Source: Cephalotus follicularis (taxonomy: Eukaryota > Streptophyta > Magnoliopsida > Oxalidales > Cephalotaceae). From it: DNA of 64,000 bases. The stretch covers positions 173,227 to 237,226 of the forward strand of contig BDDD01002264.1 of the NCBI GenBank assembly GCA_001972305.1. The letters are read 5' to 3'. Under the pieces are notes generated by a model. The model ran no database searches and was not told the origin of the DNA. It worked only from the letters and a program-made list of their open reading frames with translations. Positions 1-64,000 of the stretch are shown piece by piece (the stretch's first letter is position 1; the number at the start of each line of letters is the position of its first letter). The position numbers and the translations under genes are program-made.

Positions 1-259
1 TCTTTGGAATTACTTCCCCAGTTATTTCGAAAATATATAAAATCATAAGTTGACAAATATATATTTTCGCAAGATAATGATTTTAGTAATCATGCAAGTT
101 TTCCAAGATGGTTAATACATTTTAGGAATCAACCATAATGCAATCCACAGTACAGTAGTAGTTCAAATGCAGGGCAAACATATGCTCAGAGTGCACCTAG
201 GGTTGTTGGTAATTAACCTAGGCCTATCACCTTCTCTAAAGGTTCAGTTTCTGTTATAA

Positions 260-475
260 CAGTCGGCTATTTTTCCATAACAGTTGGCTGGATCCTTGAG
301 GTAGTCGACTGTTCCTTCCCAACAGTCGGCTTGTTCATCATGAGCATTCGGCAGTCGACTGCCTTCCTTCGACAGTCGACTGTCCTGGGTAAAGAGGCAT
401 GCACAATCGACTGTTCTCACATGACAGTCGACTGGATGTTGGAGTAGTCGAATGTTTTACTTAAACAGTCGGCTG
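260..475. repeat. Phased palindrome array, CAGTCGACTG type (LTR A, distal)
   Basis: Sites start near 260, 281, 302, 323, 352, 373, 403, 425, 445 and 466. Steps are 21, 21, 21, 29, 21, 30, 22, 20 and 21 bp. Sequence between sites is not repeated. Variants are CAGTCGGCTG and CAGTTGGCTG. Confidence 0.92.
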
Positions 476-1303
476 TTCTGGGATGTACAGTGCCAGCAAT
501 TCACTGCTAATCCATTCTACAAACCATTGGAACGTATCCACACGTATTCAAACCTCATAATATCATCAGTAATCATACACTGGTTTAAAACACTACTCAA
601 TTCATGCATTATTCTCTGTTTTCATCATAATTCAAATGACATCCAAGCATGGCATTGCATGAAAACCAACCAAAACTCCATCCAAAACTCAATGTGCATG
701 TTAGGTTATTTATTAACATTAACCACAACATTAACACAGAAATCCACAACCAAACAACTATACCATTCATTTATAACCTCATTACCCTTAACTTAAAATG
801 CATGCATAGAATTCTCTACTTTTCCCCTACCTTTGATTTCAAGTTAGAAATAGGAAGTCCACCTCTTTATGTCTCTTTTCCAGTGTCTTTGAACCTCCCA
901 GTAGCTCCAAGGACAGTCCAGTAGGTTCCAACCGAGCTCCAAGCTTGACGATGAGGAATCCTCTCAATTCTCACTATTCCCTCTCTCAAATTCTCACTGT
1001 TTCTCTCTCAATTTCTCTGGTTCTTTCTTATCCGATTGCAGGGTGAGAGAGACAAAGGGAAGGAAGCATTTATGCAGTCTTCTCCCATCAGCCCATTTTT
1101 TGCATGGCACCTTGAGCATTCTCTCACATTTACACTTGCGTGCACACACACTTTTCATTCTTTCTCTTCCTTTCTGTCCTTGCAGGTTCTGGCGTGGTGG
1201 TGCATGTTCAACACGTTTTATTTATCATTAGATGGCGCCTACAAGATGCTTCATCAGTGGCTGCATGTGATCTCATCACATGCAAATGAAACAGAGCACG
1301 ATC

Positions 1304-1455
1304 CAGTCGGCTGCCTTTCCTTGGCAGTCGGCTATTCGCCTGGCAGTCTGTTGCCATGTGTCACGACAATTGGCCAGTCGACTGGTTCATCCCACCAGTC
1401 GACTGCTTCCACACGCAGCCATCCAGTCGGCTGGTCTCCTGTGCCAGTCGACTGC
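1304..1455. repeat. Phased palindrome array, CAGTCGACTG type (LTR A, proximal)
   Basis: Sites near 1304, 1325, 1344, 1375, 1396, 1424 and 1445. Steps are about 21, 19, 31, 21, 28 and 21. The partner array in the other LTR is at 6903-7055, where one site reads CAGTCAACTG in place of CAGTCGACTG. Confidence 0.92.
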
Positions 1456-1653
1456 CTCCAGTAAACTTACCAAGTAATTATGCTTCTAAGTACATAATTG
1501 ACTTAATATTGACATCATCAGTTACGGAGAAAACCATCATTTTATTAATCCCACAAATAAAGTACATTTACATTGCGAAATTACAATATGTGAAAATTTC
1601 GGGCGTTACAATCACCCCTCCTTCAAAGAAATTCGTCCTCGAATTTACATATA

Positions 1654-2990
1654 CTAAAACAAGTGCGGGTAGCATTCTCGGACATCCTCCTCACGCTCCC
1701 AAGTTGCTTCATCCGGTCGGTGGAACTTCCCTTGAATCTTGACCATGGAGATGGTTCGGTTCCTCAAGATCTGCATTTTCCAATCAAGAATCCGCACAGG
1801 CAACTCTTCACAAGACAGGTCACCTTGTACCAGAACAGCATCATGATCCATAACATGTGACGGGTCCGGGACATACCTCCTCAGCATAGATATATGGAAG
1901 ACGTCATGTATACCTGACAAGGTAGGAGGCAAGGCTAGCTGATAAGCTACTTCCCCAACCCTCTCTAGGATCGCAAAAGGACCAATATAGGGTGGCACTA
2001 GCTTGCCCTTCTTCCCGAATCTTTGGACCGCTTTCCACGAAGATACCTTCAAAAACACGTGATCTCCAATATTGAAGGTTAAAGGCCTTCTCTTCACACT
2101 GTCGGCATAACTCTTCTGCCGACTCTGTGCTGCTAGCAACTTCTCTCTAATGAACTTGACTTTCTCCAAAGTCTCCTCCACCAAATTTGACCCAAGCAAT
2201 GGTCGTTCACCAACCTCGTCCCAGCAGATGGGTGACCTACACTTCCTCCCATATAGTGCCTCATACGGAGCCATACCAATACTCAAGTGATAGCTATTAT
2301 TATAAGAAAACTCTATCAAAGGGATATGGTCTTCCCAGGTTCCACCAAAATCGATCACACAAGCCTGAAGCATATCCTCCAGGGTTTGGATGGTACGCTC
2401 TGACTGTCCATCTGTCTGAGGGTGGAAAGTAGTACTAAGATTCAATCTTGTTCCGAAGGCTGTCTGGAATCTCTTCCAAAAGTTGTAAGTGAAGATCGAA
2501 TCCCTATCGCAAACGATGCTCACCAAAACACCGTGCAGTCTCACAATCTCCTTCACATATAATCGAGCCAACTTGCTCGTGGAATCAGTGACATGTGTAG
2601 GCAAGAAGTGTGCTGATTTGGTGAGTCTATCAACAATAACCCACACGGCATTATGACGATGCCTAGTCAATGGGAATCCAGAAACAAAGTCCATCGTGAT
2701 GTGTTCCCTTTTCCACTCCACCTCTGGTAATGATTGCAACAGTCCCGCAGGTCTCTGGTGTTCGGCTTTGACCCTCTGGCAAGTCAAACACTTCATGACA
2801 TATTCTGCAATTTCGCGTTTCATGCCGGGCCACCAGTAAGTTTTCTTCATATCTTGGTACATCTTGGTGCTACCAGGATGAATATTGTACAGAGATTTAT
2901 GAGCCCCGCGAAGTAACTCATCCTTCAGTCTCGGTTCATTCGGAAGACACACACGTCCCCGATATCTCAGAATACCATCATCATGTACTC
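1654..2990 (-). pseudogene. Element A integrase remnant
   Basis: This codes for a retroviral-type integrase that would insert element DNA into the host genome. Visible from the N side are a zinc-binding HHCC region ([13 protein letters not shown], then CLTCQRVKAEHQ), the DDE core ([25 protein letters not shown]), a GDHVFLKVS segment and a C-terminal stretch (PVRILDW ... EATWERE ... YPHLF). That last stretch resembles the chromodomain-like tail of Tekay/Del chromoviruses. Such tails are known to steer insertion to heterochromatin, which fits the surroundings. Fossil. Confidence 0.88.
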
Positions 2991-4440
2991 AAAAATCGGA
3001 TTCCGAATCCAGGTTCTCCCAAATTCGCTGTAACTCTGGATCATGTGGTTGTGCACCCCCGATGTGATCAAGTAACACAGGCTGTACTCGTATGTCGGCT
3101 AGAAAGATCCCCGATGACTGATTGAACGGAGACCACTCTTGGAAGTCTTTTAACATCTTCCATTGCGACACCATCGTACTGGCAACCAGAGCCTTGCGGC
3201 TCAAGGCATCAACGACTACATTCGCTTTCTCCGGGTGGTACTGGATACTACAGTCATAATCATTAAGGAACTCTACCCACCTGCGCTGTCTCATGTTCAG
3301 TGTGTCCTGACAAAACAGGTACCTCAAACTTTTATGATCGGTAAAGATGTCAAACTGCGCCCCATAAAGATAGTGTCTCCACTTCTGAAGGGCGAAAATA
3401 ATAGCTGCACGTTCAAGGTCATGAGTCGGGTAGTTTTCCTCATACGGCTTCAGCTTCCTAGAAGCATAAGCAATCACCTTTCCTCGCTGCATCAGCACGC
3501 AGCCCAAGCCCTTACCCGATGCATCGCTATAAACTGCAAAGCCTTCATTACCCTCAGGTAATGCCAAGATAGGAGTGGAAAGCAATCAATCCTTTAGTTC
3601 ACGGAAACTAGGTTCGCAATCATCATCCCAGACAAACACGGTCCTCTTATGGGTCAATCTAGTCAAGGGCTCGGCTATCTTTGAGAAGTTCTGGATAAAC
3701 CTCCTGTAATAACCCGCCAAGCCAAGAAAACTGCGTACCTCCGTCACATTCCTCGGCTGTGGCCAATCTTGTACCACCTCTGTCTTTGACGAATCCACCG
3801 CCGAACCCTCTCCGGATACAATGTGACCAAGGAAGATCACACGGTCAAACCAAAATTCACACTTACTGAATTTGGCATACAGCTGCTGCTCTTGGAGAAT
3901 CTACAAAGCCAACCTCAGGTGGCAAGCATGCTCTTCCTCACCCCTTGAGTATACAAGTGCGTCGTCAATAAACACAACAAAAAACTGGTCCAGGTACGGT
4001 CGAAACACATCGTTCATCAATGACATGAACGCAGCCGGTGCATTGGTAACACCAAAAGGCAGCACTAGGAACTCGTCGTGACCATATCTTATCCGGAAAG
4101 CAGTCTTCTCAACATCTCCTTCCCTCACCCTCAACTGGTGATATCCCGATCTCAAATCAATTTTCGAGAACACTCTCGCCCCTTGCAACTGGTCGAACAA
4201 ATCCTCGATGTGAGGTAAAGGATACTTGTTCTTTATAGTTGCCTTGTTCAACATCCTGTAATCGATGCAGAGCCTCATCGACCCATCCTTCTTCTTGACA
4301 AACAGTACAGGCGCACCCCACGGTGAAACACTGGGTTGAATGAAACCCTTATCGATCAGGTCCTGTAACTGCAATTTCAGCTCTCACAATTCTGTAGGAG
4401 CCATTCTATACGGTGCTTTAGAAATAGGAGCTGTACCTGG
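2991..4440 (-). pseudogene. Element A reverse transcriptase and RNase H remnant
   Basis: The RT fingers and palm are clear: [20 protein letters not shown], the [13 protein letters not shown] block, and FIDD as the catalytic YxDD-type motif. Next come the thumb/connection ([12 protein letters not shown]) and RNase H ([37 protein letters not shown]). The role was copying element RNA to DNA and removing the RNA strand. The order RT, RNase H, integrase is diagnostic of Ty3/gypsy rather than copia. Broken fossil. Confidence 0.88.
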
Positions 4441-5150
4441 TATAAGATCAATGACAAACTCCATATTCCTTCTCGGTGGCAAAGATCCCAAGTCATCCGG
4501 AAATACATTTGGAAAGTCACATACCACTGGGATCTCCTCCAGGCTCAAGCCCTTCTCCTTCCTCCGGTCAGTTACATAAGCAAGATACCCTTCACACCCT
4601 TTCTGAAGATACTTCGATGCACGGATGAAGGATACAATTGGCGTAGAAAACCCCTTGTCTTCCTTAAACTGGAAGGTAGTACCATCGGGCAGACGAAAAT
4701 CAACCGTCTTGTTGTAGCAGTCCATGTAAGCATGATGTGCTGACAGCCAATCCATTCCCAAAATAATATCGAAGTCACAGATAGGCAACACTATCAAATC
4801 CGCATACAAGGAAATGCCTGCCATAGACATCTCACAACCCCTATATACAATATCTGTATACATGGAAACTCCATAAGGTGTGCTCACATCCAAAGTATAT
4901 GGCATACAGTCTGGTGTTACATCTAAACATGATGCAAAATGTGATGATATAAAAGAATGTGATGCTCCAGGGTCCATCAACACTCTAACAGAAAAACCAG
5001 AAATATACAGTGTACCTCCAATGACCAAGGTACACTCTGGAACCTCTGATTGTGAAAGGGTAAAAACTCTACCTTTCGCAATGCCCTTGCCGATGTCCCT
5101 TCGCTGTGAAGGCCCCGCTGTGGCCCTGCTGCTACTAGCTGGTCTAGTAG
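4441..5150 (-). pseudogene. Element A aspartic protease remnant
   Basis: A retropepsin-like domain lies between Gag and RT. The active-site neighbourhood reads VRVLMDPGASHSFI, with a second conserved block IILGMDWLSAHHA. It would cut the Gag-Pol polyprotein. A linker (EEIPVVCDFPNVFPDDLGSL, then [11 protein letters not shown]) leads into RT, as usual for gypsy elements. Part of the broken interior of element A. Confidence 0.82.
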
Positions 5151-6212
5151 GTGCTGTCTGACTCTTCGGACAATCTCTCACGGAATGGCCAGATGCCCCA
5201 CACCTCAAACACAGTCCGTTCATCCTCCAGCAATCCTTCTGTAAGTGGCCTTTACGACCAAAGTGATAAAAATCTCTAGTTCCCACATTACTCCCCTGAC
5301 TAGGAGTACCCTGTGTGGCAGTCTGTCCAGATCTGTTCTTCGATGATTTAGTCGGAGAACCGCTGCCTTGCCATTTTGAAGAAGCTGGTCTCGTTGGGCT
5401 CTATTTATTTTGTTGTGCTCTGGCCCTCTCTGCTCGGTCTTCACTGGATATGCTCTCCAGCGGCCTCGCCTTTTTAGCGACCTCTGAAAAAGTACCCAGC
5501 TCCATGGCCCTAATCCTCGACCGAAGATCCGGTCGCAATCCCTTCAGAAACCTCCGTATCTTTTTCACTTCGTCGGCTACCAGATAAGGTGAATGTCTGG
5601 CTAGCTCCATAAACCTAGCCTGGTATTCGGCCACAGTCATCTCTCCTTGACGTAACTCAAGAAGCTCTGTCTCCCTCCGTTCTTGATCAATCCGGGGTAC
5701 ATAGGAATCGAGGAACTCTCTCTGGAATCTCTCCCATGTAGCATCGAGTCCAACTGACTCCCACTTCGCTTTGACCATCTCCCACCAGTGAGTGGCCTCT
5801 CCCCATAGACGGTACACAGCAAACTTCAGCTTCTGAGTATCGGTACAGTCCATCACTTCAAAAATCTTCTCCACGTCTTGAAGCCATCTTTCAGCAATCG
5901 TAGCATCAAGCTCTCCCCGGAAGCTGGATGGATTCTGTCTCATAAACCTTTCGATGACCCTCCCAAACGGACCGTTATTCTCTCCCAGGCAGTGATCAGG
6001 AGCACTATGTTGCGGCCGAGCTTGCGCGTAGTACTGGCGCATCTCCTCCGCATTAGCCATATTAAAGGCATCCGTTGCTGGAAATAATCCGCAATCCAGG
6101 TCATCGAGTCCCTATCATCTTGGGGAACATTCACTCCTTGCGGCATATTCGCCTCCTCAGGGGCATTGGCTCCAATGGCTCTAGCCCTACCACGTGTTCT
6201 ACTTCGGTCCAT
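5151..6212 (-). pseudogene. Element A Gag remnant with zinc knuckles
   Basis: The start at 6212 (MDRSRTRGRARAIG) matches the Gag starts of D (45658) and F (34160). The capsid-like core shows [29 protein letters not shown] and the [20 protein letters not shown] block. Two CCHC-type knuckle regions close the protein (GHLQKDC; CLRCGASGHSVRDCP). An acceptor-like AG (minus, 6220-6219) lies a few bases upstream of the start codon. Fossil. Confidence 0.85.
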
Positions 6213-6307
6213 TTGTTCCTATTAGAAGGATGACGGTTAGTCACGACTTTAGGAAACAATTTATTGATTTCCAAGGAAAGTATCCTAGCTAAGCATATAT
6301 GGAATAT

Positions 6308-6319
6308 GCTCTGATACCA
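6308..6319 (-). promoter_or_regulatory. Primer binding site of element A (tRNA-iMet type)
   Basis: On the minus strand this reads TGGTATCAGAGC, the usual complement of the 3' end of plant initiator tRNA-Met. It starts three bases inside the 5' LTR end (TGTGACA, ending at 6323). This fixes the orientation of element A and the inner LTR boundary. Confidence 0.9.
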
Positions 6320-6322
6320 CGT

Positions 6323-7205
6323 TGTCACACCCCATTTTTCCAAAGAGACAACATATAAAGCGGTAAGGCAATCAACATATTACCCTTAACTTAAAATGCA
6401 TGCATAGAATTCTCTACTTTTCCCCTACCTTTGATTTCAAGTTAGAAATAGGAAGTCCACCTCTTTATGTCTCCTTTCTAGTGTCTTTGAGCCTCCCAGT
6501 AGCTCCAAGGACAGTCCAGTAGGTTCCAACTGAGCTCCAACCTTGACGATGAGGAATCCTCTCAATTCTCACTATTCCCTCTCTCAAATTCTCACTGTTT
6601 CTCTCTCAATTTCTTTGGTTCTTTCTTATCCGATTGTAGGGTGAGAGAGACAAAGGGAAGGAAGCATTTATGCAGTCTTCTCCCATCAGCCCATTTTTTG
6701 CGTGGCACCTTGAGCATTCTCTCACATTTACACTTGCATGCACACACACTTGTCATTCTTTCTCTTCCTTTCTGTCCTTGCAGGTTCTGGCATGGTGGTG
6801 CATGTTCAACACGTTTTATTTATCATCAGATGGTGCCTGCAAGATGCTTTATGAGTGGCTGCATGTGATCTCATCACATGAAAATGAAACAGAGCACGAT
6901 CCAGTCAGTTGCCTTTCCTTGGCAGTCGGCTGTCCGCCTCGCAGTCTCTTGCCAAGTGTCACGACAATTGGCCAGTCGACTGGTTCATCCCACCAGTCAA
7001 CTGCTTCCACACGCAGCCATCCAGTCGGCTGGTCTTCTGTGCCAGTCGACTGCCTCCAGTAAACTTACTAAGTAATTACGCATCTAAGTACATAATTGAC
7101 TTAATATCGAAATCATCAATTACGGAGAAAACCATCATTTTATTAATCCCACAAATAAAGTACATTTACATTGTGAAATTACAATATGTGAAAATTTTGG
7201 GCGTT
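6323..7205 (-). mobile_element. Element A, 5' LTR (short copy)
   Basis: The inner end is TGTCACACCCC at 6323 on the plus strand (GGGGTGTGACA on the minus). The outer part matches 1-1610 closely up to GGGCGTT at 7205. It is much shorter than the other LTRs of this type (about 2.8 kb). The palindrome array at 6903-7055 matches the array at 1304-1455. The outer end abuts pol sequence of element B on the opposite strand without a visible target duplication. Confidence 0.82.
6903..7055. repeat. Phased palindrome array (LTR A, 5' copy)
   Basis: Counterpart of 1304-1455, with the same spacing and several CG to TG/CA differences. Confidence 0.9.
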
Positions 7206-8910
7206 GAACATTGTATCTGGAGAAGGTTTGGCGGTGGATCCGTCGAAGACAGAGGTGGTACGAGATTGGCCACAGCCGAAAAATGTAACGGAGGTACACA
7301 GATTTCTCGGCTTGGCAGGATATTACAAGAGGTTCATCCAGAACTTTTCAAGGATAGCCGAGCCCTTGACTAGACTGACCCAGAAGACCACCTTATTTGT
7401 TTGGGATGAAGATTGTGAAGCCAGTTTCCGTGAACTGAAGGATCGGTTGGTTTTCGATCCTATCTTGGCATTACTCGAGGGTAATGAGGGCTTTGCAGTC
7501 TATAGTGATGCATCGGGTAAGGGCTTGGGTTACGTGTTGATGCAACGAGGAGGATTGATCGCTTATGATTCGCGGAAGCCAAAGCCTTACGAAGAGATTT
7601 ACCCGACTCACAATCTTGAACTGGCAGCTATTATCTTTGCTCTTCAGAAATGGAGACACTACTTGTATGGAACTCAGTTTGAGATCTTTACCGATCATAA
7701 AAGTTTGAGGTACCTGTTTTGTCAGGACACACTGAACATGAAACAGCGCAGGTGGGTAGAGTTCTTTAATGATTATGACTGCAGTATCCAGTACCACCCG
7801 GGGAAAGCGAATGTAGTCGCTGATGCCTTGAGCCGTAAGGATGTGGTTGCTAGTACGATGGTGTCGCAATGGAAGTACGAAATCACAGAATATGTCGCGA
7901 AGTGTTTGACTTGCCAGAGGGTCAAGGCCGAACACCAGAGACCGGTAGGACTGTTGCAATCATTACCAGTGGCAGAATGGAAATGGGAACACATCACGAT
8001 GGACTTTGTTTCTGGATTTCCACTGACTAGGCATCGTCATAATGCAGTGTGGGTTATTGTTGATAGACTCACCAAATCAGCGCACTTCTTGCCTACACAC
8101 GTCACTGATTCAGCGAGCAAGTTGGCTCGATTATATGTGAAGGAGATTGTGAGACTGCACGGTGTTCTGGTGAGCATCGTTTGGGAGGATCACATTCCTT
8201 TGATAGAGTTCTCTTAGAATAACGGCTATCATTCCAGTATCGACATGGCACCGTTTGAAGCGCTATATGGGAGGAAGTGCATATCTCCTGTGTGTTGGGA
8301 CGAGGTTGGTGAACGACCATTGTTTGGGTTGGATTTGGTGGAGGAGACTTCGGAGAAAGTCAAGTTCATCAAAGAGAAGTTGCTAGCAGCACAGAGTCGG
8401 TAGAAGAGCTATGCCGACAATGTGAAGAGAAGACCTTTAACCTTCAATGTTGGAGATCACATGTTTTTTAAGGTATCTCCGTGGAAGGGGGTACAAAGCT
8501 TTGGGAAGAAGGGGAGGTTAGCGCCACGCTATATTGGTCCTTTTGAGATCCTAGATAGGGTTGGGGAGGTAGCTTATCAGCTAGCCTTGCCTCTTACTTT
8601 TTTGGGTGTACACGATGTCTTCCATGTATCAATGCTAAGAGGTTATATCCGAGATCCATCACATGTCCTGGATTATGACTCGGTTATGGTGAGGGATGAT
8701 CTTTCTTGCGAGGAGTCACCCGTGAGAATCTTGGATTGGAAGACACAAGTGTTGAGGAACCGGTCCATTCCGATGGTAAAGGTGCAGTGGCAGTTTCATC
8801 AGCTGGATGAAGCAACTTGGGAACGTGAGGATGACAACCAAGAACGCTACCCGCGTTTATTTTAGTATTGTGTTAATTTCGGGGATGAAATTTCTTGAAG
8901 GAGGGGTGGA
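7206..8910 (+). mobile_element. Element B interior (partial): RNase H and integrase of a gypsy fossil
   Basis: Plus-strand pol remnant, close in sequence to A and D. It begins within the RT/connection region (IVSGEGLAVDPSKTEVV), then RNase H ([29 protein letters not shown]), then integrase ([28 protein letters not shown]) and the chromodomain-like tail (EATWEREDDNQERYPRLF). It ends in a polypurine tract (8897-8910) next to the 3' LTR. The 5' half of the element is absent and the rest is broken. Confidence 0.87.
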
Positions 8911-9083
8911 TGTAACGCCCGGTATTTTCGTTTTGTAATATTTCGTCCTAAGATGTAATCTTATGTTGAATTAATTAAAATGTTGGAGATTTAGACCTCA
9001 ATAATTCTTCCAAACCCTAATTATTGTTTTGGGAAAGGAAATGTGCTTGATAAACCAAAAACGGTGCAGTTTTGGGAAAATGC

Positions 9084-9235
9084 GTCAATGTCTTTGGAAA
9101 GACGTCGACGCCTATGGAAGCAAAGGCACACGTGAATGCATGTGTACATGCACGTCGATGTAGGCAAAGGCATCGACCGTCACGTATAAAAAGGGGAAAA
9201 GCCATCGACGTCTATATAAAGACATCGACGTCTTG
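9084..9235. repeat. Phased palindrome array, GACGTCGACGTC type (LTR B, proximal)
   Basis: Sites of the form AAGACGTCGACGCC or AAGACATCGACGTC in the first 330 bp of LTR B. The first two cores (9084, 9104) are 20 bp apart. Same arm type as in LTR D. Confidence 0.85.
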
Positions 9236-9309
9236 AATATCTGACACGTTACTCTGCTGACAAATAACGTGCAAGGGGGAGCTTTTTAGGGCCTTTTGCA
9301 GGCGCCTTG

Positions 9310-10097
9310 TGTAATATCCCGTTTTCTGTGTTGACATGTTTATATGTTTATTGTTTGGCATCGTACCATGTTTGACTTATACTATGTTTTGTGTACCCAT
9401 TTGATTTTTGGTTTGAATTCCTTTGAGTATTGTTTTCTGGGCACAAGGCGCCGACTCATTCCTTTGAGACGTCGACTCCTTGGCGGCTGGATGAGAGGTC
9501 GACGCCTATATGTTTGTTTTGATGCGTCTTGTACTTAAAGGCTTGGCAGTCGACGCCTTAAGCAACCTGTCGACGCCTTGATCGGGTTTCCATATCAGTT
9601 TGGTCGGTGACAACGTTTTTGGAAGGCTGATTTCTTACCATTTTCTGGTTATTCGTTTTTCCTTACGTAATAAACGCGTTTTGTTAATATAGTAATATCC
9701 TAATCTGTTGATTTTAGCCATTAAAACTCGGATTTGTGCATTAAACCAGACAAACCATTTTAAAAAGCATGAAACCTTCTGCACTTTTAACAAAAACGAA
9801 CAGCAGTTTTGCAAGCGATTTTACACACTGATTTCAACGTTTTCTGGAGGTATTTTCAGCAAAACAATTTCCGACTTTGGTTTTATTCCAGTTATGAATT
9901 AAGTATTTGGGCTTTAGATTATGATCAGTCTTTATTTATGTTTTGTTTAAATTTTTCAGACACTCTTTATATCGTTTTGTAATAAGATATGTTTTCAGAC
10001 CACCACATCCGTTTCGTATCAGTCTTTGGTTAGTTTTCCGTTATGTTTAAGTTCAGTATTTAGACCTGTAAGGGCTCCCACCATTGGGGGTGTTACA
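9310..10097 (+). mobile_element. Solo LTR nested in the element B LTR (TSD CCTTG)
   Basis: A 788-bp unit opens TGTAATATCCCG and closes GGGTGTTACA. It is flanked by perfect 5-bp duplications CCTTG at 9305-9309 and 10098-10102. No internal coding region lies between, so this is a solo LTR, the usual product of LTR-LTR recombination. It is shorter than the other gypsy LTRs here and belongs to another family. It carries some GTCGACGCC-type sites (9467-9582). Confidence 0.9.
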
Positions 10098-10534
10098 CCT
10101 TGGGACGTGGATGATACGTGTTGAGCATGCTAGCATGATACCAGGCATGCAGGTGCTAGATTGGAAGGAAGGGCATGACACGTGGGTATGCATGCAGGCT
10201 GTGTGCCACCTTCAATGCCTGCTCCTGCAAAAGAAGTGAGGCAAAACTGGGAAAGAGAAAAGAATTGGAAATGGAGCCTGTGAGATGCATGCAACAGGCC
10301 AGAGAGGGAAGAGGGATGTGAGACCTGCATAAAACGCCTCCTCTCTTCATCCCCGGTTCGGCAAAACACCAGTGTAAGAAAACAGAGAGTGAAAGAGGGC
10401 CATTGTTGAGCTTGATTGGAGCTAGGGACTTGGAGCTCGTGGATAGCAGTTGCTGGGAGGATCTTGGAGCTGCTGTGGCCAGAGTCTTAGAACACAAAGA
10501 GGTGGACTTTCCAGTTCCTAACTTGGAACAACAA

Positions 10535-12154
10535 GGTAGGGGAAAGTGATAATCTTATACATGCATTTTGGGTTTTAAGTTAGTGAATAACATGATGGAT
10601 TGCATGTTAGTGGTTGAATTGTGAATCTGGTCTTGTTGTGATGACTACTATGATGTACGGAGTTAACATGCATGTATAAATTACATGAATATTGAACTGG
10701 GTTGTGTATGGATGATTTTGATAATGGCTTGCTGTGTTAAAACTATGGAGAAAATGTTATGGGTTGGATAAACATCGACGTCTATCCATAGACGTCGATG
10801 TCTTCGTGTACGTATGAAAAAGACATCGATGTTTGAGTAAAAGCATCGACGCCTTTTTTGGGAAATCATAGAATTGTAATGTTTACGGCAGATGGTGAAT
10901 TAGCCAGTTGGGATTACATGTTTGATTAAGAATTGATGTTCTGGTTACATATCCTGAAAACCAGTAGCTTTTCTTGCACCTCGAGAGGGTGAGTTTTGCT
11001 TATATGGGGATTTAGGGGCTGGATTCTTCCCTCCAGAATCCAGACTCGCGAACTGATACCTCCTGGTATCATAAAGACATCGATGTCTTTGGAAAGACAT
11101 CGATGTCTTTGGTCCAAAAACGCCTAGGAATAACTGTACATGGGATTGACGCCTTAGGGTAAAGACGTCGACGTCCTGGGGATAGACATCGACGCCTATC
11201 CCTCTGATCAATGGAATTTCACTCGAATGGGACCCGCTAGTCCCAAAACGACTCTAGAACGATCCTAGATGCATTCTGAGCATATGTTTGCATTATTACT
11301 GTGATTTTCATTATGGTTGATTTCTAAAAAGTGTTAACCATTTCGAAAAGCTTGCATGATTATTATAATCATTTTTGTACGAAAATGTATATTTGTCAAT
11401 ATATGATTTTATATATTTTCGAAATGACTAGAGAAGTATTTCCAAAGATGGAGGAATGTTTTAAAGGATTGATTATGCAATCAAATGTATTGTGCGAAAA
11501 TGTATATTTGTCAACATATGAATTTATATATTTTCGAAATGATTGGGGAAGTATTTCCAAAGACGGAGAAATGTTTTAAAAGATTTATTATACAATCAAA
11601 TGTATTGTTTTAAGTTTTATAACTTATCAACACTTGTGAACGGAGTAATATATATTTTAAACAAATATATGTGATCAAGTAATCATATTTTATTGCTTGA
11701 CTTGTACTGTGCAATGCTTGTGCCTGTTGATTATTAGTCACTGTGCTAATAACCTGTTGATTACTCAGCCACTGTGCTGGTAACCTGTTGTTGGTTTAGC
11801 CGCCGTGCTAAACAACATACGGAGGACTTGCTCCAAGCCGTTCACAAACGGGGATGGGGTAAGAGTGCATGACGTTGGGGCCAGGAGGTGGCGACGGTTA
11901 TGACGACTTGCTTGTCTGGTTCCTTTAGGACATATTTGCTGCTTGTGTTGATATAACTTATGAGGTTATACCTGTGCTGTGAACATGCATATATTTTATA
12001 TGTATATAAGGAGATAAAATTACTATGAAAATTACATGTCATGCTGCATCATAATGCATTCATTCATGATATTCATTATCATATGACTCGAACTGTATTT
12101 ATAAGTTTGTTCACTTAGCCGAGTGAGGACAAAGGCTAACCCCTACTGTAACAG
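10535..12154 (+). promoter_or_regulatory. Putative LTR intron (LTR B)
   Basis: Donor-like CAAG|GTAGGG at 10535. Branch-like GGCTAAC ending at 12140, then CCCTACTGTAACAG|ATTGAT with AG at 12153-12154. The same pair of boxes is found in most LTRs of the window. Splicing is inferred, not shown. Confidence 0.45.
10765..11205. repeat. Palindrome arrays, GACGTCGACGTC type (LTR B, distal)
   Basis: Two groups, 10769-10860 and 11088-11205, of ACATCGACGTC, AGACGTCGATGTC and ACATCGATGTC sites. Most adjacent sites are about 20 bp apart. They lie downstream of the donor-like box at 10535. Confidence 0.85.
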
Positions 12155-12526
12155 ATTGATGGAGTGGATTTAACATGGAGCATCCAAGGAGACTTAAAGA
12201 GAAGACTGTGTAGTTTCTCTTATTTCTTGTATTGGGTTAATGAATATTGGTCATGTATTTGGATTATTGTAACATGGGTTATTTTGTTATCCTGTACTGT
12301 TTACCACGCTCCGTTTTGGGCGATCAATTATGATGTTGGTTTTTATATAAACTTGTTGGGCATCGCATAGTATGGGATGCGTGGTGCATATTTAAATTCA
12401 GCTTTTACATGAATGCTTCCGCTATCGAGAAATTTATTTTTTGGTAAATTTGCATGAGCTGAATTATGTTGTGTTGATTGCCTTACCGCTTTAATGTTGG
12501 CCTCTTGGGAAAAACGGGGTGTGACA

Positions 12527-13450
12527 ACACCATTTAATGAAAATTATGGAAGGCCAATGATGGGATAGGCTTATGTCCCACCGCTTATGGACTTATTATT
12601 TCACATGTTGGAGAAATTTGGTCTCATCAAATTTTTATATATTACCATGCCGTTAATTAGATTGATTTTATCTTCCAATCCAATTGAGCGGCTTAGCATG
12701 CTTGACGTGTTTGGGTTGTTTGCAAAAAAGAAAACATCCATCTCATGCAACCTATTTCCCACTTAGAAATAAATATGGCGTGGCCAGGGACTAAATCTAT
12801 GAGTGATCACACATGCCAATGTGACCACTCGATCTCCTAGGTGAACTATTTAAAACTACTTTATTACAAAATGCACCACGCATACATGGCCTTCACTTGG
12901 TCGTGTAACTTCCTTTATCTTCCTCTACAAGCTCCTTTGTTATTCTTCTCTTCTTTGTTTACAAAAAAAAATTTCTCAAAATACATTTAAAAAAATAAAG
13001 AATAGAATACAAATTGGAGGGAGAGAGAGAATAATACAAATAAGGAATCAATGGTGCTCGCAGGCAACCAAATTACAGACATAATAAAAGCAGAAGTTAA
13101 CAAAGCAAATTAACCATCCATAAAAGAAATCAAAAGCTAGGTCCAGTCCCATAACCAGCCATCATGCATAAGACATTTAAAATCTACATCCACTATAGAC
13201 TTTAAATAAACACAAGTAATTTCAATTTTTGATGGCCAATCAAAATAATTCCACAAGTCCGCCTACATTCCAGTAAACCTCCCACTAGATTATTTGAAAT
13301 CTAGTTTCCCGAAAAATAATATTTTATTTTATAAAACAACCATGAGAAGGGAATTAAACCAGAATTTCAGGTACTTTAATTATTCCAAAATAGCCACCAA
13401 AATCGAAATTAAAGTCCAATTGAAATTAAACGGATCGCTCTGATACCACT
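12527..13450. other. Unassigned stretch, possibly leader of the adjacent copia-type element
   Basis: No coding region is recognisable. The right end (13437-13448) reads on the minus strand as an initiator tRNA-Met primer site (TGGTATCAGAGC) two bases from the LTR at 13451. At least the right part may therefore be the untranslated leader of a minus-strand element. A TGTTGGAGAAATTTGG at 12606 could be another LTR start. A short A-rich run lies at 12961-13010. Confidence 0.4.
13437..13448 (-). promoter_or_regulatory. Primer binding site of the copia-type element
   Basis: The complement of this stretch is TGGTATCAGAGC, pairing with initiator tRNA-Met. It sits two bases from the inner LTR end at 13451, as in many plant copia and gypsy elements. 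Confidence 0.75.
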
Positions 13451-16110
13451 TGTTGGAAACCTGGTAAGGGTCCCGGTCGATTTGGTCCTAGGAAGTAAGT
13501 GTGTATAATCTTAATTTTTCAAAAACACCAACACTGAAAGTCATGGTCCACACTTACATCTTAGTACCAAATAGAAAAGCCTAGGATCTCCGTTTAATTA
13601 ACAAGCGAACTAAAACAGGAACAAGCATGCACAAAAAGATAAACCGAACACACGTCGGTAACAGTAAAGTAAGAGTGATGCAATCATACCAACATTGGAG
13701 GCTCCACCACTTTGCCGGTAAACGCTTGCAGTAGCAGAAGCCGGTCATCGGTAACACCACCGGTTTTCGGACAGTCCACGTTTCGTCCGATGTTGACACC
13801 AACGGACTCCAAAATATCTGCTCAACCCGAATATGGAGGAGACACGCCTGGAACAGCGCCGAAACACGACGGCCAGAGGCGGTGACTCATTGAGTTCAGA
13901 GTCAGTGAGTCTCGGTCAACTCTCCATTGACCGGCCTTGACATATGAGGACGCCAACACCACGACGAACACACCGGTTGTCGAGAGTCGGTGAGACTCGA
14001 CCAGGAAAGCAGAGAACGGCTGGTGGCGAGTCACGGAGTTGACTCGCCATTCGGCGTCAGTGATCGCTAAGCCACCAAACGGCTCAGCGACATTAACCCG
14101 ACACACCCCAACCCAAGACTCGTCGTGACTCGGAGCGGAATGCCAAGTCACAGCAGCCCGACGCGTCAACTCGCCCAATTGACTCACTAAACGCAAAACG
14201 GCCAAAAAATGACCGGGAAACGCAAAACAAAGATCAAAATGGATAGAGCCATGGATTGGGTCCACCCACTGTGATCATCGGCGGTGGAAGGGACGCTGGG
14301 AGCAAGAAACGACCAAAAAACGCAACCGGCCGAGAGGGAGAAACGGAGAAGAAGAAGGGAGAAATCGGGAGAGAGAAGGGAGAAGGCTTACCAGGGATGG
14401 TCGCTCGCCTTCTCACGGCCTCCGGCACGAAGCGCCGGTCTCTCCTCCGGCCGGATTGTGCGCCCCTGCACGCCAGACGCCATGTGCGTCTCTCCTCTAC
14501 CCAAAACGCGCCAGTCGTGCGTTATAAGATGAAGAAAAGGGAGAGATGGGAGAGATTGTGAGAGAGCGATTAAGAGAGAGATTTTAAAAAACATTTTTAA
14601 AATGCATTTTGACTTAAAAAAATTAAGTCTCTCTCTCTCTCTTATTTTTCTTATTTCTCCTTTAATTAGAATCTCTTTCAATTTTAATTTTGTTTCTCCT
14701 TTCTCCTTTTAATTAAAATCTCTTTCAATTTTAATTTTGTTTCTCATACATGTTTAATAATTCTCTCAATTAATTAAACATGTTTCTCTCTTTAATTAAT
14801 TTAATTAAAATTAAATCATGCTCCGGCTTCAAATCTCTTATATATCAAGATGACAATTAGTGGAACAAAAAACAAACCACTAATGTCAAAATAATATATA
14901 CTAGTTAAAAACTAGATTTACCACCAAGCGAGCATGTGTGCAGCATGGGTCACTTTTCCAATAATCAGGCGGGACCCGAAAGCCTGGTGGATTTCCGATA
15001 CGATGATAAATTTCTCAGAACATCCCGAAGTTCTGGTACGACTATCCAGCTAATAGTCCCGGTGTGATCTATAATCACCCCTGGATCCACGGACCAAAAA
15101 GTACCATGTCTATCGATCGTTAACCAGTTCCCCAGTACTTTATCACTGTCATCGGTTTACGTGCCACGTATCCTTCATCATCTCAGCTCCGACCGCGGAC
15201 TAGGGTTTGGATAAATGTCACCCCTAGGTAAAACAACGATAACTATAATTCTATGAACGCACTGAGACTATGGAAGATATCCCCGGAAACCTCTCATTCC
15301 CAATCTCCCAGTGCCTGACCAGGACTTTAAGTCTTCAACGGTCACAGATGTTATAGAGCCTATAACCCTCAACACGGGTGTGACGATCCCATCTTGAGCA
15401 CTCGCCCACACATCTCAATACATCTCCCACAAGGCCCAAAGACAACCCTTTTGCTAGCACGTGGCTAGTGCTGGGGAAGGCGGAAATCAAAGTCAAGCAG
15501 TTACTACACAACGTGTGCCATCCGCTCAGGCTAACGATACAACATAAATCACATGTGATCTACTAGTCACCTTTGCTAAGCACTACCGTGACAATAGGAA
15601 CTCTATTGATAGAGGTGTTGACTCTCCAAATAGATAACCTATGGTGGGTCGGTTCACTGTCGTGCCTCTACACGCACCCTACATCAGCTTTCGGGTAAAA
15701 CCCAAATGGAAATGAGATGATCCATCCTCCTTTACCATTCAGAGCAAGCATAACACGGCAAGTCTTTGCGGTTCATCAATTGCCCTAAGAGAGTGAACCT
15801 ATGACTTGGAACTTTCTCACAAGGGAGTAAGGATCTCATTCTCATAACTTCTCAGGCACGAGATCCAACCCTTTACGGACAGGGCGCTATATGTGTATTC
15901 AGTTGACATGGTGATCAACTGATCCATAGAGACGGTATGGCATAATACATATAGCAAGATTCCAATATTTACTGAATATGCACAATAAAACATGAATGGA
16001 ACTTAGAATGTACGATTGAAGAGTGTGTCATATGTCAACAACATATGTCTGCAGCCTTCTCGTGGCTTGCAGGGACACCCTAATATAAAAAGCTGGGGAT
16101 AGGCCCAACA
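13451..16110 (-). mobile_element. Long copia-type LTR (TGTTGG...CCAACA)
   Basis: On the minus strand the unit opens TGTTGGGCCTATCCCC at 16110 and closes GGTTTCCAACA at 13451, followed by a tRNA-iMet primer site. The termini differ from the TGTAA...TNACA ends of the gypsy LTRs here and are typical of Ty1/copia. At 2.66 kb it is long for copia, suggesting a SIRE/Maximus-like or large non-autonomous element. It has a GA/CT-rich part (14290-14720) and an AT-rich part (14600-14850), and no coding region. It abuts the Gag of element H at 16111. Confidence 0.65.
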
Positions 16111-17490
16111 CTCTTGTCTATGTTTGGTTTGAGCGGTTTCAGAAGTAGAGACTGCAGTCTTTTAGTTCAGCTCTGACACCTGTAGAAGCTGAACATTGGA
16201 TTTCGCACATGGAGAAAATTTTTCATGTGCTAGGATGTGATGATGAGTAGAAAGTAAAGTTGGTTGTTTAATAGCTAGAAGGAGATGCTCAGAAGTGGCG
16301 GAAGACTTTGAGGTTGTCTAAGGGTGGAGGTTATGTCGATGCTCTTTTATGGTCAGAGTTCCGGGAAGTCTTCAATAAGCAGTATTTTTCTACTACTGAT
16401 AGGGAGGCTTATGCAATAGAGTTTGTGAATACAATGCAGAAGGATGGTGAATTAGTCACTGAGTTTTTAGCCCGATTCACCAGATTGGTGGGGTTTACTG
16501 GATTCGCGGTGTGGTCGGCATTGGAGCAAGCTGAAAGGTTCAATTGGAAGCTGCATTACCAGTTAATGGGTAAGCTAATAAACTCCAGGTTTGCTGATGT
16601 ATCTGAAGTTGCAAATGCTGCGAAGAACATTGAATTGGAAAGATTGGACTTCCAGGCAGCATGCCAAGATGGGGACAAGAAACGGAATAGAAATTATCAA
16701 GATTCTGGACAGAAGAATAAAGGGCAAGGTGGTTCTTGGAATAAGGGCCGAAATGGTAAGCAACACAAGAAAGATCACAATCGCAATAAGGATGGAGGGC
16801 AACAACGTCAGCAAGGTAATGATCAGAGAAATGCTCAAGGTGTTGCTGGTGGGGTTAACCCTAATGTTCAAATTGCTCGATGTGATACATGTGGTAGGTA
16901 TCACCCAGTCAGAATCGGTTATAAAGCCAGTGGGGCCTGCTTTGTATATGGATAGACGGGTCACTTTGTGAAGGATTGTCCTGATCCTCGTGCAAAGGAG
17001 AGGAAAGGAAATGGTGCTGATGCTGGGCAACGCAATGTGGGAGGCAGAGTCTTTGCACTCACAACTCATCAGGCTGCTAATGCTCCAAGTACTGTTTTGG
17101 GTTTTATTTCTGTTGGTAACCATAGGGCATATGTGTTATATTATACTGGATCGACTCACTCGATAGTAGCGAGATATTTTGTTCGGCACCTTGGGATGCC
17201 TTCGCAATTTTTTGATCCAGCTCTGGTTCTTTCTACCCCTATGGGGACATCTGTTGTGATATTTGAATGTTTTTGTGCTTGCCCTATTATTTTCGATGAT
17301 CGGATTCGTGATGCGGATCTTCTTCCGATTCATATGCATGATTTTGATATGATCCTTGGTATGGACTGGTTAGATCGCCATCGAGCTATGATTGATTGTC
17401 ACGCTTGGAGGATTTTGTTCAGAGATGTGGATCAACCTGATTTTATTTATCAGGGTTCGCGGCCAATGAAGGATGTTAAGATTATTTAAG
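16111..17490 (+). pseudogene. Element H Gag and protease remnant
   Basis: The Gag core shows EFREVFNKQYFST, FLARFTRLVGF, FADVSEVANAAKNIELERL, then a basic Gly/Gln/Asn-rich linker (about 16680-16850) and a zinc-knuckle region (CDTCGRYHPV; GHFVKDCPDP). The protease part shows GNHRAYVLYYTGSTHS and FDMILGMDWLDRHRA. The same order and wording occur in G (26249-27760), so the two are sister families. Fossil. Confidence 0.83.
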
Positions 17491-17599
17491 TTTTGAAAGC
17501 TAAGAAGTTGGTAGCTAAGGGTGTGGAGGCATTCTTAGCTGTTGTGAAAGATGTCTCTATGGATGTACCTCGCCTTGAGGACTATCCTGTGGTTAGATA

Positions 17600-19050
17600 G
17601 TTTTCAGATGTGTTTCTGGAGGAGTTATCGGGATTGCCACCACAACGGGAAGTGGAGTTCACTATTGAGATCATTCTTGGGGCAGCACCTATATCTAAAG
17701 CACCTTATAGGATGGCACCGCTTGAGTTGCAAGAACTGAAGGAGCAGTTACAAGAATTGTTAGATCGGGGTTTTATCCGGCCAAGTGTTTCGCCGTGGGG
17801 AGCTCTGGTTTTGTGTGTGAAGAAGAAGGACGGTTCTATGAGACTGTGCATAGACTACAGAGAGTTGAATCGGATTACTGTTCAGAATAAATACCCTTTA
17901 CCTAGGATTGATGACTTATTCGATCAACTCCAAGGTGCACGGTATTTTTCTAAGACCGATTTGAGGTTTGGATATCATCAGCTACGAGTAAAGGATGAAG
18001 ATGTACCCAATACTGCTTTTCACACACGGTATGGGTATTATGAGTTTCTGGTGATGCCGTTCAGACTTACGAATGCACAGGCAGTCTTCATGGATTTGAT
18101 GAATCGGGTATTTCATGAGTTCTTGGATCGGTTTGTGATTGTGTTTATAGATGACATTCTTGTATACTCAAAGTCTAAGGAGGACCATGAAGATCAGCTT
18201 CATATTGTGCTTGGGATCGTGAGGGAGAATCAGCTATACACAAAGTTTTTGAAGTGTGAGTTCTGGCTGGAACATGTGGCATTCTTGGGCCATGTGGTTA
18301 CTACTGAGGGTATCAGTGTGGATCCTGCTAAGGTGGAGGCTATTGCCAAATTGCCGAGACCTACCACAGTGACTGAAGTGAGAAGTTTTCTGGGTTTGGC
18401 TGGCTACTATAGGTAGTTTGTGGAAGGCTTTTCCTCCATAACCTTGCCACTGACTCAGCTTATGTGGAAAGGAGCTAGGTTTGTATGGAATGAAGAACAG
18501 GAGGAAAGGTTTGAGAAATTGAAGAAGGGTCTTGTGTCTGCACATTCTTCTTTTGCTGCCAAGAAGGGTTTGGGATATGTTCTAATGCAGGATGGTCATG
18601 TGATAGCATACGCTTGGAGATAGTTGAAGCCTTAAGAAGTGAACTACCCTACACATGATCTTAAGTTAGCAGCAGTGATTTTTACTTTAAAGATCTGGCG
18701 ACGCTATTTGTATGGAGAGACTTATGACGTTTTTACTGATCATAGGAGTCTGAAATACATTTTTACTTAGAAGGAGTTGAACATGCGTCAGATGAGGTGG
18801 TTGGAACTTCTAAAAGACTATGATCTGAATATTCAATACCACCATGGTAAAGCAAACGTGGTAGCTGATGCTCTTAGTCGAAAGAGTTCTGGGAGTGTAG
18901 CGGCTTTGCTTACTCAGCCACAGTTGATAGTAGACATGGAGCGGTTGGATTTGAATTTGTATGTTCGGGGTTCTGGAGGTTATATGGCTGGTATGAATAT
19001 AGAACCTACTCTTGTTTCTCGGATTAAGGTGGATTAGAGTGACGATGGTG
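17600..19050 (+). pseudogene. Element H RT and RNase H remnant
   Basis: RT blocks include [44 protein letters not shown] and [12 protein letters not shown] (catalytic DD). FLGLAGYYR leads to RNase H pieces (KKGLGYVLMQDGHVIAYAW) and [17 protein letters not shown]. The function was reverse transcription. Broken fossil. Confidence 0.85.
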
Positions 19051-19099
19051 AGTTATGGGCCTTAGTACAGAATGTTGATGAGGGTAAGTAGTTAGAGTT

Positions 19100-20400
19100 C
19101 CGTGTGGATGATCATGGTGTTATATGGCTGGGTATTCGGTTGTGTGTGCCGGCTGATCCTACTAACAGAGAGGCTGACCTATTTGAGGCACACAGTTCTC
19201 CATTATCTATAATCCGGGTTCCACAAAAATGTATAGAGACGTAAAGAAATTTTTTTGGTGGAATGGAATGAAGAGGGATGTAGCCCAATTTGTTGGAAGG
19301 TGTTTGGTCTGTCAGTAGGTCAAGATTGAGCACCAGCAAGCTAGTGGATTGTTACAGCCATTGGAGATTCCAGTATGGAAATGGGAGAGCATAGTAATGG
19401 ACTTTGTTACGGGTTTGCCGAGAACTTTCAGGACGAATAATGCTATTTGGGTTGTAGTGGATCGATTGACCAAATCCGCTCACTTTTTGGCTATCCGTGA
19501 GGATTTCTCTGTGGACTATTTGGCGGAGGTTTTCCAGCAGGAGATTGTGAGACTTCATGGGACACCTAAATCCATTGTTTCGGATAGGGATCCCCGTTTA
19601 ACTTCATAGTTTTGGAAGGGATTTCAGAAAGCTTGGGGTACGAGGCTCAATTACAGTATAGCTTTCCATCCAAAGAGAGATGGGCATTCCGAGAGGGCCA
19701 TCTAGACTTTAGAGGACATGCTGAGGTCTTGTGCTTTAGATTGGACTGGGAACTGGGATGAGTATCTGAGTTTGGTTGAGTTTGCCTACAACAACAGTTG
19801 GCATGCTAGCATTCAGATGGATCCATTTAAGGCTTTATATGGGAGGAAGTGTCGAACTCCGACGTGTTGGGATGAGGTCGGAGAACGTGTTATTGAGGGA
19901 CTCGAGCTAGTATAGATCACTACTAAAAAAGTGACTATAGCTAGGGAGAGACTGAAGGCAGCTCAATCCCAACAAAAGAGATGCAGACAGACATCGGAGA
20001 GATTTGGAGTTTAAAGTAGGTGAACATGTGTTCTTGAAAGTTTCAGCTTGGAATGGATTCCGGCGATTTGGGTTGAAGGGAAAGTTGAGTCCTCGGTATA
20101 TAGGACCCTTTGAAGTTCTGGAAAAGGTGGGCCCAGTTGCATATCGGTTAGCTTTTCCTCCGCAGTTAGCACATGTCCATATTGTGTTCCATGTGTCTCT
20201 ATTGAGGGGCAACCAGTATCATCCCCTGCATGTGGTCCACTATCCTTTGGACAGCATGTGGTCCACTACCCTTTGGGAAAGTTTTGTGGAGGAACCATCC
20301 TGAACGTGAAGCTACATGGGAGTTGGAGGAGCACATTCGGGAGCAATCACTTGTTTGTTTAAGGTATGTGGATGTTATGATTTCGGGATGAAATCCTTTT
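19100..20400 (+). pseudogene. Element H integrase remnant
   Basis: The DDE integrase core is visible: [51 protein letters not shown]. So are the GEHVFLKVSAWNGFRRFG block and a chromodomain-like end (REATWELEEHIREQ). The end sits just before the polypurine tract and 3' LTR. Fossil. Confidence 0.82.
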
Positions 20401-20413
20401 TAAGGGGGGTGGA

Positions 20414-23157
20414 TGTAATACCCTGTTTGTCCGTACTTTTCTTCTTTTTCTTTTCGGTCTTCTAATCAGTATGTTAAGTAATCCGTCTTCTTCATTCTGA
20501 TTTATGTGATAATATACTCTTAAAGTTGGGTTATGTGTTATGGGCTGACTGATACCAGCCTTGGTTATTGGGTATGTTAGTATGTGTATGTGTATTGGTA
20601 AGAGTTTTGTTTGTTTTATTTTAAATAAATCAGTTTTTATATAAAGACTTTTAATTAAAACCAAATCCTTGTATTTATTTATTTTATCTTTTCTCTCTCC
20701 CTCTTTTATCCCTCCCATTTTTCTCTCCCTCTCATGACCCCCTTCCCTGAATCTCTCCCTCTTTCCTTCTTCTTCTCCTAAAAATCTTCCTCTTTCCTTA
20801 TCTAATCGGATTATGTCTCCCTTTTTCCTTATCTTGGCCGAAATCCCCTCTCCTTTTCTGTTTAAGTATAGAGACAACCACGCCACTTTGTCATCCGTAT
20901 CTCTATCGTTTGCTGAAACCGATTCTGCAAATTGGAATTCATTTTGTTCTGGTGCAAGTGTCCTCATCAAATCAGGTTTGGTTATTCATATTTCGGTTTA
21001 AGCACTGTGTTGTTTGCTATGTATAACAATGACAATTTTATAATCCGTGTGTCCTCCCCCTTGTTTTCCTCCTTGGACAGCCTTTGGACACCTTTGATTT
21101 TGGTGTTTCTGCAACTGTTTTTGGCATCCTTCAGGTTTGTTTCCTCTGTAATATTGTCTTAGTAATTGATTTTGGTCTTATGTCAATCAAATTTTATTGT
21201 CATTTAGGTTGTCAAAGGTTATTGGTTTTGATTCCTACAATTCTAAGGTCTGTCATGGTTCTGAATCTGTCAGCATGTATTAGGTATCTAGAAAGAATTG
21301 TGTAATTTAGTTTTGATAAATGATAATGGTATTTGAAAGAAATTGGATTATGTATAAGCATGTAATGGTTTAACTTCATCACTCACTTTAAGTTGGTCAT
21401 TGTTGAGTATTTCTCTTAAAGTTAGTGTTCTAAAATTGTTTTATACACCTTATAGAGTCTCTTTTACTTAGTTATGACCCTCTTGTATTGAGAAATTCAT
21501 GTGTTGACAGAAAATTCCATAGAATTTTCACACTTCTATTTTTCTGTCGCCCAGGGCAGTCGGCCGCGTATATGAACCGTCGACTGTTTTGTCTTGAGTA
21601 GTCGGCTGCCTTGTGAGTCAGTCCACTGTTTTGTCTTGCACAGTCGACTGGACCCCTGTCACAGTCGACTGGTTGCAGTCCTGTTTGTGTAGTCAGCTTC
21701 CTATTCTGTACAGTTGACTGCCACCCTTTGAACAGTCGACTGGAGTCTTGGAACAGTCGGCTGGATTGTCCAGTAATATTCTATTTTCAAGTTTCCCTTA
21801 TCCGTTTGTCCTTCCGATGAATTGGGGTCTGTTTTAAACACCGCTATAATTATGATTTATGCCACAATGATTTTCAGATCCTTATATGAATGTTTTTTTT
21901 ATATATTATATAGACTATTGTGCTACGTGGGACAGTTAGAATTTATCGGTATATTCATAAGTTATTCTGTGAGCGCATAAGACACGGATATATCTCTTCT
22001 TGGACATCTGATTTATTTGAAATAAATTCATCTTTATGAATATGTCCCTTTCGGTTTATGAACTATGTTATGGTTTTATTATGTTTTGGAAATAAAGTCA
22101 CTTGATATTTTATGAGATAAATAATTATGACTTTATAAACTCAGCTATGATATGTTTATGAAATGTTATGAAATCATCTCCTTAATTGTGAAACTAAGTG
22201 ACTTGATTTTCCGATTATGAAAGGATGTAATTATATCATTTGATAACGATTTATGAATACGTTTTGGAAAACCATTCCTTATGTGTTTTAAATTGACTAT
22301 GATAAAATCAATATTTTCAAAATGGTGAAATACTGAGTTTTTGTACCCACCTATGGAGCGTACCATAGGCATGTCGTAGGCCTGGCATGGGGACATGACA
22401 CTTCTGTAGTGGTGTGATCTATCTACGGCATCCCTCTATGTTTATGATATCCTTGGAAAGGATTTGTGATGGGGGCGTATGGATCGATCCTAGTTATATG
22501 ATATGTGATATGTGATATGATATGAGAATTGATTGTGTAGTGCCGTACACTTCATTTCTATTTGGCAATGTGGATATCGCGAATCCCCTTGCTTCTATGT
22601 GTTTCTGATATGTGATATGTAATGATGATCAGTTATGGAACCTTATGTTTTGAAAATGTATGCTTATGTTTTTGAAAGTTATGGATTTGGTTTATACGAA
22701 AATGCCGAGGCAATTTGTAAAGAATGTTTAAACTTATTGTTGCTTAAGATTTCTGTTTTGAATGAACTTTTGAAATCTTACTGCTGTTAAAATTATCGTT
22801 TACTATTTTTACATTTTATATTCGTACTGAGGTTTGCTCAACCGCGTTTTTGTTTCTATGCGGCAGGTTATCAGGAGCAAAGGGGCAATTTGTGATGAGA
22901 GGAGTCTCACTTATGTCTGAGGATTATCTAGGAGTTGATCCTATTATGTTTATGTTATTTGATGGTCTTGTTAGGACCTGCTTATGAATAATTTTATATG
23001 TTTCAGATTATGAATTTTTTTGATTTGTGTTAAGTTTTCAGAATATGTTATTTTTAGCTTATGTTCTGACTATCACGCTTTTCGTTTTATGAATAAGATA
23101 TTCTGTTAAGTTCTGTATTATGACCTGTAAGGGCTCCCACCTCTCAGGGGTGTTACA
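20414..23157 (+). mobile_element. Element H, 3' LTR
   Basis: Opens TGTAATACCCTG and closes GGGGTGTTACA; 2744 bp. It contains a pyrimidine-rich leader-like part (20680-20800), one palindrome array (21557-21762) starting 1143 bp from the LTR start, and an acceptor-like GCGGCAG|GTTATC near 22863. Its layout matches the G LTRs and the minus LTR J. Right of 23157 the sequence switches at once to RT of element F on the other strand. Confidence 0.87.
21557..21762. repeat. Phased palindrome array, CAGTCGACTG type (LTR H)
   Basis: Sites near 21557, 21577, 21599, 21619, 21641, 21662, 21690, 21711, 21733 and 21753. Steps are 20, 22, 20, 22, 21, 28, 21, 22 and 20 bp, one of the clearest examples of the phase. 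Confidence 0.93.
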
Positions 23158-23810
23158 AAACCTTTGATAATAGCCAGCCAATCCCAAGAACCTACGAACT
23201 TCAGTAACATTTTTGAGTTGCGGCCAATTCACAATACTCTCAATCTTTGAAGGATCCATCGATAATCCTTCACTCGATACGATGTAACCAAGGGAAGTCA
23301 CATGATCCAGCCAAAATCCATTGGTGAATAACCTTTCCTTCTGTAGAGTTTGCAACACAATCCTTAGATGCTGCATATGCTCCTCAATACTCCTCGAATA
23401 TATAAGAATGTCGTCTAAGAAGATAACAACAAACTGATCAAGATAGGGCTGAAACACTCTGTTAATTAAACACATGAATGCTACAGAAGCATTCGTCAAA
23501 GCAAAAGGTAGTATTAGAAATTCGTAGTGCCCATATCTGGTTTGAAATGCAATCTTCTCCATATCACCTTCACGGATCTTCAACTGATGAGAACCTATCT
23601 TCAAATCAAGCTTAGAGAACACAGTTGAGCCTTACAATCGATCGAACAACTCCTCAATATGTGGTAGAGGATACTAGTTCTTAACAGTCACTTGATTTAA
23701 TAGCCTATAATCAATACAAAACCGCATCAATCCATCCTTCTTCTTTACGAACAAGACTGGTGCTCCCCATGGTGATACACTCGGTCTGATAAACCCCTTG
23801 TCAAGATAAT
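23158..23810 (-). pseudogene. Element F reverse transcriptase remnant (distal part)
   Basis: Minus-strand RT with [56 protein letters not shown] (catalytic DD), HLRIVLQTLQKERLF and [11 protein letters not shown]. The neighbouring RT start ([19 protein letters not shown] region) lies at about 23740-23810. Fossil. Confidence 0.85.
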
Positions 23811-26082
23811 TGTAATACCCTGTTCGTTCGTAAATGTAATTGTTACGGATTCGTAAATATGTTTTACGAATTTTATATGTGTTTTCGGGCTTTTAATTTT
23901 GTTAATTTTAAAAGTCCGGTTGCCCTACGATTTGGGTTTATGTGAATTGTGCGGTATGATACCGGTCCGAAATTTGGGTATGTTATGCTATGTTGGGTTT
24001 TATAAATTCTTATTTTAATCCAAAAACTTATTTTATTAAAAACAAATTATTATTCTTTTATTTTAATATTCCTTAATTCTTTTTATTATTATTCTTTTAT
24101 TTTTAAAATCCATAATTCCTTTTCTATTATTCCTTTAATTTCCTTTTTCTTATTTTAGCATTTTCTACCATTTCTTCCTACTTCCTTCCACCATCTTCCT
24201 CCTTTTCAGCAAATCCCACTATCAATTCACATGTTAATCCTTCCTTTTCCTATTCCATAATCCAGAAAAGTTCCCCCTTTCTTCCCTATTGTAAAATCTT
24301 GTCTCCCCCTTTCTTCATTATTGAGTGCCATTGCCATTTTTATATGATGCCACCATCCTTATTGCAGACCAATCCGAATCAGCCTTGTTTGTGTGACATA
24401 ATCTGCTGTGTAAATCATTCTTCAAAGTTCAAGAGGTAATCTCAATCCTTTAATTGTTTACTTGGATTAAATTCTCTTAGTTTGCTATGTATGTATAAAA
24501 ATACCATGGATTTGTATTCTTCTTTCTTTGTTTCTGTTCACAGCCAGATTGTGTGTCTGTGTTTGTGTTCTTCCTACTGTTTTCTGGGTTCCTTAACATC
24601 ATTAAAGGTCAGTGAATTCATTCTCTTTAATTATATTTTTGTTTCAATGGCTTACTTTGAGTTTTTGTGCTCTTGGTATCTTGGAGTCTTTGATTCTTGC
24701 CTAAACATGTTGCCATTGTGTTAGTAATGTTATCTGCACGTTTTATGCACCTATATATGTCACAAACTAAGTTTATAACATCTGTATTTGATAAAACACA
24801 AAATCTGGACATGTTCATGCAATGTCTCCTTACTTCCTCTTTCAAGTTAAATCATTGAAAGGTTGTTTCTTTGTCAAATTTGTGTTTGTAAGTCACCTAC
24901 AAGTCATATATAATCATATGTTTATGTCCATATGTCTCTAGTTTAATGTAGAAATCATTTGAACCATTTTCAGTAGCAAATCGTCAGATTTCCAACTGTT
25001 CTGTCGCCCAAAACAGTCGACTGTTTGAGTGGACAGTCGACTGGAATCGTTGTGTAGTCGACTGGATTGAAGAACATAGTCGACTACCTGTATTTTTGGT
25101 TGAGTAGTTGACTGTTCACATGATCCAGTCGACTGCCAAGCCTCTCCAGTCGACTGGACCCCTGTTCTAGTTGACTGTTATGCCTTGGAATGTGCTGTTT
25201 TCAATTGTTTTGATTCGTTTGACCCCCGAATCGATCCGAATCTTTTCCAAACACTTTTATGAGTCTGTTTAATTCTTCTAATGTGTTTTAGACTCTTATA
25301 CATATGATTTTGAATGTCTTTATAGATTGTTGAGTTTCAAGTGAATTCCATTTAAAATTGTCTATTCGTAAGTACTTTGCAAGCGCATAAGGTACGAAAT
25401 TTCTGTTCCTTGGCTATCTGACATTCAAACTGAAACTGTTTTGATAAACATCTTCGTTTATGAAATCAACGATGTTTCATGATTTTGATACGCTTCAAAT
25501 TTAAAGTTGGTTTGACATTCTAATTGATTCCGACTTTATCTATACGATATGTTATGGTACGATATGTTATGATATGATATGTTATAATACTGTTGTGAGC
25601 AGTTTTTGAATATGTTGCGTGAAAACATATTTATGTGATTTAAGTTGATTTTGATAAATCAATTATTTTAAATTAAATACTGAGTATTGTACCCACCTAT
25701 GGGGCGTATCCATCCTTATCCGTACTGAGGTTTGCTCAGCCGCGTTTTTTGTTTCCATGCGGCAGGTTTTCTGGAGCAGCGGGGGAAAGTGTGATTGAGT
25801 GATGACCACCCTTTATGTTGGATCCTTAGGAGAGTGATCCCTATGTTATGCTTAGTGGTCTGAAACATTTGATTTTATGTTTTATGTTTTTAAATTGGAA
25901 CTGAATTATGTTTTGAGTTTTCCGCATCTACCAAATATGTTAAAATGTTGAGTTTTAATGTTTCGATAAGACTGCCACATTTTCGGCTGATCTTGGTTAA
26001 TAAAGCAAACTTTATGAGTTTGTTAAGTTATGATATGTATGATATGACCCTGTGACGACTCCCGCCGTCCGGGGGTGTTACA
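23811..26082 (+). mobile_element. Element G, 5' LTR
   Basis: TGTAATACCCTGTTCG to GGGGGTGTTACA, 2272 bp, shorter than the 3' copy (2716 bp). It holds a donor-like AAGAG|GTAATC near 24436, the palindrome array 25014-25177, and an acceptor-like GCGGCAG|GTTTTC near 25767. The primer site follows after six bases. Confidence 0.9.
25014..25177. repeat. Phased palindrome array, CAGTCGACTG type (G 5' LTR)
   Basis: Sites at 25014, 25034, 25055, 25077, 25105, 25126, 25147 and 25168. Steps are 20, 21, 22, 28, 21, 21 and 21. The sites at 25105 and 25168 read TAGTTGACTG where the 3' LTR has TAGTCGACTG. Confidence 0.94.
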
Positions 26083-26088
26083 GATTTT

Positions 26089-26100
26089 TGGTATCAGAGA
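26089..26100 (+). promoter_or_regulatory. Primer binding site of element G
   Basis: TGGTATCAGAGA differs by one base at its 3' end from the usual tRNA-iMet complement TGGTATCAGAGC. It lies six bases downstream of the 5' LTR. Confidence 0.85.
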
Positions 26101-26248
26101 AATAGGTTTTGTTTCCTTAGAAGACCTAACTAGGTTTGACCTGTGAGATTGGGTAGACACCGGGTTAGGTTGTTTCGCTTTTCTGATATGTTTTATGTTT
26201 TATGTTTTTGTTCCTTGTGATGTTTTATGTTTGATCGCCTTTTCGTAG

Positions 26249-27760
26249 ATGGCAAGTACAAGGAATGCTGCTCGGAGGACTGCACCCGCTGTGGCTCAAG
26301 AAGCTAGAAATGAGCCTTCTATGGAGGAACTCGTACGTCAGGCAGTTGCTCAGGAGATACGGCGTGCGTTGAATGAACAGAATTAGAATCAGGACCGTAG
26401 GGAGCCGGTTGCTGCTAATGATGCTCCAGCTGATGTCCAGTTGGGAAGAGATGCTGGGAACGGGACTGTTACCCCCACTTATGTTTGGCTAGAACGATTC
26501 CAGAAGCAGAGACCACTGTCTTTCAGCTCAGCCGTGACTCCGGTGGAAGCTGAACACTGGATTGCTAATATGGACAAGATCTTTGATGTGCTCGGTTGCA
26601 GTGATGAACAGAAGATTAAGTTAGCTGTATACAAACTTGAGGGTGATGCTCAGAAATGGTGGAAAGCTGTGGTTTTGGCTAAGGGTGGCAACTATGCAGA
26701 GACCTTGACCTGGTCTGAGTTTTGCGAGGTCTTTTATCAGCAGTATTTTCCCACCGCTGATAAGGAGGCTTACGCCAGAGAGTTTATCAATACCAGACAG
26801 AAGGATGGAGAATCGGTGACAGAGTTCTTGACCCGATTCACTAGACTTGCTGGTTTTGCTGGGTCCGCTGCAGGAACAGCATTGGAGCAGGCAGAAAAGT
26901 TCAAGTGGAAGTTGCATTATCAATTTCGGGGTAAATTGATCAACACCAGGTTTGCTGATGTATCTGAAGTGGCTAATACGGCTAAGAACATTGAACTGGA
27001 AAGATTAGATTTCCAGGCTACTCGACAGGAGTTTGACAGAAAGAGAAACAGAGGTGATTCTCAGGGGCAAGGTTCTGGACAGAATAAGAATAGGAATGGC
27101 AAGCGTGGGAAGAGATATGATAACCGGGGACAACAACATTCCGGTAATGACCAGAGGCAGACACAGGGTGCTGCGGATGTCCAGATTTCCAAGTGTGATG
27201 TGTGTGGAAGACAGCATCCGGTGGGAGTATGCTATAAGGCTATCGGGGCCTGTTTTGTGTTTGGACAGAAAGGGCATTTCGTGAAGGATTGCCCTGACCC
27301 TCGCGCAAAGGAAAGGAAAGGGAACAATGCAGATCGTGGACAGCGCAACGTGGGAGGTCGTGTCTTTGTTATCACGACTCAGCAGGCAGCTAACGCACCA
27401 GGTACTGTTTCGGGCTTTGTTTATGTTGGTAACCGTAGGGCTTATGTTTTGTATGATACTGGATTGACCCACTCGGTTGTAGCGAGGTATTTTGTTCGGC
27501 ATCTTGGGATGTCTTCTCAGTTCTGTTGTGATATCTGAGTGCTTTTATGCTTGTCCTCTTATTTTCGATGATCGGGTTCGTGATGCGGACCTTTTGCCTA
27601 TCGACATATACGACTTTGATATGATTTGTGGAATGAACTGGTTGGATCGACATCGGGCTACGATCGACTGCTATGCTCGGAGAGTTCTATTTGGGGATGT
27701 GAAAAGTCCTGAGTTTCTTTTTCAGGGTTCACAGCCTAGGAAAGAAGTGAAAGTGATATC
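26249..27760 (+). pseudogene. Element G Gag and protease remnant
   Basis: The start at 26249 (MASTRNAARRTAP) follows an acceptor-like TTTTCGTAG. The Gag core includes HWIANMDKIFDVLGC, YKLEGDAQKWWKAVV, FADVSEVANTAKNIELERL, then a basic Gly/Gln-rich linker and a zinc-knuckle region (CDVCGRQHPVGVCYKA; GHFVKDCPDPRAKERK). Protease shows GNRRAYVLYDTGLTHS and FDMICGMNWLDRHRA. The role was particle formation and polyprotein cutting. Fossil. Confidence 0.86.
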
Positions 27761-29564
27761 TGCTCTGAAAGCTCGGAAGTTGGTTGCTAAGGGCGCTGAA
27801 GGTTTCTTAGCTGTTGTGAAGGATTTCTCAAAGGTTAAGCCTCGCCTTGAAGACTATCCTGTGGTTCGAGAATTTTCTGATGTGTTTCCAGAGGAGTTAC
27901 CGGGTTTGCCACTGCAACGGGAAGTGGAGTTTACCATCGAGCTCATTCCCGGAGTGGCACCTATATCTAAGGCACCTTACAGAATGGCACCGTTGACCAC
28001 TTACTCAACTTATGAGGAAGGGAGCGAAGTTTGAATGGAACGAAGAGCACGAAGCAAGCTTTGGGAAATTGAAGAATGGTCTTGTGTCAGCACCGATTCT
28101 TCGTTTACCATCTGGGTCGGGTGGATACCAGATATACAGTGATGCTTCTAAGAAGGGTTTGGGATGTGTTCTGATGCAACACGGTCATGTGATAGCTTAT
28201 GCTTCGAGACAGTTGAAGCCTTATGAGGTAAACTATCCTACTCATGATCTTGAGTTGGCAGCGGTAGTATTTGCGTTGAAGATTTGGAGGCACTACTTGT
28301 ACGGAGAAACTTGTGACGTCTTTACCGATCATAAGAGTCTCAAGTATATCTTTACACAGAAAGAGTTGAATATGCGTCAGAGAAGGTGGTTAGAACTTTT
28401 GAAAGACTATGATCTGAACATTCAGTACCATCCTGGTAAAGCGAATGTGGTAGCTGATGCTCTAAGTCGGAAGAGTTTTGGGAGTGTTGCGGCTTTGCTT
28501 ACTCAGTCGCAGTTGATAGCAGATATGGAGCGGATGGATTTACATCTGTATGTTCGGGGTTCTGAAGGCAGTATTGCTGCGATGAATGTTGAGCCTACCC
28601 TTATATCTCGGATTAAGACAGCTCAGAGTGATGATGGTGAGCTTTGGGCCTTAGTCCAGATTGGTGAAAAGGGTAAGCAATCAGAGTTCCGTATGGATGA
28701 GCATGGTGTGATATGACTGGGTAATCGGTTGTGTGTTCCGTCAGATTCTTCTATCAGAGATGCTGTTTTGTCGGAGGCACACAGTTCTCCATTTTCTATA
28801 CATTCGGGTTCTACGAAAATGTATAGAGACTTGAAGAAGAATTTCTGGTGGAATGGAATGAAAAGGGATGTGGCGGAGTACGTTGGGAAGTGTTTGATCT
28901 GTCAGCAGGTAAAGATTGAACATCAGTGTGCTAGTGGTTTGTTACAGCCCTTGGAAGTTCCGGTATGGAAATGGGAAAGTATATCGATGGACTTTGTTAC
29001 GAGTTTGCCGAGAACCTTCAGAAAGCATGATGTTATCTGGGTAGTAGTGGATCGATTGACGAAATCAGGTCAGTTCTTGGCTATCCGAGAAGACTTTTCG
29101 GTTGACTGTTTGGCAGAGGTGTTTCAGCAGGAGATAGTGAGACTGCATGGGACTCCGGTATCAATTGTTTCGGATAGGGATCCTCGTTTCACTTCACGGT
29201 TTTGGAAAGGGTTTCAGAAAGCTTGGGGTACTAGGCTCAGTTACAGTACAACTTTTCATCCACAAACAGATGGGCAGACTGAGAGAACCATCCAGACCTT
29301 AGAGGATATGTTGAGGTCGTGTGCTTTGGAGTGGACTGGGAGCTGGGATGAGTATTTGAGCTTGGTGGAGTTTGCCTACAATAACAGCGGGTGACACGTA
29401 GCAAGACCGTTTCTTTTGTGAAAGTGCTGTGGAGGAATCATCCCGAACGTGAAGCTACTTGGGAGCTAGAGGAGCATATTCGGGAGTGATATCCGCACTT
29501 GTTTGTTTGAGGTATGTTTGTGTTTGTGATTTCGGGACGAAATCTTCTTTTTAGGGGGGGTGGA
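27761..29564 (+). pseudogene. Element G pol remnant (linker, RNase H, integrase)
   Basis: The pre-RT linker ([12 protein letters not shown]) and RNase H ([40 protein letters not shown]) are followed by a long integrase stretch. That stretch shows zinc region HSGSTKMYRDLKKNFWWNGM with CLICQQVKIEHQ, core MDFVTSLPRTFRKHD, SDRDPRFTS, HPQTDGQTERTIQTLED, and a tail like PEREATWELEEHIRE. The polypurine tract AGGGGGGGTGGA precedes the 3' LTR at 29565. The pol is incomplete; fossil. Confidence 0.86.
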
Positions 29565-32280
29565 TGTAATACCCTGTTCGTTCGTAAATGTAATTGTTAC
29601 GGATTCGTAAATATATTTTACAGATTTTATATGTGTTTTCGGGCTTTTGATTTTGTTAATTTTAAAAGTCCGGTTGCCCTACGATTTGGGTTTATGTGAA
29701 TTGTGTGGTATGATACCGGTCCGAAATTTGGGTATGTTATGCTATGTTGGGTTTTATAAATTCTTATTTTAATCCAAAAACTTATTTTATTAAAAACAAA
29801 TTATTATTCTTTTATTTTAATATTCCTTAATTCTTTTTATTATTATTATTTTATTTTCAAAATCCATAATTCCTCTTCTATTATTCCTTTAATTTCCTTT
29901 TTCTTATTTTAGCATTTTCTACCATTTCTTCCTACTTCCTTCCACCATCTTCCTCCTTTCCAGCAAATCTCACTATCAATTCACATGCTAATCCTTCCTT
30001 TTCCTATTCCATAATCCAGAATAGTTCCCCCTTTCTTCCCTATTGTCAAATCTTGTCTCCCCCTTTCTTCATTATTGAGTGCCATTGCCATTTTTATATG
30101 ATGCCACCATCCTTATTGCAAACCAATCCGAATCTGCCTTGTTTGTGTGACATAATCTGCTGTGTAAATCATTCTTCAAAGTTCAAGAGGTAATCTCAAT
30201 CCTTTAATTGTTTTCTTGGATTAAATTCTCTTAGTTTGCTATGTATGTCTAAAAATACCATGGTTTTGTATTCTTCTTTCTTTGTTTCTGTTCACAGACA
30301 GATTGTGTGTCTGTGTTTGTGTTCTTCCTACTGTTTTCTGGGTTCCTTAACATCATTAAAGGTCAGTGAATTCATTCTTTTTAATTATATTTTTGTTTCA
30401 ATGGCTTACTTTGAGTTTTTGTGCTCTTGGTATCTTGGAGTCTTTGATTCTTGCCTAAACATGTTGTCATTGTGTTAGTAATGTTATCTGCACGTTCTAT
30501 GCACCTATATATGTCACAAACTAAGTTTATAACATCTGTATTTGATAAAACACAAAATCTGGACATGTTCATGCAATGTCTCCTTACTTCCTCTTTCAAG
30601 TTAAATCATTGAAAGGTTGTTTCTTTGTCAAATTTGTGTTTGTAAGTCACCTACAAGTCATATATAATCATATGTTTATGTCCATATGTCTCTAGTTTAA
30701 TGTAGAAATCATTTGAACCATTTTCAGTAGCAAATCGTCGGATTTCCAACTGTTCTGTCGCCCAAAACAGTCGACTGTTTGAGTGGACAGTCGACTGGAA
30801 TGGTTGTGTAGTCGACTGGATTGAAGAACACAGTCGACTACCTGTATTTTTGGTTGAGTAGTCGACTGTTCACATGATCCAGTCGACTGCGAAGCCTCTC
30901 CAGTCGACTGGACCCCTGTTCTAGTCGACTGTTATGCCCTGGAATGTGCTGTTTTCAACTGTTTTGATTTGTTTGACCCCCGAATCAATCCGAATCTTTT
31001 CCAAACACTTTTATGAGTCTGTTTAATGCTTCTAATGTGTTTTAGACTCTTATACATATGATTTTGAATGTCTTTATAGATTGTTGAGTTTCAAGTGGAT
31101 TCCATTTAAAATTGTCTATTCGTCAGTACTTTGCAAGCGCATAAGGTACGGATTTTCTGTTCCTTGGCTATCTGACATTCAAACTGAAACTGTTTTGATA
31201 AACTTCTTCGTTTATGAAATCTACGATGTTTCATGATTTTGATACGTTTCGAATTTAAAGTTGGTTTGACATTCTAATTGATTCCGACTTTATCTATACG
31301 ATATGTTATGGTACGATATGTTATGATATGATATGTTATAATACAGTTGTGAGCAGTTTTTTAATATGTTGTGTGAAAACATATTTATGTGATTTAAGTT
31401 GATTTTGATAAATCAATTATTTTAAATTAAATACTGAGTATTGTACCCACCTATGGGGCGTATCCATAGGCACGTCGTGGGCCTGGCACGGGGACGTGAC
31501 ACTTCCGTAGTGGTGTGATTAGACTACGACGTGTCTGAGTGTATGAACGAATCCCATAAGGTGGATTTGTGGATCCGCTATGTGATAGAGGCGTATGAAT
31601 CGATTCTAGTTTATGTGATCTGAGGTGAATTCAGATATATGGTCCGAGATGTGATCGGATATATGTATGTGAGAATTGACTTGTGTAGTGCCGTATACTT
31701 CAATTCTAGTGGGAATGTGGAATTAGTGCCTCCCTTGCCAAAATTTATGACATGTGATATTAATATGGCTCAGTATGTTTTAAACAATTATGATTTCAAT
31801 GTTTCGTAATTGTTTCAAAAATTATGCAACTGTCATTTGTATATGATTAAACTGTTTTATTTGTTAAAGATTTGTGTTACGTTATTATTGAAATATTGAT
31901 GTTTTTAAATTACCGTTTACTGTGTTGTTTGCTCAGCCGCGTTTTTTGTTTCCATGCGGCAGGTTTTCTGGAGTAGCGGGGGAAAGTGTGATTGAGTGAT
32001 GACCACCCTTTATGTTGGATCCTTAGGAGAGTGATCCCTATGTTATGCTTAGTGGTCTGAAACATTTGATTTTATGTTTTATGTTTTTAAATTGGAACTG
32101 AATTATGTTTTGAGTTTTCCGCATCTACCAAATATGTTAAAATGTTGAGTTTTAATGTTTCGATAAGACTGCCACGTTTTCGGCTGATCTTGGTTAATAA
32201 AGCAAACTTTATGAGTTTGTTAAGTTATGATATGTATGATATGACCCTTGTGACGACACCCGCCATCCGGGGGTGTTACA
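29565..32280 (+). mobile_element. Element G, 3' LTR
   Basis: 2716 bp, the fuller of the two LTRs. Landmarks are offset by exactly 5754 bp from the 5' copy in the first half, for example the array at 30768 against 25014. It ends GGGGGTGTTACA followed by the ATAAT target duplication. Confidence 0.92.
30768..30931. repeat. Phased palindrome array, CAGTCGACTG type (G 3' LTR)
   Basis: Same eight sites and spacing as 25014-25177, with CG kept at the two sites changed in the 5' copy. Confidence 0.94.
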
Positions 32281-34160
32281 ATAATCTTGTAGTTGAACTT
32301 TCAAATTCAGCAGGAGGCATCCTGTATGGAGCTTTAGAAATAGGAGCAATTCCCGGTAGCAACTCAATACCGAACGCCATATCTCTCTCCGGCGACAGTG
32401 AAACAAGATCATCTGGAAACACGTCAGGAAATTCCCAAGCAATAGGAACCTATTCCAGACTAGGCGTACCTTTTGTATGATCAATCACATATGCCAAATA
32501 ACCTTCACATCCCTTCTCGAGATATTTCAGTGCTCGAGTGTAAGAAATAATTGGAGAAGAAATATTCTTCTCTCCCACAAACTGAAATACAGTTCCATCA
32601 GACAGATGAAAAGTCACCAGCTTATTATAGCAATCCACGCACGCTCCATGTAGATTTAGCCAGTCCATTCCCAAATTAACATCAAAATCTTGGATCGGTA
32701 GTACAATTAGATCAGCGAACAGTTGCACCCTAGCTATCGTGATCTCACAGTTGTTCACTACAGTATTGGTCAATAAGGAGTCTCTGTTTGGAGTATTCAC
32801 TTCCAACACGTAAGGCAAGCAATCAATCACACAATGTAAGTTGCAAACAAAATATGATTCAATGAATGAGTGTGTTGCTCTTGGATCAATCAATACGCGA
32901 GCTACCATACCAGATATGAAAATGGTACCTCCCAAAACAGAAGTAGACTCTGGTACATCTTCTTTAGATAAGGTGTATACTCTACCTTTCACAATCCATT
33001 TTCCAGTATCTCTTCGTGGTTGAACATTCCCTCCACTTCCAATAACTCCAGTAGCTCCTTGCTGATTACTCATTTGTTCTTTCAGTATTGGACAGTATTT
33101 TAATTGATGCTCATGTGAGCCACACTTCAAACACTTTCCCATCTTCTTCCAGCAAACACTATCATTGTGTTTCGAAAGTCCACAAAAAGTACACCCTCCA
33201 AAACTCTGTTGGCCACTTCAATTAGGAGTCCTTGAACGAGCAGTATTTTGTCGAGAATCTCCTTGTCCTTTATTACCAGACTTTGATGATGCAGCAGGAT
33301 TATTACTTCCATGCCACCTTGAAGCAGCAGGTCTCGATTGAGAACCTCTGAGACCGTTCCATCCTTCGCTCATTAGCATCGGCCTCCGGAATCCTAGCCT
33401 TCTCTGTAACATCCACAGAAGAAGTCCGCTGTAGCACCACCAGCTTAGATATGATATCAAGCCCCAGACCCTTCAAGAACCTCATTATCTTCCTTGACTC
33501 TCCCTCCACAAAATAGGGCGTGTGTCATGCCAGCTCAATGAATCTGGTCTGGTATTGAGCTACCGTCATGTCTCCTCATAACTCCAATAGTTCAATTTCC
33601 CTTCGGTCACGCTCCATCTGTGGCACATAAGCCTCCGAGACCTCGGACTGAAATCTGTCCTAAGTCCTGCCAAGATCATGAGATTTCCACTTCGCTTCGA
33701 TCATCTCCCACCAATAGGTAGCCTATCCCCATAAGCGGTACACAGAAAAATTCAACTTTTGTTCGTCTGTACACTCAAATGCAGCAAATATCTTCTCCAT
33801 GTATTTCATCCGCTACTCCGCTTCAGTAGCCTCAAGCGCTCCCTTGAACATTGCGGGATTTTGTCTCATGAACCTATTCAAATCTCTGCCAAATCCACCA
33901 GCATGATAAACTTCAGGAGCTTGCTGGTATGCTTGGTTAGTTTCATACATTTGCCGCAACTGTTCCATATTCACTGCATTGGCTTGTATCTGTTGTTGGA
34001 AAAGATCAGCCATGCGATCGAAAGTACTCCTCTCATCGTGCACTGGCGGGGCAGTCCCTCCTTCATTCATTTATGGAACATTTCCTCCTTCATTGATTTG
34101 CAGAACATTGACTCCTTCTTCAGCCCTAGGCCTTGCACTCCTTCCCCTTCGACGATCCAT
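32281..34160 (-). pseudogene. Element F Gag, protease and RT-start remnant
   Basis: Gag start at 34160 (MDRRRGRRSARPRAEEG). Gag includes FDRMADLFQQQIQAN, MRQNPAMFKGALEATEAE and two zinc-knuckle regions (CWKKMGKCLKCGSHEHQLKYCP, about 33085-33160). Protease shows VARVLIDPRATHSFIESYF and FDVNLGMDWLNLHGACVDCY. The linker to RT ends at the G insertion. An acceptor-like CTTCTTATAG (minus) sits just before the start codon. Fossil. Confidence 0.84.
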
Positions 34161-34254
34161 TATGTTTCCTATAAGAAGTGATATTAATCATCAAGAAACA
34201 ATTCATTTAACTGCCGAGGATAGTATCCCAGCGATAGCTTATAAATTACTATAA

Positions 34255-34266
34255 ACTTTGATACCA
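34255..34266 (-). promoter_or_regulatory. Primer binding site of element F
   Basis: Minus strand TGGTATCAAAGT, a slightly changed tRNA-iMet complement. It sits four bases from the inner end of the 5' LTR (34271). Confidence 0.75.
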
Positions 34267-34270
34267 TGTT

Positions 34271-36853
34271 TGTCACACCCCGTTTTCAGTTTAACACATG
34301 GTTATCAATTATTCCAGTAATTAACAATAATCCAAAAATTAAAGTTTTGTGGAAGCATTCATTCATACTGGATTATATAAAATTTAGCATACACACGCAG
34401 CCCATACTACGTGCTTAAGCTTAATACAGTACATGTTATATAATACATATAAAAAATATAAATATAACAACGGAGTATGACTTTATTACATTCAACATTA
34501 CAACCTTAGGGTAGAAGCCTTTAGTTAGAAGCTTCAGCAGCACGTCTTCGCTTTCCTTGTCAATCTGAAATTGTAGATATTAGCATTTGTCTTCACTCGG
34601 CTAAGTAGGAAATATGCATGAGAATGAATATATGTATGTAACATGAATGACAGTTTATTTAAAAACAGTATATATATATATATATATGTCAATATATGTA
34701 AGCAACAATGCCAAGTGGCTACAATCAATCACTTATCAATCATACCGTAAAAGGGTACATACAATCACTTGTCCGAAGACCACTAGTGGGTGTCACATGT
34801 TGCTAACTCCTAGCACAAACTGCACACCACCAAACTACCACCATGCACTCTGATGATGATATAAAAGGTAAACACTTATTGCCAGCACTTGGCAGACAAT
34901 CATTCACGATCTGTGTTTCAGATAAGTTTGGTGAATAAGCTCTAGCTAACACTCCTGGCACATAGGCTCACCGCCTTAGTCAGTGATACACTCCGATCAC
35001 TAGACCATCGGAAATTATCAGAGATAAACAATACACTCGGTATAGCAATATTACATATGTAATATGTAATATAGCAATAGTTTTCTTTTGAGAAAACAAT
35101 AAACAATTCAATAAAATCTCATTTTGAGAAAACAATAAAACACTTTAATAAGTTCCCATTTTGAGAGAACAGTATCAATACACCGAGTTTTCATTTAAGA
35201 AAACAATAAAACATTCCAATAGTTCTCACGTGGAGAATCAGTACAATAACACTAGGTTTTCTTTTAAAATAGTATTTGAAAACCTTAATTATGCATATAG
35301 CATTCGATAATTGAAATCTTTGAAACAGTGATATTTGTAAAATACTTTGATAGATAGAACTATCAATAACAGTAACAATGGCAATATATAATTGCATAAC
35401 AATATAAGATTTCAAGGATTGCAATGGTGAACAATAGCAATACAATCAATCAGTTATGTAAATCAAACAACAGTTATAATAGTCATTTGATTCCAATATT
35501 CTGGTTACACCAGGTAGAGAATGATTGTGGAAATCATCCTCTATGGAAGGCAGTGTAATTTTCGCGAAATTAACCTAACAGTACACTAAAGCGTCGAAGT
35601 TTTATGTAAAGCATCGCTGGTTATAGTCAAAGCGTCAGAAGTATACCCAAAGCATCGACACTGTTCATGCGTTAAGCGTCGAGGTGTTTCACTTAAGTGT
35701 CGACAATTGGTCCTTAAGCGTCGACGATCTCTAGTAAAGCGTCAACGCTTTAAGTCGACCAGGCAATTTCCAGAAAACAGAGTATGCAATTCATCACTTA
35801 ATGAACCCAATTCAACATGCAAACACAGATATAATCATCATAACACGATATACATGCTATATGTGCAAAATCATGTCATACCACCTACCTCAAGTAGCTA
35901 TCCCAGAATCAATTGACTGATTCTTCTTTTTTAACTCCAATACTCCTTCAACTCAGTCAACGCCAACAACTCCAGTAATTAAATCTATGTGTGCATGTTA
36001 ACAGTAGGTAGATATATCAAAATCAGTATGTATATCTAACTACATAACCATAACCATTTAACTGCAACGAAACAAGTAGCTTACTAGTGCTATTCAAGCT
36101 TCAATACTCCATTTTAACTCCTTGTTGAACATGCACTCAATACAGCAAATGGTTTCTCTCCTTTCAACGATTTCGAAAACCCAGTTTCACTCCCTCCATA
36201 ACTGATATAAAGGTTTTTGTCTCAGTAATTCCTCTGACTTGTCTAACTCAAGATTTCACCCTTTTCTTTTCTCTCTCTCTTTCACCATTTTCTTTTCTTT
36301 CTTCTATTTTTCTTCTTCTGTTGTAGATTCCAGGTGTTGAGTAACACTCAGGACACTCATGCATCACTTGTTAGCAGCTGAGGACAAGTTTTGGGGGTGC
36401 TTGACACATCCTAGGACACTTTCCATGCAAAGAAATCATTCCAACGCCATTTCTCTGCTTTAAGTGATCCGTAGCACTCAATTGGCACTATGCGAAGCGT
36501 CGCCGGTATGCTTCTTGGCGTTGATGGTTAGCGTGCCATAACTCTGCTCTCATCGACACGTGTGGAATACGTGCTTATGCTTAAAGCATCGATGGTATTC
36601 CCTTGGCGTTGACGGTTAGGCGCAAAGCGTCGATGCTTGTATCTTGGCGTCGATGGTTGGCGCCAAATCCCGTTTCTTTAAATCTCTATAATCTAACTTT
36701 CAATTTCTTTCAATTTATTCCTTAATTTATTCAATTAACCCTCAATAACAATGATTAGCTTAAATAAAGGGATAATTAAGCATTAATTTGAATTCAATGT
36801 ATATTTATTCATTAATTATGCAATATACATCGAATTTAAAATTGTGGTTATTA
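34271..36853 (-). mobile_element. Element F, 5' LTR
   Basis: The inner end is TGTCACACCCC at 34271. The outer end, read on the minus strand, begins TAATAACCACAATTT at about 36853, aligning with LTR starts TGTAATAACCG at 41391 and 61925. Length is about 2.58 kb. It carries two palindrome arrays of GCGTCGACGC type (35591-35750 and 36490-36660), a donor-like GAG|GTAGGTGG near 35887 (minus), an acceptor-like CAATTTCAG|ATTGAC ending at 34565, and a TA run at 34669-34688. Confidence 0.82.
35591..36660. repeat. Two palindrome arrays, GCGTCGACGC type (LTR F)
   Basis: Distal array cores near 35593, 35613, 35634, 35654, 35678, 35699, 35720 and 35741: steps 20, 21, 20, 24, 21, 21 and 21. The proximal array lies at 36490-36660 with GCGTCGATGC and GCGTTGACG forms. 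Distances from the LTR start match those in LTR D, E and K. Confidence 0.9.
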
Positions 36854-37052
36854 AATGTTGGATTATTGATTTCTATTGCAGGAAAATTTTGGGATAGGTC
36901 TAGTTTTAGGGGAGACTGTTTCATTTTTTTTGCAGGAATTTCCGCCGCCTTAGACCCTTAAGTATATGGTTAATGACTGATATTGATGGCTTATGATCAT
37001 TAAATCATAAGATATGAATCTAATAACGTATAGAAAGAGATTGTGTACCACT
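36854..37052. other. Unassigned 200-bp stretch between LTRs
   Basis: It matches none of the LTR or coding segments I could recognise and has no coding potential. It may be the original target DNA of these insertions or the worn edge of LTR F. Confidence 0.35.
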
Positions 37053-38121
37053 TGTAACACTGCCGATTCGGGACCGGGATGTCACACCGAACTATCTTAC
37101 AAATTCACGACAAAATATCTAAATCTTTATTCAATTCATCAAATAAATATTTCGAAATATCAATTATTCTCAAGTCGAACTAATAACATAATAAGATGGG
37201 TTCAAATTTAAATATTGCTCAATATTAAACCAATCTCCAAAAGTCTACACATGACTACCGGAATTAACTAAAATAATTTAAAGCTATAAGCTAATCCTCT
37301 AAGATTTGTCGATCACTCATCACACTTGCCCCAGCTGTCCCTGATAACCTACCGCATGAAAAACAAAAACGTGGCTGAGCAAACCTCAGTACGGATATAG
37401 AATAGCAAAACATTTTACCAAAAAAGTAATACTGATAAATTGTGAAAACATTACAACTGATAAAACTGAAAAGCAACAATTTAATAGGGTTTGAAAGTCA
37501 TACATATACATATAGATTCACAAACTTTCATAAAGTAGATATGCGTTTTCATTCATATCAAATTCCAATATTTTCCAAACCAATGTTTCATACCGAGAGA
37601 TGCAATACTAACAGATCCCGTGTACGTGCCAAACCACTAGGAGATAACGTACCGGTACATACATATGCAAGGGATCCTGCAGAATCCATATGCCTAAAGG
37701 AAGGACGTGTATGGCACTAGACAATCAATCATCTAACTGTCACACCCCGTTTACAAAAACGCAGCATTAAAGCGGTAAGGGAAATTAACACAAACATACA
37801 GTTCATGTAAAACCATAAAATTTAAAACTTAAACCTTTAACAAGGTACAACAGTTGCGGAAGCACAAAACCATAAGCTGTAAACCGTAACGTGTGTCCCA
37901 TACCACACGCTACTCAAGAACAAGTCATCAAGCTAATCGCCCATAAAACGGAGCGTGAAAAACAATACAAGTTAAATTCTGTCAAGATCAAGATTATTAC
38001 AACAGTACAGCCGAGAACTATAACCAACATCGGTTTAAAGCAAAGCAGGAAAACGAGCAGAAACAAGATCATAACAACTTGATCATCCTTCATGTCGGTC
38101 CAACAGGTCCACGACCTCAAT

Positions 38122-39584
38122 CTGCAAAGTAGGGGGTTAGCCGTTGTCCTCACTTGGCTAAAGCATAACAGCAGTTCGGAATTAAAATCAATGCATGTCA
38201 TGATATGAATGCATAAATGATGCAGTACAGTGGGACCCATGTTTATACATATATAAAAATACGTATATCAGTAAAGTAAAATATCAGTGTTACATATATA
38301 AGAAATATATGTGTACAGTAATAGTACAGTAGTAACCCAGCCAGGGCTACGTCAACAACCACAGTAATGTCCGTGCAGGACCAACAAGCAGTACAGGATG
38401 TCCACATAGGACTACAACAGGCAGGATGTCCACATAGGACTACAACAGGCAGGATGTCCAAATAGGACTACAACAGGCAGTATGTGTAGCGACGCCAACT
38501 CCTGGCCCAAAGCTACACTCCCACTACGGCCCCTACATCAGGCAACAGAGCGAGGCAACAGGACAGTGAGTTACCCAGCCATACTCCTGGCCCCTAGGTC
38601 AACCCTCCACTAGTCGGCGCTGACAGTCTCCGCCATGCAACTAGTGGTTCAAGCACAAACACATAGCAATTCACAGAGCAAACAGTGAATTCAGGCAGTA
38701 CAGTACAGTAAACAGTAGTGATCGATTGATCCACAATAGTCAGGTTATTTCCAAAATGTTTCCGAAAGTGACACATTTGAAAATATACAGTTTCCATAGA
38801 AAATATCATAAATCAGTTTCAGTAGCGTAAATGTTTGCCAGTTCGGTCTAGAATATGTTTATTTAGTCAAAACGTATTTCACACTCAAACATCATATTCC
38901 GAGTTCCTATATGCATTTTTAAAGTAACAATACTTAGAAATCATAAACCAATTTCAAACAGTCAAGAACAGGCAGTAATACAGTACATATGCGATGCATA
39001 CAAATGCTCAAATGCACTCGAATAGGAATCGGGATCGTTTCATATCGTAAGGCGAAGAAAACCCCAAACAGCAGAAAAGACGTCGACGTCTTTCCGAATG
39101 TCGTCGATGTCATTTCTAACAGAAGTCGATGTCCAAGTCATAGAATCAGCGCGATTCACAGAAGAAGGCGTCGATGTCCAAAAATACGCGTCGACGTTCA
39201 AAGTCTGGGAACTCGAAACGACAGCGTACCGAGAATGGCATCGACGCACTAAGTTAGGGACCTTAGACATCGATGTGATTCATGCCCAAACCCAGGCAGG
39301 ATAGCAAAAGGCGTCGATGTCCAGAAATACGCGTCGACGTCTTTTAAACAGAAGTCGTCTTCTTCGTCGCGTCTCAACACACAGTAGCCATAACATCTCA
39401 TAAACATGCATAACCACAAGTAATCATGGCAAGAAACCAACATGAAGATACTTAGCTCATATCTAACATGTCATGGAATCAATCCAGTAACCAAAACAGT
39501 TCAAGAATCATGCATATTATACACCCAAAAATCATAGACTAAGCATGGATATTAACTTGAAATACAGTCATGGCTTTCCCCTAC
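38122..39584 (-). promoter_or_regulatory. Putative LTR intron (LTR D)
   Basis: Minus strand donor-like AAGAG|GTAGGGG at 39584. Branch-like GGCTAAC, then CCCCTACTTTGCAG|ATTG ending at 38122. The distal palindrome array lies inside. Confidence 0.48.
38395..38478. repeat. 28-bp tandem repeat, three units
   Basis: Unit AGGATGTCCACATAGGACTA plus eight more bases, at 38395, 38423 and 38451, with one base change in the third. The D-like fragment has two units (46429-46484). Confidence 0.95.
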
Positions 39585-40320
39585 CTCTTGTCCCACGTTA
39601 GGAACAGGAAAGTCCACCCCTTTTCGTTTCCAAACAGGTCACAGCAGCTCCAAGATTCTTCCCGTCGCTGCAAGCCACTAGCTCCCAAGCTTCCAAGCTC
39701 CAAGCAAGCTCAACAATGGTGGTCAAAGGAGGAAGTGTTTTCTCTCTTTACTTTCGGTTTCTTGACAGTCATAGCGTCTCTTTCAAGTGTTTGGTTCCTT
39801 CTCAAACAGTGGTAGCCAAAGGCAGGAGGTGGAGGCTGTCATTTATGTAACTCATCCTCCTTATTCTTCCATTTCATTTATGTTGCATGTCACATGTGCC
39901 TAGGTTCACTCCCACCTCTGCATGTAGCAGCAGGACCGTTTCTTCCATTCTTTCATGCCAGACAGTCACCCTATCCTTCTATCTACCCCATGCAAGCACA
40001 CATGTCCCATACCTCTTGTCTTTCTTGCATGTAACCTCACCAGCCACACTTGTCCACAAGGGTTCAGTTATGCAGGTTAGGAGTAGGGTGCATGCCCAAC
40101 ACGTCCTAACCCATGCATCAAGACACCTGCAAAAGACCCCCACTTGATACCCCCTTGCACGTTTTCTGTCAGAAGGTAACATGCAAGACATTCGAACTTA
40201 AGACGTCGACGTCTTTCCAAAGACGTCGATGTCTTTGGCCCGGATCGTGTGCATGCGCATGCAGTTACGTGAAACACTCTGTCAAAAAGGCATCGACGTG
40301 ATTCATAAAGGAGTCGACGT
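39080..40320. repeat. Two palindrome arrays, GACGTCGACGTC type (LTR D)
   Basis: Distal cores at 39082, 39103, 39125, 39170, 39190, 39240, 39269, 39313 and 39333, with steps near 21 or twice that in most cases. Proximal cores at 40205, 40225, 40292 and 40313. The partner in the D-like fragment is at 47086-47343. Confidence 0.9.
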
Positions 40321-40505
40321 CATTCCTCCAAGACAGTGTCGTTTTAGCCCTTTATACATTCCTTGGACATTTAACACCAACGCTTCAAAATAAGAAGGAT
40401 TGGAAAACATCACCAAATTCGAAAAATCCATCCTTTTATTAATTCCACAATTAAGAGTACAAATACTATGTGAAATAATAATACATGGAAATCTCGGGCG
40501 TTACA

Positions 40506-41024
40506 TCCACCCCACCTTCAAGGAATTTCGTCCTCGAAATTACAGCAAGTCTAAAACAAATGTGGGTAGCGTTCTCGGACATCCTCCTCACGCTCCCAAG
40601 TTGCTTCATCTGGTCGATGGAACTGCCATTGCACCCTGACCATGGGAATGGTTCGGTTTCTCAAGGTCTACGTCTTCCAGTCAAGAATCCGCACGGGCAA
40701 TTCCTCACAGGACAGGTCATCTTGCACCGGAACAGTATCAAAATCCAGGACATGTGGCGGGTCCGAAATATATCTCCTCAACATAGATATGTGAAAGACG
40801 TCGTGCACGTTTGACAGTGCAGGAGGTAAGGCGAGCTGGTAAGCTACCTCACCGACTCTCTCTAAAATCTCAAAGGGACCAATGTAGCGCGGAGCTAATT
40901 TGCCCTTCTTTCCGAACATTTGCACGCCCTTCCATGGTGAGACCTTCAAGAAAACATGATCGCCCACAACGAAGGTTAAAGGACTCCTCTTGACACTGTC
41001 CGTATAGCTCTTCTGCCGACTCTG
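40506..41024 (-). pseudogene. Element D integrase C-terminal remnant
   Basis: Minus strand GDHVFLKVSPWKGVQMFGKKG, LAPRYIGPFEILERVGEVAY, DVFHISMLRRYISDP, SCEELPVRILDWKT and the chromodomain-like end. The complement of 40506-40520 is the polypurine tract. It stops at the unknown base 41025. Fossil. Confidence 0.85.
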
Positions 41025-41025
41025 N
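41025..41025. other. Assembly gap: single N
   Basis: The only ambiguous base in the window. The 211 bases that follow it (41026-41236) repeat 40295-40505 with about two differences. A single N at a repeat boundary usually marks a scaffold join of unknown true length. Confidence 0.95.
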
Positions 41026-41562
41026 GACGTGATTCATAAAGGAGTCGACGTCATTCCTCCAAGACAGTGTCGTTTTAGCCCTTTATACATTCCTTGGACA
41101 TTTAACACCAAAGCTTCAAAATAAGAAGGATTGGAAAACATCACCAAATTCGGAAAATCCATCCTTTTATTAATTCCACAATTAAGAGTACAAATACTAT
41201 GTGAAATAATAATACATGGAAATCTCGGGCGTTACACTAACCCACCAAACATATATCCTAGGGCCAACCCATACACCTCTTATCATACAAATATCACACT
41301 CAAGTGAAAAACATAATTGTATCCAAATCCTCTTCATAGGATTATCAAAAAGAGACGCCGTGGACTAATCACACTGCCACAGATAGTGTTTGTAATAACC
41401 GTAAATTTCAATTAATGTATATTATACCATTAAAAATAAAATATGCATTTAATTGAGATTTAATGTCCAAGTGTCATGTTTTTATGGTTGTTGTCTTTTT
41501 TTGTGAGTTTTAAATGCAAGACTTGAGTTAAAGTGTGTTGTGGCATGAATAGTAGGGAGAAA

Positions 41563-42500
41563 CTGGCCGACTTTTAGCAAAAGCAGCCGACTGGGGATTT
41601 TTGTACAGAACACAGCCGACTGTCCCAGGGGAACAGTCGACTGGTTGGTTCATACAGGATCCAGCCGACAGTAACATGGGAACAGTCGACTGGGTGGTTT
41701 AAACGGTGGCAGTCGACTGCCAGTTAAAATAGTTGACTGGAGGCACTATGACAGGTGCTCTGCTACGTGTTCATAGGAGGAATCAAACTGTCCTTCACTT
41801 GGACAGGTGTTATATGAATGATCAGGGCATGAACGTGTCATCTAATGGAAAAACGTGGCACCAGCTACTGAAGTGGTGTCCTAAGTCAGTAACCTGCAGA
41901 AGGAAACAAACAGAAAAAAAATCAGAGACAATGAGTTTAGAGAGAGAGAGGAAGAAAAGAAGTGGAGTTAACTTGGAATAGAAGCTGGGAATTTCTTTTG
42001 GTAAGCTTCTGTTGTTGAATTCCAGTTACTGTTATGGTTGTTCAATAGTATATACGTGCTGATTTCGTGTATATATACCCACTGTTTAATGCACACGTAG
42101 ACTATTGTTGGTTGTTGAAGTGTTGGTTGAAAGTGAAGAGTTGGAACTTAAAGAGAGGAATCATTTCAACTGATTCTAGGATAGCTTTTGAGGTAGGTAG
42201 AAGGAATTTATGGCATGATTTTGATATATATAGCATGCTTTTCGTGTTATGGTAGCTTTTACCTGTTTGCATGATGTTTGAATTTGAATTGGAGGTTGTT
42301 TTATGCATACCTTGTTTCTGCTGAAAACGAACATGGGCTTGGACAGCCAACTGTCTCGAGTGGCCATCGAATGCTTAATGTAAACAGTCGACTGTTTGGA
42401 ACAAACAGCTAACTGCTCACTGAATCCAGCTGGCTATTCATATAGAACAGCCGACTGTGCAAGATAACAGCCAACTGTGAAGGAAAACAGCCGACTGTTC
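41563..42500. repeat. Two palindrome arrays, CAGCCGACTG/CAGTCGACTG type (LTR K)
   Basis: Proximal sites near 41563, 41584, 41613, 41634, 41662, 41683, 41710 and 41730: steps alternate 21, 29, 21, 28, 21, 27 and 20. The distal array is at 42345-42500 with CAGCCGACTG and CAGCCAACTG forms. Confidence 0.9.
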
Positions 42501-42795
42501 TGAGACAATTTTACCTCTAATGCGTACTGTTTAATCTGAATTGAATGAAATTGAATTTGGTTTCCTAATGGATGATTCTAATAATCACAAACCTGCTAAT
42601 TGTAACTGTTTACAACAAGAAAACAACTTGTATATTCTTTGTTGACATTTATGTCTCAATCCTATGTTTTGATGATAACATATTTGTATTTAACAAAGTT
42701 TCTTTTTGTGCAAGAAAGACAAAAGCTAAATCATATCAGCAGAAATTATGCAGAAACTGCCCAGACCGCCGACGCTTGTAATTAAAGCGTCTGCG

Positions 42796-43470
42796 CTTTA
42801 GCTGACTGAAATCTCCTCCAGAAGTTGGAAGTAAAGATAGCATCTCTATCACATACGATGCTGACTGGAACCCCGTGCAGTCTCACTATCTCCTTCACAT
42901 ACAGTCGAGCCAGTTTGCTCGCAGAATCGGTAACATGTGTTGGCAGAAAGTGCGCTGACTTGGTGAGTCTATCTACGATAACCCACACAGCATTATGCCG
43001 GTTCCGAATCAGAGGAAAACCTGAAACAAAATCCATCGTAACATGTTCCCACTTCCACTCTGGAATGGGCAAAGGCTGTAACAACCCCGCCGGTCTTTGG
43101 TGCTCAGCTTTAACTGTCTGGCAAGTATAACACTTTGCAACATACTCAGCGATCTCCCGCTTCATACCAGGCCACCAGTAACACTTCTTCATGTCTTGGT
43201 ACATCTTCGTGCTACCCGGATGAATGCTGTACATGGATTTATGCGCATAGCGGAGTAGCTGATCCTTCACTCCAGGCTCATTCGAAAGACATACACGTCC
43301 CCGATATCTCATAATACCATCACCATGTACCCTAAAATCAGACTCCGAATCTAGATTCTCTCGAATCCGCTGCAATTCAGGATCAGGTGGTTGTGCCTCT
43401 TTGATGCGATGCAGTAATACTGGTTCTACTCGCATGTCTGCCAAAATGATTCCCGGTGACTGATTGAATG
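42796..43470 (-). pseudogene. D-like fragment: integrase remnant (N-terminal and core part)
   Basis: Minus strand: zinc region [20 protein letters not shown] with [12 protein letters not shown], core [32 protein letters not shown] and [14 protein letters not shown]. Very close to element A at the protein level. Fossil. Confidence 0.86.
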
Positions 43471-44760
43471 GAGACCATTCTCAGAAGTCTTCCAACATCT
43501 TCCAATGTGACACCATGGTACTAGCAAGCATAGCCTTGCGGCTCAAGGCATCAGCGACAACATTTACCTTCCCCGGGTGATACTGTACACTGCAGTCGTA
43601 ATCATTGAAGAATTCTACCCACCTGCGCTGTCTCATATTCAGTGTATCCTGGCAAAAAAGATACCTCAAGCTTTTGTGATCAGTAAAGATCTCAAACTGC
43701 GCCCCATACAGGTAGTGCCTCCATTTCTGAAGGGCGAAGATGATAGCTGCAAGCTCAAGGTCATGAGTTGGGTAATTTTCTTCGTATGGTTTAAGCTTCC
43801 GTGAGGCATATGCAATCACTCTGCCTCGCTGCATCAACACACAGCCCAAGCCCTTACCTGATGCATCGCTGTAGAGTGCAAAGCCCTCATTACCCTCAGG
43901 TAATGCCAAGATAGGAGCGGAAACCAACCGGTCCTTCAGCTCACGAAAACTAGCCTCACAGTTATCATCCCAAACAAACAAGGTCTTCTTCTGGGTGAGT
44001 CTGGTCAAGGGTTCTGCTATCCTTGAAAAGTTCTGGATGAACCTCCGGTAATACCCTGCCAACCCTAAGAAACTGCGAACCTCCGTCACATTCTTGGGTT
44101 GTGGCCAATCCCTCACCGCCTCAGTCTTTGACGGATCCACCGTCAAGCCCTCTCCAGATACTATGTGATCGAGAAAGATCACATGATCAAGCCAGAACTC
44201 GTATTTGCCAAACTTGGCGTACAGTCGGTGTTCTCTGAGAACCTGCAACACCATCCTCAAATGTCGAGTGTGCTCTTCCTCACTCTTCGAGTATACCAGT
44301 ATATCATCAATGAATACAACAACAAACTGGTCCAAGTATGGTCAAAATACGTCATTCATCAATGACATAAAAGCTGCCGGTGCATTGGTAACACCAAACG
44401 GCATCACCAAGAACTCGTAGTGGCCATACCGAGTTCGGAAGGCGGTCTTTTCAATGTCTCCTTCCTTTACTCTCAACTGGTGGTAGCCCGATCTCAAATC
44501 GAGCTTAGAAAACACCCTCGATCCTTGCAGCTGATCAAATAAATCCTCAATATGGGGTAAAGGATATTTATTCTTTATAGTCGCTTTGTTCAACATTCGG
44601 TAATCGATACAGAGCCTCATCGACCCATCTTTCTTTTTGAGGAACAAAACCGGTGCACCCCATGGAGAAACACTGGGTCTTACAAAACCCTTATCAATCA
44701 GGTCTAGTAACTGCAGCTTCAGTTCTCGCAACTCAGCCGGAGCCATTCGATAGGGTGATT
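43471..44760 (-). pseudogene. D-like fragment: RT and RNase H remnant
   Basis: RT shows [52 protein letters not shown] and [16 protein letters not shown]. RNase H shows [19 protein letters not shown] and [19 protein letters not shown]. Gypsy type. Broken fossil. Confidence 0.88.
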
Positions 44761-45658
44761 TAGAGATAGGAGCCGTTCCGGGAACAAGATCAATAACGAA
44801 CTCCATACTCCTCTTCGGTGGTAGGGATCCCAAGTCGCCAGGAAACACATCTGGAAATTCACACACAACCGGAATTTCCTCCAGGTTCAAGCTTTTCTCC
44901 CTCCTCCGGTCAATGACATATGCCAGATATCCCTCGCATCCCTTCTCCAGATATCTCGATGCTCGGATAAAAGATATGATCGGTGTTGAAAACCCCTTGT
45001 CTCCCTTGAACTGAAAAATCGTTCCATCGGGCAGATAGAAATCCACCGTCTTGTGGTAGCAATCCTGATATTCAGCAACGGTCATCTCACCTTGCCGCAA
45101 CTCTAAGAACTCAGTCTCCCGCCGCTCCTGTTCAATATGTGGAACATACGTCTCCAGGAAATCTGTCTGGAACCTGTCCCAAGTGCCATCTAGCCTCTGT
45201 GTCTCCCATTTGGCCTTCACCATCTCCCACCAATGAGTGGCTTCGCCCCATAGGTGGTACACGGCAAACTTCATCTTTTGAGCATCGGAACAACCCATCA
45301 CTTCGAAGATCTTTTCTAAATCCTGCAACCGTCTTTCGGCGATAGTAGCATCTAACTCCCCCTTGAAGCTGGGCGGATTCAGCCTCATAAACTTCTCGAT
45401 ATCCCTACCAAACTGGTGATCAACATCTCCCGGGCAGTGGCCGGGAACTCCATGCTGTGGCCGAGCCTGCGCATGATACTGGCGCATCTCCTCTGCCTGA
45501 GCCCGGTTAAAGGCCATCTGCTGTTGGAAGTAATCCGCGATCCGAGCCATCAGATCTCTGTCATCCTGAGGAATGTTCATCCCTTGCGGATAGTTTGCTT
45601 CATTAGGAGCGTCGGTTCCAATAGCCCTAGCCTTTCAACGTGTTCTTCTACGGTCCAT
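44761..45658 (-). pseudogene. D-like fragment: Gag and protease/linker remnant
   Basis: Gag from about 45658 includes [54 protein letters not shown] and [20 protein letters not shown]. It is followed by the protease-distal/linker stretch ([39 protein letters not shown]). It is shorter than the matching part of element A. Fossil. Confidence 0.84.
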
Positions 45659-45755
45659 TAGTGCCTATAAGAAGGATTACAGTCAGTCAAGACTCTAGGA
45701 AAACATTCAGTTAATTGCCGAGAAACTTATCCTAGCTTAAGCATATATGGAATAT

Positions 45756-45767
45756 GCTCTGATACCA
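45756..45767 (-). promoter_or_regulatory. Primer binding site in the D-like fragment
   Basis: Minus strand TGGTATCAGAGC, four bases from the LTR end at 45772; initiator tRNA-Met type. Confidence 0.88.
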
Positions 45768-45771
45768 CTGC

Positions 45772-47552
45772 TGTCACACCCCATTTACAAAAACGCAGCA
45801 TTAAAGCGGTAAGGGCAATTAACGGAAACATACAGTTCATGTAAAACCATAAAATTTAAAACTTAAACCTTTAACAAGGTACAACAGTTGCGGAAGCACA
45901 AAACCATAAGCTGTAAACCGTAACGTGTGTCCCATACCACACGCTACTCAAGAATAAGTCACCAAGCTAATCGCCCATAAAACGGAGCGTGAAAAACAAT
46001 ACAAGTTAAATTCTGTCAAGAACAAGATTATTACAACAATACAGCCGAGAACTATAACCAACATCGGTTTAAAGCAAAGCAGGAAAACGAGCAGAAACAA
46101 GATCATAACAACTTGATCATCCTTCATGTCGGTCCAACAGGTCCACGACCTCAATCTGCAAAGTAGGGGGTTAGCCGTTGTCCTCACTTGGCTAAAGCAT
46201 AACAGCAGTTCGGAATTAAAATCAATGCATGTCATGATATGAATGCATAAATGATGCAGTACAGTGGGACCCATGTTTATACATATATAAAAATGCGTAT
46301 ATCAGTACAGTAAAATATCAGTGTTACATATATAAGAAATATATGTGTACAGTAATAGTACAGTAGTAACCCGGCCAGGGCTACGTCAACAACCACAGTA
46401 ATGTCCGTGCAGGAACAACAAGCAGTACAGGATGTCCACATAGGACTAAAACAGGCAGGATGTCCACATAGGACTACAATAGGCAGTATGTGTAGCGTCG
46501 CCAACTCCTGGCCCCACGCTACACTCCCACTCCGGCCCCTACATCAGGCAACCGAGCGAGGCAACAGGACAGTGAGTTACCCAGCCATACTCCTGGCCCC
46601 TAGGTCAACCCTCCACTAATCGGCGCTGGCAGTCTCCGCCATCCAACTAGTGGTTCAAGCACAAACACATAGCAATTCATAGAGCAAACAGTGAATTCAG
46701 GCAGTACAGTACAGTAAACAGTAGTGATCGATTGATCCACAATAGTCAGGTTATTTCCAAAATGTTTCCGAAAGTGACACATTTGAAAATATACAATTTA
46801 CATAGAAAATATCATAAATCAGTTTCAGTAGCGTAAATGTTTGCCAGTTCGGTCTAGAATATGTTTATTTAGTCAAAACGTATTTCACACTCAAACATCA
46901 TATTCCGAGTTCCTATATGCATTTTTAAAGTAACAATACTTAGAAATCATAAACCAATTTCAAACAGTCAAGAACAGGCAGTAATACAGTACATATGCGA
47001 TGCATACAAATGCTCAAATGCACTCGAATAGGAATCGGGATCGTTTCATATCGTAAGGCGAAGAAAACCCCAAACAGCAGAAAAGACGTCGACGTCTTTC
47101 CGAATGACGTCGATGTCATTTCTAACAGAAGTCGATGTCCAAGTCATAGAATCAGCGCGATTCACAGAAGAAGGCGTCGATGTCCAAAAATACGCGTCGA
47201 CGTTCAAAGTCTGGGAACTCGAAACGACAGCGTACCGAGAATGGCGTCGACGCACTAAGTTAGGGACCTTAGACGTCGACGTGATTCATGCCCAAACCCA
47301 GGCAGGATAGCAAAAGGCGTCGATGTCCAAAAATACGCGTCGACGTCTTTTAAAAAGAAGTCGTCTTCTTCGTCGCGTCTCAACACACAGTAGCCATAAC
47401 ATCTCATAAACATGCATAACCACAAGTAATCATGGCAAGAAACCAACATGAAGATACTTAGCTCATATCTAACATGTCATGGCATCAATCCAGTAACCAA
47501 AACAGTTCAAGAATCATGCATATTATACACCCAAAAATCATAGACTAAGCAT
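45772..47552 (-). mobile_element. D-like fragment: partial 5' LTR
   Basis: Nearly identical to 37738-39548, including the acceptor-like box and the palindrome array (47086-47343). The 28-bp tandem repeat has two units here (46429-46484) against three in the other copy. It stops abruptly at about 47552, where LTR K resumes. Confidence 0.88.
46429..46484. repeat. 28-bp tandem repeat, two units
   Basis: Counterpart of 38395-38478 with one unit fewer and two base differences. Confidence 0.94.
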
Positions 47553-48053
47553 GTTGTAGTTTATTCATTCTTGCTAATGCCATGTATTATGGTTGAGTGG
47601 TTATGTTATTATTTGCTCAAATGCTTAAATCTTGAGTTACTGTTACTGATATTGATATGCAATTGTGTAATTGCTGCTATGCTAGTGTTATACAAGTGCA
47701 TATTCCTACTGTTTTGATCAAAGTATATACTAATACTATGGTATCAATGATTTTGCTCACTAAGTGACTTGTGCACAAAACTTAAAGGTTTTTGTTTTCA
47801 AAAGAAACCTGCAGATTAACTACTGGTTTTACCACTACTATTTACTATTATACTGTACTGTTTTCCTCTAAGTGAGGTACTGCTACCGTTTTACAAATGT
47901 TATTCTACTGTTTTATTGTTTCTAAAAGAAACTACTGCATATTACATATCATATATATATGTAATACTGTTATATTGTACTGTACTGTTTGTCTCTGCTA
48001 GTTCTGTAGTTGAGTGATAGGAGTCATCACTGACTACAACAGTGAGCCTACGT

Positions 48054-48207
48054 GCCAGGAGTTGGCTAGTGCTTATTCACCATACTGATCTGCATAGCAG
48101 ACCGTATACTGTTAGCTGCCCGCCAAGTGCCGGCAGCACTGTTTTACCTCATATCATCTGCGGAGTTGGGGTGATAGCTATGTTGCACCCATGGGCTAGG
48201 GGTTAGC
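48054..48207 (+). other. Paired small hairpins in LTR K
   Basis: GCCAGGAGTTGGC (48054-48066) and GCTAGGGGTTAGC (48195-48207). Both fold as a 4-bp stem with a GGAGT/GGGGT loop. The same pair, with stem changes that keep pairing, occurs in LTR P (63799, 63940). GCCA-type copies occur in D (38494, minus) and M (59923, minus). Confidence 0.6.
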
Positions 48208-49424
48208 AACGGTTGATGCTTTACTGGTCTTCTAACAACCACTTTACTGTTTGACTGTACCCTTGTGCGGTATTCTTGTTGATTGATCATTGTAGCCACT
48301 TGGCATGTTTGCTTATATATATTGATATATATATATATATATAACTATTTTCAAAATGATAACTGTCATACATGTTGCATCATATATTTCTTTATCATGA
48401 ATATCATCCTGCTTAGCCAAGTGAGGACAACGGCTAATACCTACTCTACTGATTTGCCGAAGTGAAGTGGAGTAGCTGCTGGAGCCGCGCTGGGAGGCTT
48501 CTGTTTTATCTTAAGGTTGTTTATGTAATAGTTATGTTGTTGTACTGAAATAAAGTTACACTCCGTAGTTATATTTACATACGAGCATGTAATATATAAC
48601 TTGTAGTTTGAACTTAAGCACGTAGTATGGGATGCGTGTGCATGTTGCCCCTTTTTAATCCAGTACGTTGTGCTTCCGCAAAAGTTTTAAGTTTATCAGT
48701 TTTGGTTAATACTGGATTTATGTTGATATCATATATGTTTGTTAAAACGGGGTGTGACAGTGTCATGCTCCCGTGCCAGGCCTACAGCATGCCTATGGTA
48801 TCCCTATACGTGGTTATATTCTCAGTATTCAACCATTTCAAAATAATGATATTCTCAAATCATTTCAAACATATGCAACTTTCAAGTATAAATTAGTTTC
48901 TCAATATGAAAATTGTTTATCAAATGATAATAACTTATCAAATAGCATTTTCATACTTGCTCGGATCAAACATACTTACGTAATCAAAATAAAACTCATT
49001 TAATATTGCAAAATGATTAAAAGAGATGATTATAAATAAAATTCATATTTTATTTATTTAACTGTAAAACTACTAAAATTCTATACTTTTACTCATAAAA
49101 TATAGATGAAATTTATTCCAAATAAAATCGAAGGAACATAATCAAAAACGAAAATCCGTACTCGTTCATAAAAATAAGATTGAATTTATACTCTAATAAA
49201 ATCAATAAGGATGAAACATTCGTACTTTATTCACTAAAAGTAAAACTGAATTTATTTCAATAAAATCAAGAAGGATAGAATGAAGGACGAAAGTACCCGT
49301 ACCTTAAGCAATTACAAAAATAACCTCAAGAAAGATCAAATAATTTCTAGGCAGCACCTCGGTCGTTACGAATATCTAAAAGATGAAAAACGATTCATAT
49401 CAGAAATTGGAATCCTTACGAAAG

Positions 49425-49502
49425 CGTTGACACTTTTCAAGAGACAGGCGACGCTTACCCACTTTGAAACTGATACGCTGACGAGAGGGCGTCGACGCTT
49501 TG
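49425..49502. repeat. Short palindrome array, GCGTCGACGC type (LTR J)
   Basis: AAGCGTTGACACTT, GGCGACGCTT, ACGCTGACG and GGCGTCGACGCTTT. Position in the LTR corresponds to the G and H arrays, but the arms are of a different type. Confidence 0.75.
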
Positions 49503-49701
49503 CTGAAACAAGGGGGGAAAAGCATAAAAGCTTTACATGAATTTAAGTGTGCTTATTGTGCTACTACGTATGACGACAAAGGTGAGGATTAAAACAATGC
49601 ATCTGTGAGAAAGACATGGTTCAACAATACTGAACACAACACATACTCTAGCACTGTACACACCACTTAACGCCATAGCCATACTAACACAGCATCACAT
49701 C

Positions 49702-49830
49702 ATGCACAACACTCACACTTCGGTTGCACACAATACACTTCCCACAACACATACACACATACTGCCCACACTCACAGCACTCACACACACATTAACACAG
49801 TACATACACACACACACACAGCCCACACTC

Positions 49831-49895
<65 letters not shown>

Positions 49896-49970
49896 ACTGC
49901 CCATACAACGCACACGCACACTTTGACTGCCCACAAAAACAAAATACAGATGCATTCACTGCACACACAC
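49702..49970. repeat. CA-rich region with a (CA)n microsatellite
   Basis: An uninterrupted CA run lies at 49836-49890 (about 27 units), within a wider CACA-rich stretch. Predicted reading frames here are repeat artefacts. It lies inside LTR J. Confidence 0.95.
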
Positions 49971-51637
49971 ACCTCGACATTTTACATGTAACTCAGGGAT
50001 ATCCACTAGGTAACGTCAAACGACGACAAAGTTGGTTGGCCAGGGTGAAGGTTCCTGGCCTACCTCGTCGATGCACAAAGCAACGTTGTCATGCTCTGCA
50101 CAGAGAAGGAAAAATGACAACTAGTGCAGAAAACAAGTGTTACACGATTAACCCAAAAGGAATACCATTTAAGCCACAGTGGCGTTCAACAAATAAAGGA
50201 CCAAACAATCAGTGAGTCACAACAAAATTAAACAGCCCATGATGCCAAACGGAGACTGGTCAGAATACATAAAAACAGGGGAGACATGCAGGCATATATG
50301 CAAATGGTGGTTGTGTTAAGGAGAGGGACGGGATCAATCCCTTGCATGTTCAGTGGTCCATATTAAAGCAAAGCAAGAAAACTAACCTAAATGACGTCGA
50401 ACCGTGGGAGGAAACACAAGGAAATCCTCCGGAGCTATGCAACAATGGCGTCCAGATGAAGAAGAGATATAAGATGAGAAAGAGAGATAAAAGAAGTTGA
50501 CTGGCTTAAGAAGAGCAAAAACGCGTGAGAGAGAGATAAGGACAGGAGAGAAAAAGGAAAGTGATAGAGTGGGAGAGAAATTGTGGGAAAGGATTAGGAA
50601 ATAGAGAGAGATTTTTGGGAGAGAGGGAGAATAAGTGAGAAACGAGAGAGAAATGAAAAAAAGAGGGAGAGAAGGAGAGAGAAAAGGTGGTGGTTTTCAT
50701 TAAAAGGATTTTTGGTATTTTTATATAATAAAGAAATTAAGAATTGGTTTAAAATAAATTTTATACATACTATTTACACACCTACTAACAAATACCCAAT
50801 TGCCCGAGGCTAGAATTAATTTTGTAGTGCCCAAAATATTATTATAATTATTGTGCGGATAATTATTGCCAACTGCGACTTAGTGTACCGTTGCAATTAA
50901 GCCCATTAGAGGCCCAAGGCAATAAAAGGATATTGCGTGTTAAAGCCCACAATTATGATGCCTAATAACTGTGTTGTCGTCGTGTTTATTAAATGGGCGT
51001 TTGAGAGTAATCGATACCAAAATGTGGATAATTAGAAGAAAAGACACATTATTGAGAGGAAGAAACGAAATAAGAAATGATGGCGTTATCATTTATGTGT
51101 GTGCCGTGCGTGTGTGTGAGGAAGCAAAAAATGGGAAAAATACGGGTGGAAAAGAGAAAAAGAAAGGAGAAAAAGTCGGGGAGAGAGAAAAAGAGAAAGA
51201 GAAAGCGAAGGCAGCGGCGAAGGGAGAAAGGAGGAAATGTGCATAGGCGCGTCGGAGAAGAGAGAAAGAGAAAGAAGAGAGGGAGATTGGCTGGAAGAAG
51301 GAAGAAAAAAGAGAAGCAGGCACCAGAGGAGGGAGAGCTCAACACTCTCTGTCTTCACTCTATCTTCTCTTCTCTCGAGCTAACGAATGCAGCTGTAGTG
51401 AGTAGTGGCAGCAGGCGATTGAAGCAGCATGAGGAACTCTGTTGGCGTAGGAAGCATAGGAAGAGAGGTTCGGTAGAGGGGAGGAGTTGTGTGCTTGGAA
51501 GTTCATCGAAGTCAGCAGCAATCCTCCAATTCGCAAGCTCTGCCATTACCATGTACAATATACGACTACACTTGCTTTGAAATGGATTTTTACCTGGGTT
51601 TTTTATGCTTCCATCGAACCCCAGCTTTACACAATCT

Positions 51638-52302
51638 GTCGACGCTTTGGATAAAATTGTCTACGCGTTGGGTTAGTCTGGCGATGCTTGACACACCAGC
51701 ATCGATGTTTTCTTCTACCAGTCGATTCCTTGTGTTGACCGTCGACGCTTTACCCAAACCGCCCACGCTCTCCTTCTAGCCGGTGGCTTAGGCGCGCCTT
51801 GGTACAAATAGTTGATGCATTGTGATAGCTGTCGATACCTAGGCCTAGCTGCCATGCTTTGCCTGAGCAAGGTCGATGATTGAGAGGGCCCTGTTGATGC
51901 CTGATGAAAATAGTCGGTGTTTTATGGTATCCGTCGATGCCCTGTGGTGGCAGTCGATGCTTATGGGTGGCAGTTGACACGCGGTGATAGCAGTCGAAGC
52001 ATGTGAGTGAGAAATTGATGCCCTAGCAGTGAATAGTTGATGCGATGTCCATTCCTTTGTGTTTCTGTGTGACAATTAGCGTTATACTTTGATTCCCAAC
52101 ACTGGCATGCAACAAGCACGTTGACGCCCAAACCAGCACTATGGGGCAATGCGTTAACGCCATCCTGGAGGCTATTAACGCTAAAGAGGACAGTCAACGC
52201 ATCAACGTGCAAAACTAAAGTGCTCCCAGTGTGTCGACGCCTATCGATTGTAAACAAAAGACGCATAATTGATGGAGTCAATGCCTAGAGGATGGTGTCG
52301 AT
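51638..52302. repeat. Longest phased palindrome array, GTCGACGC type (LTR L)
   Basis: From 51638 to 52036 about twenty degenerate GTCGAYGC sites follow one another in steps of 20-22 bp, with one step of 29. A looser set (52120-52302) follows with GTTGACGC, GTTAACGC and GTCAACGC forms. The roughly 10 bp between sites show no shared sequence. Confidence 0.9.
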
Positions 52303-52490
52303 GCTAATATCCCTGTTTTGAGTAAAACTGTCATGTTTTGCTTAGATTTTCATTTTGATTGACATCAGGCTATGGTTTGAGCCTCCAATTATCGTCTAAG
52401 GCTGTCAAGCATCCTAGACTAGCCCAGAAGGCTGACCATAAGAAGGCAGACCTTCCGAAGTCCTATGTGAGACTTCAACTGTTGTGACAG

Positions 52491-52668
52491 TGATCGACCG
52501 ATTGAACCGAAATTTCCAAATGACCGATCGAATAAACCGAAATGGATAAGTGACCGACCGAATGAACCAAAATGGCTAAGTGACCGACCGAATGCACCAA
52601 AATGGATGAGTGACCGACTATGGATCAGAATGAATGAGTGATCGATCGAATAGGTCGAAAGGCACAAG
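52491..52668. repeat. 30-bp minisatellite, six units
   Basis: Units start at 52491, 52521, 52551, 52581, 52611 and 52639 (the fifth is 28 bp). Each opens TGACCGACCGAAT or a near variant. The unit start holds CCGACCGA/TCGATCGA, itself close to a palindrome. It ends 14 bp before element E. Confidence 0.95.
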
Positions 52669-52849
52669 TGTTTGAGTAAGTGTGTAAGGATCGCAATTTC
52701 AATTAAATGTATATTGTATAATTCATGAATAAAAATTATACATTGAAATGAGATTTATTTGTTAAATGTCCTTTAATTGGCTATTGTTATTGTTGTTGTG
52801 GAAAGATGAGATAAGTGTTGAATGTAAAGGAATCAGGGCACTTGTGCGT

Positions 52850-53690
52850 CAACGCCATGAAATGACGTCGATGCCAAGTAACATTGAAACGAGCTTAAGG
52901 CTTCTTACCTTAAGGCGTTGATGCCACATGAGGACGTTGACATCCATCGATGGTGAACTAAAGGGGATAGGTGTTAACGCGGTTCAGGGAGCTTGATAAT
53001 GCCAAGGCATAAGGTCAACGCGTCGACTCTCAGCGTAGACGTTGATGACAAAACTGTCAGAAGGGTAAGTTAAAGCACTGACAGAAGATGCGTGAAGGAC
53101 AGAAATAAAGTGACACTTCTCACTTCCCCATGCTCTGCACTGACTACAAGTGGGAGAGATGCGACTGATGGAGGTCATGTCAACCTGCCATGCCTACCAT
53201 GCCGAGAGGAAGGAGAGAGAGAGAGAGAGTGGTGAAGACTCCATTAAAAACACCTTCTTATCTTCTCAAAAACCTACCCGTGAAAGAAAGTGAGGGAAAG
53301 GTGTTGCCTCGCCATTGTTGAGGTGGGAGAAGAAGCTTGAGGACCAGAGCTTAGAACCTGGACTTGGAGCAATGGGACCGGATCTTGAAGCTTGGAGAAG
53401 CTAGGATCAGATTAAAGCTTAAAGAGGTGGACCTTTGATTTGTAACTTGGAATCAAAGGTAAGAGCTTTGACATGTTTTTGAATATATAACATGCATATT
53501 GTGTAAGATAGTTCATGTATGCTTGCATTGGATTGTTGGATTCATGCTTGCTTGGGTAGAATGCATGATCTGTGTGATTGCTGCTGAGAATAATGCATGA
53601 ACCTAGTATTCACGTTCACGCCTATATGTTTTACGTTAATGCCATGAGGACTGATATACACGTTGACATCATAGTTACACGTTGACGCCT
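52850..53690. repeat. Palindrome arrays, GCGTCAACGC/GACGTCGATGCC type (LTR E)
   Basis: Proximal group 52850-53050 (GCGTCAACGCC, GACGTCGATGCC, GGCGTTGATGCC, ACGTTGACATC) and distal group 53610-53690 (CACGTTCACGCC, ACGTTGACATC, ACGTTGACGCC). Worn, in keeping with the age of element E. Confidence 0.82.
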
Positions 53691-54525
53691 TACTGTACTG
53701 TTTATGCGATTTTGACTGTTATATGTACTGTTTAATTATTGTTGTTCCTTAACTGCATACTGTTACTATTATAGATGTTTATATCTATCAAGTATTCCTA
53801 AATACTACTATTTAAAGTGATTTAAAGGATTTTGACTGAGTGCTATATGCACAACTGTTTTACTGTTACCCAAAAGGGCAAACCACTGTTTTCCACGGTT
53901 ACTGTTTTCCTCCACTAAGAGAAACTGAAACTGTTTTCCTCCACTGAGTGGCACTGTTTACTATTTTCTCAAAAGAGATTTTACTGAACTATTTTACCGT
54001 ATATTACATATCAAAATGTAATTTTGCTATACTTGACTGTACTATTTGTCTCTGCTATTCTGTTAGTCGAGGGATAGGAGCCATCACTAACTACAGAGGT
54101 GAGCCTAGGTGCCAGGAGTTGGTAGAGCTTATTCACCAAACTTGTCTGCAACGCAGACTATGCACTGTTAACTGCCCACCAAGTGCCGGCTATACTGTTT
54201 ACCTCCTATCATAAGCAAAGTTGGGGTGATAGCGAGGTGGCTCCATGTAGGCTAGGGGTTAGCGACGTCTTGATGCCCACTACTGGTGTTCGGACAAACA
54301 CTGGTCTTTGGACACCTACTGGACTGATTGTTTGTACCCTTGTGCGGTATCACTGATGGCTGTATTGACTGTAGCCACTTGGCATGTTTTCTTATATATT
54401 GACACATATATATATTACTGTTTTAAATGATATAAACTGTCTGCATTATTGCATACATATGTTCGTTACCATGCAATTTTCCTACCTAGCCAAGTGAGGA
54501 CAACGACTAATACCTACTTTTTCAG
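53459..54525 (+). promoter_or_regulatory. Putative LTR intron (LTR E)
   Basis: Donor-like CAAAG|GTAAGAG at 53459 (near-consensus). Branch-like GACTAAT, then a pyrimidine tract ending TTTTTCAG at 54525. The distal palindrome array lies inside. Confidence 0.5.
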
Positions 54526-54920
54526 ATTGACGACGGACTTGGGACAAGCTGCTGAAGCAACACTTGGAGGCTTCTTATTGCAAGGTTGTTAAAGTTGTAA
54601 TGCTTTTGAATATTGTTATAAAGTCATACTTTGTTAAGTTATATTTACATTGCTGATATGTATTATGTAACTCGTATTATACTTGGTATGCATGTAGTAT
54701 GGGCTACATGCGAACACCTTATATGATCCAGTATATTTAATGCTTCCGCAAAACTTTAAAATTTCTTTATGTGTTTGATTGATACTAGATTAGACCGTTG
54801 ACCATATGCATTAATATGAGAACGGGGTATGACAAGTATGGTAGCTATCGCTAGGATATTATCCTCGACAGTAAGTAAATTGTTCCTTGTGATTAACATC
54901 GTTTTAATTATAGGAATAAA

Positions 54921-56030
54921 ATGGATCACCGAAGGGGTAGGCGGGGGAGCCAAAGAATAGAAGAAGAAGAAGTTAATGCCCCTCAAATGAATGAAGAAGT
55001 TAATGTCCCATAGATGAATAAAGGAGGCAATGTTCTGCAAATGCCTGAAGGAAGAGTTGTTCCCCCAGTGAACCAAGAAATGGGTGCCCTACACCGCATG
55101 GCTGATTTGTTGCAACAACAAATGCAAGCTAATGCAGAGAATATGGCAGAGTTGTGACGTATGTATGAAGCTAATCAATGGTACCAAAATGCACCGGAAG
55201 TTAATCCAGCTTGTGAATTTAGGTGAGATCTGGAGAGATTCATAAGGCAGAATCCTCCGATATTCAAGGGTGAGCTTGATGCCACTATAGCGAAATAGTG
55301 GATGAGGGACATGGAGAAAATCTTTGCTACTCTAGGGTGTACTGATGAGCAGAAGTTGAATTTTACGGTGTACCGGTTGTGGGGAGAAGCCACCCATTGG
55401 TGGGAATTGGTTAAAGCAAAGTGGGAATCTCTTAATCTTGGCCGAACTTGGGATAGGTTCCAGACAGAGTTTTTGGACGCTTATGTTCAACAGATGGAGC
55501 GTGACCGGAGGGAGACTGAATTGCTAGAGCTACGTCAAGGTGATGTGATAGTGGCTCAATACCAGACCAGATTTATTGAGATTTCTAGGCGCACGCCCTA
55601 TCTCGTGGAGGGTGAGTCAAGGAATATAAGGATGCTCTTAAAAGGTTGAGACCGGATATCATATCTAAGCTGGTGGTACTATAGCTGACTTCTTTTGTTG
55701 ATGTCATAGAGAAGGCAAGAATTCTGTAAGCGGATGTAAATGAGAGAAGAATGGAGAGATCTTGTAATTCTCAATCGAGATCAGCTCATTCACAAGGGCA
55801 GGGAAGTAATAATCCTACTGGATCATCGAGGTTGGGCAATACGAGGCAAGGAGGCTCTCGGAGGAATGCTTCTCGTTCCAAAACTCTAAACAAAAGAGGC
55901 CAACAGAGTACTGAGACTTGTAGTTTTTGTAATCTTTAGGGCCACAATGAGAGCGGTTGATGGAAGAAACTGGGAAGATGTTTGTGATGTGGCTCGCAGG
56001 AACATCAACTGAAGGAATGTCCGATAATGA
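54921..56030 (+). pseudogene. Element E Gag remnant
   Basis: Start at 54921 (MDHRRGRRGSQRIEEEE) right after an acceptor-like TTAATTATAG. The core includes [58 protein letters not shown] and the RTPYLVEGES block. A Ser/Arg/Gly-rich linker and a zinc-knuckle region follow (about 55910-56025). Fossil. Confidence 0.84.
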
Positions 56031-56640
56031 GGGCTCAGCAGGGTGGTGCTGGAGCAAGTGGTAGTGGCGTGGCTAATCAACCACGCGGAGATACTGGGAA
56101 GGCCATAATGAAAGTTAGAGTTTACAGTTTCTCTAAGGAAGATGTACCGGAGTCTACTTCTGTGGTGGGAGGTACCGTCTTCATGTCTAGTTTACCGGTA
56201 CGTGTTTTGATGGACCCTGGTGCTACGCATTCATTCATTGCATCATATTTTCTCTGTAACTTGCATTGTGTTGCTTCTTGTTTACCCTATGAGCTGGAGG
56301 TGAACACTCCTGCTGGAGGTTGCTTGCTGTCTGATGCTGTACTGAATGACTATGAGATCACGATAGCTGGGGTTTAGTTATTCAGTGATCTGATTGTATT
56401 GCCAATCCGAGATTTCGATGTTATCTTGGGGATGGACTGGCTCTAGGCTCACCGAGTTAGTGTTGATTGCTACAACAAGATGATGAGATTTTATCTGCCT
56501 AATAGTACTGAATGTAAGTTTATTGGAGAGAAGAATGATTTTGCTTCGATTATTTCATATGCTCGAGCGCAGAAGTACCTCGAGAAGGTTTGTGAAGGCT
56601 ACTTGGCGTATGCGATCGATCATACCAAAGGCACGCCTAG
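56031..56640 (+). pseudogene. Element E protease remnant
   Basis: VRVLMDPGATHSFIASYF (active-site neighbourhood), VNTPAGGCLLSDAVLNDYEI and a later DVILGMDW-type block near 56420. Matches the F protease (32600-32960). Fossil. Confidence 0.82.
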
Positions 56641-58060
56641 TTGGGAACAGATACCTATTGTCTGTGATTTTCCTGATGTATATCCAGATGACCTTATTTC
56701 TTTGCCACTAGAGAGAGACATGGAGTTTAGTATTGAGTTGATGCTGGGAACCTCTTCTATATCTAAAGCTCCATACAGAATGGCTTCTACTGAATTAAAG
56801 GAGTTGAAGGCACGGTTAAATGATTATCTCGACAAGGGGTTCATTAGACTGAGTGTATCACAGTTGGGAGCACCGGTGCTGTTTGTGAAAAAGAAAGATG
56901 GATTGATCAGGCTTTGCATCGATTACAGATTGTTGAATCAGGTAACAGTAAAGAACAAGTATCCTCGGCCACACATTGAGGAATTGTTCGATCAACTGCA
57001 AGGCTCGACTGTATACTCCAAGCTTGACTTGAGAATGGGTTATCATCAATTCAGGATCTGTAATGGGGATGTTGGAAAGACTTCTTTTTGAACCATATAT
57101 GGACATTATGAGTTCCTGATATTACCATTTGGTTTGACGAATGCTCCAGCAGCATTCATATGTTTAATGAACAGAGTGTTCCAGCCTTATCTTGATCAGT
57201 TTGTCGTTATATTTCTAGACGAAATTCTGATATATTCCAAGAGTGTGGAGGAGCACATGCAACATCTTTGAATTGTGTTGAAGACACTGAGGAAGGAATG
57301 GTTGTTTGCCAAATTTAGTAAGTGTGAATTCTGGCTACGTGTGACTTTTCTGGGCCATATTGTATCGAGTGAAGGACTGTTAGTGGATCCTTAAAAGATT
57401 GAGAGCATTGTGGATTGGCCACAACCGAAGAATGATACTGATGTTCATAGCTTCTTGGGGTTGGCTGGCTACTACAGGAGGTTTATTGAGCGGTTCTCAA
57501 GGATTACTTGTCCGTTAACTCGGTTGACTCAGAAGAAGTCAAGTTTTGGATGGGATGATTCTTGTGAAGCAAGCTTCCAAGAACTGAAGAGTTGGTTGGT
57601 ATCGACTCCTTTGTTGGCATTACCTGAGGGTAATGATGATCCTACTATCTATAGCGATGCTTCTAGGAAAGGATTGGGATGTGTCCTTATGCAGCTTCGT
57701 CGAGTGATTGCATATGCATTGAGGAAGTTAAAGTCGTACAAGGAAAATTATCACGTGCATGATCCTGAGTTGGCTGCCATAGTGTTTGCTTTGCAGAAAT
57801 AGAGACATTATCTCTACGGTGCTCAATTTGAGATCTTCACCGACCACAAGAACCTGAAATATTTGTTTTCCCAGAAGGAGCTGAACATGAGACAGAGAAG
57901 ATGGGTAGAGTTCTTTAATGATTACAATTGTAACATTCAATACCACCCGGGGAAAGCTAATGTAGTTGTTGATGCGCTGAGTCGCAATGCTATGATTGTT
58001 GGTACGATGATTTCGCAATGGGAGCTATTGGAGGATTTTCAGAGATGGAATCCGTTCATG
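56641..58060 (+). pseudogene. Element E RT and RNase H remnant
   Basis: [11 protein letters not shown]-like start, [31 protein letters not shown] and a catalytic block near 57215. Connection: [19 protein letters not shown]. RNase [33 protein letters not shown]-like and [15 protein letters not shown]. Gypsy order. Broken fossil. Confidence 0.85.
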
Positions 58061-59276
58061 GTTTCAAAATGGGTTATTATAGATAATCTTAGAGGGCAAC
58101 CAAAACTTCTGGATCGTATTCTGATTGCCCAGTATAGTGACACCGGATTGTGGAATGTTTGGGAAAACCTAGATTTAAATTCTGAATTCTTTGTACATTC
58201 AGATGGCATACTGAGGTTCCGAGGGAGAGTTTGTGTTCTGGATGATGAGGGCATAAGGAATGAGCTACTACAGCAAGCTCATAAATCACATTATAGTGTT
58301 CATCCAGAGAGTTCTAAGATGTGGCATGACATGAAGAGGAATTACTGGTGGAGAGGTATGAAAGGAGACATTATCGAGTATGTGGGAAGGTGTCTGACTT
58401 GCTAGAGAGTGAAGGCTGAGTATCAGAAGCCTTCCGGATTGTTAAAGTCCTTACCAGTGGTTGAGTGGAAGTGGGAGCACGTGACCATGGACATTATGTC
58501 GGGTCTACCGAGGTCACATAATAGACATGAAGCAGTGTGGGTTATCGTGGACAGACTCACCAAGTCTGCTCACTCTCTTTCGATGAACATGACATATTCC
58601 ATTGAGAAGCTGGCTCGATTATACATACGGGAGATAGTGAAGTTGCATGTAGTGTCGGTCAGCATTTTTGTGACCATGATGCATGGTTTACTTCCAGGTT
58701 TTGGAAGAAGTTTCAAGCAGCAATGGGAACAACTCTGAATTTTAGTACTGTATTTCACCCCCAGACTGATGGACAGTCAGAGCACACTATTCAGACCCTT
58801 GAGGATATGCTTTGGGCTTGTGTTATTGACTTTTTTGGGAGTTGCGAGGATCATATTTCACTAGTGGAATTCTCTTACAACAAAAGCTATCATTCTAGCA
58901 TTGGGATGGCTCCTTATGAAGCCTTGTACAGAAGGAAATGTAGATCGCCAATATGCTGGGATGAAGTGGATGAAAATCAAGTGTTGGGACCTGATATTGT
59001 TCAAGAGACTACTAATAAGGTCGAAATTATCAGGAAGATATTGATTGCTGCACAATATCGGCAGAAGAGCTATGCCGACAGGAGGAGGAAGTTGGAGTTT
59101 GAGAAGGGAGATCATGTATTTGTGAGGATTTCGCCTTCGAACGGTATACACAGGTTTGGCATAAAAGGGAAATTAGGTCCACGGTATATTGGGCCGTATG
59201 AGATAATGGACAGAGTTGGGGAAGTTGCATACCAGATAGCGCTGCCGCCCAACTTGTCAAATGTACACAGCGTATT
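58061..59276 (+). pseudogene. Element E integrase remnant
   Basis: Zinc region HKSHYSVHPESSKMWHDMKR with a CLTC motif; core MDIMSGLPRSHNRHEAVWVI; FHPQTDGQSEHTIQTLEDM; GDHVFVRISPSNGIHRFG; LGPRYIGPYEIMDRVGEVAY. It stops at 59276 where LTR M begins. Fossil. Confidence 0.85.
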
Positions 59277-59687
59277 TGTCACACACCGCTTCCGATATAC
59301 AACATTTAAGTGGTAACAATATGGAAATCAACATAATAATATTATCCGGCTTATGCAATTTTATGAATAAATTAAAAACGGAAGCATCATATGAATAAGT
59401 TGAATTAAACACGTATCACGCATCCCATACTACGTGATACTAATTTGTTCCGTAACAATTCTCAACATCATAGTCGATTGCCCTCAAACTGAGCGTGAGT
59501 AATAATATAAAACAGAATACAATACGATATCCGAATAAAATATCCTTCATCCATGATAAACATATTATCATGATTACAATAATCCCAAATACAATGAAGC
59601 ATTATCCGGGTACAAAATGTAAGAGAGGACATCTCAGTCTTCTCTTCAAGCCCAAGTGACCGCAACCATAAAACCAGTTGCATCAAT

Positions 59688-61260
59688 CTGAAATAGTAGG
59701 GGGTTAGCCTTTGTCCTCACTCGGCTAAGTAGTAGAGTTTATAAGTGCAATTCGGGATCAAATTTAATGCATGTCATGTAGTGTATGCAATCGTGAATGC
59801 AGTACATAGTATCACATAATAATACATATATATGTGTGTATATACATGTATAACTGCCAAATAGAGCAAACATGCCAATTGTCTACAATCCAACAATCCA
59901 ATATCAAAGCTATGAAGGCGCCGCCAACTCCTGGCCCAGACACTGTACTCCTCACTCCAGCCACCACTCTCCGGATGACTCGAAGCAGGTCACAATCCAA
60001 AGTCCCTGGCACGACGGCTGAGTGACAAAAACATGGGTTTCTCCTGCCAACTCCTGGACCCAAGTGTCTAACCCGCCTATTAGTGTCAGTGGCGACTCCG
60101 CCACCGCAACTAATACGACACAATCCAATCACAATCCAATTCAAGTCATTTATAAAAATAAATACTTGAAAACATATATATTTATCAATATATATAACAA
60201 TCCATTTTCCAAGTAAAATATGCATCATAAAATACTTGAAACAACATATTTGTCAAAATATGTAACAATCTTTTTTAAACTGTATGTTTATTCAAAACAT
60301 GCTTCAATCCATTTTCAAAATTGCATTTCAGTTTGAACATAGCAATTTATACAAAATAATGATTTAACAAATCATGTGTGCAACTCCATAAAAATGATAA
60401 TTCATTTTTGTAAAACAATAACAATCAATTTCAATGCACAATCCACAATTCATACCCAATACAATGCAAGTGCAATGCAATCATATGCTCAAATGTGCCT
60501 AGAGTCGTATCTAGAGTCGTTTCAGAGTTAACGGGTCCAATTCGGGTCAAACTATACAAACCAGGGGCATAAGTGTCGACGCTTATACTTTGGACGTCGA
60601 CGCTTATGTCCTCTAAGTGTCAACATTTTCTCATGAAGGCGTCGACTATTAAGGTAGGAACCTTAACACGGCATCGCTTCATGCATCAAAATTCTAAGTG
60701 CAGCAAGCCATAGGCATCGATGCTTTACCATAGCATCAACGGTTAAGTGATAACTGGCAATTATCACTTCAATCAGTCACTTCCCAAGGGAGAATTCATC
60801 CCCCAAACGTCGATACAATCCAAGATGTGTTCTATGCAGGTGTAACACGCACAACAGGTTATCATTCCATGTAACCAAAACACCAAACGATGAACTAGTC
60901 ATGAAAACCACAAGTGAGTATTACATGCAACCCATGACGAATAACATAGTTCTGCAGATATCCATATAAGGTGTCAATGTTTTCTTTAAGCGTCGACGTC
61001 TATTGCATTAACAGTCCAGAACAGCCATGTTCATCGTTCCAATTAAACCAGGGGAAACAATTCAATAAACATGCAAGTCCAGTTCGATTGTTCACTTAGA
61101 ATACACATGCATGGTTACTTTGTATATTATAGTAGCCATAACAACAATCCAACAATCCCAATTCATCCATATCAACATGAAATTCATGCTTTTCATCAAT
61201 GGAAATGCATCAACTTTAAACTCGAACATTGCATGTATAAGGTTCACAACTTTATCCTAC
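59688..61260 (-). promoter_or_regulatory. Putative LTR intron (LTR M)
   Basis: Minus strand donor-like AAAAG|GTAGGA at 61260. Branch-like GGCTAAC and CCCCTACTATTTCAG|ATTG ending at 59688. Confidence 0.45.
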
Positions 61261-61922
61261 CTTTTGTTCTAAGTTTGGAACTAGAAAGTCCACGTCTTTG
61301 CGTTCCAAATTCGGTCACAATAGCCTCCAAGATTTGTCCAGTGGCTGCACTGCTCAAAGCCCAAAAGTTCCAAGGTTCAACAATGGAGGTTTCTAATTTT
61401 TTTTCCTCCCTTGCCGGTTCTCACTGGTTTCTCTCCTTTCTCTTTTCACAAGTGTTTAGCAGAGAAAGAGGATGAAGAGGGGGTGTTTTATGCTGGTCAT
61501 ACATCTCTCTTCCTTCTCTGGCCCGTTCCATGCACCTCACAGGCTCCATTTCCCATTTTCTCTCTTTCCCAGTTTTTGTTCCTTTCTTTTCTTTTTGCAG
61601 GTGTAGGTGATGAAGGACACCTCTCCCCCTTGCATGCACTTACTGAGGACATGTGTTTGGTGAATGCCTGACATCTTGCCACATGTCTAACATGTTTCAA
61701 GTGCATGTGAAGGGGCCTGGAAGTGATCCCCAATTGCCCTTTGCACCACGTTTTCCCGTCAGTGTTTTAACATGTCTGAGATTCGACACTAAGCATCGAC
61801 GTTTAGATGCAGGTGTCGACGCTTATAGCGTTTTACCTAAAGGGCATCGACATCATCAACACGCATCGACGTGCATGTGCAAGTTGTTTGGCTTGTGTTA
61901 TATTGGCTTTGGCGTCGATGCT
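60575..61922. repeat. Two palindrome arrays, GCGTCGACGC type (LTR M)
   Basis: Distal group 60575-60735 (GTGTCGACGCTTAT, GACGTCGACGCTTA, GGCGTCGACTATT) plus two sites near 60970-61000. Proximal group 61785-61922 (GCATCGACGTTTAG, GTGTCGACGCTTAT, GCATCGACGTGC). Confidence 0.85.
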
Positions 61923-61924
61923 TT

Positions 61925-64000
61925 TGTAATAACCGCAATTTCAATTAATGTATATAGCTCCAATTTTAAATAAAATGTACATTTTAATTGATATTATATG
62001 TCCAATTATCATAGTAACTGCGGTTGTGAGTGCTTGGGTTGGTTGAAACAAAAATCGATTAATCAAACGTAAGAAACCCTAAAACCAGCTCAAACAGCCG
62101 ACTGTTACAGGGCAACAGTTGACTGTCTGATGAGTGATGTGACAGTCGACTGGAATGGTACAGAACAGGTGTCTGTGCATGCCTGTGTGACAGAATCAAA
62201 GGGAATGCATGATGGGCAGGTGTCATGTGAGACAACAGCTACCAGAACATGCAAAAAGGGATGCTTTGCATGTGCTCTGCAAACCTGCAGCCTGCAAATA
62301 GAAATGGGAAGAGAGAAGGGTGAGAAAGAGAGGCGCATGTGAGAGAGAGAAGGAAGGGAGAGAAGGCTGACTAATGGAGTCTGACGATTCCTAAGTTTTC
62401 TAAGCTTTATATCAGCTATGAAAGACTGATTTTGGTGATAGAAAACACTGAGGAGAAGGAATTGAAGGAGAGAAAGATTTTTCTTGGAGCTTGCATGTTA
62501 GGGTGTCCAAGGAGAGTGGAGCTTTGATTTTCCTGGTAAGTTCCCAAATCCGAACTCACTGCTAATGTGATAATGTAACTAGGAGGATCAAGAAAGTTGA
62601 GATTATAAACCTCTAATTAAATTATAGTTGTTGTTAGTTGTCAAGATATATGTATACTGATTCCATTACGTATTTGTATACATCTTCTGTCAACACGTTA
62701 TGATCAAAGAATCTGGAATTGAAAGATATTTGACAAGGAGTTCAAAGGGAAGTTGTAAAAGGGTAGTTTGAGGCTTAAGGAACTAGTAATAAGCTACTGT
62801 TGAAGTAGTAATTGTAACTGGATAATTAGTTAACTTACTGATTAAGTGACTGAACCTTCATGCATGCATGATATAGAATAATTCTACTGGAATTGAAGAT
62901 TGAGTTGGGGAAAGGACTTGGAACTCAAAGAGAGAAATCAATCCAAATTGATTTCGGGATAGCGTTTAAGGTAGGGGTAATGACATATTTTGGAAGATAT
63001 GAGTATGCATATCATGTATGGTTATTTTCTTCTTGATTGCATGCACTGATTTGATTTGTATTAGACAATTAAATATACAACCTGCTACTGCCTGCTATTT
63101 CTGGGCAAAGCAGTCGACTGTTCTTCATGACAGTCGACTACTCAAATAATCCAGTTGACTGTTAAGAACAAACAGTCGACTACTCAACCAAACAGCCGAC
63201 TGTTCTGGGTTAAAATTGTGATACAGGCCCTCATTAGGCCTTAATTTGAACGTAATGTCACCTGGCCTCAAATTGGATGACTGTGATAGTCAATCCTGAC
63301 CTTAAATAAATTACATTTCCGAATTTAAACAATGTGTATACTACTTGAGAGAATTACAAGGGTAACTAGAGTATACAACAAATTGATTGAACCTTGGATT
63401 ATTGCTGTGCTTATTGGTTGCTGCATATGCTACTGTTATAAGTAATGTATACTGTTCAGGGTGTTCATTAGCACTACTGTCCCCTATTTTCAAATGATTG
63501 AACCAACTAGTGCTTTAGGCACAAATATAAAATCCTTACGATTTTCAAAATAGAAATGTATATTGTCAAATGATTACTGATTTTCCTCCAATGAGAGGTA
63601 CTGTTACTGTACTGAATATCGTTTTCCTCCTATGAGATGTACGATCACTGAATTGTTATACGTTTCAAAAGAAAACAACCCTATATTACAGTTTAAAACT
63701 TATGTAATATTAATACTGAATTGATTGATTGTTTGTCTATGCTATTGCCGTTAGTCGAGTGATAGGAGACATCACTGGCTATGGAGGTGGTCCTATGTGC
63801 CAGGAGTTGGCTAGAGTATCCACCCAAACTGTCTGCAACGCAGATCTTGATTGTTAAACTGCCCGCTAATGCCGGTAGTAATTGACCTGATCTATCATCT
63901 CCTGAGTGAGGGGTGATAGATAGGTGGTGCACAGTTGGTGCTAGGAGTTAGCGGCATGTGACACCCAAACCATTGTAATAATTGACTGTACCCTTGTGCG
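61925..64000 (+). mobile_element. LTR P (partial, runs off window): TGTAATAACCG family
   Basis: TGTAATAACCGCAATTTC start, closely matching LTR K. Palindrome arrays are CAGTCGACTG type (62095-62152 and 63111-63202). Donor-like GTs lie at 62536 and 62971. Hairpin pair at 63799-63811 and 63940-63952. The right end is outside the window. Five bases before it (GCTTT) are a candidate target duplication. Confidence 0.8.
62095..63202. repeat. Two palindrome arrays, CAGTCGACTG type (LTR P)
   Basis: Proximal sites near 62095, 62116 and 62143. Distal sites near 63111, 63131, 63152, 63173 and 63193: steps 20, 21, 21 and 20. Confidence 0.9.

Follow-up and report, generated by a model that had tools for sequence, protein, structure and literature searches.

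Two mutually exclusive classes of near-palindromic site array in homologous Ty3/gypsy LTRs of Cephalotus follicularis

LTRs, arrays, and coding content of the window

The window, the whole 64,000-nucleotide stretch of DNA analysed here, contains homologous Ty3/gypsy LTRs in which arrays of near-palindromic sites of about 10 bp stand at corresponding places with different arms. Two classes of site were identified, CAGYCGACTG (CA) and RCRTCGAYGY (RC), and a RYCGAC core is common to both spellings. In the window, CAGTCGACTG is present 25 times, GACGTCGACGTC four times, and exact GCGTCGACGC twice.

LTR A, for which the part compared is 111–1610 (minus strand), was recognised from a PPT, the start TGTAACGCCCG at 1610, and minus-strand pol ORFs upstream; its relatives L087 and L088 match along its length. 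It carries a CA first array at 1304–1454 (minus; offsets about 157–307) and a CA distal array at 281–475 (minus; offsets about 1136–1342). Between the two stands a covarying hairpin with the loop CTAACTTG (835–852, minus; position counted from the offset), and since the distal array is beyond this hairpin it is probably in the transcript. On the promoter map that we infer, the first array is probably in U3, upstream of a TATA-like word (a candidate, scored without a control). An Rfam search covering the window gave no match that reached a gathering score. Element A's second LTR has a damaged start; a stretch of it (6379–7205, minus) is 96% identical to 781–1607 and includes a CA array (6923–7052, minus).

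The LTR starting at 8911 (plus) has an RC first array at 9102–9231 (plus) and RC sites at 10772–11195 (plus; offsets about 1862–2285 from 8911, membership of the same LTR being assumed). LTR B (37738–40505, minus), identified by its termini and PPT, is a 3′ LTR with pol on the minus strand, and has RC first and distal arrays at 40203–40299 and 39080–39340 (both minus). LTR D (45772–47553, minus), with an RC array at 47086–47346 (minus), is likely to be its 5′ partner, having 96.7% identity to 37737–39547 and an adjoining primer-binding site; the similarity stops at 47553. At about 97% identity, B and D appear to be the LTR pair of a single element, and are therefore not independent.

Single CA arrays are present in a TGTAATACCC-type LTR (23811–26082, plus; array 25014–25156) and its partner LTR (29565–32280, plus; array 30768–30931). 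In the LTR that begins at 20414, the CA array (21641–21763, plus) includes a site of contrary orientation at 21754. Two CA arrays lie within 41584–42497 (41584–41719 and 42344–42497), and CA sites within 62095–63202 (62095–62152 and 63111–63202). RC sites at 60594–61921 have flanks resembling parts of 10209–11722.

LTRs A (1610, minus), B (40505, minus), and 8911 (plus) can be aligned ahead of their first array, which is CA in A and RC in B and 8911, and A and B have aligned stretches again after it, for example 821–946 against 39575–39692 (66%). This bears out the central claim of an earlier note on this DNA, that homologous LTRs have different arms at the same place. Its further claim that A, B, and D share start, end, and body holds between A and B for about the first 100 bp, for the end of pol, and for a small number of stretches, but most of the body is unaligned. 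The flanks of the CA arrays at 41.6 and 63.1 kb are 66–74% identical over 121–590 bp to stretches near RC sites, making the suggested homology of LTRs K and P with E and F plausible; the letters A–P came without coordinates, and part of the assignment to loci was made in this follow-up.

Ten ORF pieces from several elements were searched for protein families. At least one of gag, RVP_2, RT, integrase H2C2, rve, and SH3_Tf2-1 is present in nine and no domain in one, both rve matches being under the curated cut-off. The elements are of Ty3/gypsy type with an SH3_Tf2-1-type integrase end, and a chromodomain is absent among the matches at E 0.001. In element A, gag-pol ORFs occupy almost all of the internal region, with scant space for another gene.

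Two spellings and their arrangement in the LTR

The sites are far more frequent than expected. In a 114 kb sample (the window together with 50 kb drawn from five locations) there are 31 copies of CAGTCGACTG, against 0.06 expected from base composition, and genome-wide there are 64,792 pairs of CAGTCGACTG with 4–34 bp between them, against 209 for the reversed pattern. Neighbouring exact sites are thus CA-CA 64,792 times, RC-RC 6,356 times in total, and CA-RC four times, where arithmetic from the pair counts gives about 11,600 CA-RC neighbours expected genome-wide. A first array is present at the class-specific offset from 2,836 CA and 4,426 RC LTR starts genome-wide, compared with two and three in the controls.

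Within the RC class, the neighbour counts (AC-AC 269, GC-GC 4,803, AC-GC 1,284) show that GACGTCGACGTC and GCGTCGACGC arms intermingle almost randomly. A division into three arm classes was therefore rejected, as was ACATCGATGT as a separate class, it being found within RC arrays. Likewise, the earlier note had treated ACGTCGACGT and GCGTCGACGC as distinct, distinguishing LTR J from G and H; with AC and GC arms mixing at near random, a difference of this kind is not a switch.

A set of 65 distinct LTR copies was assembled. Of 30 loci sampled, L010, L015, and L022 gave no row; the 69 rows were reduced by L066, into which another element is inserted, and by L071 and L081, which have no LTR body to compare, and L001, which is LTR B of the window, is one copy, included once in the trees and in the one-reference conservation test. 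The copies contain 174 CA and 367 RC sites (one copy counted twice), compared with 0.2 and 0.85 in letter-shuffled LTRs. Half-switched sites number one out of 431 in the 65 copies. First and distal arrays both have sites in 52 of the 65 copies and agree in class in all 52 (36 RC and 16 CA). This count includes related copies, 24 of the 36 RC copies being near relatives of LTR B, and the agreement could come partly from inheritance of whole LTRs.

Site spacing is mostly 20–21 bp, equal to two helical turns. Intervals of 21 and 20 bp occur 58 and 10 times in CA arrays but 40 and 64 times in RC arrays, a significant difference (Fisher p 9e-10, related copies included). Therefore, of the position, core, and phase said to be kept between classes, the core and the place are kept, the first array being at roughly the same place in the LTR in both, whereas the phase is not quite.

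On the LTR sense strand CAGCCGACTG is present 102 times and CAGTCGGCTG is absent, so that orientation is one-way in this LTR group; the contrary site at 21754 belongs to another group. Many CA sites are thus imperfect palindromes, 102 of the 174 with the form CAGYCGRCTG being CAGCCGACTG. Strand-biased decay of the core CpG as the cause of this orientation is unsupported for CA sites (11 C to T, 15 G to A). Core decay in RC sites is uneven between the two strands (13 against 3), so for these mutational bias may be the cause.

Sites are more conserved than spacers with 58 of 58 references in six alignments (0.87–0.95 compared with 0.62–0.80), slots being set from one reference copy and controls slid. 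The outer letters of RC sites are conserved less, in slots picked by sites shared among copies, which is a biased choice. RC spacers are fairly alike within an LTR (0.48 compared with 0.30 when shuffled), from which it appears that duplication may have shaped the RC arrays.

These features also bear on whether the palindromes might function at the RNA level, where dimerization or kissing contacts would decide which genomes are packed together. Self-complementary 10-mers would be able to pair between molecules, and the distal array, past the hairpin, is probably transcribed. However, the 20–22 bp spacing fits duplex DNA, many sites are the imperfect palindromes described above, and the first array, if in U3, would be only at the 3′ end of the RNA. 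Action in RNA is very improbable.

Class changes and mosaic LTRs

The arm class was mapped on a tree of non-array sequence, the check proposed beforehand. Four to five class changes are needed, of which branches with good support require no fewer than three. Grouping all CA copies in one clade is rejected, with p-AU 2.2e-6 on 383 columns and 4.0e-7 on the internal sequence alone. The U3 type is thus out of step with the coding phylogeny, here represented by the 3′-terminal 250 bp or so of the internal region. In the 46-row tree, five of 27 relatives of LTR B were kept, W_40505 was left out, and a single stray site caused L071 to be labelled RC; from the 41-row trees L066, L071, and L081 are missing as well, and so are L050 and W_29565, which have long branches.

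In seven copies scanned along the LTR, class changes coincide with sharp similarity breaks at the array modules, and spacers and flanks switch along with the arms. In the CA copies L076 and L063, the sequence before the first array has a best RC match of 85–97% identity, which exceeds the best CA match in six of seven windows each; through the first array, matches are only, or almost only, from CA copies. L076 is RC-like again at windows 605, 650, and 695, the one case in which sequence flanked by two CA arrays is clearly RC-like, and at window 1370 its RC-like lead is small (72 compared with 65 bits). L053 (RC) has a CA-like window at 1235, and the pre-array sequence of W_1610 (CA) is not clearly RC-like. 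CA cassettes resemble one another across copies at different tree positions.

The sharp breaks, the single half-switched site, and this likeness of CA cassettes across the tree favour cassette exchange, on sequence comparison, over arm-by-arm mutation. Mutation of each site's arms where they stand, driven by selection from a changing factor and without recombination, would account for the roughly similar placement of the first array in CA and RC LTRs, but it is highly improbable given the rarity of half-switched sites, the different spacing, and the change of spacers and flanks with the arms.

The earlier note had offered two explanations, turnover together with a binding protein or cassette exchange, of which the second is the one favoured. 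Were the element to encode a sequence-specific protein, with its target array changing alongside, it would resemble VANDAL elements, where the targets of VANC are dense short motifs that differ in related elements (PMC5735166, available text). In the ten ORF pieces of the window elements, however, no motif-binding domain of VANC type was found, the contents being gag, protease, RT, integrase, and SH3_Tf2-1 in nine and nothing in one, and element A is internally near-full. In addition, L076 and L063 are CA despite having pol ends 87–97% like those of RC copies. An element-encoded protein is very unlikely.

It is also conceivable, if fairly unlikely, that LTR bodies are exchanged entire, as single blocks, purity then being joint inheritance without selection. 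The pol ends of L085 (RC) and L083 (CA) are 79–94% alike and their LTR bodies differ after offset about 65, and L054 and L079 shift position between trees made with and without the LTR start, both as expected from block swaps. Against this, sites are more conserved than spacers, and the RC-like windows of L076 between its CA arrays indicate that breakpoints within the LTR do occur, leaving no discordant arrays; one clear case is thin evidence.

Proposed model and known systems

The reading preferred here, to which we give a probability of about 60%, is that the arrays are binding platforms for a host factor in two exclusive spellings, exchanged by LTR recombination. They would be multivalent, with a site mostly every two helical turns (20–22 bp), in a first run close to the start of the LTR and another further along. 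An LTR lineage would switch spelling by acquiring, through recombination, the array modules of an opposite-class LTR, most likely by template switching between co-packaged RNAs. Selection would maintain the single-class purity of each LTR, because a host DNA-binding factor is proposed to read both arrays. CA and RC would be read by two factors, or by two states of one factor; a separate host protein for each class is possible and is the inference we prefer. The swapping of spellings between lineages suggests the tracking of different host DNA-binding proteins. More tentatively, as a possibility rather than an expectation, the spellings, carried by thousands of LTRs in the one genome, may be two incompatible codes with two paralogous host readers, between which lineages hop by matched modules, mixed LTRs being purged, giving the element a switchable identity for expression or escape from silencing.

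Tnt1, Retrolyc1, and Retrosol of the Solanaceae are Ty1/copia rather than Ty3/gypsy elements. Like the window LTRs, they are related elements with differing U3 regulatory modules, having a conserved coding region, fast-evolving U3 modules, and modular evolution (PMC1838419); unlike in the window LTRs, a dense near-palindrome array in two spellings and a matching second array are unmentioned in the available text. VANDAL elements have many copies of short motifs in non-coding parts, differing between relatives, with units changing together, as do the window arrays; according to the available text, however, they have their own binding protein, VANC, with the motif YAGTATTAY, and tandem repeat formation (PMC5735166), and no such gene was found in the window elements. 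Pairwise recombination of co-packaged RNAs, also within LTRs, accompanies Onsen bursts (PMC5668417) and is a known route that fits cassette exchange, although the exchange is within one family and a switch of site class is unmentioned in the available text. Two exclusive array codes in LTRs were not found in the literature searched, which does not prove them unpublished, and CAGTCGACTG in papers is in cloning or primer contexts, judging by title, among the matches listed.

The general core of the CBF/DREB binding site (DRE) is RCCGAC. GCCGAC is on the sense strand in the 102 of 174 CA sites that are CAGCCGACTG, and RTCGAC takes its place in RC sites. A shift assay with the apple factor MdCBF2 showed that it binds GCCGACTT of redTE, a gypsy-like element of apple (PMC6445120), and CAGCCGACTG contains GCCGACT; the available text names one core element and leaves an array unmentioned. 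By analogy, a CBF-type protein is a lead as the factor for CA sites. Rider LTRs have dehydration-responsive elements and sites for host stress factors, CBF-type included, in U3 (PMC6762207), as the window LTRs putatively do, but phased arrays are unmentioned in the available text, and cold had no effect on Rider.

Modular U3 evolution is already known from Tnt1. In the LTRs described here, the exchange of regulatory modules in retrotransposons is made countable, as the two codes are discrete and rarely mixed, and each change between them can be mapped phylogenetically. Should the arrays be read by a protein, natural site pairs by the tens of thousands are available in this genome for studying why the two arrays of an LTR agree and how genomic parasites follow, or escape from, the DNA-binding factors of their host.

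Elements in the window and the sample of LTRs

The window, from a genome of 1.58 Gb, is made up of LTR retrotransposons nested in one another; genome size and kinds of element point to a plant. Gag, aspartyl protease, reverse transcriptase, integrase or SH3_Tf2-1 families were matched by nine out of ten ORF pieces, the tenth having no family match, and primer-binding sites of TGGTATCAGAG type are located beside LTR ends. The motif joining the pol end to the LTR start, GGDGGGGTGRNTGTAAYRCCC, is present genome-wide in 3,843 forward and 3,839 reverse copies (controls 8 and 3). A stretch of about 222 bp of LTR B (starting at 40505, minus strand) is duplicated (40295-40516 and 41026-41246, 97.7 %), the second copy following immediately on a lone N at 41025, which may mark an assembly join. 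Tandem repeats of 28 bp at 38394-38485 (3.3 copies) and 46428-46491 (2.3 copies) lie in two LTRs that look like those of one element; a 30-bp repeat (4.3 copies) is at 52489-52618.

For comparison, 69 LTR starts were gathered: 27 out of 30 loci closely related to LTR B, 35 drawn from the first 100 entries in the genome-wide GGDGGGGTGRNTGTAAYRCCC list (in list order, TGTAATACCC entries omitted bar one, the last two out of order), two picked as relatives of LTR A (starting at 1610, minus strand), one from 50 kb drawn at five places, and four within the window. Removing three whose LTR bodies could not be compared, and counting LTR B and L001 as the one copy that they are, leaves 65 distinct copies, in most of which the LTR 3′ end lies beyond the sequence read.

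Two classes of site array

Within the window, CAGTCGACTG occurs 25 times in clusters, often at spacings of 20-22 bp. Genome-wide, there are 64,792 pairs of such sites separated by 4-34 bp, and 209 pairs of the reversed pattern. Among exact sites, these 64,792 CA-CA neighbours compare with 269 AC-AC, 4,803 GC-GC, 618 + 666 AC-GC, no CA-AC and 3 + 1 CA-GC neighbours. AC-GC pairs are thus near the expectation under random mixing (1,284 observed, about 1,560 expected), whereas CA-RC pairs are almost absent (4 observed, about 11,600 expected), exact sites only being counted in both; therefore ACGTCGACGT and GCGTCGACGC are variants of a single class, RCRTCGAYGY (RC), and CAGYCGACTG (CA) is the other.

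Most of the sampled LTRs carry two arrays. Counted from the LTR start in 34 copies, first-array sites begin at offsets 143-321 and distal sites at 804-1,489. Between them, a conserved island with a covarying hairpin starts at 581-905, and a TATA-like word, for which no control was run, is at 374-699 in 23 copies, in 22 of these 156-258 bp before the island. In LTR A the hairpin, with loop CTAACTTG, is at 835-852 (minus strand). It recurs in 33 other copies, with stem changes that compensate each other; pairing holds in 133 of the 136 inner pair cells (shuffled mean 115.4, highest 122), and the island is present in 34 of 41 LTR bodies; Rfam gave no match within the window, hairpin included.

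First arrays at the class-specific offset were found at 1,399 + 1,437 CA LTR starts (controls 2 + 0) and 2,220 + 2,206 RC LTR starts (controls 2 + 1). Two TGTAATACCC-type LTRs scored in the window have a distal CA array and no first array, one with a single stray RC-like site near 2,329. Both arrays are RC in 36 of the 65 copies and CA in 16; 12 have sites in one array only, L052 has none under strict patterns, and no copy is discordant. Near relatives of LTR B account for 24 of the double-RC copies; among the other 38, both arrays agree in 12 RC and 16 CA copies. Fisher's p of 1e-13 overstates this concordance, since the copies are related.

Class changes among related LTRs

The earlier note had proposed that homologous LTRs exchange all the arms of an array together, and that several independent switches of arm type on a tree of non-array sequence would support this. 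Such switches are seen: a single CA clade is rejected and at least three class changes are forced. The 46-row tree (387 columns, -250 to +130, array sequence left out) gives five changes for CA, of which starred branches force at least three; the CA copies form one clade in 0 of 200 bootstrap trees. With misfit and long-branched rows removed (41 rows) there are four, at least three forced (p-AU 2.2e-6 for a single clade), and with internal sequence only (250 columns) five, at least three forced (p-AU 4.0e-7); the CA call is taken from the first array alone for L060, L063 and L083. Each of the three changes may be either a gain or a loss. They would also arise if LTR and internal region had recombined, which is no objection, being the cassette reading itself. 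For the window LTRs E, F, K and P, said to be homologous with different arms, the basis is alignments within the window.

A windowed best-match scan of seven copies shows mosaics. In L076 and L063 (both CA), RC copies match best (85-97 %) in six of seven windows each before offset 65, where CA copies still reach 79-92 %; through the first array both match CA copies only, or almost so. Further along, L076 resembles RC copies at windows 605, 650 and 695, CA copies over 875-1325 and, by a small margin, RC copies again at 1370, and BLAST aligns it to RC copy L074 at 93 % over 1409-1479. L063 is RC-like at 560, 1100 and 1145, and L053 (RC) is CA-like at -160 and 1235. L085 (RC) and L083 (CA) share the pol end at 79-94 %, diverge after it, and pair with 94/73 support in the internal-sequence tree. 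The affinity of LTR A before its array was undecided, and its CA cassette and those of L063, L076 and L083 are alike at about 70-86 % in longer matches. Half-switched sites are rare: across the 65 copies there is a single one in 431, and a count on both strands of the window and the 50 kb gives one in 110. L054 and L079 switch clade depending on whether the tree includes the LTR start, which again points to recombination close to the LTR border.

Site conservation and candidate binding factors

When one copy served as the reference that defines the sites and the remaining copies were scored against it, identity was 0.87-0.95 for sites and 0.62-0.80 for spacers. In six alignments that overlap in part, each of the 58 references had the higher value at its sites, and slid masks attained as large a difference in an average of 0-4 % of slides. 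Spacers within one LTR are little alike in CA arrays (0.36, shuffled 0.28), so plain tandem duplication was rejected for these. RC spacers are more alike (0.48, shuffled 0.30), and duplication may have had a share in making the RC arrays.

Sense-strand counts in the 65 copies are 102 for CAGCCGACTG, 64 for CAGTCGACTG, 8 for CAGCCGGCTG and 0 for CAGTCGGCTG. All 19 CA LTRs with oriented sites agree in direction, and 41 of 43 RC LTRs (16 of the 43 outside the LTR B relatives) lean one way, two being tied; both classes share RYCGAC as their oriented core. Since the LTR at 20414 holds one site facing the other way, the rule applies to the sampled LTR group. CA neighbours are spaced by 21 bp (58) or 20 bp (10), and RC neighbours by 20 bp (64) or 21 bp (40), or 24 and 6 without the LTR B relatives (Fisher p 9e-10; 7e-10 without these relatives).

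Helical spacing, site conservation and orientation fit binding by a protein along the DNA duplex. As no further gene was seen in the elements examined (ORF pieces, internal region of element A), such a factor would be host-encoded. The CBF/DREB family offers a lead: apple MdCBF2 is reported to bind GCCGACTT in the gypsy-like element redTE (PMC6445120), and a CBF-type site is reported in Rider LTRs (PMC6762207). Because RC sites do not have the RCCGAC core, CBF/DREB would at most fit the CA class well. The literature matches listed include no case of two exclusive codes borne by two matching arrays. Related behaviour is described for Onsen, with LTR recombination during bursts (PMC5668417), for Tnt1, in which U3 modules differ (PMC1838419), and for VANC, where related elements differ in arrays of short motifs (PMC5735166).
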